From assembly GCA_030248065.1 (NCBI GenBank), contig JASAMV010006535.1, positions 62,001 through 126,000 of the forward strand: a stretch of DNA of 64,000 nt, written 5' to 3'. The DNA is from Rhynchonema sp. JSB1_4. Lineage: Eukaryota; Nematoda; Chromadorea; Monhysterida; Xyalidae. How positions within the stretch are numbered: position 1 is the stretch's first letter; every line of letters begins with the position of its first letter. The position numbers and the translations under genes are program-made. This document shows, piece by piece, positions 1-64,000 of the stretch. Under the pieces are notes generated by a model. It searched no databases, was not told where the DNA came from, and worked only from the letters and a program-made list of their open reading frames with translations.

Positions 1-706
1 TGCTGCATCCGAATACAGAAACGGAGCAAGGCTGATCAAATGCACTTCTTGTGGTTTTAGTTGTTTTTCATTCGTGACGCGCCACTAACTTTTCTTGTTT
101 TTAAATTCATCATCTGCTTCGCTGGAGTGAACTCAATCGGTCACGTCAACCGATACTTGCTTGCTTATGTAACCTATACATACTGTATGTAGTAAAGTCT
201 TATGGAGGATGTATGTACTTGATCCCGAACGAAAACAAAGCACATTCCTTCTTGCTGCGGCTTCTGCCTTGTCACACTGCCCCGTGTCAGTGATCAATTA
301 AAACAGGGATGCTCACAAAAAAGTTTTTCGTGTCGGAAAGAATATAAGTGTTGTTGTCGTTTTTTAAGGACCGGACTTATTTGACGGATGTGTTATATTA
401 GCAGCGGTTGTCAATTTCTAGGACAGAAACGTGGGTAAACTCTGATAAATTCAAGATGCAGGCAAATGCGTTGTTTGCAGGCATCGCTAGTATTAGTATA
501 GGGGTTATGTATGCCGCAAACGCAGTGTCGAACATCATTTAAAGAATGTGGGTTGAGAAAGTGACCTGGTAGACATATAGGATTTAGCAAGATAAGCCGC
601 TTTTAATGGAAGCAGCTTTTGCCAGCCAACCAGTTATAATCCTGTTCTTCCGACTCTGCACTTGGAGATTATTTCCATAACCAGCCGTTATGTTGCAGAT
701 GTTGCC
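1..706. other. No gene recognised; upstream region
   Basis: I see no convincing exon here. It precedes the three-finger gene and may hold its promoter and 5' UTR. On the minus strand it lies downstream of the lone innexin exon and was checked without success for the next innexin exon. Confidence 0.4.
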
Positions 707-2856
707 ATGCGCCACAACCTATACATATCCGTGTTGCTACCGGTGACGTGCCATGTTGCTGCATTCAACCACCAATCCAGCTCCCAACTGTTGTGTTTCG
801 TGTGCACCTACTGGCAATCGCATGGATTCAACTCCAGTCACTGTCTCAGTCAGGGAGCACACGACTATCTGAACATGTGAGTTGTTTTGATCCTGTAAGA
901 CTTGAGCACGTGTTGCCTGTTGCCAGCAAGGATCAATCACAATACTAATTCTCACGCCCTTACTTGTTCAAAATTCGCAGCCAAACAATGGGCTCCCTTT
1001 TGAACTGAAATATTTCACAGCGATTTTTAATTATTTCCAGTGGCCAGAGTTGCGGCATGGAACGGTGTGATGACGAGTACGCTGCTTGTGGACAGGTACG
1101 TCAAAAAAGTAAGGCTGGTTTCACAATAAATCCGGTTTGCGGTTTGCGGTTGTTTTTTGCCGCAAACCGCACTTTTTCAGTTTCACAATAAATCCGGTTT
1201 CTTTCTGCCGCAAACCGCAAACCGCAAACCGCACCATTGTGAACGTGTGTTTCACAATAAATCCGGTTTGCGGTTTGCGGTTATTTTATCAACCGCAAAC
1301 CGGAAAAGTTCGATTAGGGCAAATTCCTAATTTTTTGCGGTTTCCAGCATGGCGAGTGGTTCTTTGCGACCAGGGCTCCTATGTTTTGCAAAACTATGAA
1401 ATCAACAAGCAATAATTTTTGAACTGCGACAAAACATCACCAGAAAACGAACGGTACACCCTTGTTTGCTACTAGTAAACATGCCTCACCAAGTTTGACG
1501 TTGTCCCCAGTGAACAGAACGGGCCGACAGTTCGATTAGAGCTGATTTCTAATTTTTTGCGGTTTTTAGTGCAGCTGGTGTGTTTTTGCGACCAGGGCTC
1601 CTCTGTTCACAAGTCTATGGAATGAACAGACAATTTTTGAAAAATGTCAAAGCATCGCCAAAAAACGAGCGAAGACAGTTTTACCGCTCGTAAAATTCCA
1701 ATATTCTCAGAAGAAATATCAATGCAACAAAAACAATGATAGAATCAATGCAGCAAAAGGCGAGAAATATCAATGCAACAAAAGTGTACCATTAGAAGTA
1801 TCAATGTGTATTTTTGTTGCATTGATATTTCAGGAGTTTTCCTGCATAAGTAGCATTATTGTTGGCCTCTATTTAGCAAGCGAATGTGTCGTTTTGTTGC
1901 ATTGATATTTCATTATATTTTGCGCGAAATTAGCATTATTCTTGGCCTCTATTTGCCACAAGTATATTTTTGCTGCATTGATATTTCTTTGCTGTTGGTG
2001 CATAGGCATGCACAGCGGAAACGCATTCATATTTTTCTGGTGAATAAGATCTGGTTGCCGAATATATGATAGCATTTTCTTTCAATAGGCTGATTTACAA
2101 ATAGCCTTTGAGGCCCCCGGATCATGTATCAGTACCAGTTGAGCAAACCGCAAATGTCAACCGCAAACCGGAAAAATGAACCGCAAACCGCACTAGAAAT
2201 ACAAACCGCAAAATGCCGCCGCAAACCGGAAACCGCAAACCGGATTTGGCAAGCCGCAAACCGCAAACCGGATTTCTCATTTACAACCGCATTTATTAAC
2301 CGCAAACCGGAAATCGCAAATCGCAAACCGCAAACCGGATTTATTGTGAAACCAGCCTAAGGCGATAAAAGTCTCCATTGGTAGTTACCATGGGACTATG
2401 GGAGTACGTCCGGTTTTTCGGACGAAGTGAACTATCTAGGACCATACTATGGTAGTGAGTCAAGAAATACCCCAAAAGTGCACGATTGATAACAAAACGA
2501 TGAGACAACCTGCGCCGCCGTGCTATTGTGTCACCCGACTTTCGGCAAACACAACGATCAGACCAGATGTCTCACAAATGAAACCTTAACCGTTGCAGTT
2601 CTTCGGTGCACGGACAGCCAATGGTGATCGTCAAATTCAATCCATCGGCTGTCTCACCGATCACGAGTGCTACCTGATGGCTGATGGTGTCGACAGTTGT
2701 CGGACTCACTCCAAACGCGAACCAGCCGACATCACGTTCTGCTGCTGTCGCGACAACTTCTGTAATCCGGCCCCGCCCGCGCACATGACGTCATTATGGA
2801 CCATCATGCTCGGCTGGACTACTGTTTTGATGCTGACCGGCGGCTATCGGTGCTAA
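707..2856 (+). CDS. Three-finger (activin-receptor/Ly6-type) protein with GPI-like tail
   Basis: Three exons at about 707-876, 1041-1095 and 2599-2856 join in frame to give 160 residues. The first ATG opens a hydrophobic signal-like segment (MRHNLYISVLLPVTCHVA). The mature part then has the cysteine layout of a three-finger fold: LLCFVC, SSHC, SCGMERC, AACGQ, GCLTDHEC, VDSC, and the closing FCCCRDNFCN block, which is typical of TGF-beta/activin receptor ectodomains and Ly6 proteins. It ends in a hydrophobic stretch (MTSLWTIMLGWTTVLML) with almost no cytoplasmic tail and no kinase domain, so a GPI-anchored or secreted protein is inferred. The 1.5 kb second intron carries a Harbinger-like element. 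A ligand-trap role is possible but unproven; the exact family is unresolved. Confidence 0.7.
1113..2357. mobile_element. PIF/Harbinger-like MITE, 1.25 kb, in an intron
   Basis: Terminal inverted repeats begin GGCTGGTTTCACAATAAATC and end with the complement, flanked by TAA on both sides (1110-1112 and 2358-2360), the 3-bp target duplication typical of PIF/Harbinger. Just inside both ends are arrays of the short unit AACCGCAAACCGG in opposite orientation. The middle holds a roughly 100-bp direct duplication (about 1309-1400 and 1531-1620) and repeated AAATATCAATGCAACAAAA. No transposase is visible, so it is non-autonomous. Confidence 0.8.
1705..1990. repeat. Short dispersed repeat AAATATCAATGCAACAAAA
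   Basis: At least five copies of a 17-20 bp unit, or its complement with TTTTGTTGCATTGATATTTC, occur in about 290 bp inside the Harbinger-like element. They are irregularly spaced and in both orientations. This looks like internal iteron structure rather than coding sequence. Confidence 0.6.
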
Positions 2857-3164
2857 ACCTTGCCTTACGTTACCGTGCTGCTAATGCTTTCATTGGTTTT
2901 GATACGTTTGTCTTTCCTTTCACTTTCGCAATATTGCTTACATGTATACATACGAACTTAGAACTTAGGTATGGTGTGCATACATTGCAACCGGCATAGC
3001 TTGTTCTTCGGTGTGATGCAATCGCAGTGCATAAGCTTGTCATGCAAAACTTGCTTCTAAACTCAGCGTTGCAAAATTATCGAATAAACTGTGCACCACG
3101 TGGCGATTGTCTTAGATGCATGGTTGTCGAATTCCACCACACACCCGTTCCCTCCGTCACCGAC

Positions 3165-3353
3165 CTGTTTCCAAGCACTGGTGAACTGTTTCGGATGCCA
3201 ACAGTCAATGGGATCGCCCACAAATTGTCGGGCCGACATGGTGATGCTGAACGCCAACAGCACGGTGACGGTGATGTAGCCGTTGAGACGATCGACACCG
3301 TCGGATGCAGGTCGCGGTTGTATCTGCTTGGCGAAGCCGATCATAAAATCCAT
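3165..3353 (-). CDS. Innexin, first coding exon only
   Basis: This 63-codon exon runs from an ATG at 3353 to a GT donor after 3165. It has the innexin N-terminus: a short cytoplasmic lead (MDFMIGFAKQ), one transmembrane helix (GYITVTVLLAFSITMSA), then RQFVGDPIDCWHPKQFTSAW, equal to the family block before the first extracellular loop (R-Q-Y-V-G-x-P-I-x-C-W). Innexins are four-pass gap-junction subunits of about 350-450 residues. The following conserved block (YAENYC-like) was not found between here and position 1. Either the remaining exons lie beyond the window, placing the three-finger gene inside an innexin intron, or this is an orphan exon. An in-frame ATG at 3407 is less likely as the start. 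Confidence 0.75.
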
Positions 3354-3407
3354 GCTGATCGGTGGATTAGGGGCTGCAACTAATGACAGAATCAGCATTG
3401 TGTACAA

Positions 3408-4671
3408 GACTGTTGACTAAACGATAGCCGCCCATGTCAGCTTGGAACAAATATCGAAACCTATACTTATTGAAGAATGGCAGAGAATAGAGAACACAAC
3501 GAGACGGAGAAAAAAGCAGCAGATGCATCAGTATTATGCAGTTCACAAGGCCGTGACATTTAGCAGGCAGAGTAGGTTACACAGTTTACAACGATACAAG
3601 CAAGTTGACGCGCACAGTTCGCTACAAACAGCACCAAATCAACGGTGACGAATCGTGCACGCCGTGTTGCACACCCGAGATGTCGCTGTGACAGAGTTGG
3701 GGCGGTCGCGGAGCTCAGGGTCACTGCGTTTTTGAACTTGTATCTTAATTATGAAACACCAAGTCAGACAGTCGCAGCGGATTTACGCATGAAACATCAA
3801 CACACAGTGCTGTCGGCACAGATGTTTCATTTCACTAGGTACCCACTAGATTTGACTTATCTGAAGAGCTCCGCGACCACAAGTTTTGGAGCCCAATTGT
3901 GCAGCGCTGCGGTTGTAGTGTTTGTTGATCCAGCTAACCAACTTTCAACTGCACTGACTCAAGTGTTAGCTTTCTTTTGTGTCTGGCTAACCACTTTGCT
4001 TCGGATGCAGCTGCCGGACAAATTATGCTGAGTTTGCAATTCAGTCACCCACACGCTTTTGTCACAAAACTGAATACGGTCTTGTATTTATGATGAATGC
4101 TTGGTCTTATATGGCATCCCTTGTATTTTGACACACGGTAGAAGTTTAGAGCACAACAGGAAATATGATAGAAAACAAAACAACCCCGAGTAAAAAGACA
4201 CAGCATCTAAACAACAACAACGTAAGCTTGGCGATGTATCACAGAACAGCGGCTGATTAAATAAAAATACCTATGATGAGTAACAGATTTACAGGACACG
4301 AAATAAAATGAGGTGCTGTACCAGCCTTTGAAGTATGAAACCAGAGTTCAATAAATGTCCGTTAAAAATCATTCTTATTTTCAAAAAAAACAACGAAAAC
4401 AGAACACCGATTGTTTATAAGCAAAAGCCCACTTCTGTCACTTTCCCACTTTGGCATGAAAATGCATCATTGTGTCAATGCAGTCTTGAACGGTCTCGAA
4501 GCTTGCTAGTGTACTTTCGAATTACAAAATTACAAGATTGTGAAACATCACGCATCCCCCATTTCTAAAAGGAGTCGCACACTGAAAGGCGATGGATACG
4601 GCACGAAAATACCGATGTCGTTTAACATTATATGCAGCAATAAAAACAAATGACACTCTAAAAACAGGTTA
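3408..4671. other. Intergenic, no gene recognised
   Basis: About 1.26 kb between the innexin exon and the 3' end of SLC35C2. Open frames here have no family likeness or splice support. It contains two exact copies of the dispersed TGATGTTTCA motif (3790-3799 and 4541-4550, both minus orientation) and one single-mismatch copy (3820-3829). Confidence 0.5.
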
Positions 4672-7224
4672 TTATTTGAAATGTTGATGTTCAACCATCA
4701 CAACACTTTCGTCGTCGTCATTGTCCGAGTCGGTCATGTTGGATTCGGCCAGCAACGGCTGGTTGTCTTTGGAATTCGAACTAGAAATCCTGCGAACCCG
4801 ACCGCAACCTGCACTCGAACTTGACGATTCGTCCAGCGCACGCTTCAATCGAGTGCTGCTCGGATCGGGTGATGTTTCATATTTGGCAGCATGGTGTTGT
4901 TCAGTGTTGTTGTGGTCGGAAGTGTTATTGTTGTCGTGTTGTGGCGCATGCTGTTGTTGTCTCGATTTGACGTACACATGCAACACAATGCCACTGATGC
5001 AGATGGACAGACCGACGATGTTGAGCGATGTGAATTGGTCACCGATTAACAGATTGGCACAAACGAGTGTGACGATTTCCTGCAATTCATATGTGAACGA
5101 TAAATTGCCATTTACAGCACACACAATCTGGCTAATCCTATCATTCTTCAATAGTAATAATAAAAGAAAAGAAATAAAAAGGTTAAAAGGGTGTCGATAA
5201 TTAAGAACTGGCCTTGAAAATTCCGCACACATTCAGCGTCAAACCAGAAGTGTTCACGAGCAGGAGATATTCTGATGGAAAAAATTGGGATTGAAGCTTG
5301 ATTCCCACATTCTCAATACAACCAAGTAGGATTCCATTTTACCCTTTACCCTACCTGATAGTTCCATGCACAATGCCAGAACACCGCCAGTTAACACCAA
5401 CACACTGAACTTCAATGGAGCCGTGATATCGCGGTAACGGAAAACTTTGGCTGATAAAGATATTTCACGACCTGAAAAGCAATAGAGAATCATATGATGA
5501 CAGCAAATGAGTGATTTCCATCACAAACATAACGTTTCACACTAAAAGTTTTGGATAAAGCCGCGTAACAAGTGATTCTGTTCAAGTGAACATTTCTGTT
5601 CCGCTTATGCCTCCAGTTCGAACATTTTTAGGCGCTCAATGTGGTCCATCATGACAAGATCAATTTTCAAGTAATTAAGCCGGTGTTATGTTTCGCAACA
5701 TACCTTCAAAAGCGAACACCATAGGCAAGGCACAAAGAATCATCCAAGGCTGTACATGATAAATCATATCGACCGGGTTGCGTAGACCTGAATGTTGACA
5801 AAAAACTAGTTTTTTAAGAAATTCCTGAATAAAAAACCGCACCAAAGACCAGGACGCATGTTGGGAAAAGCTAGTCCAGTTGCCTTGACTGAGAAAAAAA
5901 GCGAATTTTCGATTCCGCGATAGAAGGCACGGATTGGCTCGAGGTTTGTCTACTCTTAAGCCTAAGCCTAATAGTAAGCCTAAGCCCAATTATAAAAATG
6001 GAAAGTTGTGACAGATTAATATTATCTATTAGTAGAAGACACTATAAAAAGTGAGAGCTTGTTGAAAAGGAAAAAACAGAGAAATAAATGAAGGCAAAAA
6101 AGCGAGCAAGAGCAAATTTAAAAAATTGCGCAAAAATAAAAACTTTTTTTTGCAAAATACCAAATAAACTAAAAACCTAGCCCCATAAAAAGCAGAGAAA
6201 AAAAACGAGTTCCTAGAGAATCGGCTTTTACAACCATTTTCTAGACTAGGAAAATTAGAAATTAAATTAACGAAAGAAGAAATTAATAATAGCTAGATAA
6301 ATGGCTGTCTTATTTCGGCCATGAATGTAGACAAGCACCTATTCAGAACAGCAGTTAGGCCTGTAAACCTAAGCCTGAGAAAAAGGCAAGTCAATTTTGA
6401 AACTGGACTAGCTTTTCCCAAAATGCGACCAGGACCACCAACTGTGTGAGCCCAATTTTTGCATGATGAATTGCGACAAGGCCCAACGCAGACCGGCACA
6501 CAACGCGGCCAGCTCGACCAATAAAAAGCCGAGAAAATCGAATTGCGGCGAGTGATAGGTAAAGAGAGCAAAGCCGATCGTCACCATTCCGATCACTATT
6601 CCGATTGAGCAACGCTGAAATGGCACGACGTTGTGGGAAACAATGGCAATTGGGACCAACCATGAAACATCACCTACCATTTTTTCCAATCCCAGACAAA
6701 CAGCGAATACGAGAATAAATATGATACAGGTAGATTTGGCCATTGTGTATCTGAAAACACATTGGGTGATTAATTTTAATCAAAACACGCCACGACAGAA
6801 ACTGTCTTGATAAATTTCGACGCAAAACTCACAAGCTGACAGTTATGTACTCAAGTGCCCAGTTGGACAGACAAATGTCGACGCTGGCAGCCATGCCAAT
6901 AGGTGCCACCCTGGTGATGTAGTCCGGCCAAGCAAGTACCGGTCGCACCTCGCCGCTGTGACGCTCCATCAACGGACGCAACATGATGACACCGATGAAC
7001 TTGAGTATATAATGGCACAGCACCATTGATAGCGGGTATTTGAAGTCCTGCATCGATAAGCGAAAAAGTCAGTTTTCGTATTGCATTGGTCGACCAACAT
7101 CACCGCTTATAGCATAACAACAGCCAACCTTGAGCAACCATTTCTGATAGAATGTCAATCCGATCGAGAATGGATAGTAGAGCAAGATTAGCCCAACGAT
7201 TTTGACGGCGTGCGGCACGGGCAT
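4672..7224 (-). CDS. SLC35C2: Solute carrier 35C2-like nucleotide-sugar transporter
   Basis: Eight exons at about 7224-7129, 7047-6833, 6750-6678, 6614-6443, 5787-5704, 5471-5355, 5271-5213 and 5079-4672 give 407 residues. The protein aligns throughout with SLC35C2 (Golgi/ERGIC, triose-phosphate transporter fold, linked to GDP-fucose and Notch fucosylation): LLYYPFSIGLTFYQKWLLK, RVAPIGMAASVDICLSNWAL, YTMAKST, LRNPVDMIYHVQPWMIL, EIVTLVCANLLIGDQFTSLN, ISGIVLHVYVK. About ten membrane segments are expected and the visible hydrophobic blocks fit. The cytosolic tail is long and rich in His, Asn, Ser and Asp. The seventh intron starts with GC (AAG|GCCAGT) instead of GT. The fourth intron holds a TTAGGC run. 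The WDR91-like gene lies upstream on the same strand. Confidence 0.92.
5956..5988 (-). repeat. Interstitial TTAGGC (nematode-type telomere) run
   Basis: Read on the minus strand, this short intronic stretch contains three TTAGGC units plus degenerate ones. TTAGGC is the telomere repeat of nematodes, and interstitial tracts are known there. It is too short to be decisive. Similar TTAGG fragments appear near 34254 and 34290. Confidence 0.5.
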
Positions 7225-7815
7225 TGCACCGGCATACAGACGCGCCAAGATTATGCACACGGGCGATCGAAGCAAAAACTGCAATTTAATGCCTTCTATA
7301 TTTGCGGAAACTTGTGAACAAAAAACAACAAGTGTTTTCAGAATGCACCCTTCGACAGCTTGAGATCCCAATGGTTATGTCATTGCTGCGCAGTCGAAAC
7401 GCCGTCGTGAGTGTCAAACGACAATCACTTACATTTCGAAAGATTTCAGAAAGTATTTGATATTGATTCAACTGGAAAATAATATTTTACAGTCCAGTTC
7501 GATACGCAAGTGGTAACAACAATGAAGTAGAGCAGTGTGACATGCACTGCACCGAACCAGAACGGTGAGAAACCGAAGGAAGCGTCCAACAAAGCTGAAA
7601 CATTTGTATTTTATCGGAAGTCGAGCATAATGTCGCAAACCCTTGGAAGACATTGTATAAACGAAAGGCATAAAGACCACAAACAAGCACACGGAATGGC
7701 ATCTGAGGAGATCACAATTTTTAGAATATGCTAAGTATTCGCTCAAAACAACAGTTTGCAGAAAAGATGAGATCAAAAAGAAACAATTTATAGATGTCTG
7801 GACATCTGTTGAACA
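7225..7815. other. Spacer between WDR91-like gene and SLC35C2
   Basis: About 590 bp between two minus-strand genes. It probably holds the 5' UTR and promoter of SLC35C2 and the 3' UTR of the upstream gene. No further exon is supported. Confidence 0.4.
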
Positions 7816-9232
7816 TCACTTCTTAGATTTGGCAGATCCACCAACCAGTTTTTGTTTTAGGCGAGATCCCAGCGATTTTCCGGATCGTTTCTCGCTAGTC
7901 CCAGACCTGGAGTCATTCAATTTTAGTTATTCAATTCTCAGCAACCTTGCGACAAAACAAACAAATTGCGCTTACGCGGACGCGATGCTGGCAAAGTCAT
8001 CCATCAGGTCGGGGGATCGTGTCAAGTCCGTATCTGATGGGATGCGCATATGCATGAGCGCTGATGAGATCTGATTGGAGAAAACTGTTGCAGACAAATA
8101 ATTTCCGGCTGAGAAACTTTCAACGACGACCATACCTTCGTGAACGAATCGTCACTACTTGGCAATGTCTTATTGCTCTCTGACGTCGCGGTCAGGCACG
8201 AATACAGCACCGGAATGTCGCACTGATGAAACGATATCGACAGGAAATTGTGCAAAACGATGAAGTAGGTCTGTTGCCAAGATTTGGTGAAATATTTACG
8301 AAACGGCTCCTGATCGCGAGCGTTTGGCACGTAGCTGACAGCTGAAAACGCCAATTTTTGTTGAGAAAATGACATGATTTGTGCACAGTATGTTTGACGC
8401 AAAAGCAAACCAACCAAACCAGTCACTCCATCCTTCTCTGGGATGCAGTTCAGCACCCAACAAGTTGAAAAAATCTGCTATCTTCTCCTTTTGATTATTT
8501 TGCACACAGTTTGATAAGTAAAGTTTGTACATATCGTCTTCCAGCTTGTCTGCATGTTCGGATTGAACCTGAAATGGATGTGCATACAATACAATAACTG
8601 CAATTGCCGTTTGAAAAAAAAACGGTTTTTGTTAAAGATCGAAAAAAACAGTTTCTCAAGCATTCCGGGAGTGGGAAAAACCTGAAAAAAACGAAAGGAA
8701 CCGGGTCGGCCCGGGACCGAAGGTTGTCAAACATCGCCAAAACACCCTTTCATACATTTACCCAAAGGCAGTCAAAATTTTCATTTCGGGCTGCGGTACA
8801 TTATCTCCCCATCCTCCGAAAAAAGTGAGGATCCGCTCGCTATCTCCCCCTCCGGACCAGGAACTACACTGCAACTGCACTGCTCCAAAGTGTGTTCCAT
8901 TATTGAACACGAATGTAAAATGCAAACCTGAGTGAGATGGGTGAATATTCTTTGATCAAGATGTTTCCATAATTCGTACAACGCCGGCAGCTCATGACGA
9001 CTGATGAGACCAACGATTTCTTCCACAATGCGCTCGACCTGAAGTTTTTTTGCATCAATAACGCACACCGATAATTATTATGCGGAAAGCTGTGCACGAC
9101 AGGACTCACGCAAAATCCTTTGTCCTTGTCAGCTTTCAGATCAGCATTAAATTGTGTCGCTGTACCGGTGAATCCGCGAAACGTCAAGTATTCGGTGATG
9201 AGTGAATCAAGAAATGCAGTCGCTGCAGTCAT
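7816..9232 (-). CDS. WDR91 N-terminal homologue lacking WD repeats
   Basis: Six exons at about 9232-9110, 9038-8928, 8568-8415, 8341-8136, 8070-7976 and 7906-7816 join in frame into 259 residues. Residues 1-190 follow human WDR91: LITEYLTFRGFTGTATQFNA and DKDKGFC (LisH-like start), VERIVEEIVGLI, LPALYELWKHLDQRIFTHL, and SWQQTYFIVLHNFLSISFHQ. WDR91 is a Rab7 effector that restrains PI3-kinase on endosomes and is normally about 750 residues with C-terminal WD40 repeats. Here the frame instead ends in a short Ser/Lys-rich tail (GTSEKRSGKSLGSRLKQKLV, then SAKSKK and a stop) with no WD repeats before SLC35C2. It may be a genuine short paralogue, a split gene, or a truncation. Intron 2 carries a fragment of hAT MITE family A. 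Confidence 0.75.
8793..8871. mobile_element. Family A hAT MITE, truncated copy
   Basis: Only the right end is present: two units like GGTACATTATCTCCCC and CGCTATCTCCCCCTC, then the terminal repeat CCAGGAACTACACTG. It sits in intron 2 of the WDR91-like gene. Its iteron type matches the copy at 36232-36618, not the nearer copy at 9263-9629. Confidence 0.65.
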
Positions 9233-9262
9233 TGCGCAACAAAAATATAAAAGCTGAAAAGG

Positions 9263-9629
9263 CAGTGCAGTTCCTGGGGGGGAGGGGGTCCCCCCCTAAG
9301 GTACACTAACCGCCGCGACCAAGGTACACTAGTACACTAACCGCCGCGTCAGGTACACTAACCGCCTCAATTTTTGCCTAAAATGGGCATTTTTAGGCCT
9401 AAAATGGGTGATTTTTAGGTCAATGATGTCAAAAGTCGCCAAAATACCCTTTTTATGGAGAATTTTTTCTAAAAAGGGGCAAAAATCGGTCAAATTTTCT
9501 ACCTCAAAAAATGACTTTTTCCTGAATTTGAGTCTTCCCCCCCCTTCCCCCCCAGGGAGGTACACTAACCGCCGCACGGAAAAAAGGGGTAGGTACACTA
9601 ACCGCCGCGCCGGACCAGGAACTACACTG
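9263..9629. mobile_element. Family A hAT-like MITE (copy A1)
   Basis: The left end is CAGTGCAGTTCCTGG, the right end CCAGGAACTACACTG, and an exact 8-bp duplication TGAAAAGG lies on both sides. An 8-bp duplication and CAGTG ends are typical of the hAT superfamily. A G-run/C-run hairpin follows the left repeat, then several GGTACACTAACCGCC units near both ends and a core with GGCCTAAAATGGG repeats. It has no transposase. It lies between the divergent starts of the WDR91-like gene and MPPE1. Confidence 0.9.
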
Positions 9630-10436
9630 TGAAAAGGGAATAACGAAAATGTTACGACGTATTTTACCTGTGGCCTTTGTGAACCAGTTCAGAATTGGGC
9701 CCCACCCGGCCGAATGTTTGTCCTGTCCACAAGCGGATCAACTATCTTGCCTCGAAGTTGTCTTCTCTGAAATACCTAGATCTCCCTAAAATACAGCCCC
9801 GCCCCCTGTCACTGTGCCGATCGAAACGCACCTGATTTTAAACGCTCTCGAAGAATTGTGAAAATGTCCAAAAAAAATTTGTATTTCATGTTTTTGAAAA
9901 TGCCCGAGGAAAACTGGAGCCCCTTGCCGCTTTTGTAACCTTGGAAGTACATGCCAGAGCCAGACGACCTCCCGGGGACCCACAGCAATTAGACAAAAAC
10001 CAACATCCACACTGATCGATTCAGAAAACATTTGCAGTGCAAGTGCAGTGTCCGCCGCCACAATCTGGTCTTCAGGCCAACACAACAGAGACAACGACAA
10101 CACACAAGACAGCACAGCACAGCAAGCAGTGCCAGCGAGACAAAACGTTACTTGACATGTTTCAATGTTTCACCCAATCAGGTTGAGAGTTCAGTTCGTT
10201 CTGTTTTGAAAACCATGATGCTCTGCGGCGCTGAGGACTTGGTTCGTGGACGTGGACAGACACGCACGACATGGATGGATTACGCCGCCAAAGGATGTTT
10301 TCTGTGAGGGGAAGGGAAAACTCGATCTCAACAGTGGACGCTGACGCATCCAGGGCCAATGCAACAAATGTAAACACGATTTGTCATCTCAGAACGAACA
10401 ACAACGCGTGATGTCGATCGGTCGACAACGACGACA
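9630..10436. promoter_or_regulatory. Divergent upstream region of WDR91-like gene and MPPE1
   Basis: About 0.8 kb of sequence, with the MITE A1 the whole 1.2 kb gap between two head-to-head genes. Open frames here have no homology. A short upstream ATG at 10411 is in a different frame from the MPPE1 start. A shared promoter is inferred from layout only. Confidence 0.35.
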
Positions 10437-12442
10437 ATGCAATCATCATTGCGATCATTCAGTAACATCGGCCGTTGCCTGAATCGCCGATTGTGCCTCT
10501 CATTGTTTGCGTTGGTCTCAATAACATTTCTCTTTTGTGAAATTCTGATTTACCGATTGGTGATCATCGGACTTTGCGATTGGCCGACGGTCAATTCAGA
10601 AAATCACAGCAAGGTGATGCTAATCGCTGATCCGCATCTGCTCGGCAACCATTTAGGCCATTGGTTCGATAAATTGAGAAGGTTAGGAATGCTACTGCAG
10701 CTGTTGATGTTTTGCTGGTTTTTGTTGAGATATAGGCAGAGATCATAGGTGGACCGACGAAAAGTCCCGGGGGCCCGGGACTTTTGGTCGGTCCCATCAA
10801 TCGTTGTTTTCAGAGAATGGCAAATGTACCAGTCGTTCACCGTCGCTAACAGCAACCTGAAACCGGAACACGTATTCATCTTAGGTTGGGATTATTGGCA
10901 TTCATCTTTATAGCGCCAGTGTGGAAATTGAAGACCGCTTTGTCGCCAACAATAGATGTTTCCAGGTGATGTTTTCGACGAAGGCAAGTGGGCCAACGCT
11001 CACGAGCTTCAAGCGTACATCGGCAGATTCGAATCCATATTTCCTGTTGACCCAGCATCGCAACAGTTGCATGTCGTTTTGGGCAACCATGATGTTGGAT
11101 TTCATGAAGCGTAAGTTCAACAAGCTTTGCTATCTGATCGTGGGACACATAAACAGAAAAGTTCGTTCTCGTTTTCAGCCTGCACCCGTGGGCGCTGCGT
11201 TACCTGCAACAACGTTTCAACTTGGAAAATGCTCAGTTGCTCGAGATCAACGGCAATCTTTTCGTGACGGTCACAAGTATGGGTCTGGACGGTGATCGAT
11301 GCGGGTTCTGTGAGGAAACACGATTCGAACTGCGCAAAATCAATCAAACACTCGGTTGTCTCAAGGGCGATTCAGAAGTGGCGGGCACGCGACAATGTGA
11401 GGAATTGAAGCAGAGAAACGTCGGTGAAACTTCAAGTCAAACGTGTGCCAATTTCTTCAGTCTAAAAATGCAGTTCAAAGCCAACAGGTGCGCTACACGC
11501 CCCCGATTCTGTTGCAACATTTCCCGTTGTATCGCCGCTCGGACGAACACTGTGACGAGGTCGATGGTGCATCGGGGCGATACAAACATGCGGTGATGCG
11601 GACAAGATGGGATTGTTTGTCCAAGGAATCCACCAACGAATTGTTGCAATGGACGCAGCCAAGGGTGGCATTCGATGCCCACAGTCATTGGGGATGTCGC
11701 ACATATTGGAAAAGGTGGGTTTATCACTGGTCTCTAACTAAAGTAGCAACAAACTTTGCAGTACCTTTCAGCTGTGTAGTGGCAGGCCCATGTGTGGGAG
11801 GTAAGTGTGATGCGGGGTTGGGACCGGAAGCGTGAGAGGTATGATTCTGGTCACCCAAAAAGGCAAAAAAACACCGTTTTTGTGATACAATTTCGGCCAA
11901 AAATTGAAATGGCAAAAATAGTACTTTTTCCGAATTTTCGCCGAAAATCGTTTAAAAATAGGTATTATGGGTGGGTCCAGCGATTTTTGGAAAATAAGGT
12001 CGGAAAACACCGATTTTTGCCTTGAAAGGTATAAAGTTGCTTGTGAGAGGTACGATTTGGACTTGTGAGAGGTAACTACTCAACCCCCCTCGGGTTTTGT
12101 GGTGGGCTAACTACTGAGAGGGGGTAACCGCCCTGCCACTGCTATGCCTTGCAGTCATGCCATTTCCATCCAGTGAATTCGACGTTGTCAATAAGATTGC
12201 CCCTTTTCAGATTCCAATTCTGGGAATGGACATTAGCATCATTCTCATGGCGCAACATCAACTCTCCATCGCTTCTGCTCCTGCTCGTCTCACCCGACGA
12301 CTATGCCGTTGCCAAATGTCTACTGCCACGCGAAAGCACTGTGATCGCAATCTATTCACTCACAATCGCTTCTATGATCTGTGCAATCGCAATCACCCTG
12401 TACAGAAACTCACGATTCGCGATGAAGCACCACAGAAAGTGA
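10437..12442 (+). CDS. MPPE1: Metallophosphoesterase 1 (PGAP5), GPI-remodelling phosphodiesterase
   Basis: Six exons at about 10437-10681, 10814-10884, 10966-11110, 11179-11419, 11488-11714 and 12211-12442 give 386 residues (human 396). An N-terminal signal-anchor (LCLSLFALVSITFLFCEILI) is followed by the calcineurin-like metal motifs: LIADPHLLG, GDVFDEGKW, GNHDVGFH, LLQHFPLYRRSD, and FDAHSHWGC. The latter reads A-H-S-H where the human protein has G-H-T-H, keeping both histidines. ASFSWRNINSPSL and a C-terminal membrane helix follow. In animals this ER-exit enzyme removes a side-chain ethanolamine phosphate from GPI anchors so cargo can leave the ER. The last intron carries a MITE. An AATAAA lies about 150 bp after the stop. 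Confidence 0.93.
11778..12140. mobile_element. hAT-like MITE in MPPE1 intron 5
   Basis: Short inverted ends AGTGGCAGG and CCTGCCACT bound about 363 bp, with G-rich and C-rich subterminal parts and GTGAGAGGTA-type repeats. A possible 8-bp duplication (GCTGTGTA and GCTATGCC) is degenerate. It has no coding capacity. Confidence 0.65.
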
Positions 12443-12593
12443 CCGCTAACTCAGGCACAACATGAACAATGCAAATACCTATTGATTCTGCCATTATTAC
12501 CATTCGTTCGGATTACGGTTTGTTCAGCTATGCAAGTGTACATGAAAGAAAAATAATTCAGCACAGTGTGATGGGATTAAAAACCTTTCAGTA

Positions 12594-12609
12594 AATAAAG
12601 AACTTTATT
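12594..12609. terminator. Convergent polyadenylation signals
   Basis: AATAAA at 12594-12599 would serve MPPE1 on the plus strand. TTTATT at 12604-12609 reads AATAAA on the minus strand for Apollo. They lie in the 322-bp gap between the two convergent stop codons, so the 3' UTRs probably overlap. Confidence 0.55.
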
Positions 12610-12764
12610 TTTCAATTCAAGCCAAAAATTTATTTTCCTGCGATAACAACTTTTTATTAAGAAATGGACAGGATCGAGCAAAATATTTGAGCTAAATCAA
12701 CGGGAACGGGAAATGCAATTTTACGCATATTTTACAAATCAATGAAATGCATTAGCCTCTCGAC

Positions 12765-15700
12765 TTATTCACCAATCACATAATCACGGTAGTATTTCAT
12801 CAAGTAACGCATTGCGTTGGGATCAATGCGCTCAGAATACAGGCGAGGTCTTGGCTTTGGTCTAGGCGGCGACACAGTTATTTCCAGTGGTGAATCGCTG
12901 CAATGATAATGATAGCAAGCATTTCGATCAAATGCAATAGAATTGATTACACAGCGGATAACATAAGCCAGTTATAACCTTAATTCTCACCTCTGTATCC
13001 GCACACGTTTCTTGTTTTGCATCGTGTCAGGTGCTGAACGACGTTTCACTGATTTGGTCGTTTTCACCGATTCAACGTCCAGAAATTCCGCATCGATATT
13101 GTTAACGAGCACAACCGAACGTTCGTCCGTTATCCTTAACAAATTGCGAAAAACACTGGACAAACACGCAAAACAATGGCGTCACGACGCTGTGCGTGCC
13201 GACTAACGCGTCCACTCTGTTTTCCAATGATGGACGTTGCGAGCATTCGTAGTTGTCGATGGCCAAGTGCACGCCGATGCACGTGCACAGACCGAGACCC
13301 GAATGGAACAGAGCACAATCAGGCTCGTGCTGTTGGTCCATCGTTAGAAGGGCACTGAAACAAGCAAAGTTCAGAGCAATTCGTTGGCTTGAGAATGGTA
13401 ACATCACAGTAGCGACATCTAACCGCACCCATTGTGCGCATCCTGACAGCTAATAGCCGTGCTGGTGATGGCCGGGCGGAATGCGCACGGATTGATGTAG
13501 TGCCGATGTGGTGTCGACTGCCAACTGATGTCAGCGCAGTCAATGGTCGACAGCCATGACCACAGCTCGTCGGGCGAATTGTGATCGCCGTATGCAAACC
13601 ACTCGACGTTCGGCGTCGTCTCACTGCAGGTCTCATGATGGATGAAAGAGACCGGACTTGAGTCTCTGGATGGCTGCTGGCATCAGATCTGCTCAGTCCA
13701 ATCCGAAGGGCATGATACTCGAAACTACTCATTCAACCAGCTTGAAATTACAGTGGAAGGGAAGACAACCCAGCCAACCACAAATGTTTCCATTCGTCGA
13801 TCAAATACGGCAGACACGACGCGAGCACATAAGTGACGTGATCGTGATTGATGAACGCCTCGGTCAGCTGTCGATGCACATCACCGGGCTTGTTGTACGT
13901 GAGTGCGTGCACTCGACTTTGTGATGGATTGCTGGTGAACACGTCGATGTATGAGTCGTGGCACTGCTGTATTTCCGATAGACGATCAGGCTCAAGGTAG
14001 ATGGGCGTCTGCAAAAAGACGACCTTGCAAACACAGCGGAATGCCAGTCAGCCGGACAACTTTGATGAACCACCCTGAGGCTAAAGGTGCGCGTATGACA
14101 GCACGTTTCTACGTTTTACAGTTCGTTGCTTTTGGAATATGCGCCTTGAATTGTGGATTGATGAGATAATGTCTCATCAGAGATATGCCACTTAAGAAAT
14201 ATTAATTGAGTTGATCTGCGAGTGAAGAAAACATATATACCATCACCTGCAATCTGTTGCCAATCTGCTGCAACATGGTCTCCCTGCCCAATTTGCGAAT
14301 GCCAATGATCACGTGATGGTCTGATCGTTGACGAATCAAGTCGACAATGCGCTTGGTCACATCCTTCCGCGTTGGAAACTGATGTTCGGCGCAGAAACGG
14401 TAGGTGTCGTCGATGACAGCGTTCGTGAAGGGCGTCTGTGACAAGCAACTTTGGCATTGACACGGCAATCTACAGATTACAACAATGGCTGGAATTCATA
14501 AAACAAGGTCAAGCTCAACGTCAAAGTTCAACGTCAGATGTTTCGGCGTCACGCTGGCTCGTGCAGCATACGCGATTTTCTAAACGAAGGGTCAACTTTG
14601 ACGCATTATTGTGTATGATTGGATGCGTTTCTCTGGATACTGTTTTTCTAAGGACGTAGCACAAGCGTTTCAGAAGATTCGTTTTGAGTCATAGTAATTT
14701 CTGACTAATGGTATTGGAATAACGTGGCGATCATTGACCGCAGTCAAAATTTTTGCATCTTCGTTGGTGATCGTCTGTTCATTTCTCTGCCTCTTTTCAG
14801 AAATTCATGAAACTCAGAAATACTCTCACAAAACGCTTCTGTTACATCCCTATAATAATATTTTGGCCAGATAAGCATCCAGTCTTGCACAATAATGCGT
14901 CACAAAAGTTGACTCTTCGTTTAGAAACTTGCGTCTGCTGCACGAGCCAGCGTGACGCCGAAACATCTGATTTTGAACGTTGACTTTGAGCTTGACGGTG
15001 AGCTTGACTTGTTTTCTGAATTCCACCCAATGTGTTCGGAGGTACATGCACATTTATAAATAAAATTGGTTCACCTACTCAGGCTTATAGAGGTCATTGC
15101 GTCTCGAAACAAAGTGATGCAGAGCTGGATACTGTTACTGTTGTCAACCTGTTATCATGCTTATGAGATCCAGGGCCATCCGCTCGCATATCCAACAACC
15201 TCAAACAACCAAAACTGCAAGCAAACCCACCCTAAACAGCAGATCACGCTCAAGCTGTGTGGTCTGCACATCGGCCTCGAATCTAAAGTCGCCGGTGTGC
15301 AACAATCGTCCAAAGTCGCCCTCAATCAGCAACATGACAGCACCAACACAATGTCGTGCGTCAATCAACGTCACTGACAAACTGGTGTGCATGTGCGTTG
15401 ATGTGTTGATGATGTGTGCCTCGTTGAGGGACAACGGACGCAGCACACGACCCAAACGGGGGTGACGATGCTGCAGTACAGTAGCTGGCTGATGTTTGAG
15501 TTGAGGATTCCAATTAAAATAGACTTTTGTTGTCCTGTGATTGTTTTTCACATTGATGATATTGATATGGTGTCCGAACGAATGAATGAATCATGAACAA
15601 GGACTACGAAAACGAATAGTTTACAAACCACGAAGAAACAACGTAGCGCAAACCTTGACAATCCTGGCGGTGATGGGCGAGCAATAAATCCACCGTTCGC

Positions 15701-15860
15701 CTGGCCATCTGTCAGTCAGTCCCTGCATGTGGTCGGTGTGCGCGTGCGTAAGGAAAAAGACAGACACCGGGCCGATCTTGGTTCGCGACCAGAAATCGAT
15801 GGCAAACCCATGATCGTAATAGATCACACCCGTCGTCTTCTTGCCAGTCGGTTTGGACAT
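12765..15860 (-). CDS. DCLRE1B: SNM1/Apollo-like 5' exonuclease (metallo-beta-lactamase/beta-CASP)
   Basis: Eight exons at about 15860-15654, 15470-15231, 14435-14247, 14023-13829, 13673-13429, 13354-13208, 13155-12991 and 12897-12765 give about 506 residues (human Apollo 532). It has the metallo-beta-lactamase motifs: FAIDFW, the metal site THAHTDH, DARHCVGAVM and HTGDFRF. The beta-CASP part follows: IDDTYRFCAEHQFPTRKDV, IIGIRKLGRE and VEWFAYGDHNSPDELW. Apollo-type enzymes trim 5' DNA ends at telomeres and cross-links in the nucleus. The N-terminus (YYDHGFAIDFW, YCSPITARIV) is closer to Apollo than to Artemis or SNM1A. The tail has a KRR/KKR-rich patch and I see no vertebrate TRF2-binding motif. 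The exon 4-5 and 6-7 joins are the least certain. It lies 259 bp downstream of TRAPPC5. Confidence 0.85.
14482..15031. repeat. Foldback repeat in Apollo intron 2
   Basis: Arms at about 14482-14636 and 14867-15031 are inverted copies of each other, roughly 85 percent alike by eye with small indels. They share GGAATTCA, CAGATGTTTCGGCGTC, CGCTGGCTCGTGCAGCA and CGCATTATTGTG. The loop is about 230 bp. It resembles a foldback or large-TIR MITE of an unknown family. No clear target duplication was found. Confidence 0.7.
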
Positions 15861-16119
15861 GACTATTATTCGGGGCTGGTTCCACGCTAGATTGATTATC
15901 AGGGTGGATTAAAACACAGTGCACAAAAAGCGAGAAAGGATAATTAGCTTTGAAGTGAGCGAGTGAGGAAACACCGGTTTTACTCAAGCAGTGGAAACAT
16001 CCAGCAGTTTCTTCATACAGACCTTTTATTCGCATGAATGAACAACAACAACCACCTGATAACAGTTATGCAGTAATTCATCTGTATAATACACGAACAA
16101 AAGTTGAAACAAACAAGAT

Positions 16120-17514
16120 TCATTTCATTTCCATCACGCGTTCCCGTGCGATCACAGATTCATCAAATTGTACCATGTACGTTGTGCCGCTATGCCAGTG
16201 CGCTGTCACTTTACACGGCTACAAACAACGAACTAAATGAATTTTGAAACAAAATTTGGAATGTAAAATCTGGATACCTAAGACTTACAAAGTTACTGCA
16301 GTTGAGCACTGACTCGAGAATACCAGCAATGAATGCGGCGCAATTCAGGCTTCCTGAAACATCAGGAAAGGTTATTTAACACAATCCACTTTGAACCTCT
16401 CGCTCACCTTTATCTTTCGGAATCGATATGAATGTATTGACAATCGGCTCTTTTTCGATTAGCAGATCTGTGCAAAAACCCCCGAATTGGTTTTTATTCA
16501 CTGACGGTACAAATTTCCCAAATAAACCCACAAGTGCACGGATCATCATTGCTTCGCTCGAGCTTGTCGACTTCTTTGCCGAATAAGTTCCTCCACAACG
16601 TTGTCTTGACGAACATCAACATTGGCAACAGCTTGGTCTCGCGCTTGTAGCCCTTTTCTCGCAATACAATAACATCAAGCAGACGGGCGCCGACGAAGTT
16701 GCCCAAGTCAGATAATCTGCGCAAATCGATTAGGACATTGCAAGAAAATTGAATGATGTTGCGTCGACAGCAAAACCCGAAAATATATTTGCGAACCAGG
16801 AGGACTCGAACCCTCGACCTTCGGATTCCATGACCGGTGCTCTGTCGGCTGAGCTACTGTACGAAAGTGGCCTTTGGTCTTGTGGAAGCGCTTAGGGCAA
16901 TGTAGCACTAAATTGAATAGAAACGAAGCGAAATCTGAGCGAAACCAACTTTTGCTGCAATTCAGGCACTGTGTTGACACGATTCTGTGAGTAGCGCACC
17001 ATCTCGGCAAACAACAGGGTGAATGTGGCCAGACTGACCTGAGTAAATGGGGATGGATCACTTTAAAAAATTGTTGGTACCCAATAACACCGCTGGTCGT
17101 TCACCACAGCTGGTGGCACATTGAAAACAGTGCGTATTTGCAACGAAGTTTTCGCCTCCAACAGCTCCAGCACTTCAAACACGTTATCCATGACACACAA
17201 CAGAATTCAGATCTTCGGACTCTGTTCAGCCAGCTACACGCACAAAATATCCCTTCTTTCACTGTGTGAACATTGGTGTCCATCACACACAGGAACCAGC
17301 TGAACACAGCACTGTGTTTATTGTGAATGGACTGCAAGCACGGCTGGTGTGGTTTGCTTTTAATCAACATACGAAGTTCAGTTGTCTTCTCAGTGACTGT
17401 GAGCCAAAAACGATTTGTTGTCTATTCGCAAGCAAAACAAAATCAGTTCACCTCTGATTTTCCACGACTTAGCGTTTTATCCAATATACTGACTTGCTTG
17501 CTGCGAAACGACAT
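16120..17514 (-). CDS. TRAPPC5: TRAPP complex subunit 5
   Basis: Six exons at about 17514-17452, 17038-16950, 16716-16532, 16467-16408, 16353-16289 and 16218-16120 give 186 residues (human 188). It is collinear with TRAPPC5: LDKTLSRGKSE, VSLATFTLLFAEMVRYSQNR, FVGARLLDVIVLREKGYKRE, LWRNLFGKEVDKLERSNDDP, EKEPIVNTFISIPKDK, SLNCAAFIAGILESVLNC and KVTAHWHSGTTYMVQFDESV. TRAPPC5 (yeast Trs31) is a core Bet3-family subunit of the TRAPP tether and Rab GEF acting between ER and Golgi. One acceptor (at 16353) is formed by the dispersed motif, reading TGATGTTTCAG. Intron 2 holds a tRNA-derived sequence. It lies 388 bp downstream of AGXT and 259 bp upstream of Apollo. Confidence 0.93.
16790..16862 (-). 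repeat. tRNA-derived sequence (SINE head or tRNA pseudogene)
   Basis: On the minus strand there is an A-box-like TAGCTCAGCCGACAGAGC and a B-box GGTTCGAGTCC at tRNA spacing. The acceptor stem does not pair (the 5' side is TTTCGTA-like and the 3' side GGTTCGC) and the anticodon arm is imperfect. A tRNA-derived SINE or decayed tRNA gene inside TRAPPC5 intron 2 is more likely than a working tRNA. Confidence 0.6.
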
Positions 17515-17901
17515 TGCGAATATGTTGCACTGAATGAAAGAAGTTTTTGGTGACTGCCCGCTTCAAATTACATTTGGTTCATCATGGTAAATCACTCAGC
17601 TGCAAGCTGAGCAACTTGGAGCGCATCAGACCCTGAGAAAAGCGCAAGAGAAATTAATCATTGACCGGTGAGCGTTTATTCCTAGCAAGGATGATATCAC
17701 AGTGATGTAGTAACATATAAGATTTGAGACCATTTGAGAAGTAACGTATGGTAACAAAGTGCAAACAATAACCTCCACAGAGTTGAGTGTGAAATGCTGA
17801 TCATGTAACAACTAATGCAAGCAAAATGCCGAATACTGAATGATATGTAAATCTCAATGCCAGAATCTACAGATAAAAAAATGGAAGCCCCAAATCAAAT
17901 C

Positions 17902-20455
17902 CTACGCCTTTCGGCATTCTTTCAACGCTTCATCCAATGCAGCAATAACTCGATCCACCGACTCCTTTCGGCTGAAATAGGGAATGGGACATATTCGATC
18001 CGAACCTGATCTAATACATAGGGTGATTCAAAAGTATTATACCGATGACTTAGTTCTTTTTGTAGTCTCATTAAGAGATTGATAAGCTGGATTTGGCCGT
18101 TCATAGACGCATTTTACTGATGTTTCAAGGCTGGTTTTTAATGCTCCCTCACACCAAATCATTGCGAAGCTTGATACTCGGACTGTGCAGTAGTCTTGAG
18201 AATTTTGTTTTGGATTGAGAGCATTTCGAGTTTTAAAAGTCAGTTCCGATGTTTACCAGCGTGAAAGGTGCTCCTTGACCGTAAATAAAGAACTCTTACG
18301 CTGGTTTGAATCAGGATTTTCAATAAACTTCGAAACATCCTTCAATATTGAAGTCACCAAGACGAACTCCGAGCAGACTGTGAAAACCGTGCGTGAAACA
18401 TCACATAACTGAGAACCAAATTGAGGGTAGTTTTGAATCACCCTGTAGTTCAGCATTTTATCAGACCTGTTCTGTCCCATCAATCCAATCCGCCATATTT
18501 TGCCGGCAGTCGGACCAAGCCCGCCAGCAATTTCGATTTTGTGGCTAAAATTGAGTTGTTTTGAACCAAAGACTGTTTTATTGTTGCTAAATCCCAGAAC
18601 TCACTTTGCCATCAGGTGATCGACGACAGTCTTCCACTGCACTCCATCGGGCACGACGATTGTGGTGATCGCTGGGTTACGGTGTTCCTGTATATTCATG
18701 GTCGATGTCCAACCACAAACTATCCATCCCTGTAACAAAAGGCAGATGCTCACCGGATTCTTCACAAACAACTGCAGACCGAGACCCTCCAATTTATCCC
18801 AAAGGTATTTTGTGTTGTCCTGATGTCTACGGACGCAATTATCGATTCCCTCCTCTGCCACCAGAGCACATGCCTCGCGCAGACCGTAAATGTTCTGGAT
18901 TGGACCCGTGTGGTGATATCTGCAATGCAAGGGTGACATGTTTCAATGATTACTTCTTGATTTCTTAGGGGAAATGTGTAAAGACGAGGTACATACACGC
19001 GCGGTTCATTGAAACAGCCCCAATAGTTGGCCAGCTTGTTGATGTCGAAATAGAACGACGGAATTGGTTTCTTGCGATTTTGGACTTTGGTCCTGCAACA
19101 CAACGAAGTGAAAGACAAACACATTGTATCCACAATGGCAAAAATGCTAGATGCGACAAGAAAAAAACCAAATAAGATTTATTCACACCATGCACGTTCT
19201 CCAAACGATATCGGTGCGAGTCCGCACGGCGCACTCAATGCCTTCTGCGTGGCCGAGTAGACAACATCGACCTGAACAACGAAACAAAAAGTATGAGAGC
19301 TGAACAATCAATACAAATGATATATATTGCAAGATCACCTGCATGTCATCCATTCTGAACGGTGCCGTGCACAACGAGGCCACCGTGTCAACCAACAGAA
19401 GCACATTGTGTTGTCTGCACAGAGCACCGATGCCTTCGAGTGGTTGTAGCACGCCACTGGAGGATTCACCATGGCAAACAAACAACACGGCCGGTTTGTG
19501 TGTGGTTAGGGCCTGGATAGAGATGTTAGACGTGTAAACATGGCAACATAAAAGACCAGTTCAACATAGAACCCAATAGCACCTGCGTGTTTTCAAAATT
19601 CACAGTTCGCAGCATACGCCGAGCGCCTAGATTACCTTCTCAATGTTGAGTAAAGATCATGTAGCAGTCTTCACATGCTCAAGGCTTAGGTTCCACGAGT
19701 CCAGTAAGCTTTTGTGCAACTTGCTGGTACATGGTAGGTGCACTATGTAACGTTGACGTGTTCAAACTTGCAGGTGCAAATACAAGTTAACAGATGCAGA
19801 CTGCGCCCCAAAATCGTATAAAAATCACAATAATGCCCTGACCACTTCGATCTGTGTGAGTGTGAACGCATTGCCTGGTTGATTGACGACTTTATGCGCC
19901 TTGCATCCAAGTGCCTCGACCATCATCGCTGCTCGTTGACCCCAAATGCCATTCTCCAACACAACAACACTGTCGTCAGGCTCTAGCAGATTGATGAATG
20001 CACCTTCCATGCCGGAATGGCCTGCAAGTTGTGTGCGGACGTAAATATCGACCCACATTTTGACAAAGATAATGCAAAAGTATACCAGTGGCGCTGAACG
20101 CCAACGTCACAGGATTGTTGGTGCCAAAAGCGTACTGTAGACCGATCTTCACGTCATCCATTATCTGAAAGACAAGCAGGTTAGATATACGTACTTAATG
20201 GCGAAATTTGTGAAAAAATATGCTGACTTTACAAAATTCCGGGTGCAAATGGCCGAGTGTTGGCCAACTAAGAGAATCGGTGACGCGTTGTGATAAATTT
20301 GTCGGTCCCGGGCCGAGCAGCAATTTTTGCGGCACGGTGGGCCTGGCCAGGAGGGACTCCATTGCAGTGGACAATGGACTGATATGATTGCGTATTGGAA
20401 TGCAGCTTGAGCGTCGAGCGATTACAGGCAGAACGCGGCGACACGTTGTTTGCAT
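17902..20455 (-). CDS. AGXT: Alanine-glyoxylate / serine-pyruvate aminotransferase
   Basis: Ten exons at about 20455-20228, 20164-20086, 20021-19843, 19512-19339, 19271-19189, 19092-18997, 18919-18754, 18687-18605, 18544-18467 and 17971-17902 give 411 residues. It aligns with human [66 protein letters not shown], the PLP lysine in [41 protein letters not shown] and [20 protein letters not shown]. It is a PLP fold-type I enzyme converting glyoxylate to glycine. The N-terminus adds about 35 Arg/Ser/Thr-rich residues like a mitochondrial presequence, and the C-terminus is ECRKA with no SKL/KKL-type peroxisomal signal, so mitochondrial location is inferred. Intron 9 carries a mariner-like MITE. 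Confidence 0.93.
18017..18448. mobile_element. Mariner-like MITE in AGXT intron 9
   Basis: Inverted ends AGGGTGATTCAAAA (18020-18033) and TTTTGAATCACCCT (18431-18444) bound about 430 bp. CAGGGTGATTCAAAAG-type ends are common in Tc1/mariner elements. The internal frames are too short for a transposase. Two copies of the dispersed TGATGTTTCA motif lie inside. Confidence 0.7.
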
Positions 20456-20727
20456 TGCACACTCCTGGTCACCAGATCATAGCCTGATATTTCCTTGCAC
20501 AAAACATTGCAGATAACAAGCGGAAGCATGGCTGTGTACCCTTCACGATCAAGGCAAAAGTTAAGCAACAATTTTTTCAAAACTTTTTTATTCCAACAAC
20601 AAGAAACAGTGCAGCGTGATCGTTATGAGACTAACAAAACAAATCACACAACAAAAACCAATGGTATTATAAACTCTGTTAACACCGCGAGTTTACAAAC
20701 AATTCAATTTCCAATCCCATGTCCATC

Positions 20728-21331
20728 CTATTTGTGGTGTGCGTGCGCCTTACGTTGCGCCGTCAGCACTGCTTGCATCTCATCACGCTTCCTCTTAGCG
20801 CGGTGGTGCGATCCGATCTGAATGGGTGCTTTACCGTTTGAATTGAGTCTTTTATTTGGGCAATGCTGGCGCTGGTATAGAAGAAGTGTCAAAATCATTG
20901 CAGTTGAGGTTGCATGCCGACAGCCTCGTCAACCTACGCCCATAGCAATGGGACATAGACTTCACCCGTGCATGAAACCATCAGAGCGGATGATGCCAGA
21001 TCGGTACCTCGTCCTAATAAACGAATGCCGAACTAACGCGACGTTTCAGGTATTTGAGCGCCTTCTTGTCCTTTCCGATGCGCAACAATTCCTGACTGCG
21101 TTTCTCATAGGGCGAGAAGCCAACCACCTCGCGCACAACGTCGCGCACGAATTTGACGTGTTTGTTCAATTTCTGAATGTTGCATGTAACCATAAAAATG
21201 TCAAAATAAGCAAAATCACTAAAACCACCAACCCCACGTCGACGTGATGGTCGTTGTTTTCGTTGGTTCTTGGTGACTTTATGACCCTTGTTCAGGCCCA
21301 CGGCCATACCCTCAACACTCGTCATCGTCAT
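20728..21331 (-). CDS. RPL36: 60S ribosomal protein eL36
   Basis: Three exons at about 21331-21233, 21172-21038 and 20817-20728 give 107 residues (human 105). The sequence is collinear with eL36: [51 protein letters not shown], and a basic tail [20 protein letters not shown]. It is a component of the large cytosolic ribosomal subunit. I chose the ATG at 21331 because human eL36 also has a few residues before MAVGLNKG; the ATG at 21307 is possible. Ribosomal protein genes often lead nematode operons, and AGXT starts only 273 bp downstream. Confidence 0.93.
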
Positions 21332-22098
21332 CGTAGGGCCTTTGTTGATGTTCGGATTCCACCAGCTGGAAATAATTAGTTTTGAACAATTATTCGTCTG
21401 ATTCAACGGATGAGAGATAATCTAGAGATAAGCCGCCAACAGAGCAGCGGCATAACGTGCTTTTAGAAAGCAACATCTGAGTATCGATCTGATTCCAATT
21501 TCCTTTAAGCAGCACATAACAACGTTTATGCCACACGGACAACCCGTAAATTAAATCAATCGAAACGCACAAAATACAAGACCACACACAATACAATACC
21601 AGAGCAACGCATTGAAACTCATTTCATAGATCACGGGGTTGCAAATCTACCCATTACCGTCTTTTATATTTAGCAACACTTTGGCGAAAATATAACTTCG
21701 ATAACATTGCAAATAATTGTGATAGATAAACTCAATGTGATACTTGATACACATCAAACAGTCAGTAAGAAAGTGATTAGTAAATAACATAACAAGCACA
21801 ATGATCATAACAGCAGATTATGTATAAATGGCAAATGAGAATAAAATTGATTCTAAAGCATACAATTCTGCGAAAACGATGACAGTCGGGGTTTCACGAA
21901 ATAAACGTTAACAGAATGACATGCCAGTTGACGATGTCTTATATTTGCACATTAGTTGCGGTCACTGAACAGTCATGTCAATAGTTGACTTCGTCTCTCA
22001 TCGACGCCAAGGGTCGGAAACTGAAATTGCACAGAAAACATAAATATCAGCACGTCAATTTGACCACTCGCGCTGTTATCAAAGAGAAAAGAATAAAT
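21332..22098. other. Spacer, no gene recognised
   Basis: About 770 bp, AT-rich, between the Pro-rich gene and RPL36. It probably contains the RPL36 promoter and the 3' UTR of the Pro-rich gene. Open frames here have no likeness to any family. Confidence 0.4.
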
Positions 22099-25000
22099 TC
22101 AACTCAACCAACGTTGAGGTGGAGGTCCTCTGGGCACCAAATTCCAGACGTCAGCTTCACTCTGTCGTGTCACAACCGGATCATTATTGTGTCGCCACGA
22201 GTCCCCACTGGGTTTCGGCAATGGATTACCGTATCGATCCAACAACACAGGGGAGCCTGGCCTGGCAAGGGGGTTGGGTGGCGGTGGCGCTTGTGGCTGG
22301 ACGGGGACCGGTTGCTGTGGTCGAGCTGGCATCAACGATGGCGGTATTATGAGCGGTGCCTGCTGATGCTGGGGTGGTTGGGGCGGCGGAACACCCAGTG
22401 CTGGTTGCATTTGCACAGATGGAGGTTGTTGAAGTGCTTGCAGCTGCACAGGCGGCCGTTGCAGTTGCGTGACAGCAGGTCTCAATGGTTGTGTCTGTGC
22501 CATCGATGCCCTGGGTGCACTGCCACTGAACAGCGCTGTCATCGCGGCCACAAATGCAGGTGGTGGTGGTGGAATGCTCGTAGCTGACGACGTTCCAACA
22601 GTAACATTCGGTACAAAATTGGCAGCTGAACTGACTTGAGGCAAGAGCACACCTCCAACAGGTTTGGGAATGGCCAATGCTTGCAGTAACGTTTCTATCA
22701 CGTTTACCGCCCCAACATTACGAGGTGGTGGGGGTGCAGTAGTGGTGGCGGCGACAGCAGACGTTGTTACGGCCACAACGGGTGCGTCAAACGGCAGTGT
22801 CTGCTGCTGCAATGAAGGTGGTGGTGCTCCACCAAGCAACACTGGTCGATGCGACTGTTGGGGAGCCGGGGGCTTTGCAACAGCAGCTGGCTGGGGTACA
22901 GTGAACGGCGCAGCAGATGTTTCAGGTTGCAATGTTGCTGCAGCGTTTGGTGGTGTGCCCAACAAGGAAGTGCCCGACTTGTGCGCGAATGGTGCGGGGA
23001 GTGGGGGAGCGATCCGATCATCAATATCAGTCGGCGGCTCTGGTGGGGGCGGGGGTGGTGGTGGTGGTTGGGGAGCAACCAGAGGCTCCGCTGGTTGTTT
23101 CGGTGACTCCTCTTTCTTCACTGGTTGCTTGATCTGAAATATTATTGCCTTTTTTGGATCTTGCTGACACAAAACAACAAAATTAAGCAATCCGTATCAC
23201 CTCTATTTTCACAGTCGGTAGTTTCACGGGTGCAGTAGATGGCATGACTGGTGCCACTATTGGCATGAAGGGCAGCATGAACGGTGGTGGAGGCAGCAAC
23301 ATTGGCGGGGGCAACATGGCAGGCATGCCCATCGGGGGCAATGCTGCCGTTGACGTGCTTGCTTGCGCAACGTTGCCCGTGTCCGTTGCTGTATTGTCCT
23401 CAGCATCACTATCTATGTCCATCTCGACCGAGTCGTTGTCGTTGCCTTGGCTCTGCAACCAAGCAACCACGTTGGCATCTTTAAAACTTGGTGATCGCAT
23501 AAAGAAACGTATTAATATTTCCAGATTGCAGATTGTATCACTAGTTAAGTGGGGGTTGTTCCCATAAAGACACCAAACAACTTTTACGCTCATCAAAATA
23601 CTAGCTAATTCAAAGAAGTTGCACGACAAACGCAGTTCCAATCCAATCACCGATTTTATACGGCCGTAGTGTTTGAAAATAAGCCCGAGTGTGGTCAGTC
23701 CCCAATGTGCACACACCTGTGCATTCTGCGTGCTGCTGCTGACCACAGCCTCCTGCCCGGCGAGATCAGCCTTTCTCCGCCTTGACTTCGTTGGTTTGTC
23801 TGAACCCGAAGCAGCCACTTCATTCGTTTGTGACTGTACGGTGGACAGAATTGTGCTCATCGTTGCCAACAGTATGTTCTGGTCGACACTCTTCAGCGTC
23901 TCGAGCATCGCCGGATTCAAAGCCTAAAATGTTGTGAAAAATTAATTTAAATCCAATACAAAGTTGAAATAACTACAATTAATACCATTGCCACACAGAC
24001 CTGTCGCAACTGATTCACATCGACTCCTGCCATCGAGGCCAACTGCAGCAATAGTGCGTCATTAGATAATCCAGCTGACGAAGCTGCAGCTGATGTTGAC
24101 GGTTGTGCTGCGTGCTCTGACCTGCTAAAAATGCTCATTGAAAGCGAAATGGGATAAAAGTTCGAATATACGCCCCTAAATGTGGTATCCAATTAATGAA
24201 TGTTCGAACTTACGTCACAAACAAACCTGTCGACATCCGTGACATGCGACGGCCGTGAGTGTGATCCGTGCCTTCGACGTTTTGGTGAGGCGGAGTGCGA
24301 CGAGTCAGAGTCTGATGAACTGTCAGCAGCACGACACGAATTGCACGAACACGATGCGTGGTTGCCTGACAAGCAAGTCTGATCTCATCTGATTCCTGCA
24401 GATGCAGATCCGTTAGAGCGTGAAACGAAGCTCTGCACAAGCCAGCTAGTGTTTCGATCAGACAAAACACATAACACTTGTTACAATAACAGTGCCATCA
24501 ATTCATTGTCTTACCGGTGGATGCATTGGTCGATGTGCTGTTCGCATCATCGTCCTTGGGTTGGACGGGTGGAGGCACAGGTTGAGGAGCACGTGGCGGT
24601 GAACCTAAATCGACACTGACTGACTGCATACATTGTGCTCATCATCGAACTATTGTTGAAATGCCACATACCGGGCGGAGTCCTCGGTCCCTTCCTCAGA
24701 CCACCACCACCACTACCCGTCGATCCCCTGTGCTCCAAATTCCACTCGAACGCCGCCAGATTCAAATGATTATCGAAGTGGTCATCGTCATGATGGTCCT
24801 CAAATGTGCCCTCGAGGCCAGCGTACCATTTGTGTTCGTCGAGGCCACCGGCAGCGGTCGCTTGACTCGGTCCGTCTGCAACGCTGATAGGTCAGTTCAA
24901 ACAGCATCGATTGACGACATCACCCAATCACCACCGTATCCCAGAACCAATACCCACCACCACCACCAGGCCCATCATGTGCAGCTGTGTTGTGCTTGTG

Positions 25001-26081
25001 CGAATCATGTGCCTCGAGTCGACCTGTGCTCATTTTCCTGGCCAGCAACGTGCCCATTAGATCGTCGTGCTGATGATGGAATGACATTGACTGCAGGCCG
25101 CTCGTGTTGGCACTGCTGTTGTGACGCTCGACCTGCTCGATTGTCAATGATGCTCCGTGACTAGACGGCACTGCAAACGGCAAGCCACCAAGTCAGATTC
25201 ATTGGCAGACACGACGTTGATGGGCATGATAACAACGCTGTCACTGCCAGACAGTGCTCCCCTCGCCTACAACAACCAACGAATGTCCTTTCTTTCAGCT
25301 GCTGGCTTGACTACCAACCTATCACACCACCAAATCCAAGCCGACAAAGACCGAACCCAGCAGCCAACACCCGCACAAATTGACTGCATGGACAACAATG
25401 CACCCACCTCTGGGCAGACTGTGCGCCGACTCAGTGTCACTATTCATATCAAGATCATCATCGCCGTGTGCCCCCCTTTTCTTGCCCGTCACGCCGTGTG
25501 TAGGTGGATGTATCATTTTGTCCAATATGTCATCCACCATGCCACGAGCACCGCCCGATGTCGTTGACAGTTTGGGCAGACGATGGGTGCCGCTGATGAT
25601 TTGTTGATTACTCGCTGGTTGTCTGCAGGCAAATGATGTTTCGGCCATTCGGCATCACACAGATGTGCTTGCTCAAACAAGTCTCGTTTGCTGACAGCAA
25701 GCATTAAAAATCGTTAAAACAGGCACCGTACAAAGTACCACTTCCATCGAGCCTAAACGTAGTCAATAAAAAACGGCAATCATGACGTCCAACCGACTTG
25801 CGTTTGACGGGTGTGCGTGGCTTCGTCCTTGCCACATTGTACCCGGAGCGTTCCTGCGTCTGTCTGCCTGGTTGTTGCTGTCTGTGCTGCCGCACCAACG
25901 GCGATTCGCGCGGTCGATTGTATGTCTGAGCAGCAGCGCTACCACTCCGTTGTTGTGTCCTGTGATGTTCCACACGTTGTTGTTGAGAAGTGGACGGTCG
26001 TGCACCAGTGTTGTTGGATGGATCCTGGCCGGACGATTTGCGTGGGATACGGAACCCCGACAGTTCACTACCGAACATCAT
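22099..26081 (-). CDS. Pro-rich nuclear-type protein, unrecognised
   Basis: I do not recognise this protein. In-frame exons run from the ATG at 26081: about 26081-25798, 25690-25661, 25622-25408, 25170-24954, 24883-24672, 24604-24515, 24365-24227, 24124-24001, 23923-23717, one ending near 23201 (start unresolved, near 23480), and 23133-22099. In order it shows a basic Gln/Arg/Ser-rich start (SGFRIPRKSS), an acidic His/Asp patch with aromatic residues (KWYAGLEGTFEDHHDDDHFD, then AAFEWNLEHRG), a Ser/Asp run before SPKRRRHGSHSR, helical LSNDALLLQLASMAGVDVNQ, an acidic block, and a 340-residue Pro/Ala/Gln-rich tail ending PRGPPPQRWLS. Low complexity and basic patches suggest an RNA- or chromatin-associated nuclear protein, but no catalytic domain is visible. 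One inferred intron is only 38 nt. Confidence 0.6.
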
Positions 26082-27379
26082 AGCGCTCGATTAGTGATCT
26101 GAACTAATCAATAATAAATCACCGGATGCTAATCAACCAGCTCATCCTCATGAACAACGGGTAGGGAACCATTGCAAGTTCTGTGGTTTGAAGAAACCAT
26201 CAAATCACAATCGGCACGAAAGATCGGCAAACACCACTATTACTATTATTTTTATGCACATCAAAGTTTAACAAACCTGGCCAACTGAAATGTACGATTA
26301 TTTCTTCAGCTGGCAACGCAGCGCAAAACAAAATTAAACTACAATAAAATGTATACAAAATCGGCAAAAGTTTCAGCCTAAATTCAAGGGTGTGGGACAC
26401 AATAAAACTGCAACAGACAGACAACATAGAACGCAACATGATAATGAGGCCAATTAGACTAAATAGATAATTGTAACAAGCCGGGAATATATAAAATTAA
26501 ATAGCATTTAAGAGAAAAATACACAGATAAAATTGTACACACAATTGTAACATACATAAATGCTTGAGGTGTGGCAGTGAACGAACACTAACGGTGAACA
26601 AAAAAGACCAAGCCAAAAAGTATCGCTGAAACACACAGTTAATTTTTGGAACACATCGAGCACGAGTACGTGTACATATAGTATAACACAAAGCATTAAA
26701 ACGCAATGCAAATGGCGACGCGTGTACTGGCAGTGCGTAGAAGGATAATTTCTGAAATCATACGCTCCATTTAACAGAAAAAATCGTGATTAATATCGCC
26801 AGATTAATGGGAGCCTCAGTTTTTCACCACGGAACAAAAGAAACGATACTATTTTGACATCTTAAAAACAAAAATGCTGCAGCAAGCATTTTGACGTGAA
26901 CCACCTGAGACGAGCGAGACAATCAAACAAGAACAAATTGGAAAACCACTGCTGATGCCAAAAATATAATTAGAACAGTACTGCTTGTGGAAAAAAAACA
27001 AACACACAAACACCAAAAAGAAACGGGCTGAATCAGACCGATTGAAGAGACCTAGACATGTATCATAGTTCCAGAGCACAAATTGACGTAGAAGTGTGAT
27101 TTCAAGCAAAAAAAACAAAATTTTCTGTGAAACTAAGAGGTGCGCAACACATTCAAGATTCAAACGACGTTGAAATAAAACAGGAAAGATAAAGAACAAC
27201 GCGGCGCTTGCAACGGCGGATATCATAATAATAATAATACTATATACATACATCATAATGAAAAGTAACGTCCTTAAAACCAAAATAATACATTTTAGAT
27301 GCGGGGCATCGTAGAAAATAGTTTTATACCAAACAAAGAAATGAACAGACATGGATGATATAACCAACAACATAACACA
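26082..27379. other. DOT1L 3' flank; no further gene
   Basis: About 1.3 kb of AT-rich sequence between the DOT1L stop and the Pro-rich gene. It is most likely the DOT1L 3' UTR plus the promoter of the downstream gene. Open frames are Phe/Ile/Leu/Cys-rich, as expected from AT-rich noncoding DNA. Confidence 0.45.
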
Positions 27380-30300
27380 TCAACCACTAGTCGTGGTGGC
27401 AATGGCACTTTGCACAATGCTAGCCACTGAGAACGATGGCACACTGGCAGGTCGGGCTGCAGTCGCGCTGGCAGGGGTGAGCACATAGCCCTCGGGGAAG
27501 CCCGGCAATGATGCAGTGCTCGTGTGCTCCTCGTTACGCGACGGTAGTTTGTCATCGCCACTCGGCTTAACTGCTGCTGTTGCGTCGGCGGCCGATGCTG
27601 CCGGGTGCTCGCTCTCCTGTGAGACAAATAAAGATGGATAAAAACTGAAATGGAGCACTGTATGCAAAGCATCAACTCACGGTCACAATGTCGGCTAGTG
27701 GACTGTGCGGTGCACTCTCGGTTTCAGCACTGGTGCCCGATGTCTGACGTCGACGTTGCTCGCCATCGGCCGACTCATCCTCCTTTGGCGTCACACTGTC
27801 GCCCGACTGCGCGCTCTGAAACAATTAGTTGTCGTCGAATGTTCGACGCGACGTACAAGCAGCATAACGATATCACTAACCGACGGGAACACGGGCACGA
27901 GTCCAGCACTGCTGAATGTCGGTGGTTGTGATGCCACATCGAGTGCACCCCCGGCTGCCTTTGCTGCCTGCTCAACAACGGCGGTGACAGTCGCAGACAC
28001 AGAGCTACCGGTCGCAGACTTGCCCCCACCAGCTGCAGCCGCCGCCGCTGCCTGCTTGCGACTGCGACGCTCAGCTGACTTCATCTTGCGCTCCTTCTCT
28101 GCTGATTTGGCCGCCGAATCCACGCTCAACGCTTTTTGTACGATCGACTGCAATAGGGGTTTGATGGACTTCGGACTAGATAAGGACATCGTATAAAATG
28201 TACACGAACTCCAACGACTAATAACCTGTATCTGTTTCTCAATTTCCTCAGCAGTCTGTGAGCCATCACCCCTGGGCGGTATAGGCACGCCAGCAGCCAC
28301 AGCCGTTGGCACCACTCCACGTTTACGAGGCGGACCACCACCAGGACGGTGCGCACGACGACGACGACCAGTTGTACCACCTGGAACACATCAAATAGGC
28401 GTCGTTTTGGACAACGAAGGCCTGCTCAAGTAACGCAAACTGGAGAATATGCATATGCATTTTTAGCGAACTTTGGGATGTTGAGAATACGGCCAACATT
28501 CTTGTCAATAATAATACCCATCATGAAAAAAACCGCGGGCTGTGAACCAACCAGCAGCATTGGTTGTCTGTTGTGTGTCCGTGGTGCCGGCAGCCGTTGT
28601 TGATTGTTGCGCCACATTGGCGAGACTTGATGGCAGATTGGACTGCAACGCGTTCACCTCCTGCTCCATGCGCACAAATTCGGACACCAGTGCCTGATGA
28701 CGTGTCAGATTCAGCCCGATCTCGCGCACAAGATACTCGCGTGTTTGATCGACCGTCATCGACTCGGATATTGGCACGCCCTGAATCAGCAAGGGCGATT
28801 ATCACACGGTACGTGGTGTCGGTGAAGCGAATAAAACATCAGCCAGGCGACGCACCAATGACTGCATCACACCCGATCGCACTGCCTGTTCGTCACGCTC
28901 GCGGCTCTGCATCAACTGAAATAACTAGATATAACCATGGATACCGTTTCTACGACAAGAAAATGTATCCAGACCTTTCGTCGTATCAATTTCTGGTTCT
29001 GTTGCTGCAACAGGTCCACCTCGCACTCCAGCATAGCAAAACTTGATCGAAGCTCTTTATGTCGCATCACGATCTCCTTCGATTGATGCATCAGATCCGA
29101 TGGCGTCTCCGCAATTATGTTGAGCTAAACATTTGAAATTAGTTCGACCGTTAAAATCATAAAATGAGTAATACCCTCACCTCATTCAATCGTAGCTAAA
29201 CATTTGAAATTAGTTCGACCGTTAAAATCATAAAATGAGTAATACCCTCACCTCATTCAATCGTAGCTAAACATTTGAAATTAGTTCGACCGTTAAAATC
29301 ATAAAATGAGTAATACCCTCACCTCATTCAATCGTTCTTTTAACAAACGCACACCATCGTCTTGCAACTGCTTGACCTGACGCGACAGATGTTCTTCACG
29401 ACGTGATAACTGCTCCTTGCGTGCCTGTCGTTTGAGACATTATTATCGTCTTGCTTGCGAAAACGAATCAAACAACAGAAAAGCACCAAGAAACGAACCA
29501 TTTCACCATCGATTGCTTCACGAATCGACAACAGAAAATCGCGCTTCTGGCTCATTTCGTCCAGTGTTTTCTCGTAGTCCAAGCGCACTTTGGCTGCAAA
29601 AAAATTCACGGTGTCACGTGAGTTGAACCAACAAATCAAAAAGAAATGAAAAATAGACAAAGAGTGAATCCGTACCCAAGAACGCATTCAATTCGGGGTA
29701 CTTGTAGGATACGACCCTGTGCTGATCATCACGATGTATCGGTTCAACAGGCGCTGGCGGTGCAGCAACGACCACGGGTGTGGCGGGCGGTATTGGCACT
29801 GGTGGCATGGGCATCGATGTTGGTGATAGGTCACTCACGTGCACGTCCTTGTCCGATACGACCACTGGCGCTGCAAACGTGCATGATCACTGACATCCTT
29901 CATGCAGCAATCACTACCACAAAATGTTTTGCTTGTGGCTGGCATGTTTATTCGCAATCGCAACCGAAGCCAGCGAATCTAATCCTCATTAAAACACTCC
30001 GTTTATCTGATCACTTTTGAATAAACAATCGCTGTGTGCTGATGACGACTACTTCCAGTTTGCTGACCTCAATTGTTGCATGTTGGCGCAAACAGCAACT
30101 ACGGCGTTCAGCCAAAGGCTCAGAGTGAGAATTAGCTTATTTCCGCAGTCCGCGTTTATCTGATCGCAGCCTAACAGTTGCATTTTGTCATCATTGTTCT
30201 CCTGGAATGTTCCGAGTCAGCTCCCAACAAAACAAGTCCCGAACCATATTTGGTCATTTCATGCATGGCATCGAGTCCAGCAGCTGCATCCGCTGACATT

Positions 30301-33300
30301 TTCTTCGGCGTTGTGTGTCGTGGTGGGCTGACTGCTGATGAGACAACACTGGCTGGTGAGGAAGACGACGCGTCCGTGCCTGAATGGACAGGGAGAAATC
30401 GTGCGAAACATTGTGTACCAATGAAACACCACTGTTCTCTTGCTACCTGCTGCAGCAGCGACCGACATGCTTACTGTGCGTTTCATCAATTTGCTTCGTT
30501 TCATCGCTGAACCACCACCGGCCAGACGTGAAGCCGACACACGACGACTTTTCAGCACTGCAAGGGTTGGCGAAAACGTTTGTATTTCACAACATGCAAA
30601 CGAAACAGAGATAAAAATATTCCCACAATCAAGCAGCTCAGAGGAAGTTGATAACGAACGATTTTTAGGGATCCTCATCAATATGTTACAGCACTCCAAC
30701 CAAATTAGCATCATCGCCGCAATATTACACAACCCAGATGGAAAGTAATCTTCACCAAAAAGCTGCAACCTGGCGACTTTTTCGGTCTGCCCAGTTTGGC
30801 TGGTTTGCCCGCACGTTCGCGTTCGACAGCCGGTTGCAGATTCTCGGACGATTCACGCGATGAGCCGGTGACGGATGTGTGCGATGGCGGCTTGGTGTCA
30901 GGCGGCAGCGGCACCGGTGACTCGACGCGCATCGGTGGCGGACTGCGGTTCTGCAATATTGTCATTGATTGCACGAACACAAATCGATAATTTCAAATTG
31001 GAAAGACGGACGCCCAAATACTAATACCTTTTTCTGCTTGTCTTTTTTATTACGTTCCTGTTGACTAATCCAAACATTCCATTGACGTCGCGTGGTTGGT
31101 CCGTAGGGCCTGGAAACATTCGTAAATATTACACAAGCGAAGCTTTCACTTGGAACTTTGGTGATTTACAAACACGCCTCAGCAGAACGCGGAGTCGCTT
31201 AAGAATTGCCATGCCAGTTCCTCAGTTTCTCCATGCACTTACACTGCGTGTGAGACATTCTAATGCAAGACACAGCACAACCATGAAATATTTTTTGATA
31301 CGTCACGATACGAAAACTATTTTCACACGAGCAAAAGTCATTGACTAACGCATAATCGCCACTTGTGAACGCTGTGCCAACACCAGCAGCGGCAGCATGT
31401 GCATGTGATGACGTTTGAGGTGCTGGCGTAGTGGCAGCTGACGTTGACGCAGTCGATGTTCTACGTGATCGGGCCGTGTCGACCTGCGGTGCTTTGCTGG
31501 ACGCACGTCGCGAACTCGTCGGTTTCTCGCTCGATTCACGACTCGACCCAGACTTGGACGTTGACGGAGAGTGTGTTCGCGACGACGAATGCAGGTGTTT
31601 CTTACTCTTCAACACCTGCAACGATCAACAATGCAGCATGTTTGATATGGCTGTTTCAGATTTACATAACAGCTGTGAAATTCGTATTTTGTACGAACAA
31701 TAAATCAAAGAAATAAACTCTTAATAACGATGAGCGGAAGTGGCCCCTCACCTGCACCGCCCCGCCCAACGTAACGTGCGCTTTGGCAGTGTGTGCATGC
31801 GTATGTTTGCTGTGATGTTGGTCTTCTTCACTCGATGCAATGTCGGGTGACGCGGTGGCCGATCGCGAATGATGTTTTTTCTCGCTGAAGAAATATCGCT
31901 CCAGCTGAAAACGAAAAAGAATTATTGCCAATGAAACACTTTCGGGAAAAATTAAAACGGACTTTGGTTCGATTGACGGTATGCAGAAAGTAATCGACAT
32001 TGTTGCACGTCCATGATGTCGGCTCTGGCACCGGGGTCATCAGTTTGACATTCATGATTGCACCAAGGTCTGGGAAGGGAAAGACACATTTCATTTCCAT
32101 AAAAGATTAACTAGTCATGAATAGGGTTAGAGAGATGTCGGGTGTCGGCTGTCGCGTGTCGGGTGCCAAAAAAGTGTAGGTGTCGGGTGTCGGGTACCTC
32201 CAGATGTCGGGATTTTTGGGACCCGACACCCGACGCTTACGGTTCAAAACATCAGTTTTGCTGAGAGAAGAATTTTGAGAGAAAATTTTCTTCGAACCAA
32301 ATGTTTTCGACGACGCAGAATGTGGTATTTTGGTGTTTATTTCGCGTGAAAATACTTGAATTCAGTAACTTGAGCCAAAAAATTCCACTAATGATGCAAA
32401 TGAGCAAAAATTTGCCTGTTTTTGCTCCAAAAACAGGTGTCGGGTGTCGGGTTTTTTTTCAAAAACTAGATGTCGGGTGTCGGGTTTTTTTAGCAACTGT
32501 CGGGTGTCGGCTTTTTTTCTCAGATGTCGGGTGTCGGGTACTTCCAGATGTCGGGTGTCGGGTACCACCCCGACCTCTAACCCTAGTCATGAAGCATAGA
32601 TTTTTTCACAAAATTTAGTAGCTTCTGAGCTGCTACTATTTTTGAAAAGCTAGTACATTTTCAAATTTAGTAGCGTAGAAGCAACTAGGCCCAAAAAACC
32701 AGTAAATTGGCATTTCAGAAAGAAAAAGCTACAAAACTTTTCATTTTTGCGGCTTTTGCTACCAGCCTATTTTAAAATAAACCTCCGAAAAACAAATTAG
32801 TTGGCACCCACCACCCATATGACGCTCGGTGATTCGTCGATCACCCACGGTGCAGAATGCTCGTGTGGACACAATGCGTGTGCCGTCGCTCAGATCCGAG
32901 AACAGCTCCTTCTTGATGCGATCATTCAATTCGGTCGTGAATGCGTAGTTGTTGACAAAGATAATTCTGTAGCAAAGCAAGCAAACCGAAAATTGATGGT
33001 GCACCGCAGCTGAAACAAAATTAGTGTCCCCGAACATACGTCGCTTGTCTGGTGATCAAATCGCGATGTTCTTCAGCCAGGAAATCGCCGTGATGCAGCT
33101 CAAACGGTTGGTACTTCTTGCCGTGCCATTTCATCCAGCGTTCGAATTCGGCTTTGAATGTCTGGAGAAGAGGAGATGGATCATTTCTAACGTTTACGCG
33201 CCAACAACATTTTTTTGGTCCTGAATCCTGGTCATTCAAACCAACGTTTGCATATCGTGCTGGCATGTCGGCTTTCTCAATGCCAACAGTCTTCTTGCAT

Positions 33301-34047
33301 TTGCTGGCTGCAGCCACGTGAACAACCACCTGACCCACACCTGCATTCGGAAAATTTTTCAATCATCATGAATATCCGCAATCTATGCATATGTTGACAT
33401 GGGCCTCAAGCGACAAACCACAGCAACACGAATCTAAACGCACCGCTTCCCAGGTCAACGAACGTATCCGTCGGTTTGATGTTGAGTTCTTCGATAATCT
33501 TTTGGCATCGATGGAACGTCGTTTCACCGTATGTCTGAAAGTGATGGCAAGGTAAGGTGCTGTTTAACCACCAACGTGGTAAAAAGAAGCACAAACTTGA
33601 ACGCCAAATCAATAGCAAGAATTGCCCTACCTCGCTCGACCACGCTTCATAATGATGATTGAGTTTGCTGGGATCTTCCACGGCACGATTGTAGCATTTC
33701 TGCACTATTCTCCTCAAGAACATTTCTTCGTCTGTGACGCCCACGGTCGGCTGGCCGGGTCGGGTCGCGCCACGCCACAGATCGCTGATCGTTTTGGCAG
33801 CTTTGTTGAATTTATCGCACAGTTGCTTCATCTGATCATAGTTAGTCCTGTCTATGTCCTTCAAATGACAGTGTCGTTGCATGACCACTCGCAATTCCGT
33901 GTATTGCTCCATCACCATCTCGATCGTGTCTATCACTTCGGCAGCCGCATCGTAATGTCTCGTTTTGATCAACGGCCATTCATAGATCAACGGCTCGCCG
34001 CCACTCGCCGTCGGTTGCAGCTTCAGCATTCGTTTCGGCTCGCTCAT
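27380..34047 (-). CDS. DOT1L: Histone H3 lysine-79 methyltransferase DOT1-like
   Basis: Twenty-two exons can be joined in frame from the ATG at 34047 to the stop at 27380, about 1191 residues. Exons 1-6 (34047-33631, 33534-33444, 33340-33246, 33161-33040, 32966-32815, 32069-31963) form the catalytic domain: DAAAEVIDTIEMVMEQY, TYGETTFHRC, the SAM site VDLGSGVGQVVVHVAAASKC, GIEKADMPARYA, ERWMKWHGKKY and IIFVNNYAFTTELNDRI, as in human DOT1L. The tail has Ser-rich and basic segments, an AT-hook-like KLGRPKK (exon 10), a coiled coil (exons 14-18), RRRR/PPRKRG (exon 19) and Ala-rich ends. The enzyme methylates nucleosomal H3K79. Intron 5 holds an hAT MITE, and the junction after exon 15 is triplicated. 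Confidence 0.93.
29124..29336 (-). repeat. 71-bp tandem triplication creating two 15-nt micro-exons in DOT1L
   Basis: Three near-identical 71-bp units cover the 3' end of exon 15, its GT donor, the complete 56-bp intron and its AG acceptor. The internal copies leave two candidate micro-exons, 29252-29266 and 29181-29195, each flanked by an AG acceptor (TTTAG) and the same GTGAGG donor. Each is 15 nt, phase 0, and encodes LRLNE, so using none, one or both keeps the frame and changes the coiled coil by 0, 5 or 10 residues. Confidence 0.85.
32122..32585. mobile_element. hAT MITE with TGTCGGGTG iterons in DOT1L intron 5
   Basis: TAGGGTTAGAG at the left and CTCTAACCCTA at the right bound 464 bp. 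An exact 8-bp duplication GTCATGAA lies at 32114-32121 and 32586-32593, so the superfamily call (hAT) is strong. About a dozen units of GATGTCGGGTGTCGGGT sit near both ends in inverted orientation. No transposase. Confidence 0.93.
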
Positions 34048-34296
34048 TTTGCCCGTTCACTCACACACGGGTTTCTCCCTAGAATTTGCGAGGAGAGTTT
34101 AATTTTATCACGGCAGTCTCACTCGTTAGTCTAGCGCACAATTGAGTGGTGTTAGTTGCCGTCTGATCCACCCCCTGCCATAGGGTATCTTCCCATCCCT
34201 GCATAGTACTCTGTCTGCCCACCAGCACCAAGATTGGGGGTTTCTTCAATTATTAGGTTAGGCTTATAGGATTGGGGCTACACTTATGGTTAGGCT

Positions 34297-34383
34297 TACC
34301 GTAAAAACCTGAATAGAAGGGGGCTATCACTGACCCCATTTTGGGGGCTCCATTCCGGCTCCGGGAGGGCTTCTATTATACCG
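34297..34383. mobile_element. Family B element, short relic
   Basis: It begins TACCGTAAAAACCTGAATAG, runs through a GGGGGCT...CACTGACCCCATTTTGGGG block and ends at TATACCGTAG. It is a deleted copy of the family defined by 35379-35796 and 40892-41290. Confidence 0.6.
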
Positions 34384-34501
34384 TAGTTTATATTTTCAGG
34401 AAAAAAGTAACATCCCCTACACAGTGGTTGGTTGGTGTGTTAAGCAACAACCCTCCACCGCCACATAAACCCCCCCCCCTCCTCCTCCAAAAAAAAAAAC
34501 C

Positions 34502-35043
34502 AAACGTCCGCATTGTTGAATAAAAAAATAAAAGGTTTCAAAAACCTGGCCATTTTTTGTTAGGATTTTCTACTCGTATAATTTTAAGCATCTGTGGTGA
34601 ATGAAATAAGTTGTCAATTACAAATAAAAATCCTCTAATTATCTAGTTTTTTGTTTGTGCTCCCCAGTTTTCAAAACCCTACACAGCTCACACAATGTTT
34701 ACCACAACATGCGCAAGCAGCCATTCCACAGCGCACAGATACAACAAAGCTTGCCAGCTGAAACATTGCTGTGTTGTCGCTGTGCCGGCTGTGTGTTGTC
34801 GTTGTGTGTGCGCTGTGGAATGGCTGCCTTGCGCATGTTGTGGTAAACATTGTGTGAGCTGTGTAGGGTTTTGAAAACTGGGGAGCACAAACAAAAAACT
34901 TGATAATTAGAGGATTTTTATTTGTAATTGACAACTTATTTCATTCACCACAGATGCTTAAAATTATACGAGTAAAAAATCCTAACAAAAAATGGCCAGG
35001 TTTTTGAAACCTTTTATTTTTTTATTCAACAATGCGGACGTTT
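34502..35043. repeat. Near-perfect foldback, about 236-bp arms
   Basis: The left arm (34502-34737) starts AAACGTCCGCATTGTTG and the right arm (34807-35043) ends with the exact complement. Only a few differences are visible over about 236 bp (for example TTTTCTACTCG against TTTTTTACTCG). The loop is about 69 bp. A transcript through it would form a long hairpin. No target duplication is evident and there is no coding sequence. Confidence 0.9.
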
Positions 35044-35378
35044 CAACAGCTATTGTGCATTGCGGTTTTCGGCACACTGTTGGAGGTTTCTCTCACTCTA
35101 GTGTCAAACTTTGAAACAGCCTATTCGTGTCACAGCAGCGTTTCAAATTTTTTCGGTTTTTTTCACGAGGGGCAAACTTCAAGGTGGCCGTGAAACATCA
35201 GGAAGCAACCAATCGGCTCACCAGATTAGGGTCGAGTAACACGATGTCCAAACTTTGTTTATATATACTACCCCCCAAGATCAAGCGCGGTCGAAGGGTT
35301 GTTAACCAGCAGCTTTAAGGCATGACAGTTGTGCACAGGTACATTTATGCAGGTTTGTTGTTCGTTTGGAGCACATAA

Positions 35379-35796
35379 TACCGTAAAAAATGAATGGAAG
35401 GGGGCTCTATTAATTCACTGACCCCATTTTGGGGGGGGGCTCTATTACGGGGGCCTCTCTCTATTAATTCACTGACCCGAATCTGAAAAATTGTTCCCAA
35501 AAATACCCCAAAAACACCTAACAAAGGGTTGAACGGGTGTCTTTTCGCTTGTAATCGCATTTATTCGTGTCTAATCGTCAATAAGAGGCGTATTATGTGC
35601 TCTGAACGAACAACAAACGTGCATGAATGTACCTGTGCAGTGCACCACTATCAAGCCTTAATACACTATAGGGGAGGGATGTTACTTAGGGGGGCTCTAT
35701 TCCGGGGGGCTCTATTAATTCACTGACCCCTTTTTGGGGGCTGCAGTATTACGGGGGGGGTTCTATTCCGGGGGCTGTATTTAGGTTTTTACGGTA
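35379..35796. mobile_element. Family B MITE (copy B1)
   Basis: It starts TACCGTAAAAA and ends TATTTAGGTTTTTACGGTA, the complement of the family consensus TACCGTAAAAACCTAAATA. Inside are repeated CTCTATTAATTCACTGACCC blocks in G-rich settings and a CGCATTTATTCGTGTCTA segment. It is inserted in the GCGTA of another family B copy, whose remainder follows (CGCCTCTTATTGACGAATAG). Superfamily unknown. Confidence 0.75.
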
Positions 35797-36120
35797 CGCC
35801 TCTTATTGACGAATAGACACGAATAAATGCAAGAATGCCAACGGCGTCCGCTATCACGCAAAGATTGCGCATCCCAATCAACAGGCCGATCTTACATCAC
35901 CGTACAACGTTGGCATGCTGGCCGATCTTTCATGGAGGTTTATTACTACACGCGAAAAAACATCCTTTCAAGCCCGTTTTTAGGGATTTTTGGGGGTACT
36001 TCTGGGAACAATTTTTCAAATTCGGGTCAGTGAATTAATAGAGAGAGCCCCCCGGAATAGAGCCCCATCCCAAAATGGGGTCAGTGAATTAATAGAGCCC
36101 CCTTGTATTTAGGTTTTTAT
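35797..36120. mobile_element. Family B remnants, inverted
   Basis: The stretch begins with the split continuation of another B copy (to about 35845) and then, from about 35940, carries an inverted B end. That end has GGGTCAGTGAATTAATAGAG repeated and finishes TATTTAGGTTTTTATGGTA. The host copies are incomplete. Confidence 0.6.
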
Positions 36121-36129
36121 GGTATCCAT

Positions 36130-36700
36130 TTTGGGTTCGATTTTCGATTCGATTGTTGAAGACGTTGACGATAGATAGATGTTCCCAGAATTTGTTGACG
36201 ATAGGTAGATTTGCCCATAAGTGGTGACGATCAGTGTAGTTCCTGGGGGGAGGGGGTCCCCCCCCTCGGGTACGCTATCTCCCCCTCGGGTGGTACACTA
36301 TCCCCCTATCTCCCCCTCCGGGTACACTATCTCCCCCAATTTTTGCCTAAAATGGTCATTTTTAGGCCTAAAATGGGCATTTTTAGGCCTAAAATGTGTG
36401 ATTTTCAGGTCAATGTTCTCAAAAGTCGCCAAAATACCGTTTTTATGAAGAATTTTTTCCAAAACGGGGCAAAAATAGGTCAAATTTTCTACCTCAAAAA
36501 GTGACTTTTTCCCGAATTTGGGTCTTCCCCCCCCTTCCCCCCCTCGGGGGTACACTATCTCCCCCTCCGAAAAAACGGAGGGTCCGCTATCTCCCCCTCC
36601 GGACCAGGAACTACACTGGTGACGATAGACAGATGAAATCAAAAAGTGTTGACGATAGACAGATGAATTTGGCGGCGGGTCCCCCCCCACCCCCAAGTAC
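36130..36700. mobile_element. Family C fragment hosting MITE A2
   Basis: Several TTGACGATAGATAGAT-type iterons, the CCCATAAGTG spacer and a terminal-like CCCCCAAGTACCG identify a family C piece (compare 40164-40638). It is split by the 36232-36618 insertion. Confidence 0.65.
36232..36618. mobile_element. Family A hAT-like MITE (copy A2)
   Basis: The ends are CAGTGTAGTTCCTGG and CCAGGAACTACACTG, with an exact 8-bp duplication GTGACGAT (36224-36231 and 36619-36626). The core matches copy A1 closely, but the subterminal iterons are GGTACACTATCTCCCCCTC instead of GGTACACTAACCGCC. Confidence 0.92.
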
Positions 36701-37105
36701 CGTAAGAACAAGAACCTAAAATATAAGGGGGGCTCTAGCTCTAGGTAATTCACTCACTGACACTGACCCCATTTTGGGGGCTCTATTCCTGGGAAGACTC
36801 TATCAATTTACTGACCCGAATCTGAAAAATTGTTCCCAAAAATACCCCCAAAAACCCCTAAAAACAAAAAGAGGTTTTTGAAATGAAAAGGATGTTTTTT
36901 TCGCTTTAGGATCGCATTTATTCGCGTTTATTCATCAATGAGAGACGTGTTCTATGCTCTAAACCACAGCTGCGGATGGAAAAGAATCGGTTTTTTTTCG
37001 TGAAAAGAGAACGGATCCGTTCTTTTTTGGACCGAAAATAAATTCCCGTGAAAAAAAACCAGGCAAAATTTTCTCCTACCGTAAAAACCTAAATAAAAGG
37101 GGGCT

Positions 37106-38289
37106 CAGACCTGTACGGGAGGAATTTTTTACCCTCGGCCGGTAATGGCTTCAGATCGAAAAATTGGGGGGTCTGGTAACCTCGGAAGCAAAATCAGGGG
37201 GGTCTGGTAATTTTTATGAATGAAGTCAGTAGACCTGATTTATTCTAACTAAACAGTTGTTTTTTGATGAGCCATTTCACCACGACTTTTAGGCCAAAAC
37301 TTTCGCAGTCGATCACACAGAAACCCGCACCATCACCACGCTCATTGTGCTTGCTCTTTGTCATTTCAATTGTCTGTGTGAACGTTAGCTTGTGCAAGTT
37401 ATTTTGCTTACTTTGGAACTACTATGTTGTTCGTTTTACGTACATCATTCAAGCCCACTTTAGGGCATAGTATAACTGGTGCCACCCAAACCCATCAACA
37501 AGCTTCGCAGTCATTAATCAACAACAAAGATACAATACCTATGCATATACATGATACCTATACTACTGTACACTGTAGTGGCTGGGGGGGAGGGGGGGGG
37601 GGATTCCCCCCCCCCCTAAGGGGTATCTATCTCGAGTCAACCCTTAGGGGGGGATGGGGGGGAAGGGTATCTATCTCGAGCCGACCCCAAAGGGTATCTC
37701 GAGTAAGTAGATTTATGGTTTTCAAAGGCAAAAATAGTTGTTTTTCGACCTCGGGACCCCCAAAAATCGCGCGCTCCGCGCGCAAACACCCAAAAATGGT
37801 CATTTTAGGCCAATTTTCGGCATACATGTCAAAAAATACCCATTTTTAGGCGAATTTTGCAGCAAAATTGCATGCAAAAAACGGCCTTTTTTCGCCTTTT
37901 GACGGACCATAGGGGTATCTTGGGTAGCCTCTGGGGGGTATCTCGAGTAAGTCCGAAACCTTCCCCCCCTAGGGTATCTTGGGTCGATTGGCCTGCCACC
38001 ACACTGCTACTGTATGCCAGCCAACATATGTATACTGTGCATACAACATGGCACTTCAACATTAAAAAGGCATAACAAGTCATGAGTGACAGAAAATGCG
38101 CGCGAAGCGCGCCGACCTGAAGTATAAAATGGCTAAAATACACGTTTAAAATGCTTTTTGGAAGAGGTACTGGTTTGGATTTTGAGGGGGGTCTGGTAAT
38201 TTTTGCCGAGGGTGCCGGAATTTACCCTCGGCAAATCCAAAATGACCCTCGGCCGGGCCGAGGGTGCCGAGGGTGGTTGTACAGGTCTG
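37106..38289. mobile_element. Element D, inverted ends CAGACCTGTAC
   Basis: CAGACCTGTAC at 37106 and GTACAGGTCTG ending at 38289 bound 1184 bp. Flanking GGCT on both sides suggests a 4-bp target duplication within family B sequence. Subterminal CCCTCGGCCGG and GGGGGGTCTGGTAATTTTT blocks are shared by both ends. It hosts element E. No transposase. Confidence 0.75.
37571..38006. mobile_element. Element E, hAT-like MITE nested in D
   Basis: An exact 8-bp duplication CTACTGTA (37563-37570 and 38007-38014) surrounds 436 bp. The ends are CACTGTAGTGGCTGG and GGCCTGCCACCACACTG, imperfect inverted repeats. Inside are long G and C runs, repeated GGGTATCTATCTCGAG, and a CGCGCGCTCCGCGCGC palindrome. Confidence 0.88.
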
Positions 38290-38391
38290 GGCTCTATCAG
38301 TGTAGTACTTGGTCGGGGTGTTGACGATAGATAGATTGGGACCCGAAATGTGTTGACGATAGATAGGTGACCCAAGTCCGAAATCTGGGGG

Positions 38392-39813
38392 CAGTGGCGC
38401 ACCTGGGAATGGGCAAATTGGGCAATGCCCAGGGTGTCTCAAAAGTGCCCATGGGCACAATTTTGCCAAAAGTGCCCACGGGCACAATTTAATTCCCTGA
38501 AAATGTCCATGGGCACAGGCAGTGGCGCAACAGCCATACGGGCACCTTGGTCCAGGTGCCCATAGTCAATTTGAGGTGGTGGTCAATTCAAAAAAATGGT
38601 GCCCATGGGCACTTTTGGTGAGTTTTCAGGTGGCGATGGGCACTTTTTTTGACATGGAAGTGTGAGAAATGCGGTTTCCAAAGCTACAAAGAGCGAAAAA
38701 ATCTAAAAAATTTCGCGCTGCGCGCGTTTCTTCCCGTTTCCTTTGTGTCAATGTTGCCCATAACTGGTCTAAGTAAGCGTAGACTGGCTACTGCACTACA
38801 ATATATAGCAGTATGTGCTACAATTATGTTCATATTGGCACGCTGATTGGCATTGGTTGCAAAACAGCGGGGCTTCAAAGTTCATTTGCCGACGATCAAA
38901 GACTCACTTAGAGCCTAGTGAATTGGGCACAGTGTGTTCGTTGGCGAACTCCAGACCAAACGAGATGTGAATGACAGTCGGTCGTAATTTACAGATAAAA
39001 AACACCTGTTAAATACGTCCAAACAGCCATTTTACCACAAAATTCCTCCGAAATCTGAAAATTTTGCGCTTCGCGCGACGTTCAGTAACAGTTAAGAGCG
39101 TTGGACCAAGTAAAGGGCACATTCAGGGGCAGTGTAGTTCCTGGTCCGGCGCGGCGGCTAGTGTACCTACCCCTTTTTTTTCGTGAGGCGGTTAGTGTAC
39201 CTCCCTGGGGGGGGGAAGACCCAAAATCAGGAAAAAGTCACTTTTTGAGGTAGAAAATTTGACCTATTTTTACCCCTTTTTGGAAAAAATTCTTCAGAAC
39301 AAGGGTATTTTGGCGACTTTTGAGAACATTGACCTAAAAATCACACATTTTAGGCCTAAAAATGCCCATTTTAGGCCTAAAAATGGCCATTTTAGGCAAA
39401 AGTTGAGGCGGTTAGTGTACCTGACGCGGCGGTTAGTGTACTAGTGTACCTTGGTCGCGGCGGTTAGTGTACCTTAGGGGGGGGGACCCCCCCCTCCCCC
39501 CCCAGGAACTACACTGTTCAGGGGGCAGAAGGCCCGTGCTCCCCTTGGACAACTTCGCCCCAGACTGAACGGGCAGTGTCTGGCGAAAAGCGTTACTTTT
39601 TGACCATGATGACCAAAATTAGTGTAAAATCGGTGGTCTTTGTTTCACAATACTCAAAATTCGCGCGCCAAAAATTGCGCGAAAAGAATAGAAATTGGTG
39701 AAAACGCATGAGGCACATAAAATTGACAAATGTTGGGTTTGCAACAAGCACTAGGTAAAAATGTATTTTTGCAAAAGTGCCCATACTGACTCCAAAACCT
39801 GTGTGCGCCACTG
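38392..39813. mobile_element. Element F, hAT-like, nested in C
   Basis: The ends CAGTGGCGCAC and GTGCGCCACTG are flanked by an exact 8-bp duplication TCTGGGGG (38384-38391 and 39814-39821). Repeated GTGCCCATGGGCAC units lie near the left end, with a second CAGTGGCGCA start at 38520. It hosts MITE A3. No long open frame. Confidence 0.9.
39130..39516. mobile_element. Family A hAT-like MITE (copy A3), nested in F
   Basis: It begins CAGTGTAGTTCCTGG and ends CCAGGAACTACACTG, flanked by an exact TTCAGGGG duplication (39122-39129 and 39517-39524). It is in reverse orientation relative to A1 and carries the same GGTACACTAACCGCC iteron type. Confidence 0.93.
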
Positions 39814-40163
39814 TCTGGGGGGGTCGACCCAAACTTGTTGACGATAGATAGATGGTGGGGGTCGCCAAAAATCAAGGTATAGTATAGTGTACTAAGTAGG
39901 TAATAATATGTAAATATTAATGAAAATGTACTTAGATGTACTAAATCCGATGTAGCGCGCGATTTTTTGCCTATTTGGGACAAAAAATACCGATTTTGAG
40001 CCATTTTGAGGCAAAAATACCCATTTTGGGGTCGAAATGTGTTGACGATAGATAGCTTGTTCCCAGAATTTGTTGACGATAGATGGATTTGCCCATAAGT
40101 GTTGACGATAGATAGATGAAATCAAAAAGTGTTGACGACAGATAGATAAATTTGGGGGGGACC

Positions 40164-40638
40164 CAGGGTAGTACTTGGGGGGAGGGGTGGGGGGTCCCCC
40201 CCAAATTCATCTATCTATCGTCAACACTTTTTGATTTCATCTATCTATCGTCAACACTTATGGGCAAATCTATCTATCGTCAACAAATTCTGGGAACAAT
40301 CTATCTATCGTCAACACGTTTCGTTCGACCCCAAAATGGGTATTTTTGCCTCAAAATGGCTCAAAATCGGTATTTTTTGTCCCAAATAGGCAAAAAATCG
40401 GGCGCTACGCGCGGATTTAGTACATCTAAGTACATTTTCATTAATATTTACACATTATTACCTCTTAGTGCACTATACTATACCTTGATTTTTGGCGACC
40501 CGCCCCCCACCATCTATCTATCGTCAACAAGTTTGGGTCGACCCCACCCAGATTTCGGACTTGGGTCATCTATCTATCGTCAACTCATTTCGGGTCCCAA
40601 TCTATCTATCGTCAACACCCTGACCAAGTACCACACTG
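40164..40638. mobile_element. Family C copy nested inside outer C
   Basis: CAGGGTAGTACTTGG at the left, CCAAGTACCACACTG at the right, with GGGGACC on both sides. Together with outer C sequence at about 39826-40150 it forms an inverted repeat of over 300 bp (same iterons and the ATTAATATTTACA core), so the palindrome comes from one family inserting into itself. Confidence 0.75.
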
Positions 40639-40891
40639 GGGGACCCCGACCCCCCCCCCACCCGCCCCCCAAGTACTACCCTGGGCTCTCTCTATTAACT
40701 CACTGACCCCATTTTGGGGGGCTCTAGGTATTACGGGGGGGCTCTATTCCGGGGGGCCTCTATTAATTCACTGACCCGAGCCTGAAAAAATTGTTCCCAG
40801 AAATACCCCCAAAAACCCCTAAAAAGGGGTTTGAAAGCGTTTTTTTCGCTTGTAATCGCATTTATTCGTGTCTATTCGTCAATAAGAGGCG

Positions 40892-41290
40892 TACCGTAAA
40901 AACCTAAATAGAAGGGGGCTCTATTAACTCACTGACCCCATTTAATTAATTCACTGACCCGAACCTGAAAAAAAATGTTCCCAGAAATACCCCCAAAAAC
41001 CCCTAAAAAGGGATTTGAAACGATGTTTTTCCGCTTGTAATCGCATTTATTCATGTCTATTGCTGTATTGCTCAATAAGAGGCGTATTATGTGCTCTGAA
41101 CGAACAACAAACGTGCATAAATGAACCTGTGCACCACTATCAAGCGTTAATACACTACTGTATAGGGGATGTTACTTAGGGGGGGCTCTATTCCGGGGGG
41201 CTCTATTAATTCACTGACCCCTTTTTGGGGGGGAGGCTGTATTACGGGGGGGCTCTATTCCGGGGGGGCTGTATTTAGGTTTTTACGGTA
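40892..41290. mobile_element. Family B MITE (copy B2)
   Basis: It runs TACCGTAAAAACCTAAATA to TATTTAGGTTTTTACGGTA, 399 bp, inserted after GAGGCG in another family B copy. This is the same target context seen at the right edge of B1. Confidence 0.8.
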
Positions 41291-41390
41291 TTTTTGCCAA
41301 AAAATGACCCTTATTTTTCAACGTTCTGGAGGTGACCCCTTTTTGGGGGGCTCTATTCCGGGGGCTGTATTTGGGTTTTACGGTTCTACT

Positions 41391-41933
41391 CTGCCCTGTC
41401 TATAGTCGTCGAGCGAGAGAATACCTAAAAAAGCAAAAAATAAAAAAAACATTTTCTTTCTCTTCTCAAGCGTTACTTTCCAATTTTAACTACCGTAATC
41501 CTATGATGCTTGTGCCTCGTGCGGAGGATTGCCTATACACTTCCCGGCGATCTGACGCTTTGCACAGCTGGAATGTGGAAATGCATAAGCAAAAACAACT
41601 GCTGGTAATATCGCCTTCCAACTTGAATACTTGACAGTCGGTCCACTTACCTGAAATGCACGTTCTTGTGGCTAATATTGGATGCAATGCAACAGCGTAT
41701 AAGCGCGTGATCATGGGAGGGAAATAAATCAATCGACAACAGGTGTGTCACAAGGGCACTGTTGCCATGGATACCTGCGAACGATGATGACCTCAATGCG
41801 CTTATCCGCGCACGTTATGTACACAGATCATAACATGAGAACATAATAATGTAATGACCAAAAATGACGACAACTATACCGATTTCTAAAATGCTTTCTA
41901 ATTCGCGATAAACATCAGTGGTCAATCACCACA
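41391..41933. promoter_or_regulatory. CEP290 upstream region
   Basis: About 540 bp between the transposon nest and the CEP290 ATG. No other exon is supported. It presumably holds the promoter and 5' UTR. Confidence 0.35.
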
Positions 41934-44900
41934 ATGCCACCTCTGAGCATCGATCGGTTGCGCAGCGTCGCCGACAAGCTGGAAAGCGGCGAATACGTCG
42001 ATGAAAGCTATGAAGCATTCATCAATGAATGGCAAACAACATTACTTGAGGTTGGAATCAGTTAGAATAGAATTTGGCAGAATTTCTGTCTGCGCGTTGG
42101 CTGGACAACCGTGACTTGTGACCATCTAGGTGCCCATCGATGAAGAGACCGATGTTGAGCGACTTCAAGTCATGTTTCGGACGTCACGTGCGATAATGCA
42201 GGTCAGTGACAGCGACAAACGACCTATGCCGTATAAAAATCTAATCAAAATTAGCATCAACGTTTTCAGTTCCAATCGGAACAAGCGCAACAAGCACTCG
42301 ATGAGGTCAAAGAACAAGCGGCCACAGTCGGCGATCTGGAGGACAGACTGGAGACCGAGCGAGAGAAATCGACGCAAGAAATCAGCGACCTCAGAGTCAG
42401 GCTCACTGCGATTTTGATTTTCAGGTTGTCTAAAATCAAAAAGATAAACCGGATTGTTTTCCAGAATCAAATTCTCGAGATCTCCAAAAGCGGCACGCAC
42501 ACGGACACCGGTCAGCAGGAGATTCGTATGCTTCGCGCCGAAATCGAGGCGTTGCAAAGTCAGAATGATGAACTGGTGCAGGTCAATCGAGAACGAGACA
42601 GAGAATTGTTGGATGAAAAGGAACGGGCCGATAACGTGGGTGAATGTGATGCAGATTGGATGTGGAACACTTTGATCAATTGCACCTCGTTTCATTCAGA
42701 TGCGCACCGAGCAACAAGAGCGTGATAGACAGTTCAGTGAAATCAAGCAACGGGTAAAAAGATTGACTGCCAGGAAATCTTTCCATTGTTCTCTGTCAAT
42801 AAAAATAAAAAGCAAGCAACTAGACTTCTGTTCAGTGTCTATCCCTGGAAGACCAAGTGGCGACTCTGAAGCGTCGTCTGACGGCTCAGCAGGACTCACA
42901 GGCAGGTCGACGCACAGAACAGGATCAACTGCAGCGAAAGGTCAAGGAACGATCCGATGAACTCATTCGATTGGTGGATGAAGCAGCTGTTGGTTCATAT
43001 ATTGCGTTTGAAACATTACAAAAATGACAGCAGAATATTTGAGCCACCCTGTAACATCAGGTCCTGACCGAAACAAATGAGCGCCTGAGTCGCGAAGTCG
43101 AGCAATTGAAGACAAGTCTGGCTGAAGCTACTAAGCAGATGGAGCACACCACTGATAGATATGTGATCCTGAAGGTGAACATCGACGATTAGTCATGACA
43201 TTTTACTTGCTTTAATAAAATTTCTGCCTAAAATTTCTGCATGCGCATAGGACGCGCTGAAAGCAGCGGACGACACAATTGAAACGCTGGAGAAGGAGAA
43301 CAAAGAGCTGACCACCAAATTGGAGGAACCGCTGGCGAATGAGAAATCGGCGTATGACAGACTGGTGGCTGAAGTGGAAACGAAGGTTGAATCGTGGAAG
43401 GTGCGTTTCGTTCAACATGTCACAAACATTGTGGCACTTTTCGCCGTGAACGGACAAAGCAGTGTCAGCCACAAAACAGTTTGAAGTCACAAACATAAAC
43501 TCGAGCTGACATTAATTACACTGTCAAACATGCATCCGTGCATGAATGTCATCAGCATTCAGATTTCGATCGCACTACCAGAAACGGTTGCTCAAGTGAT
43601 ACTTTGGTTGATGCTTGTGTTAACGATTATTCACTGCGCAGAAACGTCTGACATCCAAAGACGACGCGTTGACGAAGGCATCGGCCAAAATCGAGCAACT
43701 GCAACAACAAGTCACCGAATTCAACATTGACACCGATCGTGCGAGTGTGACCGCATTGACCAAGGCCTTACGTGACAGGGACGAACAGATAAATGCATTG
43801 AAACATCAGTTGACGGACGCGACCGGCGAGATGGAGAAGACGGCCAGGCAGATCGAGGTGTTGCAACGACAGATGCAAGGGGGTACGATAGATTACGGTA
43901 GATTACTGTAATAAGATTGCACTGTGACCGGATGATGTTTCAGACACGGCGCTGGCCTCGCTGCACCAACACGCCGCTGACATTGAACGTCAACTGAAGG
44001 AGCGCACACAGAAAACTAACGAAGCATTCCAGCGCGCTGAAGCAGCCGAAGCGGCCGCGGCTGAAAAGGATAAAAGGCTGGCTGAAACTGTATCCACTAT
44101 GAATCAATACATCGAGGTTTGTTGATGCTTCTTTCTGTAGTAGGTTCGTTTTCTTAACATACTTACTTGTCTTTTTTTTTCAGGGTAAATTCGGTCTTGC
44201 GGAAGCAGTCAGCGAGATGGGAAAACTCAAGGAGCAAATGGACTTCCGTGACAAGTTTGTCCCTTGTTGAGTAATGTTTCGTGATCGGGCAAATTTCACT
44301 GAAGTTTTTAATTGCAGACAAATCAGCAAATTGACCCGTAAATGCACAGAAATGGACAACGAACTGAAAGAAGCGCTGAGTGAGAATGACGAGCTGCGGG
44401 CTCGGGCGGGACTGAAAAAAAGAGAGACCAAGCAGGACGTGTTGCCTGAGGAAACTGAAAGGGAACACGTTGAGAGGGAGTCGGATCGAGCTCTAAACAT
44501 CATTTTGCAGAAAGAAGTGTGTTTTACGCCAATATTTACAATAAAAGTAACAAAAAATTCTGTAACTTAACAGATCGAGCGTTTGGAAGACGAGCGACTG
44601 CAACTGAAAATGGATATGCATCGACTGTCACGCAAGATTGGTGAACGGTAAGTTGACGACCAGGGAATTTCGCAATATCGCCGCCAAACATTTTGACTGA
44701 CTGATGTTTCACAGCGCGGTGTCGTTGGGTCTGGGTGCTGACGACATCGTTGCGATTGAAGAGTTCACAGACGAATTGAGGAAACGAAAGAAAGAGGCTC
44801 TGGCTGAATGGCGACAGCAGTTGGAGCACACAAGGGTATGTAGAATACTACCTGATTCGTCAAGGGAGAATTTGTTCTTTTGGTTATGCCTGCATCTATT

Positions 44901-47900
44901 GCTTCAACCATAACCCTTTCCAGCGTTCCCTTGCGCCGATCCCAGATTTGATTCGTGAGGATCGCGCGATGACAGACATGTACCACGAGAACAGCGGGCT
45001 CAAGGCGACCACCACTCGGCTTAAGGCCGACAACGCACGCTTGCTGGCACATTTGAAAAAACTGGCCGACACGCATAATGTCGACTTGCCGCCTTCGGTG
45101 CTCACAATGGGTGATGTTTCACAACAGGACGTTGTGCTCGGTAGTACGACCGCAGTTGACGTCACCGTGCAACAGCAGGTCGACAGACTGACCGGCAGGA
45201 ACGAAGAGCTGAGATCTGAGCTAAGATCCGCCCAGGATCGACTTAATAAAGAACAACAGGAGCACAATGAGGCGAAAAAAACTGTTAGTCGGACTAGAGA
45301 GAATGTTGCCTGAGCTATCAAGGAAGTACATATTAATACAGCTAAGCTGGACTGATTCAGGTGACCCAGTTGCGCAATGACATTGACAAACACAAAAAGG
45401 TCACGTTCCAACCGATCCAACTGCCCGAAGGCTCAACAGTCAACAGCACCACTGTGATGGCCAACTTGAATGAACACCTCATACAGTTGCTTCAAGTAAA
45501 TGTATATGTTTTTGAAGGATGTCTATCCAATGTCTGAAACTGAAACAACCAAATTTGTTACAATAGTAGTCGTTTTATCCATCAGGAACTTGAACTGAAG
45601 ACTCAACAATTGGAAAACTTGGAGAAGCTCACACGCGGATATGAGACAAAGATATCGGTGATCAAACACTCAACTGGCTTACTGTATCAGCAGCACAAGG
45701 AAGCCGCACAGGTGCGACAATAGGCATCCCATTTCCTTCCTCACCGTGAAAGTGACAGTATGCACTTCAAACGGGCAATTCTCAAAGATTTCAGGATTGG
45801 ATCACCGAGAAAGAGCGCTTGCAAAAACAGCACGACGAAATGAGCGAACGCTATGACACCAGTCAGATCAAACTGGTGGAATTTGACGTTGGTGCATGCA
45901 TTTGCGTGTGTCAGCAAAACCCAGCCTAAATTCTGCCACGTTTTCAGCGATTTCTTGACAATCTGGCACAAGACGAACCAGAATTACGCCGTCGGTTGGC
46001 TGAAATGACCCGCAAGTACACAACAATGCGAATCAACGAAACCATAATGGCTCGACGGTACAACCACTTGCAACAGAGTGAGCTACTGCTGAGAATGGTT
46101 CGTTCTTCATAACACATAAAATGTCTTTGTCTAAGCATCTAAATTTTCCTAACAAAACCAATTTTTTAGGAGCGTGATTCCGTGGCTGAAAATTTAGCCG
46201 ACGCTGAGGCTCGATTCACAGAAACGTTCGCGAACTTGCGGAAAGAGAAGGTATCGAACGTGGATCAGATGGCTAACACTGACAAACTGTTTCGACACCA
46301 AATTCATCACCATTGTTCGTGTTCGATAACACTTTAGGAGATGGCGAGCTACCAAATCTCCTCGCTTCACAACGCGATGGAGAATTCAGTTGAACGAGAC
46401 GAGTACTCACGTTTGGCTGCTGAACTGGAGAAAACCACTGAGCATTGTCGTCAATTGATGGAACAGAACTCGGCGTTGATTGAAAGAGCCAGAGCTGACG
46501 TCGAATCAGAGGTCGGTTTTATAAGTGCGGTGAAACATCAGCCACATGTGTTTTGGAAACCATCCGCTTTCCACTGACAAATTTGTCGACAACACAGGTG
46601 CGACTGCAATCGCTGACCAAGGAGACGGATAATCTACGAAAGATGCTGGAGATCGAGAAGACGAAATGCGCCAAATTGGAATTGATCCTGTCGAATGAAC
46701 CACTGAAACCAACAGGAGACGCTGTTGAGGGCGGTCGAATTGCTGAACGGATTGCGTTGTTGGAAATGAAGGAATTGAATGAAAGACAACGTGCCGAACA
46801 CGCACACACAATGTTTGACAGTGTCAAGGGGCAATTGGTGATCACTGACGCTCGCAATGCAGAGCTGGAGGACAAAATTGCATCGGTTGGGCTCATCTCT
46901 CTGCGCCCTGATATCAATAACCAGACAAATGAAACTTGACATAACCCCCTGGTTTCAGCTTTCCACTCAAAATCTTGAACTACAAAAAATCGAGAAATCA
47001 TTACGTGATGAGCTGACAGGTGACCAATCAAGTGATGCAAGTGGAACATGAAAGCACAATGTCAATTTTGCAGATTGCATATCGAAAGACGTCTATGAAT
47101 CGGCAAAACGGCGAATAGCGGAATTCGAAGAGACGGACGCGAACATGCAGGCAGAGTTGGAAAGAGTGCAGGTAATTGAAGGAATCATCTTGTTTTTTGT
47201 TATGTGCCGATCCCACAAATGGTCTCCCATCGCGCAGGCGCTTTGCGACGTGAGCTACGGTCAAATGCAGTTCTGGCAGAAAACAGCAAAGTTGAGAAAT
47301 GTCGAGCTGGAGGAATTGCGCCAGTGTGTGCGCGATTTGCAGAGTGAAACTGATCAGCAGAGCACCATTGGTTGGTGGTGGGTGAATGAGGGGTTCAATT
47401 GATTGATCGATTACCTGATTCCAGGTCGCCTACATCGCGAAATAGTGCACTTGCGACTGAATGGTGAGAACAAGATGGAAGAGTTGGAACTAGCGACAAG
47501 CCGATTGCAATCACTCGAACATCGATTGTTGCGATTAGAGCAACGTTACGACAGCAATCAACGCATCAATCAACGGCAACGATTCGAATACGTTCATAAA
47601 ACGAATCAACTCAGACGAACTGTTGACGTGAGACTGTGACAAATGTTATAGAAAAACAGCAGTTTGTGAAAAACGTTTCAATTTCCAGACCTTGCGCCAT
47701 CGTTTCGCTGGTTGTGTCACGGTTGAGGAACAAAGCAAGCTCTACGCAAGTCTGCAAAAACTGGCCAAAGATCGTGTGGAAGCGAGACAAAAACTTAGAG
47801 AGGTTTGACAATATCAAAACATGTACATATGTTATATTTTAGGCAGAAAAGACGGAAAATCAAAGCTAACTGGGGCTTTAAGGCGACGGAATCGGCCGAA

Positions 47901-50900
47901 ACGGCTAGTGTGCGTGCTGAAGAGCTGCGGTTGAAACAGCAAGGGCTCGAGGAATTGATCACAACGCTGAATTCATCGGACGTGACCGGACGGGTGCGAC
48001 AATGGCACGATAAGATGGAAGGATTGCGCATTGCTGAGATGCACCTGCAACGAACCAACAAGAAATTGTTGAAACAGGTGCAGCTTGTTGATTCGTTTGT
48101 CCATCAAATGGTTGAACTTTGAGGAACTTACCTACATTTGCAGATCGCTGAAACGGCTACCGACGGTGAGGAATATGAAGACACGATCAAACAGCTAGAA
48201 GAGCAAATAGCGGCGACCAAGAAAGCACTGGACGAGAAGGAAATGCAGTCAGAAATGAGAGAGTCAGAGTTGGAGCAGCGCATCAGCGTTTATGAAGCGT
48301 CGGACCGATGGATTGACCAGGAAATGACCGAGGTGAAACATTAGCGATGAGTTAACTGGATCTTTGCTTCTCGGTTTCTAATTTTCGCTTGTTTTCAGAC
48401 CGAACTAAACCAAGACGGATTGCCCGACCCGACGCTGCCACTTGATGAACAACTGTCAACTGCACTTGCATTGTTGCGCAAATGCCTCAAGACCGTGGTC
48501 GATAAACAACGAGAGCATCAGACGCTACAGAAAGTTAGCATTTTCCTTAAAATATTTCAAGTGTCTAATTCTGCCGTTACTCCGACTTTTCAAGGCGCAC
48601 AACGATCTGCTGGTGCAAAAGCGTCACCTTGAGAGTCGCCTTCTTGCGTCAGGCGCACAGTTCATGTCCCCCAGTGCGAGCAGTGCTCCACAGGAATCGG
48701 TGGACGCAACGGCACTGCGACAGAAACAAGAGGAGTTGGATCACATGTCAAGGATGATGACTATAACCATTGAAAGTCTCAAAGTGAGTGACTTGTTAAG
48801 TTAATATAAAGGTTACGTAGGTACATAAGTCTGTCGGGGTCTTCGAATTTGGTCGTCAGTCGTCCCAACTCACTTACAGGATACTTTCAGAAGCCTTGCT
48901 TGCAACCTTATCAAGTATGACCCCCTGATTTTCAGGCGCAATTAAGTCAAAAGGACGAATCTCTGTCGTCCTACAAGACGATCATTGAATCGGTGCGCAA
49001 CGAACAAATGGATAGAGAGCAGAAATTCAATGAACAAATCAAGCAATTGCACGACAGGATGCGCGAGGAGACCACTGAAAGATTGCAGGTTTCACATATT
49101 CTGGGCATTTGAGTGATTGATTAGTGATGTTTCACAAAAGGCATGCTTGTTGCAGAAAATGCGGACGGACGCAGATCAACTGCTCACGGCCGAGACCGAC
49201 TCGACAATGGAGAAATACGTTCGTGTTTTGTATATAAAAGCCCTGTTTAACAATAATGAACCGATAAAAGCAAGTGCCATCCAACTTTAAAACATCAGGT
49301 AACGAAATGTCTAACGCTCGAAGCCGAACTAGACGAACAACGTGCTACCAACAACATCATCACAAGGAAAATCATTGAGCTGACGGAGGAGAACGAGAAG
49401 ATTCGACAGGAAATGGCGCGGCTCATCAACGAATATGAAGAGAAAATCAAAAAGTTCGCAATTAGCATTAAAGGTCTATTTATACTTCTGACTTCCGGGA
49501 AGTAGAAGTCAAAATCCGGAGAAGTCACTACCACGCAGAAGTGGCCGGCAAGGCAGTGATTGCTTGTAGTGATTGCCTGTTCCGCTCTGTCCATTGACTG
49601 CTGCCTGCCGTCTACTGTTCTTGCTCCGTTCGTGAGCTGACGGAACGGGCAGTCACAAATTTCTGATTGCTACTGCCAGGCAGTCAGAGTATAAACCGAC
49701 CTTAATACACCTATATTTGAGAGGTCTTGAGCAAAAAAGACAAGCAGAATTTTCTAAACATCTTTCTATTAGACTGCAACAGAAACGCAAGCCTGAGCGC
49801 CAGCCGACCACCGCCAGTGAACATAAGCCAACATCAACATCAGCCCCAAGGGTCCCGCCAGAGATACCACAAGCACAAGAGGTCTCCTATCATTTAATTC
49901 AAACCCTGGACAAAATATCAGGAGACACAACCCTATTTTGCAGCATCCAACCGATATGGATTCCCCGATTTCCACTGGCAAGCCATCGATGTCTGATGCA
50001 CGCGATGCGATGCGTTGGAAGTCAGAGTGCACTCGGCTAAAGGGCAGACTCAACGTGGAGACGAAACGCGCTAAAGTTCGTCTGGAAAAACGTTTTTAAC
50101 ATTTTCACAACTCATTTTATATTAATTTTTCAGGAACTGGAGAAAATTGTGGACAAGTTCCGAGCGCAGTTGACAGCAGAGGCAAAACCAGTGCGCGACA
50201 GCAGCAAGACCAGAAACGATTACCCAGATGGCGCTGATACGGAAGCGCTCGTGGTTAGTTTTTTAATCAATTTTTCCGTTTTTTACGAATTAAGCAACAT
50301 AACACTTGCAGAGTAAGATCGACGAGCAGAACGAACGACTGGTGAAATTGAATCGTGATTTGAAGCAGAGTAAAGACAACGAAATCGATTTATCCAATGA
50401 AATCATGGAGTTGAAACGGCGAATGAGTCGAAAAGACGCCAACTTAGTGCAGTTGGAACGGGACAGGGCAGATGCTGAGAAGGCAGCTGACGATGCTGAA
50501 CGAAGACTGCAGAATCTCAGGGATTCCGCTAAAATGGTACGCATAAACAAGCAGTTGTTAGATAGCATCAATCTTGGTCTCGTATCTCGTATCCGATCAG
50601 TCTTCCCTTGGTCATACATACAGTATATGACAACTAACAAACGGCTCCAAATAGCAATCAACAACGACAAATTACTGGCAACAGTTCATCCCGCCAAGAC
50701 AAGCCCGATCCGATCACAACACCAAGTTTAATACCAGTCATAATTTTGAAATAACCCGTGTTTGTTTTGCTTCAGAAGTTGCAAGAGACCGAAAATCGTC
50801 GGCTGACGCAGCGAGTGGCCATTCTTGAACGTCAGCTGCGAGCATACAGGAATGGGACGGCGGGCGAAAAGCCGTTGGAGACCGACTCGCAACAGGTTTA

Positions 50901-53807
50901 TTCTTTGATCGTAGCGATTTTCTCGACATTTTTATCTTCGTGGGAAAACAGTTCATCTTGTTGTCATGCCCATTGGTTAATGGCACTCATACTTCCCCAT
51001 ATAAGACAATGTTTCAGCAACCGGAGGACACTGCTGTTAGTCGATGGAATGAAGTAAAGAAATGGCAAACTCAGGCCGAGAAGCTGAAGGAAAAATTGAA
51101 GTCGAAAGAAACAGAATGCGAAAAGCATACACGAATACTGGAACTGACTCGTGATCAAGTGAAACGGTTCGATGATGTTTCACGTGCTTTGTGCAACCGC
51201 AGAGACAAACGTAAGAGCAAAAGGAAACAAAACGAATGTTTCAGGCTCGAAACCGAAAACTCGAATCTGCTCCGATCCGGTCGACAACGGAGACCGGACG
51301 AAATCGAATACCGACGATTGATGGTCGAAAACGAAAGACTGAGTTATGAAGTTGGTGAAATTGTTTTAACTATGCAAAATTAAGATTTTCTTACTTTCTA
51401 AATTCTGCAGCTGCGACAGCAGCACGACCGACTGACTGCCGATCGAGCAAGCACACAGCGACGGTTAGAAGAATTGGAATCGCAGGCAAAGCGTGTGCAG
51501 CATGAAGCCAGAACACAGCTGATAACCAATGGACATGTCATGAAGGTACCGTTCCCTCACAACGTACCGTATTCATAGCGTACAGTAACCGACATCCATT
51601 CCAAACTCCAGTCGGCATCGACGTCTATTGATGACAGCGGACACGTTGGGTATTTGGACATCACAGAGTTGGTGCACGAGTTGTGCAGAGTGGTGGAGCA
51701 ACAGCAACAGGAATTGAAGGAGCAACGGGCCTTGGTTGAGTCAACCGTCGTTGGGGCGGACCCTCAATTGAAGGTCGGTCCAGTGGGTGCGGCGGCGACG
51801 ATGGGTATGAGAACGTTAGCATAATTTTGGCTAAACGTCAGAACACGAGTTTCAGCGTCAACTCAACACCATCAACCGATTGTACGCGCAGATTCAAGAT
51901 CTGCAGCAGGAGAAGCAACAATTGCAGAAAGAACTGGCCGCTGCGCGTCAGGTTGTCCGAAGATTGAGATTTTCGAAGGTTGGTTACCTCCAATTGACCG
52001 GTCCCATTGTAGGAGCACCCACCGACCACAACCAACACCGTCACCAAGACCACACACCACGTCGCGTGGGCTGCTGAGATCCAAGCGGCGCACTCGTCCC
52101 GCGATAAATTCGCGTCTGAATCGGTGATGCAGCGCGAATTGAGAAAGGTTTGTCTTTTGTTACTCACCTACCTACCAGTCGATTACCGTCATCAGCGGGC
52201 ATAATAACGGGGTGGAGCAGATAGATCGAATGCTTTTGGATTGCGCACTGGCGATGCCCTCGTGGACCATCCATCTGTGTATCAACGTTGTCTGTTCACA
52301 CTTTTTTTGCAGTTGCAATTGTTGAACGCCGAACTGCGTGACGAACTGGATCAAGTGCGTCTTGAGAACGACCAACAGCAAACGGACATCAAGCGACTGC
52401 AACAATTGAGCAAACAAACACGTCGCTGGCATCCGGCCAACGGGCATTCGCTCGTCGTATTGCAACAGCAGTTGCGCGCAAAGGAGGAGAAATTGTTGTT
52501 CAAGGTTTTAGTATTTTCACCTGAAAATGGATCTCCTATTAATTTTGCGAAATAAAAATTTTGTTGTTTTTATTTTTGATCACTTTAGTTTTTTATGGGT
52601 TTTAATTTTCGCACAGGAGAACCGCGTCGAGCAGCTGGAACGCTTGCTGCATCACGAAGTTGAACAGAATCACAAGCTGACGTTCGAAAACAAACATTGG
52701 AAGAAACGAGTTTGATTTCATTTTATAGATCGAAATTTTTGACTTTCTATATTTTGAACACTGCGTGACGTTATAATTGCAGGCAGAAAACTGGGCATGG
52801 AAACCGGATCCGCATGAAACACGTGAATCACTGGAACTACATCTGCGCTCACTCAAGTAAACCTCAGCGTTTGTATCCATGTGTATATTTCCCGTTACAT
52901 GTATATTCACCTTGTTAATAAACGCATTTGTGATTCACAGTCTGGATAGTGTCAATGGGACTAATTACAGATCGGAAATCGCCCGATTAAACGGCGTTAT
53001 TGAGGAATTGAAGCTCGAGAATGACGTGCTCAGTCGTCAGCTAGTGCCGCTAATAGAAAACACAGACGAAATCGTAAGTTGCAGTATTCTCTGCGGAATA
53101 ATTCTGTGACACCGTCAAAGCAAAACAGCAACATATTCAAGCTGCGAATACCTGCTGGTATACGTAATTGATAGGAATAATTGACTAGGTCCTCAATCTC
53201 AGCTGCTTTATGTTGTTTGTTGCTTCGGTGGATATGTGGATCACTTTCGGATCCAGGGGGCCACAGGTTCCTAGACCCGTTTTGGTCAAAGTGGCCACTG
53301 AAATTGGGCCACCATTTCGAAGAGAAGAAGAAAAAAGGACCCCTGAATCGGAGGATTTCACTCTAATGCACTTTAAAGGTCCAAAAAATCGCGCGCGTCA
53401 CACCCATTTCCATAAAATATGGCTGCCAAGTGTTTGCGCGCCACGGCCGCGTGCTATAGGGATAGGGATAACAATAGAGTAGGACACGGTAGATTGTGGT
53501 GGTATGCCCCACGTTTGTTGTTTGAACGATACGACTCTACTGGTATTGATACATAATATGGCACAGCTGTTTGACAATGACAATAATGGTTAAGCCTAAG
53601 CAACTCATTACTTCTAGTTCCAGGTATCACAACAGGGGCACCAAATCTCACATTCAGATAAAACACCGTTCAAAAATTGTTTATGTTATTATACTGTTTT
53701 TATTATTATTACAGGATGTCGATGGATTGAAGGAACGCCTGAAAAACTATGAGCTGCTGCTTCGTGAGAACATCGAGCTGCGACTACAGGCACGTGCTGC
53801 GCGATAG
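41934..53807 (+). CDS. CEP290: Centrosomal protein CEP290
   Basis: A chain of more than 30 short in-frame exons starts at the ATG 41934 (exons 1-2 about 41934-42050 and 42130-42201) and ends with an exon closing at 53807. The product is almost entirely coiled coil. Collinear blocks identify CEP290: VDRLTGRNEELRSELRSAQ (about 45180), LLEMKELNERQRAEHAHTMF (about 46758), KGLEEL-like GLEELITTLNSSD with WHDKMEGLRIAEMHL (about 47944-48040), the DPTLPLDEQLSTALALLRKC block (about 48424), KKWQTQAEKLKEKLKSKETE (about 51058) and VHELCRVVEQQQQELKEQ (about 51670). CEP290 (human 2479 residues) builds the Y-links of the ciliary transition zone. Seven exact copies of the dispersed TGATGTTTCA motif fall within the gene, two of them forming splice acceptors. 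Not every exon join was resolved. Confidence 0.92.
49471..49703. mobile_element. Small MITE in a CEP290 intron
   Basis: The ends AAGGTCTATTTATACTTCTG and CAGAGTATAAACCGACCTT are imperfect inverted repeats about 25 bp long, next to TTAA-like bases. The interior has repeated CCGGCAGGCAGTGA-like words. Superfamily not assigned. Confidence 0.6.
53248..53452. mobile_element. Family K element, end-truncated, in last CEP290 intron
   Basis: It begins CGGATCCAGGGGG and is about 70-75 percent similar by eye to 55018-55240, sharing TTGGTCAAAGTGGCC, CTAATGCACTT and GTCCAAAAA-TCGCGCG. The terminal repeats are lost or degraded. Confidence 0.6.
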
Positions 53808-56800
53808 TTGCTTAAATTGGCTCAATTTATGAAGCCAAAGCACACAGACGCCGTTGTACATACTGTATATTGTGTTTTTCAATCTCAGGAAAAATGCCAT
53901 GCTTTTTTGTTTTTTATCCTGTCTCATGATGACACTTTATGTTCACACACTGCCCTACAATTTTTGTTGACCCTGCCATATCTCCATTGTGACCGCATTT
54001 TTCGTGTCTCTTTGTCCACGTGTGTTGATGTTTTCCTGTTTTATAACTGATCCCCGTTTGGGTTCGACTGAAGTGGTTGTCCTCGAATAAACAAGTGATC
54101 CTATGCGCCCTAAAGTAATTAATCCAGTGGCTTATCACAAACCCAAAGATAAAATGGGATCTTAAAACTTTTAACCATCACACCTGGGAACATAGGTGAT
54201 CCGTGCTTTGCTTTGACAATAAAAATTGCACAAGTCGGCGAATAAAGCAAGCAAGACTCAGTAATAAATCACGTTGGGACACTGCGAGAAAAGGGTTTAC
54301 TGAGCGTTTACATTAACTCAAGACAGTTATTCGTCATTCGTTCTCGTTGTTGCTGTGGTTCCTCGGACGAACTACAATATCCGGGTCAGAGGCAACCGAT
54401 GTTGGCGCAATGTACTTTATCTTCCTTGGAACCCAGACCAGCTGACATATGTAACAGTTCAGACGGTTATGCTAGTCATTTCATTTCAATGACCACGCAC
54501 ATCTGCAACAAAATTAATTTGCAAATCGAATTACCTTCTTTGATTATGACATGCTTCAAAGAGCGCACGCACGGCAAAACGACCCAGAAAGAGATCTATG
54601 GGTGACCGATTCATGAACGGATGCTCGCAATCAGGTTTCACACAGAAGTTGTGTTGCGATGGTACTTTCAGAGTTCATTCATATTCCAGAGGCAATGAAC
54701 TATCACTTTGGAACGTTCATTCATATTTAGGTTTTTGATTGATCAGCTTTTGAGTGTACTCTTTGATTTAAAAGAAATTGTTTATTTTGATTTTCTGTTG
54801 TTTTTAATAGTAGTAGTGGTACATAAGTATACTTTTATTTCGTTTCAGGCACGAAAAGGGTAAACATCAACAACCGCTCGAGGCGTGACAGTAACGATGG
54901 CCAGGCTACCTAGGTGTTTACAATTTAGCTGGCACAAATTACATAAAGAGTTCTGGTACATTTGCATGAAAAGTAGTGCAATAATATAATAATAACAACA
55001 TTAGTGGCACTGCTAGCGGATCCAAGGGAGACACATGGACCAAGGCCCCCCTTTGGTCAAAGTGGCCCCTGAAGGGTGGCTACCATTTCGGTGAAACGAA
55101 GGAAAAAGGACCCCCTAAATGGCAGGATTTTATTCTAATGCACTTCAAAAGTCCAAAAATCGCGCGTTTCGCGTGTCAGATACACCCATTTCATTAAAAT
55201 TTGGCCGTCACGCGCGCAAAAAGTGTGAAATATTTCGCGCGCTGCGCGCGCATGCTCATATTTAGTATGGTATTTACCTCAAAATCGCCAAATTATAAAC
55301 AAGCACTGGACTAAACGATTTTTCAAAATCAAACATGTACGAGATAAAAATGGCTTTTGGGGGTTTGGCCCTTCCCCTCGGCCGAAAGCTGGATCCGCCA
55401 CTGACTGGCTGGCACACACAATAATATACACGCCACGTCTGAAAACAATTTGAACGTCATGCAATTTCGACTTTTCTTTCACATACATCATAATGTTTCG
55501 TCAGTAATGACTAGATGCGCACACTGGACAGTTGGATAAAGTTGGAAGTGGATTTTGTCCATTTAGGCGCTAACAAATTTCAGATACAAGTCATTCAGTG
55601 AAGCACTTCGTCAAGCAGTGGGCTCGAGACTTGTGCATAATTTCAATTTAGGTAGTACTCATCAATGGCCAAACCAGTGGTCAAAGCGTGTTGCCTGCTC
55701 ATTGATAATTTATCTTATCTACCAATATCATCATTGGATGAAAGAACGTGCAATCTTGTAGCGTGATTAGCATCGTAATTGGAATATCGGCATGAATTCT
55801 TGACAACTTCATAGCGGTTAATGCATTAATGTTGGTGCCCTCAGAACGTGCGCTGTATCTCGTAAGCTCTGACTTCTAACAATAATGTGTCGTACACATT
55901 CTCATATAATACATGTGAATGGTTTAACGTCATAGGATGCACGTTTAGCCAATTAACCTGACTTCACATCAAGCCCTCTCTGAAACACAGCAGCATGTGT
56001 ACCTATTGTATGAAGGCTTCATTAGACGCAATAAAGTGCACAGTTCGGATGTACGCCTGTATGCGCACAACCTCGTTTCAAAAGGATGTCGCCTGGCTTA
56101 TTGCTCGGCGTTTCACTGTTACTTTTGCTTCATGTATAGTCCAAACAATTGCTCATGAGACACTTGTTCGAAGTTGGCTGGCTGCTCCTCCGCAGATCAT
56201 CTCTCAGAGAAAAAGACACGCGCGGCCCAGCCACTGTTGTTTTTCGGTTTTCGACTCCGTTTTTTAATCTGCATCTTTAATTGGCATCTGGATCAAGAAT
56301 AATAGTTTTGACGAACTTCACCAAAGCTGCCGAACCCGATCCGACTGTCCGATCTCGGTGCACAATCCGCACATAATGATCCTGAGTTAGAAAAGAAATT
56401 CAAATTCACTCAGGCGTGATATAGGCGGTTGGTTATTTTATGTTAGCCCGAAAAGCATTAGCTGTTTTGTAAATGATAATGTCAAGCTATACAGTAAACC
56501 ACAGCCTATACCACAACTCAGTGTTCGGTGATTCGAATTTTACTTTGCAAACCCTGATCTAAAAGCACAGATTGTACATCAATTAGTGGGCTGGTTGTTC
56601 CCGAACTGCCAGGTTGGTGGAGCAATTTCGGTGGGTAATCGTCACTTTGATGAAGTTCTTCAAATTTAGCGTTTCTGTCCTAATCCCAGTGCCAACTAAC
56701 GACTTATACAGAAAACGAGGTCCAAAACTAAAAAAACAATAGCTGCAGACCTGCTGGTTTGATGATGGGTGGGACCCCTCCACAAATGTTCTTACAAACC

Positions 56801-57580
56801 ATGTCGATACGATTTCTACCATCGATTCCGAAATGGCAATGGACAATAGGTCACCTCGTCGATGTAACCTTATTTGTGTGGGCATGTATGTGATCAACGG
56901 ATCACCATGGTTACTGGCAAGGGGACTGTTCTCATTCGGGAGCGCTGCCGCGTTGTAGACTGCAGCACCTTCAATAAAATATCGGAATCTGGCTAACGTA
57001 TTGGTTTCCATACAAATCACAACTGTAGGTATATGGTATACATACGCTCTGTTGTGTCACCGTGTACAAGAATAACTTGTCTTCAAACCAACAAAATCAA
57101 TTTGACTTCTGTCCAGGGCTGCTTTCAATGGGCTTCCTTCTCTGATCTTCATATTCTTAAGCCAGCTTTCAAAACATTCAAAGGCAGTGCAGTACAATGG
57201 GGTGCTTGACCATGTATTCCCTCGTCTCTCACACTATTCTTCACAATTACAGCATCTAATCGTGTGTGCACTTCAATCAAGAGCTTAACTTTTCCCTTGT
57301 TAGTACTTTGCTGAAATTTTACTTGTTACCTATTTCATCAACCGTACGATTTCAGTTTTCAGAGTTTCTTTAGCAGATTGAAAAACATGCTGACGCTATC
57401 GTGACTACCTAAGTATTATAGTATATACAACGGACTTATGTATATGCTGCATTTGTTCTACAAAGTCAATCAAGCGCACGTGCATGCTTGGTCCCTGTCC
57501 ATGTACATAAAATTTCGAAACAAAGCCGCTAATAATGCAAAACGTTCATTACAGTTTCACTAAATTTTCATGCGAAAACG
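53808..57580. other. Intergenic between CEP290 and GPCR
   Basis: About 3.8 kb without a supported gene apart from the mobile element at 55008-55403. A 145-codon open frame at 56583-57020 on the minus strand was considered and left out for lack of homology. Confidence 0.45.
55008..55403. mobile_element. Family K element, hAT-like ends
   Basis: The left end reads CACTGCTAGCGGATCCA and the right end CTGGATCCGCCACTG, a degenerate inverted pair of about 15 bp. The body includes TCGCGCGCTGCGCGCG and TCGCGCGTTTCGCG palindromes. No clear target duplication and no coding sequence. Confidence 0.6.
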
Positions 57581-60580
57581 ATGAATTTGACCAACGGAAA
57601 CTACACCGATTACCACAAATCGTACTTGGGCTTTCAAGCAGTCCTCTATTGTTTCGTCGTGCCCCCGTTGTGTTTCTTCGGTAGCATCGCCACCACGATT
57701 GCCGCTTACATTTTCGGTTCGATGCTACATGAGAATGCAAAGTACGGCAATCCTTTTCAAACGACCGATTCTTCTATTTCATGCTGAACAAAATACATTT
57801 GTTTGCAGACGATGTATCGATAATTGGTCATTGAACGTGCTGCTGTTCACATTGTGTCTGTACGATACGTCGTTGCTGGTGTTGTCGGCAGTGACCCTGG
57901 CACCAATGGCATACTGTGACGCATTTCAGGTTTGGGTTCAATGATTTCAACACAGTGCATACTGCACACTGCATGTACAGTACCATCTGCCGTTTTGGGC
58001 TGTGTGAGGCCTGCGCCTGCATGCGCCCATAGGCTCGGCGGATGCAGTCAGCCAAGATCGCAGCTGGAACTGTGGCAGTCGAACCAAACTTCAAATTCTC
58101 ATGTTTTGTCATTTCCAGTCTCACATATTCTGCACGCTCTTCAATCGCACGGCGCGAGTCACCTATCCGTTGTTGCTGTTGGCTCAGTCCGGATCGGTTT
58201 GGTCGTGTGTGGCCGTGGCTTACGATCGATTCATTGCTGTCTTGCATCCGCTGCAACGAAATATGGTTGGCGCCCATAGTGTCCACCCAATAGTGTTTAA
58301 ACATATTTTCATTATTGTGTTCGGAAACGTTTCAGGCATCCACCTACATAAATCTCGGTTTCAGATGTGCACCTCAAAGAACGGTTGGCGCTGCGCGGCG
58401 ACGATCTTCTTCTTCAGCGCCTGTTTCCGAGTGCCAACTTGGTTCGAACTCGCACCCTGGGTTTGACAGCTTGAGTCTACTGTTTCGATGCCTTCTTTGC
58501 CCAATACATACAGGGTGACCCATAAAGTCTCGCGACACTATGGCTTGGCCTTTATTTTGCAATGCTGGCAAACGTCGACGTGACTTTGTGGTCAATCGAT
58601 AGACAATCGCCAAACGTTTTTTCTGATACTCAATGGGTATTGAAACATTACTAAAATAAGTTTATGGCGCTTTTCTTACCTAGCACTCTTAGCAACTTGA
58701 TAATGTCACAAACAGTTGTGTGGATTGAGCATGTAGCAGTCAACAATCATCGACAATTGAGAACCCATCACACAATTACTTGTGTTCCTGCCTGACCGCA
58801 ACCGTGTCCCCTGCTTGGGGTCATCCGTGAGCATGCGTACCGTGTCACTGGTCACGTTAACGGAACTGAGCGTTTAGGTACACTGTTTAGTGAGGTATAC
58901 TGTAGATCATTGTAAAAAGTCGTTAGCTTGAAATCAGCACATTATCCGTTCATCGAGAGATCGCGAAATTCTGAAAATGATACAAACATTGCCTCACACA
59001 GACGAAAATTTTTTCCCCTAGAAAATGAATCATAAATGCAACTCAATGGTGTCTCAATCCGTGCCGTGGGTCATAGAAAACTTGGCGATCGTTCATTGGA
59101 TTGATACCAAAACCGCGCCAAACATGTGCCAGCATAGAAGAATAGGGGCGCAGCAAAAGCGTTGCGAGATTTTGTGGGCACAGTGTACTTGCTTGACGCG
59201 TAGCATCATCTGATGTTTCATTCGCAGCTGAACGACAACGGTGTGTGGGTGTTGCAACCAACGGCCATGTCCACCAGTCGTTCCTACCGTCTCATCTACT
59301 ACTGCATTCTCACCAATCTGTTCGTGTTTCTGTTGCCTTGGGCAATCATGATCGGCCTCAATGTGTCCGTTTTGACCGCTGTTCGCCGGCACATTCAGAT
59401 GCGACGCAATATGGCCGGTCGACGACGCGCGCCCAGGGTCAGGTGGGTAGCCACTAAAATGCAGTATACAGTGTAAATACATACGTATAAAAGAATTTTT
59501 TCAGGTTATGCAACAGTGTTGAGGTCTTGCTTTCAAGTTTCTGTTAGGTCGGAGCGCATTTTTAGGATAATCGCTTTTGGATAGCTTCCAGAATAACAGC
59601 AAAAGTGAAACATCACAAGACCAAAACGTAAATTTCCGATCCAACGGCGAATTGCATCGCACGCTGGCAGCAATGTTGGTGTTCGTGTCGTTTGTGGTGT
59701 TCAATCTGCCGGCGACCATTGTCAACACGATCGAACCATTCCTGCAAGTCACTGGCAACAACTGGCAAATGCTCGATTGGTATATTGCGTTGCTCAGGTT
59801 GGATCAGACTGAGCTCAACTCACAATTCGAATGGTGACAAATAACGATAAGATGTCAGCTTGGCACAGATACGCGTTGGTAGCCGCGTTTTTGTGTACCC
59901 GTTGTTGGTTTCCTCTCGGTACGTTTCAGGATAAACCTCATAGCGCCAACCTACAGCCAAAGGCTAAACAAAGTCTGAAACCCTAAAGTACGGTGTGTGT
60001 ACATACAGAGTGCGGGTAATAAAGTGCGCCGGCGGTTTCAAGCTTCAGCTGAGCCAGTACAATTAGGATTGTGAGGTCATTATCGTTTCCAACATTTTGC
60101 CGTGAAACATCACCCAATTGTTATAGCACCGGCTCAGTGTTGGTGATCATGAATTCGCTGAGCAACGTGCTCATCTACTGCGCGATCGGGCAGGATTTCC
60201 GTGCTCTGTTTCTCAGTCATCTGACCTGTGGTCTGAGCAGTCGACTACAGGCGCACACGCAGGCACGAATCAATGGCGAAGTTCAACAAGACGGGTCGGT
60301 AACGGTCGGCGCCACCATCACCGCACAGGGTGTAGGACGGTACTTGAAAGGCAAAGGGAACCATCAACGGAACATACGCATCGAGGTGCAGGAACCGAGT
60401 CAGAATGGAATCATGGGACCGCGGTATCCGATCAATCAACCCAGTGGCTCTCGTCGACCACCGCGACGCAGCAAAACACTCGGCAAACAGGGCAGTCGCG
60501 GTGCATTCCTACTCAACACACGACCGTCCATCAGCAGCGTGCCCAGTTGGAGCAGTATGGGCCAGGACACCACGGTCTAA
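57581..60580 (+). CDS. Rhodopsin-family GPCR, peptide (FMRFamide-like) receptor type
   Basis: Seven exons at about 57581-57741, 57809-57929, 58119-58265, 58365-58460, 59228-59442, 59585-59797 and 60127-60580 give 468 residues. The N-terminus has glycosylation sites (NLT, NYT). TM1 is FGSIATTIAAYIF, TM2 LNVLLFTLCLYDTSLLVLSA, TM3 ends CVAVAYDRFIAVLHPL (DRF in place of DRY), TM4 is RCAATIFFFSACFRVPTWFE, TM5 LTNLFVFLLPWAIMIGLNVS, TM6 MLVFVSFVVFNLPATIVNTI (no CWxP) and TM7 MNSLSNVLIYCAIGQDFR (N-S-x-x-N-x-L-I-Y replacing NPxxY). This pattern fits invertebrate FMRFamide/myosuppressin-type receptors that couple to G proteins at the plasma membrane; ligand unknown. The long C-tail is basic and Ser-rich. 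Three dispersed-motif copies lie in the gene. Confidence 0.85.
58508..58560. mobile_element. Mariner-like terminal fragment in GPCR intron
   Basis: ACAGGGTGACCCATAAAGTC is typical of a mariner terminal repeat. I could not find a matching opposite end in the 58461-59227 intron, so this is probably a solo or decayed end. Confidence 0.4.
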
Positions 60581-62089
60581 TTGGGCCCACTTGCGAATCA
60601 TACTTTATCCATTGAACTGTGTATCCGATAACCTCACTTGCCATTGTCACCTGATGTCCTTGTGAATATACGTATAATGTGATGAAACATGATCTTTTCC
60701 ATTATACTGCATATCCCACTGTCACAGATTATTTTGTTTGATTGTCGTTAACCGGACAGTCTTTGGGCCTTGGTTGTGGACAAGTTAGCATTTTATTTGT
60801 TTTCATTCACACAGTATATCGCCAGACGTACCTCCATGTGTATGTTTTCGTTTTATTCTGATTTGCTGTTGTTTTCACAGTAAACCAACTATGTACAGTT
60901 ACATCAGTACCTGGAATAAATACATGCCGCCTGCCTGGAGTCAGTTCAGTTTTTCACAGTACAGCACGTGTAAAAACAACCAATGTGGGCATTTGGAACA
61001 ACATTTACATAGGTATTGATATACCAAGCATACATATGTACATAATGGTAGCAGTGCAGAATTGTCAATTGATGTGTCCAAATGCCTGATGACTCAAACG
61101 ACGGAACCTATGTAGATCACATCGATTTCCAAGGCCAGCAGCTGTTTCTGCGTTTACCGTATGCCAGGTACATAGCCATTACGTCAGGATAATCCATGCC
61201 GAGCCTGTCACCTGTACGGTCGGACAACACATGTGTAGCGGATGTGCCCATCCGCGTGCTCTTTACGCTGGTTTAGTGTTTGGCAAGAAAGCTGGGATGT
61301 CCCTCCAATGTGCCCAGCTTGTGTGCGTGTGAGGCTGATGCCCGAACCAGCCATGCACTATACACAGACGATCCACTACGTCAGAACCGGGTAAGTGGGT
61401 CCCTCACAGTGCTTGGAGGTTTATGCGTACCCAAAGTGGACAGTATATAGACTAATGGAGTTTAGTGCACCTGAAAGTGTTTGGTGCATATCGAGCAAGG
61501 TTGCTGCGTGTGCCTGTGTGTGTCTTCGTGATACGCAGTTTGTTCACTGTTGAAACGAGAGTTTAATTAAAGGCCTGACGCTATCAACAATCTACTTTTC
61601 AGAATATTGACCGTCGTGTACCTTAATGTGCGATACATTTCATTATCCTGTAGGTTATGGTACGATATCTGACATGCAGGAAGCAGGATACTGTTTCTAA
61701 TGTGGTCAGGAGAACAAGCAAGACATTATTTCAGCCCCTGCGATTTGTTTTGATGCTCCCAAAACCAAGCGAGAGTTAGCGCTCTGCTTTTCTTCACAAA
61801 CCGCGCATAATAACAACTTTCGTTTAAATCTTTTTCCAATGTTTATGTACTGGTTCGAGTCCTGTGCTAATGGTCGGTGGTTAGTCATGCAACTGTCATT
61901 GCTACTCTGAACATGAAATACTGTATAATTGTTATTTTCTGTGTAACTGCATGCAGCTAATGTAGGCATGTAAGGCCATGCATGGCCGGGCCGGAAGTAG
62001 TCCAATCAACTGGCCTTGCAGCATGTGCTTTATGTTCTTAAACGCCGCGTCTGCCACCGTCACGTTTATCCACTTAAATTCCTGATGAA
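60581..62089. other. Intergenic between GPCR and globin
   Basis: About 1.5 kb with no supported exon, tRNA or mobile element. It should contain the GPCR 3' UTR (AATAAA in GGAATAAATACATGCC near 60914) and the globin promoter. Confidence 0.45.
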
Positions 62090-63683
62090 ATGGCATCTTT
62101 GGGTTCAGAGTTGCACGAACGTTCGTCGAAAATGAATCGTTCAATGTCACTTCGTGCGCACAAACTGACGGCGTCGCAAGCAACGCTGCTCAAACAATTC
62201 TGGCCAACCATCGACCACTATGAAGTCGGCGCTGAAATGTACAGACAGGTTGGTACCGTCGAAGCCGCAGCTGTACCTCAGTCTCCTCACCGGCATGCAC
62301 CCGCTGCGACCGGTGTTGACCCCGTTCTTGACTGGTGACATCATCACATCAGCACGCTGTTTGGCTGCCACAGTTTTGCACACGGTCGATATTGTCTGCA
62401 TACTGTATGTTAACGCGTGCTGGCCAGAAAAGTACTGTTAGATACGAACGGTGGCCAGTAAAACAAGTACAGTACTGGCTGCCCTCCACCTTACATGTAT
62501 TGATCGGAATGGGCTTCTAATGATCCTTGATTGTGGAGCACGGCGGACACAAAGCAACGCCTGCTCGACCCGTCTGCTTACACATCACACTCCGAAATTT
62601 TGGGGATTGGGTAGTAACTTCTGCTCAATCTTAGAGATTCACTTGACGCAAACTCCGGTGGATCACCCAAAAGCTGTTCACTGTAACAAAAAAGGGTCGT
62701 AATTTTGTCAGGTGTTCATACAACATCCCGAGATCCTGCAATTGTTCGCCGCCATCCGCGACGAAGGACCGGTGGACGATAATGAAGAGTTCATCAAACA
62801 AGTCGCTGTCATCATCGACGTGCGTTTGGTTGATGTTTCATTGTTGAATTGACAAACAATGCGAGCCACGCACAGTAGACATCTGGTGCATTCGCAGTGC
62901 AGTGACATGACCTGATCTATATGTCCAGGTCGCAGCGCAGGCAGGCAACCACGTTAACTTCGTGTGAGCTTTGCGGTACGACTTGTGATGTGGCATGGGC
63001 ATGATTAATGCGAAATAGTAGCGGAAACCACCCATTAACGAAATGAGACTGATTATCAATGCCTTTCCTTCCAGTACTTCACCGAGGCCATTCAAATGTG
63101 CGAAAGTCAGGACTCGTTGATTGCGTTTGCCAACGCCACTGGGCGCAGACATAAAAGGTTAGATGTACTGTGCTTGGATGTATTATTGGAACTGACAGAC
63201 CGTTTTGCGTCGGACCGTTCGTGCCCTCGTCCAAACAATGCCCAATTGTTGTGCAGATTTGCCGGCATCCGTCCCGAGCACTGGTACGCATTCCGATCTG
63301 CACTGAAGACATCGATGACTAAATATCTACTCCGTGACGGCCTCGTGACGGCGTCGGAGCGTTGCACGATCGTGCAGGCGTGGTGCACATTCACAAGCAC
63401 AATTGTGAACGAAATGAAGATCGGATTCATGGAAGCGGAGCCAAACGACCTGGAGCAGGGCACCACCGACACGCTGCAATGTCCGGCCACTAGTCATCAG
63501 AACAACTCAATGCCACAACTGAAACATCACGATTCGGAGACATATCTCGAGGTTGAAAGCGAGAAATCGTTGAGTTTCTTCAAACGAGCCACAAGTCTGA
63601 GAATTGGCAAGAAAAAATCGGCGTCCAAATCCCCGAGACGACATCAGAGCTCAACCAGAGCGCCGGAAACAACAGGAGAATAA
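62090..63683 (+). CDS. Globin with N- and C-terminal extensions
   Basis: Four exons at about 62090-62248, 62712-62819, 63075-63157 and 63257-63683 give 258 residues. The globin domain starts near LTASQATLLKQFWPTID (A helix). FIQHPEILQLF supplies the CD1 Phe (F65). EEFIKQVAVIID places Gln83 at E7, and ATGRRHKRFAGIRPEHW supplies the proximal His115 (F8); the 32-residue E7-F8 spacing equals neuroglobin. A distal Gln instead of His is known in some invertebrate globins. The 24-residue N-terminal and roughly 85-residue C-terminal extensions are Ser/Lys/Arg-rich (RIGKKKSASKSPRRHQSSTR) and suggest membrane or protein binding rather than bulk oxygen storage, as in many nematode globins. Two dispersed-motif copies occur, one in the last exon. 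Confidence 0.85.
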
Positions 63684-64000
63684 CGGCACTTGTTCGAACA
63701 CTGAGAATGGGAATTCTTGTGCCTGCGTTAAACTGTAGCACATCGGGATGGGGTTGTTCATTCTAACGCGGTCCAAAAATAGTTGCACTAGGTTGATGAT
63801 GATACACACGAAATGCATGTGAAGGGACTTCAATTGGAGTAAAAATTGGGTACCATAGATTTTCGTCCGGATGTTATGGGTCAAGGAGCGCCTCCTAATA
63901 AGAGCCCATATGGGCACTTTTGTAATTTGGGAAAACCTCCAAATGAGCCCTGGGCTTTCAGTTGGGGGTAAAAAATTTTTGTGCCCATCGACAAAAATAT
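63684..64000. other. Globin 3' flank
   Basis: The last 317 bp carry no gene. The final part has GCCCATATGGGCAC and GAGCCCTGGGCTTTCAG, palindromic words reminiscent of element F, but no terminal repeat is visible. Confidence 0.35.

Follow-up and report, generated by a model that had tools for sequence, protein, structure and literature searches.

PIWI-clade genes are a requirement of the Ruby-type piRNA system. Bacterial uptake sequences and HIP1 are short exact words that occur in massive excess on both strands, within coding-like DNA as well. The available excerpts of a published survey describe nematode piRNA motifs as derived from a SNAPc motif with a GTTTC core, report dispersed piRNA loci in some nematode species, and place the dispersed piRNAs of Pristionchus in introns (PMC6436959). 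In the same excerpts Romanomermis carries a GTTTC-bearing SNAPc motif yet is without piRNAs (PMC6436959); therefore, a proximal sequence element (PSE) of the GTTTC type alone proves nothing about piRNAs. Outside clade V, the excerpts of this survey place Piwi only in plectids (PMC6436959), and those of another record none (PMC4323106).

Here we describe a ten-letter word, TGATGTTTCA, that recurs throughout a nematode genome. Judged from sequence, it is probably the core of a specialised, PSE-related element of the SNAPc type, scattered over the genome in tens of thousands of copies that would act as mini-promoters, the nematode piRNA (Ruby) class being the likeliest.

Abundance and placement of the ten-letter word

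The window (the whole stretch of 64,000 nt that was analysed) holds exactly 20 exact copies of TGATGTTTCA between 3790 and 63529, 9 on the plus and 11 on the minus strand (Table 1), in agreement with the first-pass annotation, which had counted at least 20 on both strands. Its random expectation of 0.12 proved too low, dinucleotide shuffles of the window (n = 100) giving a mean of 0.42 and a maximum of 3; the over-representation itself holds, as none of the 100 shuffles reached 20. The genome-wide count that it had proposed as a check is likewise not near random: the 203.9 Mb genome contains 37,556 exact copies (18,829 forward and 18,727 reverse), on average one per 5.4 kb, against 345 of the control word with its letters reversed, a roughly 109-fold difference. 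Random excess is ruled out as an account of the word by the shuffles and by the genome-wide reversed-word control. The density, previously called uneven, appears so within the window, but across 51 five-kb bins from 262 kb of sampled sequence the copies are distributed nearly as Poisson (variance/mean 1.15, P 0.22). Among the matches listed in a literature search for the string, no title concerned a genomic motif.

Table 1. Exact copies of TGATGTTTCA in the window; gene names in quotation marks are those of the first-pass annotation.
Feature	Position	Strand	Context
motif copy	3790..3799	-	exact match; antisense to 140-aa open frame
motif copy	4541..4550	-	exact match
motif copy	4870..4879	+	in open frames: 170 aa same strand, 186 aa opposite strand
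motif copy	6663..6672	-	in 123-aa open frame, same strand
motif copy	16355..16364	-	exact match
motif copy	18118..18127	+	~0.5 kb from class-V aminotransferase frames (18601-19557, minus strand)
motif copy	18394..18403	-	in 115-aa open frame, same strand
motif copy	35191..35200	-	in dispersed repeat, present too in L010, L021
motif copy	43799..43808	-	antisense to 95-aa open frame; "CEP290"
motif copy	43933..43942	+	exact match; "CEP290" region
motif copy	44702..44711	+	exact match; "CEP290" region
motif copy	45112..45121	+	in open frames of 177 and 178 aa
motif copy	46531..46540	-	in open frames of 180 and 146 aa
motif copy	49125..49134	+	exact match; "CEP290" region
motif copy	51173..51182	+	in 184-aa open frame
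motif copy	59211..59220	+	"GPCR" region; weak 7tm_1 match at 58008-58463
motif copy	59606..59615	-	exact match; "GPCR" region
motif copy	60103..60112	-	antisense to 175-aa open frame
motif copy	62831..62840	+	exact match; near "globin"
motif copy	63520..63529	-	antisense to 214-aa open frame; "globin"

Open frames of at least 100 aa hold 33 of 57 TGATGTTTCA sites, sense and antisense equally, compared with 72 of 162 control words. Exon-like frames are not avoided by the word, which occupies them about as freely as the control words do. The intronic Pristionchus piRNAs of the excerpted survey, set against sites in exon-like frames here, were counted against a piRNA-promoter role.

Pfam searches of 20 of the 100 listed window ORFs supported DOT1, a class-V aminotransferase and eL36, and gave a 7TM receptor match below the Pfam cut-off. 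Of the earlier gene names, DOT1 is thereby supported and, at sub-threshold level, the GPCR; these 20 ORFs gave no confirmation of CEP290, SLC35C2 or globin. The eL36 matches are mixed metazoan and lie at 52-73% where E is below 1e-18, nematode ones such as Trichuris (72%), Trichinella (70%), Dracunculus (67%) and Plectus (63%) being included. Among the 120 of 406 aminotransferase matches listed, the top ones show 55% over the full length, or 63% where 72% of the query is covered, and those from named nematodes lie at 45-50%. A search for SL1 found no match in the genome, nor did it in the control genomes.

Relation to the snRNA proximal sequence element

For comparison of the dispersed sites, the 135 with enough flank were reduced to 128 distinct ones, of which 8 near-identical sites were removed and 120 kept. 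Their flanks are unrelated save for a short common preference, GYTnSS before the motif and C directly after it (+1), and farther than ~8 bases from the motif the 120 sites show no more than weak signals, at -14 and +10. A matrix built from these sites was run on the U1, U2, U5 and U6 promoters. In 24 of 26 U1/U2/U5 promoters it matched best on the sense strand at a distance of 34-38 nt ahead of the RNA, and for U6 the distance was 46 nt in 4 of 5 promoters, so that the snRNA copies occupy the fixed place before the start that characterises a PSE. The GYTnSS flank and the +1 C resemble the flanks of the PSE, and exact TGATGTTTCA itself is present in 2 of 10 U1 promoters (L052 and L055). From the fixed place of the matrix matches we infer that this animal's snRNA PSE, the predicted SNAPc site, has TGATGTTTCA as one of its forms. 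An upstream GTTTC core related to the host's own SNAPc/PSE motif, as at Ruby loci, is hence found in this genome.

The two classes of site are nevertheless distinguishable. A downstream GAATGAC/GATAGAC block, which accompanies 19 of 26 snRNA promoters, was found within 30 nt of none of the 120 dispersed sites. At position 2 the dispersed word prefers G over the T of the U1 type, and across the genome TTATGTTTCA, the core of the U1 type, hardly exceeds its background (2,024 vs 1,728), with TGATGTTACA at 1,549 vs 477. Neither of these snRNA-type variants is scattered as TGATGTTTCA is.

Candidate roles of the dispersed sites

A putative piRNA-promoter role is the best reading of the dispersed word. 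A SNAPc-like complex would bind each TGATGTTTCA site, and RNA polymerase II would begin transcription ~35 nt downstream, the distance seen at U1 and U5, to give a short capped RNA that would be trimmed and then loaded on PIWI. The copy number provides the thousands of single-motif loci typical of Ruby systems, the 37,556 being motif sites and not expressed loci. The genome also encodes PIWI-clade proteins, so that a PIWI-clade Argonaute is present: for the PIWI-domain exons of C1663 the match to PIWI chains (1.5e-50) is stronger than that to Argonaute-2 (7.9e-20), whereas a piece of C3198 has the opposite pattern (Argonaute-2 1.2e-34, PIWI 2.2e-12), and these opposite preferences mean that the test separates the two clades. 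In a midpoint-rooted tree, the PIWI protein groups, on a long branch, with clade V nematode PIWI (support 85/87). The piwi stretch itself bears TGATGTTTCA, which argues against its origin in a contaminant.

Against this role count the piRNA-free Romanomermis with its GTTTC-bearing motif and the narrow reach of Piwi outside clade V in the excerpted surveys. The signals expected downstream are not clearly seen either. No peak of YRNT or T starts at a fixed distance was found in the 120 sites, which were not selected by expression; YRNT counts average 9.0 (sd 2.9), the highest being 15 at T+12, +33, +58 and +60. In place of the high-to-low melting step of Pol II pausing, only a mild GC rise was seen in 68 sites, 0.51 at +51..+70 down to 0.44 at +101..+130 (post hoc), and it is weaker in the 120-site set. 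The piRNA-type promoter proposed at first pass is thus supported in part: it is favoured by the animal's own PSE form and its PIWI-clade genes, and is weakened by the lack of a start peak or clear pausing signature and by sites that do not avoid exon-like frames. The broader proposition, that a nematode lineage outside the known piRNA keepers may use an exact PSE-related decamer as ~37,000 piRNA mini-promoters on both strands, in coding exons as well as introns, with many genes making piRNAs from their own exons, is one that we advance tentatively and regard as doubtful.

The same missing start signal and the equivocal pausing signal would fit a SNAPc-like or Myb-type factor that binds the sites for chromatin marking, insulation or chromosome pairing, most of them without a short transcript. 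The PSE link through the dispersed-site matrix, the even spread and the sites in exon-like frames agree with such binding, but the PIWI in the genome and the precedent of PSE-derived piRNA promoters in the excerpted survey (PMC6436959) speak against it, and we consider it unlikely.

Improbable, too, is a DNA signal that propagates itself and has spread through gene conversion or biased repair (molecular drive), in the manner of uptake sequences or HIP1, its likeness to the PSE being secondary. In its favour, the word is exact and lies on both strands, in exon-like frames too, and altered copies are also in excess: TGATGYYYCA without the exact word (seven variants) occurs 5,225 times against 1,366 for a like control, and one-mismatch words 54,815 times genome-wide against 15,548. 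However, the word agrees with the snRNA PSE in both its core and its flank, and under a third-order model the one-mismatch excess is small (92 vs 55 expected, beside 63 exact copies in 317 kb). It is also uneven, falling mostly on TAATGTTTCA (16), TGATGTTTGA (11) and TGATGTTGCA (10), and resembles a set of tolerated variants more than uniform decay.

Descent from a short transposon or introner of very high copy number is highly improbable. A few copies do sit within one common repeat (window 35191, L010 5142 and 5977, L021 2331), but most are isolated, as described earlier, and 120 of 128 distinct sites have unrelated flanks, which largely refute such a remnant. Beyond the short preference named above, no flanking sequence common to the copies was found in the 120 sites, and TGATGTTTCA is hence not a transposon relic. 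A splicing signal combining branch point and acceptor (TGATGTTTCAG), raised as an alternative at first pass and suggested by several window copies that by inspection lie directly before exon-like sequence, has scarcely any likelihood and is refuted as a general account by the 120 sites, in which AG ends at +1 in 21, about the plain G rate there, peaks at no other distance, and occurs within 12 nt in 66 as against 62 at +30..+42 and 55 at -30..-18, with stop triplets almost equally frequent on the two sides of the motif (1.16 before it and 1.07 after it). Splice acceptors may still coincide with a minority of the sites.

If the sites are piRNA promoters, they would add another example of worm piRNA promoters that arose from the promoter of snRNA genes. 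Since the dispersed word and the commonest U1 element differ by a single base, it can be tested which SNAPc subunit or partner discriminates between them. If they are not promoters, an snRNA promoter word every 5.4 kb, exon-like frames included, without RNA, would be stranger still.

Comparison with known systems

Compared with bacterial uptake sequences and HIP1, TGATGTTTCA is alike as a short exact word on both strands, coding-like DNA included, but it is eukaryotic, is not palindromic and resembles a promoter element of the same genome. With the SNAPc-bound snRNA PSE it shares the core type and upstream flank of the U1, U2, U5 and U6 elements, whereas the dispersed copies are without the GAATGAC/GATAGAC block and carry TGATGTTTCA instead of TTATGTTTCA. 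The Ruby motif of type I piRNA loci in Caenorhabditis, Pristionchus and Plectus likewise has a GTTTC(A) core related to the snRNA PSE, and its loci are likewise tens of thousands of dispersed single sites in a genome with a PIWI protein. Here, in contrast, no start peak or clear pausing signature was found and sites also lie within exon-like frames; the exact core, TGATGTTTCA, is longer, and the part kept is the upstream one rather than the 3' half.

Abundance and sequence context of TGATGTTTCA

The ten-letter word TGATGTTTCA occurs in 20 exact copies in the window; 100 shuffles average 0.42 copies and never hold more than 3. It appears 37,556 times in the whole assembly (203.9 Mb in 5,747 contigs; one copy per 5.4 kb), in which the same word read backwards is found 345 times, a 109-fold difference. 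The over-representation described in the first-pass annotation is thus borne out; the uneven density also claimed there gives way to an almost random spread over a 262 kb sample (variance/mean 1.15 in 51 bins of 5 kb).

For the flanks, 60 further sites were added from 100 genome places listed, with four others left out. Sites with enough flank numbered 135, of which 128 were distinct (69 earlier and 59 new), and removal of 8 near-identical ones left the 120 analysed. These prefer G at −6 (38%), T at −4 (47%) and C at +1 (43%), as well as either G or C at both −2 and −1; farther out there are weak signals at −14 and +10 and nothing else. No transposon-like long common flank is found among the 120 sites, in agreement with the earlier view that they are not copies of one transposon. 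The TGATGTTTCA-bearing repeat copies listed in the table would allow the decay of the motif to be compared with that of its flank.

In 317 kb containing 63 exact sites, 92 one-mismatch words were observed where a third-order model expects 55, the commonest being TAATGTTTCA (16), TGATGTTTGA (11) and TGATGTTGCA (10). Genome-wide, words with at most one mismatch number 92,371 against 15,893 in the control, TAATGTTTCA occurs 6,526 times against 620 for its control, and the seven T-to-C variants combined give 5,225 extra occurrences against 1,366 in a like control. Depending on the background used, the one-mismatch halo is about 0.5–1 times as large as the set of exact sites. From these counts TGATGTTTCA is taken as a putative binding motif that tolerates a few variants, and the same counts may also be compatible with neutral turnover of its sites.

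Promoter elements and other features of the window and the assembly (L numbers denote loci of the same assembly)
Feature	Location	Observation
U1 promoters		TTATGTTTCA in 5/10, TGATGTTTCA in 2/10
U2 promoters (8)	L029–L033; L034–L036	TGATGTGACA or TTATGTTTCA and relatives; two sets of genes, with TGATGTGACA-like and TTATGTTTCA-like elements, respectively
U5 promoters		TGATGTTACA in 5/8, near variants in two, TTATGTTTCA in one
U6 promoters		TGATGCTACA in 4/5
Dispersed repeat	window 35191; L010 5142 and 5977; L021 2331	TGATGTTTCA in conserved context
Diverging TGATGTTTCA pair	L022 6024 (−) and 6102 (+)	78 bp apart, within a 350-aa open frame
Tandem repeat	window 29123–29335	three perfect copies, 71-bp unit
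Two tandem arrays	window 40036–40321	facing each other, ~30 bp unit based on GTTGACGATAGATAG
Borderline tRNA	window 16791–16863	Rfam match, 29.8 bits vs cut-off 29; not found by ARAGORN
GTTGACGATAGATAGA		among the window's commonest 16-mers

Relation to snRNA promoters

Genes for U1, U2, U5 and U6 are present in the genome. In 19 of the 26 U1, U2 and U5 promoters the core is followed by a GAATGAC or GATAGAC block, a count that rises to 23 when GAACGAC and GAAGGAC are also accepted. A weight matrix was built from the 120 dispersed sites, and its best match on either strand was taken in the 120 nt before each RNA. This match lies on the sense strand, 34–38 nt upstream of the RNA start, in 24 of the 26 promoters and 46 nt before the RNA in four of the five U6 promoters; the misses are the U1 copies L050 and L054 and the U6 copy L042, which is partial, as are L040 and L041. 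Copies of the same gene are related, so the 31 promoters do not count as independent tests; matches L037 and L043–L046, which fall below the cut-off, were omitted, and the U1 copy L056, also sub-cut-off, was included. Many ordinary 120-mers of the genome score at least as high as the placed matches at L029, L036, L056 and L059, and ~6% of them reach the U6 scores; at these promoters it is therefore the fixed position, not the score, that is the evidence.

Neither GAATGAC nor GATAGAC occurs within 30 nt after the core at any of the 120 dispersed sites, which are thus not full proximal sequence elements (PSEs). Genome-wide, TTATGTTTCA, the form found most often in U1 promoters, is close to background (2,024 vs 1,728), so that one base divides this form from the 109-fold enriched dispersed one; the U5 core TGATGTTACA shows about a threefold excess (1,549 vs 477), far under the enrichment of TGATGTTTCA. 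We consider it very probable that TGATGTTTCA is a PSE core, dispersed and specialised.

PIWI genes and the use of the dispersed sites

A Piwi family search of the genome gave 54 exon matches. Pieces of 52 aa from contigs C1663, C3368 and C4595 are of PIWI type and differ from one another by one to three residues; the C1663 piece gives 1.9e-15 with Protein piwi (6kr6) against 3.5e-4 with Argonaute-2, and a C3198 piece shows the opposite preference, for Argonaute-2 over PIWI. For the joined C1663 exons the scores are 1.5e-50 (PIWI chains) and 7.9e-20 (Argonaute-2), and in a small tree this PIWI stands beside clade V nematode PIWI (support 85/87) on a long branch. This tree, the protein hits and the 5′ end of U1 together suggest that the animal is a nematode. 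The near-identical PIWI-type exons at L134, L135 and L136 (C1663, C4595 and C3368) are recent duplicates or unmerged alleles. Outside clade V, one study reports Piwi in plectids only (PMC6436959) and another reports none (PMC4323106), which counts against a piRNA role here. The C1663 PIWI stretch itself carries TGATGTTTCA, with a PSE-like flank GGCTGGC and in the direction of the gene, in what we read as a GT-AG intron; the PIWI gene thus appears to be part of the genome that bears the motif.

The following observations weigh against a piRNA role. The fixed-distance start that the first-pass annotation proposed to look for downstream did not appear: YRNT has no peak in the 120 sites (mean 9.0, sd 2.9), its highest value being 15, at four distances including +33. 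Downstream GC content falls from 0.51 at +51..+70 to 0.44 at +101..+130 (68 sites); pausing would be expected to give a step of this direction, which was spotted post hoc and is weaker in the 120-site set. With open frames as a stand-in for exons, the 262 kb sample has 33 of its 57 TGATGTTTCA sites within frames of at least 100 aa (18 of 57 for each strand) against 72 of 162 TGANNNNTCA control sites, so TGATGTTTCA does not avoid exon-like frames. Romanomermis is reported to have a SNAPc motif of GTTTC type, yet no piRNAs (PMC6436959). The main rival to a piRNA role is that the bound factor is the same and its use different. On balance, we lean towards most TGATGTTTCA copies being piRNA-type mini-promoters.

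Comparison with the Ruby motif

At most clade V piRNA loci, the Ruby motif keeps the GTTTC half alone of the nematode SNAPc motif (PMC6436959). Dispersed TGATGTTTCA would likewise be part of an snRNA promoter element; whereas GTTTC is the 3′ half in the published clade V case (PMC6436959), the part retained here is the upstream one.
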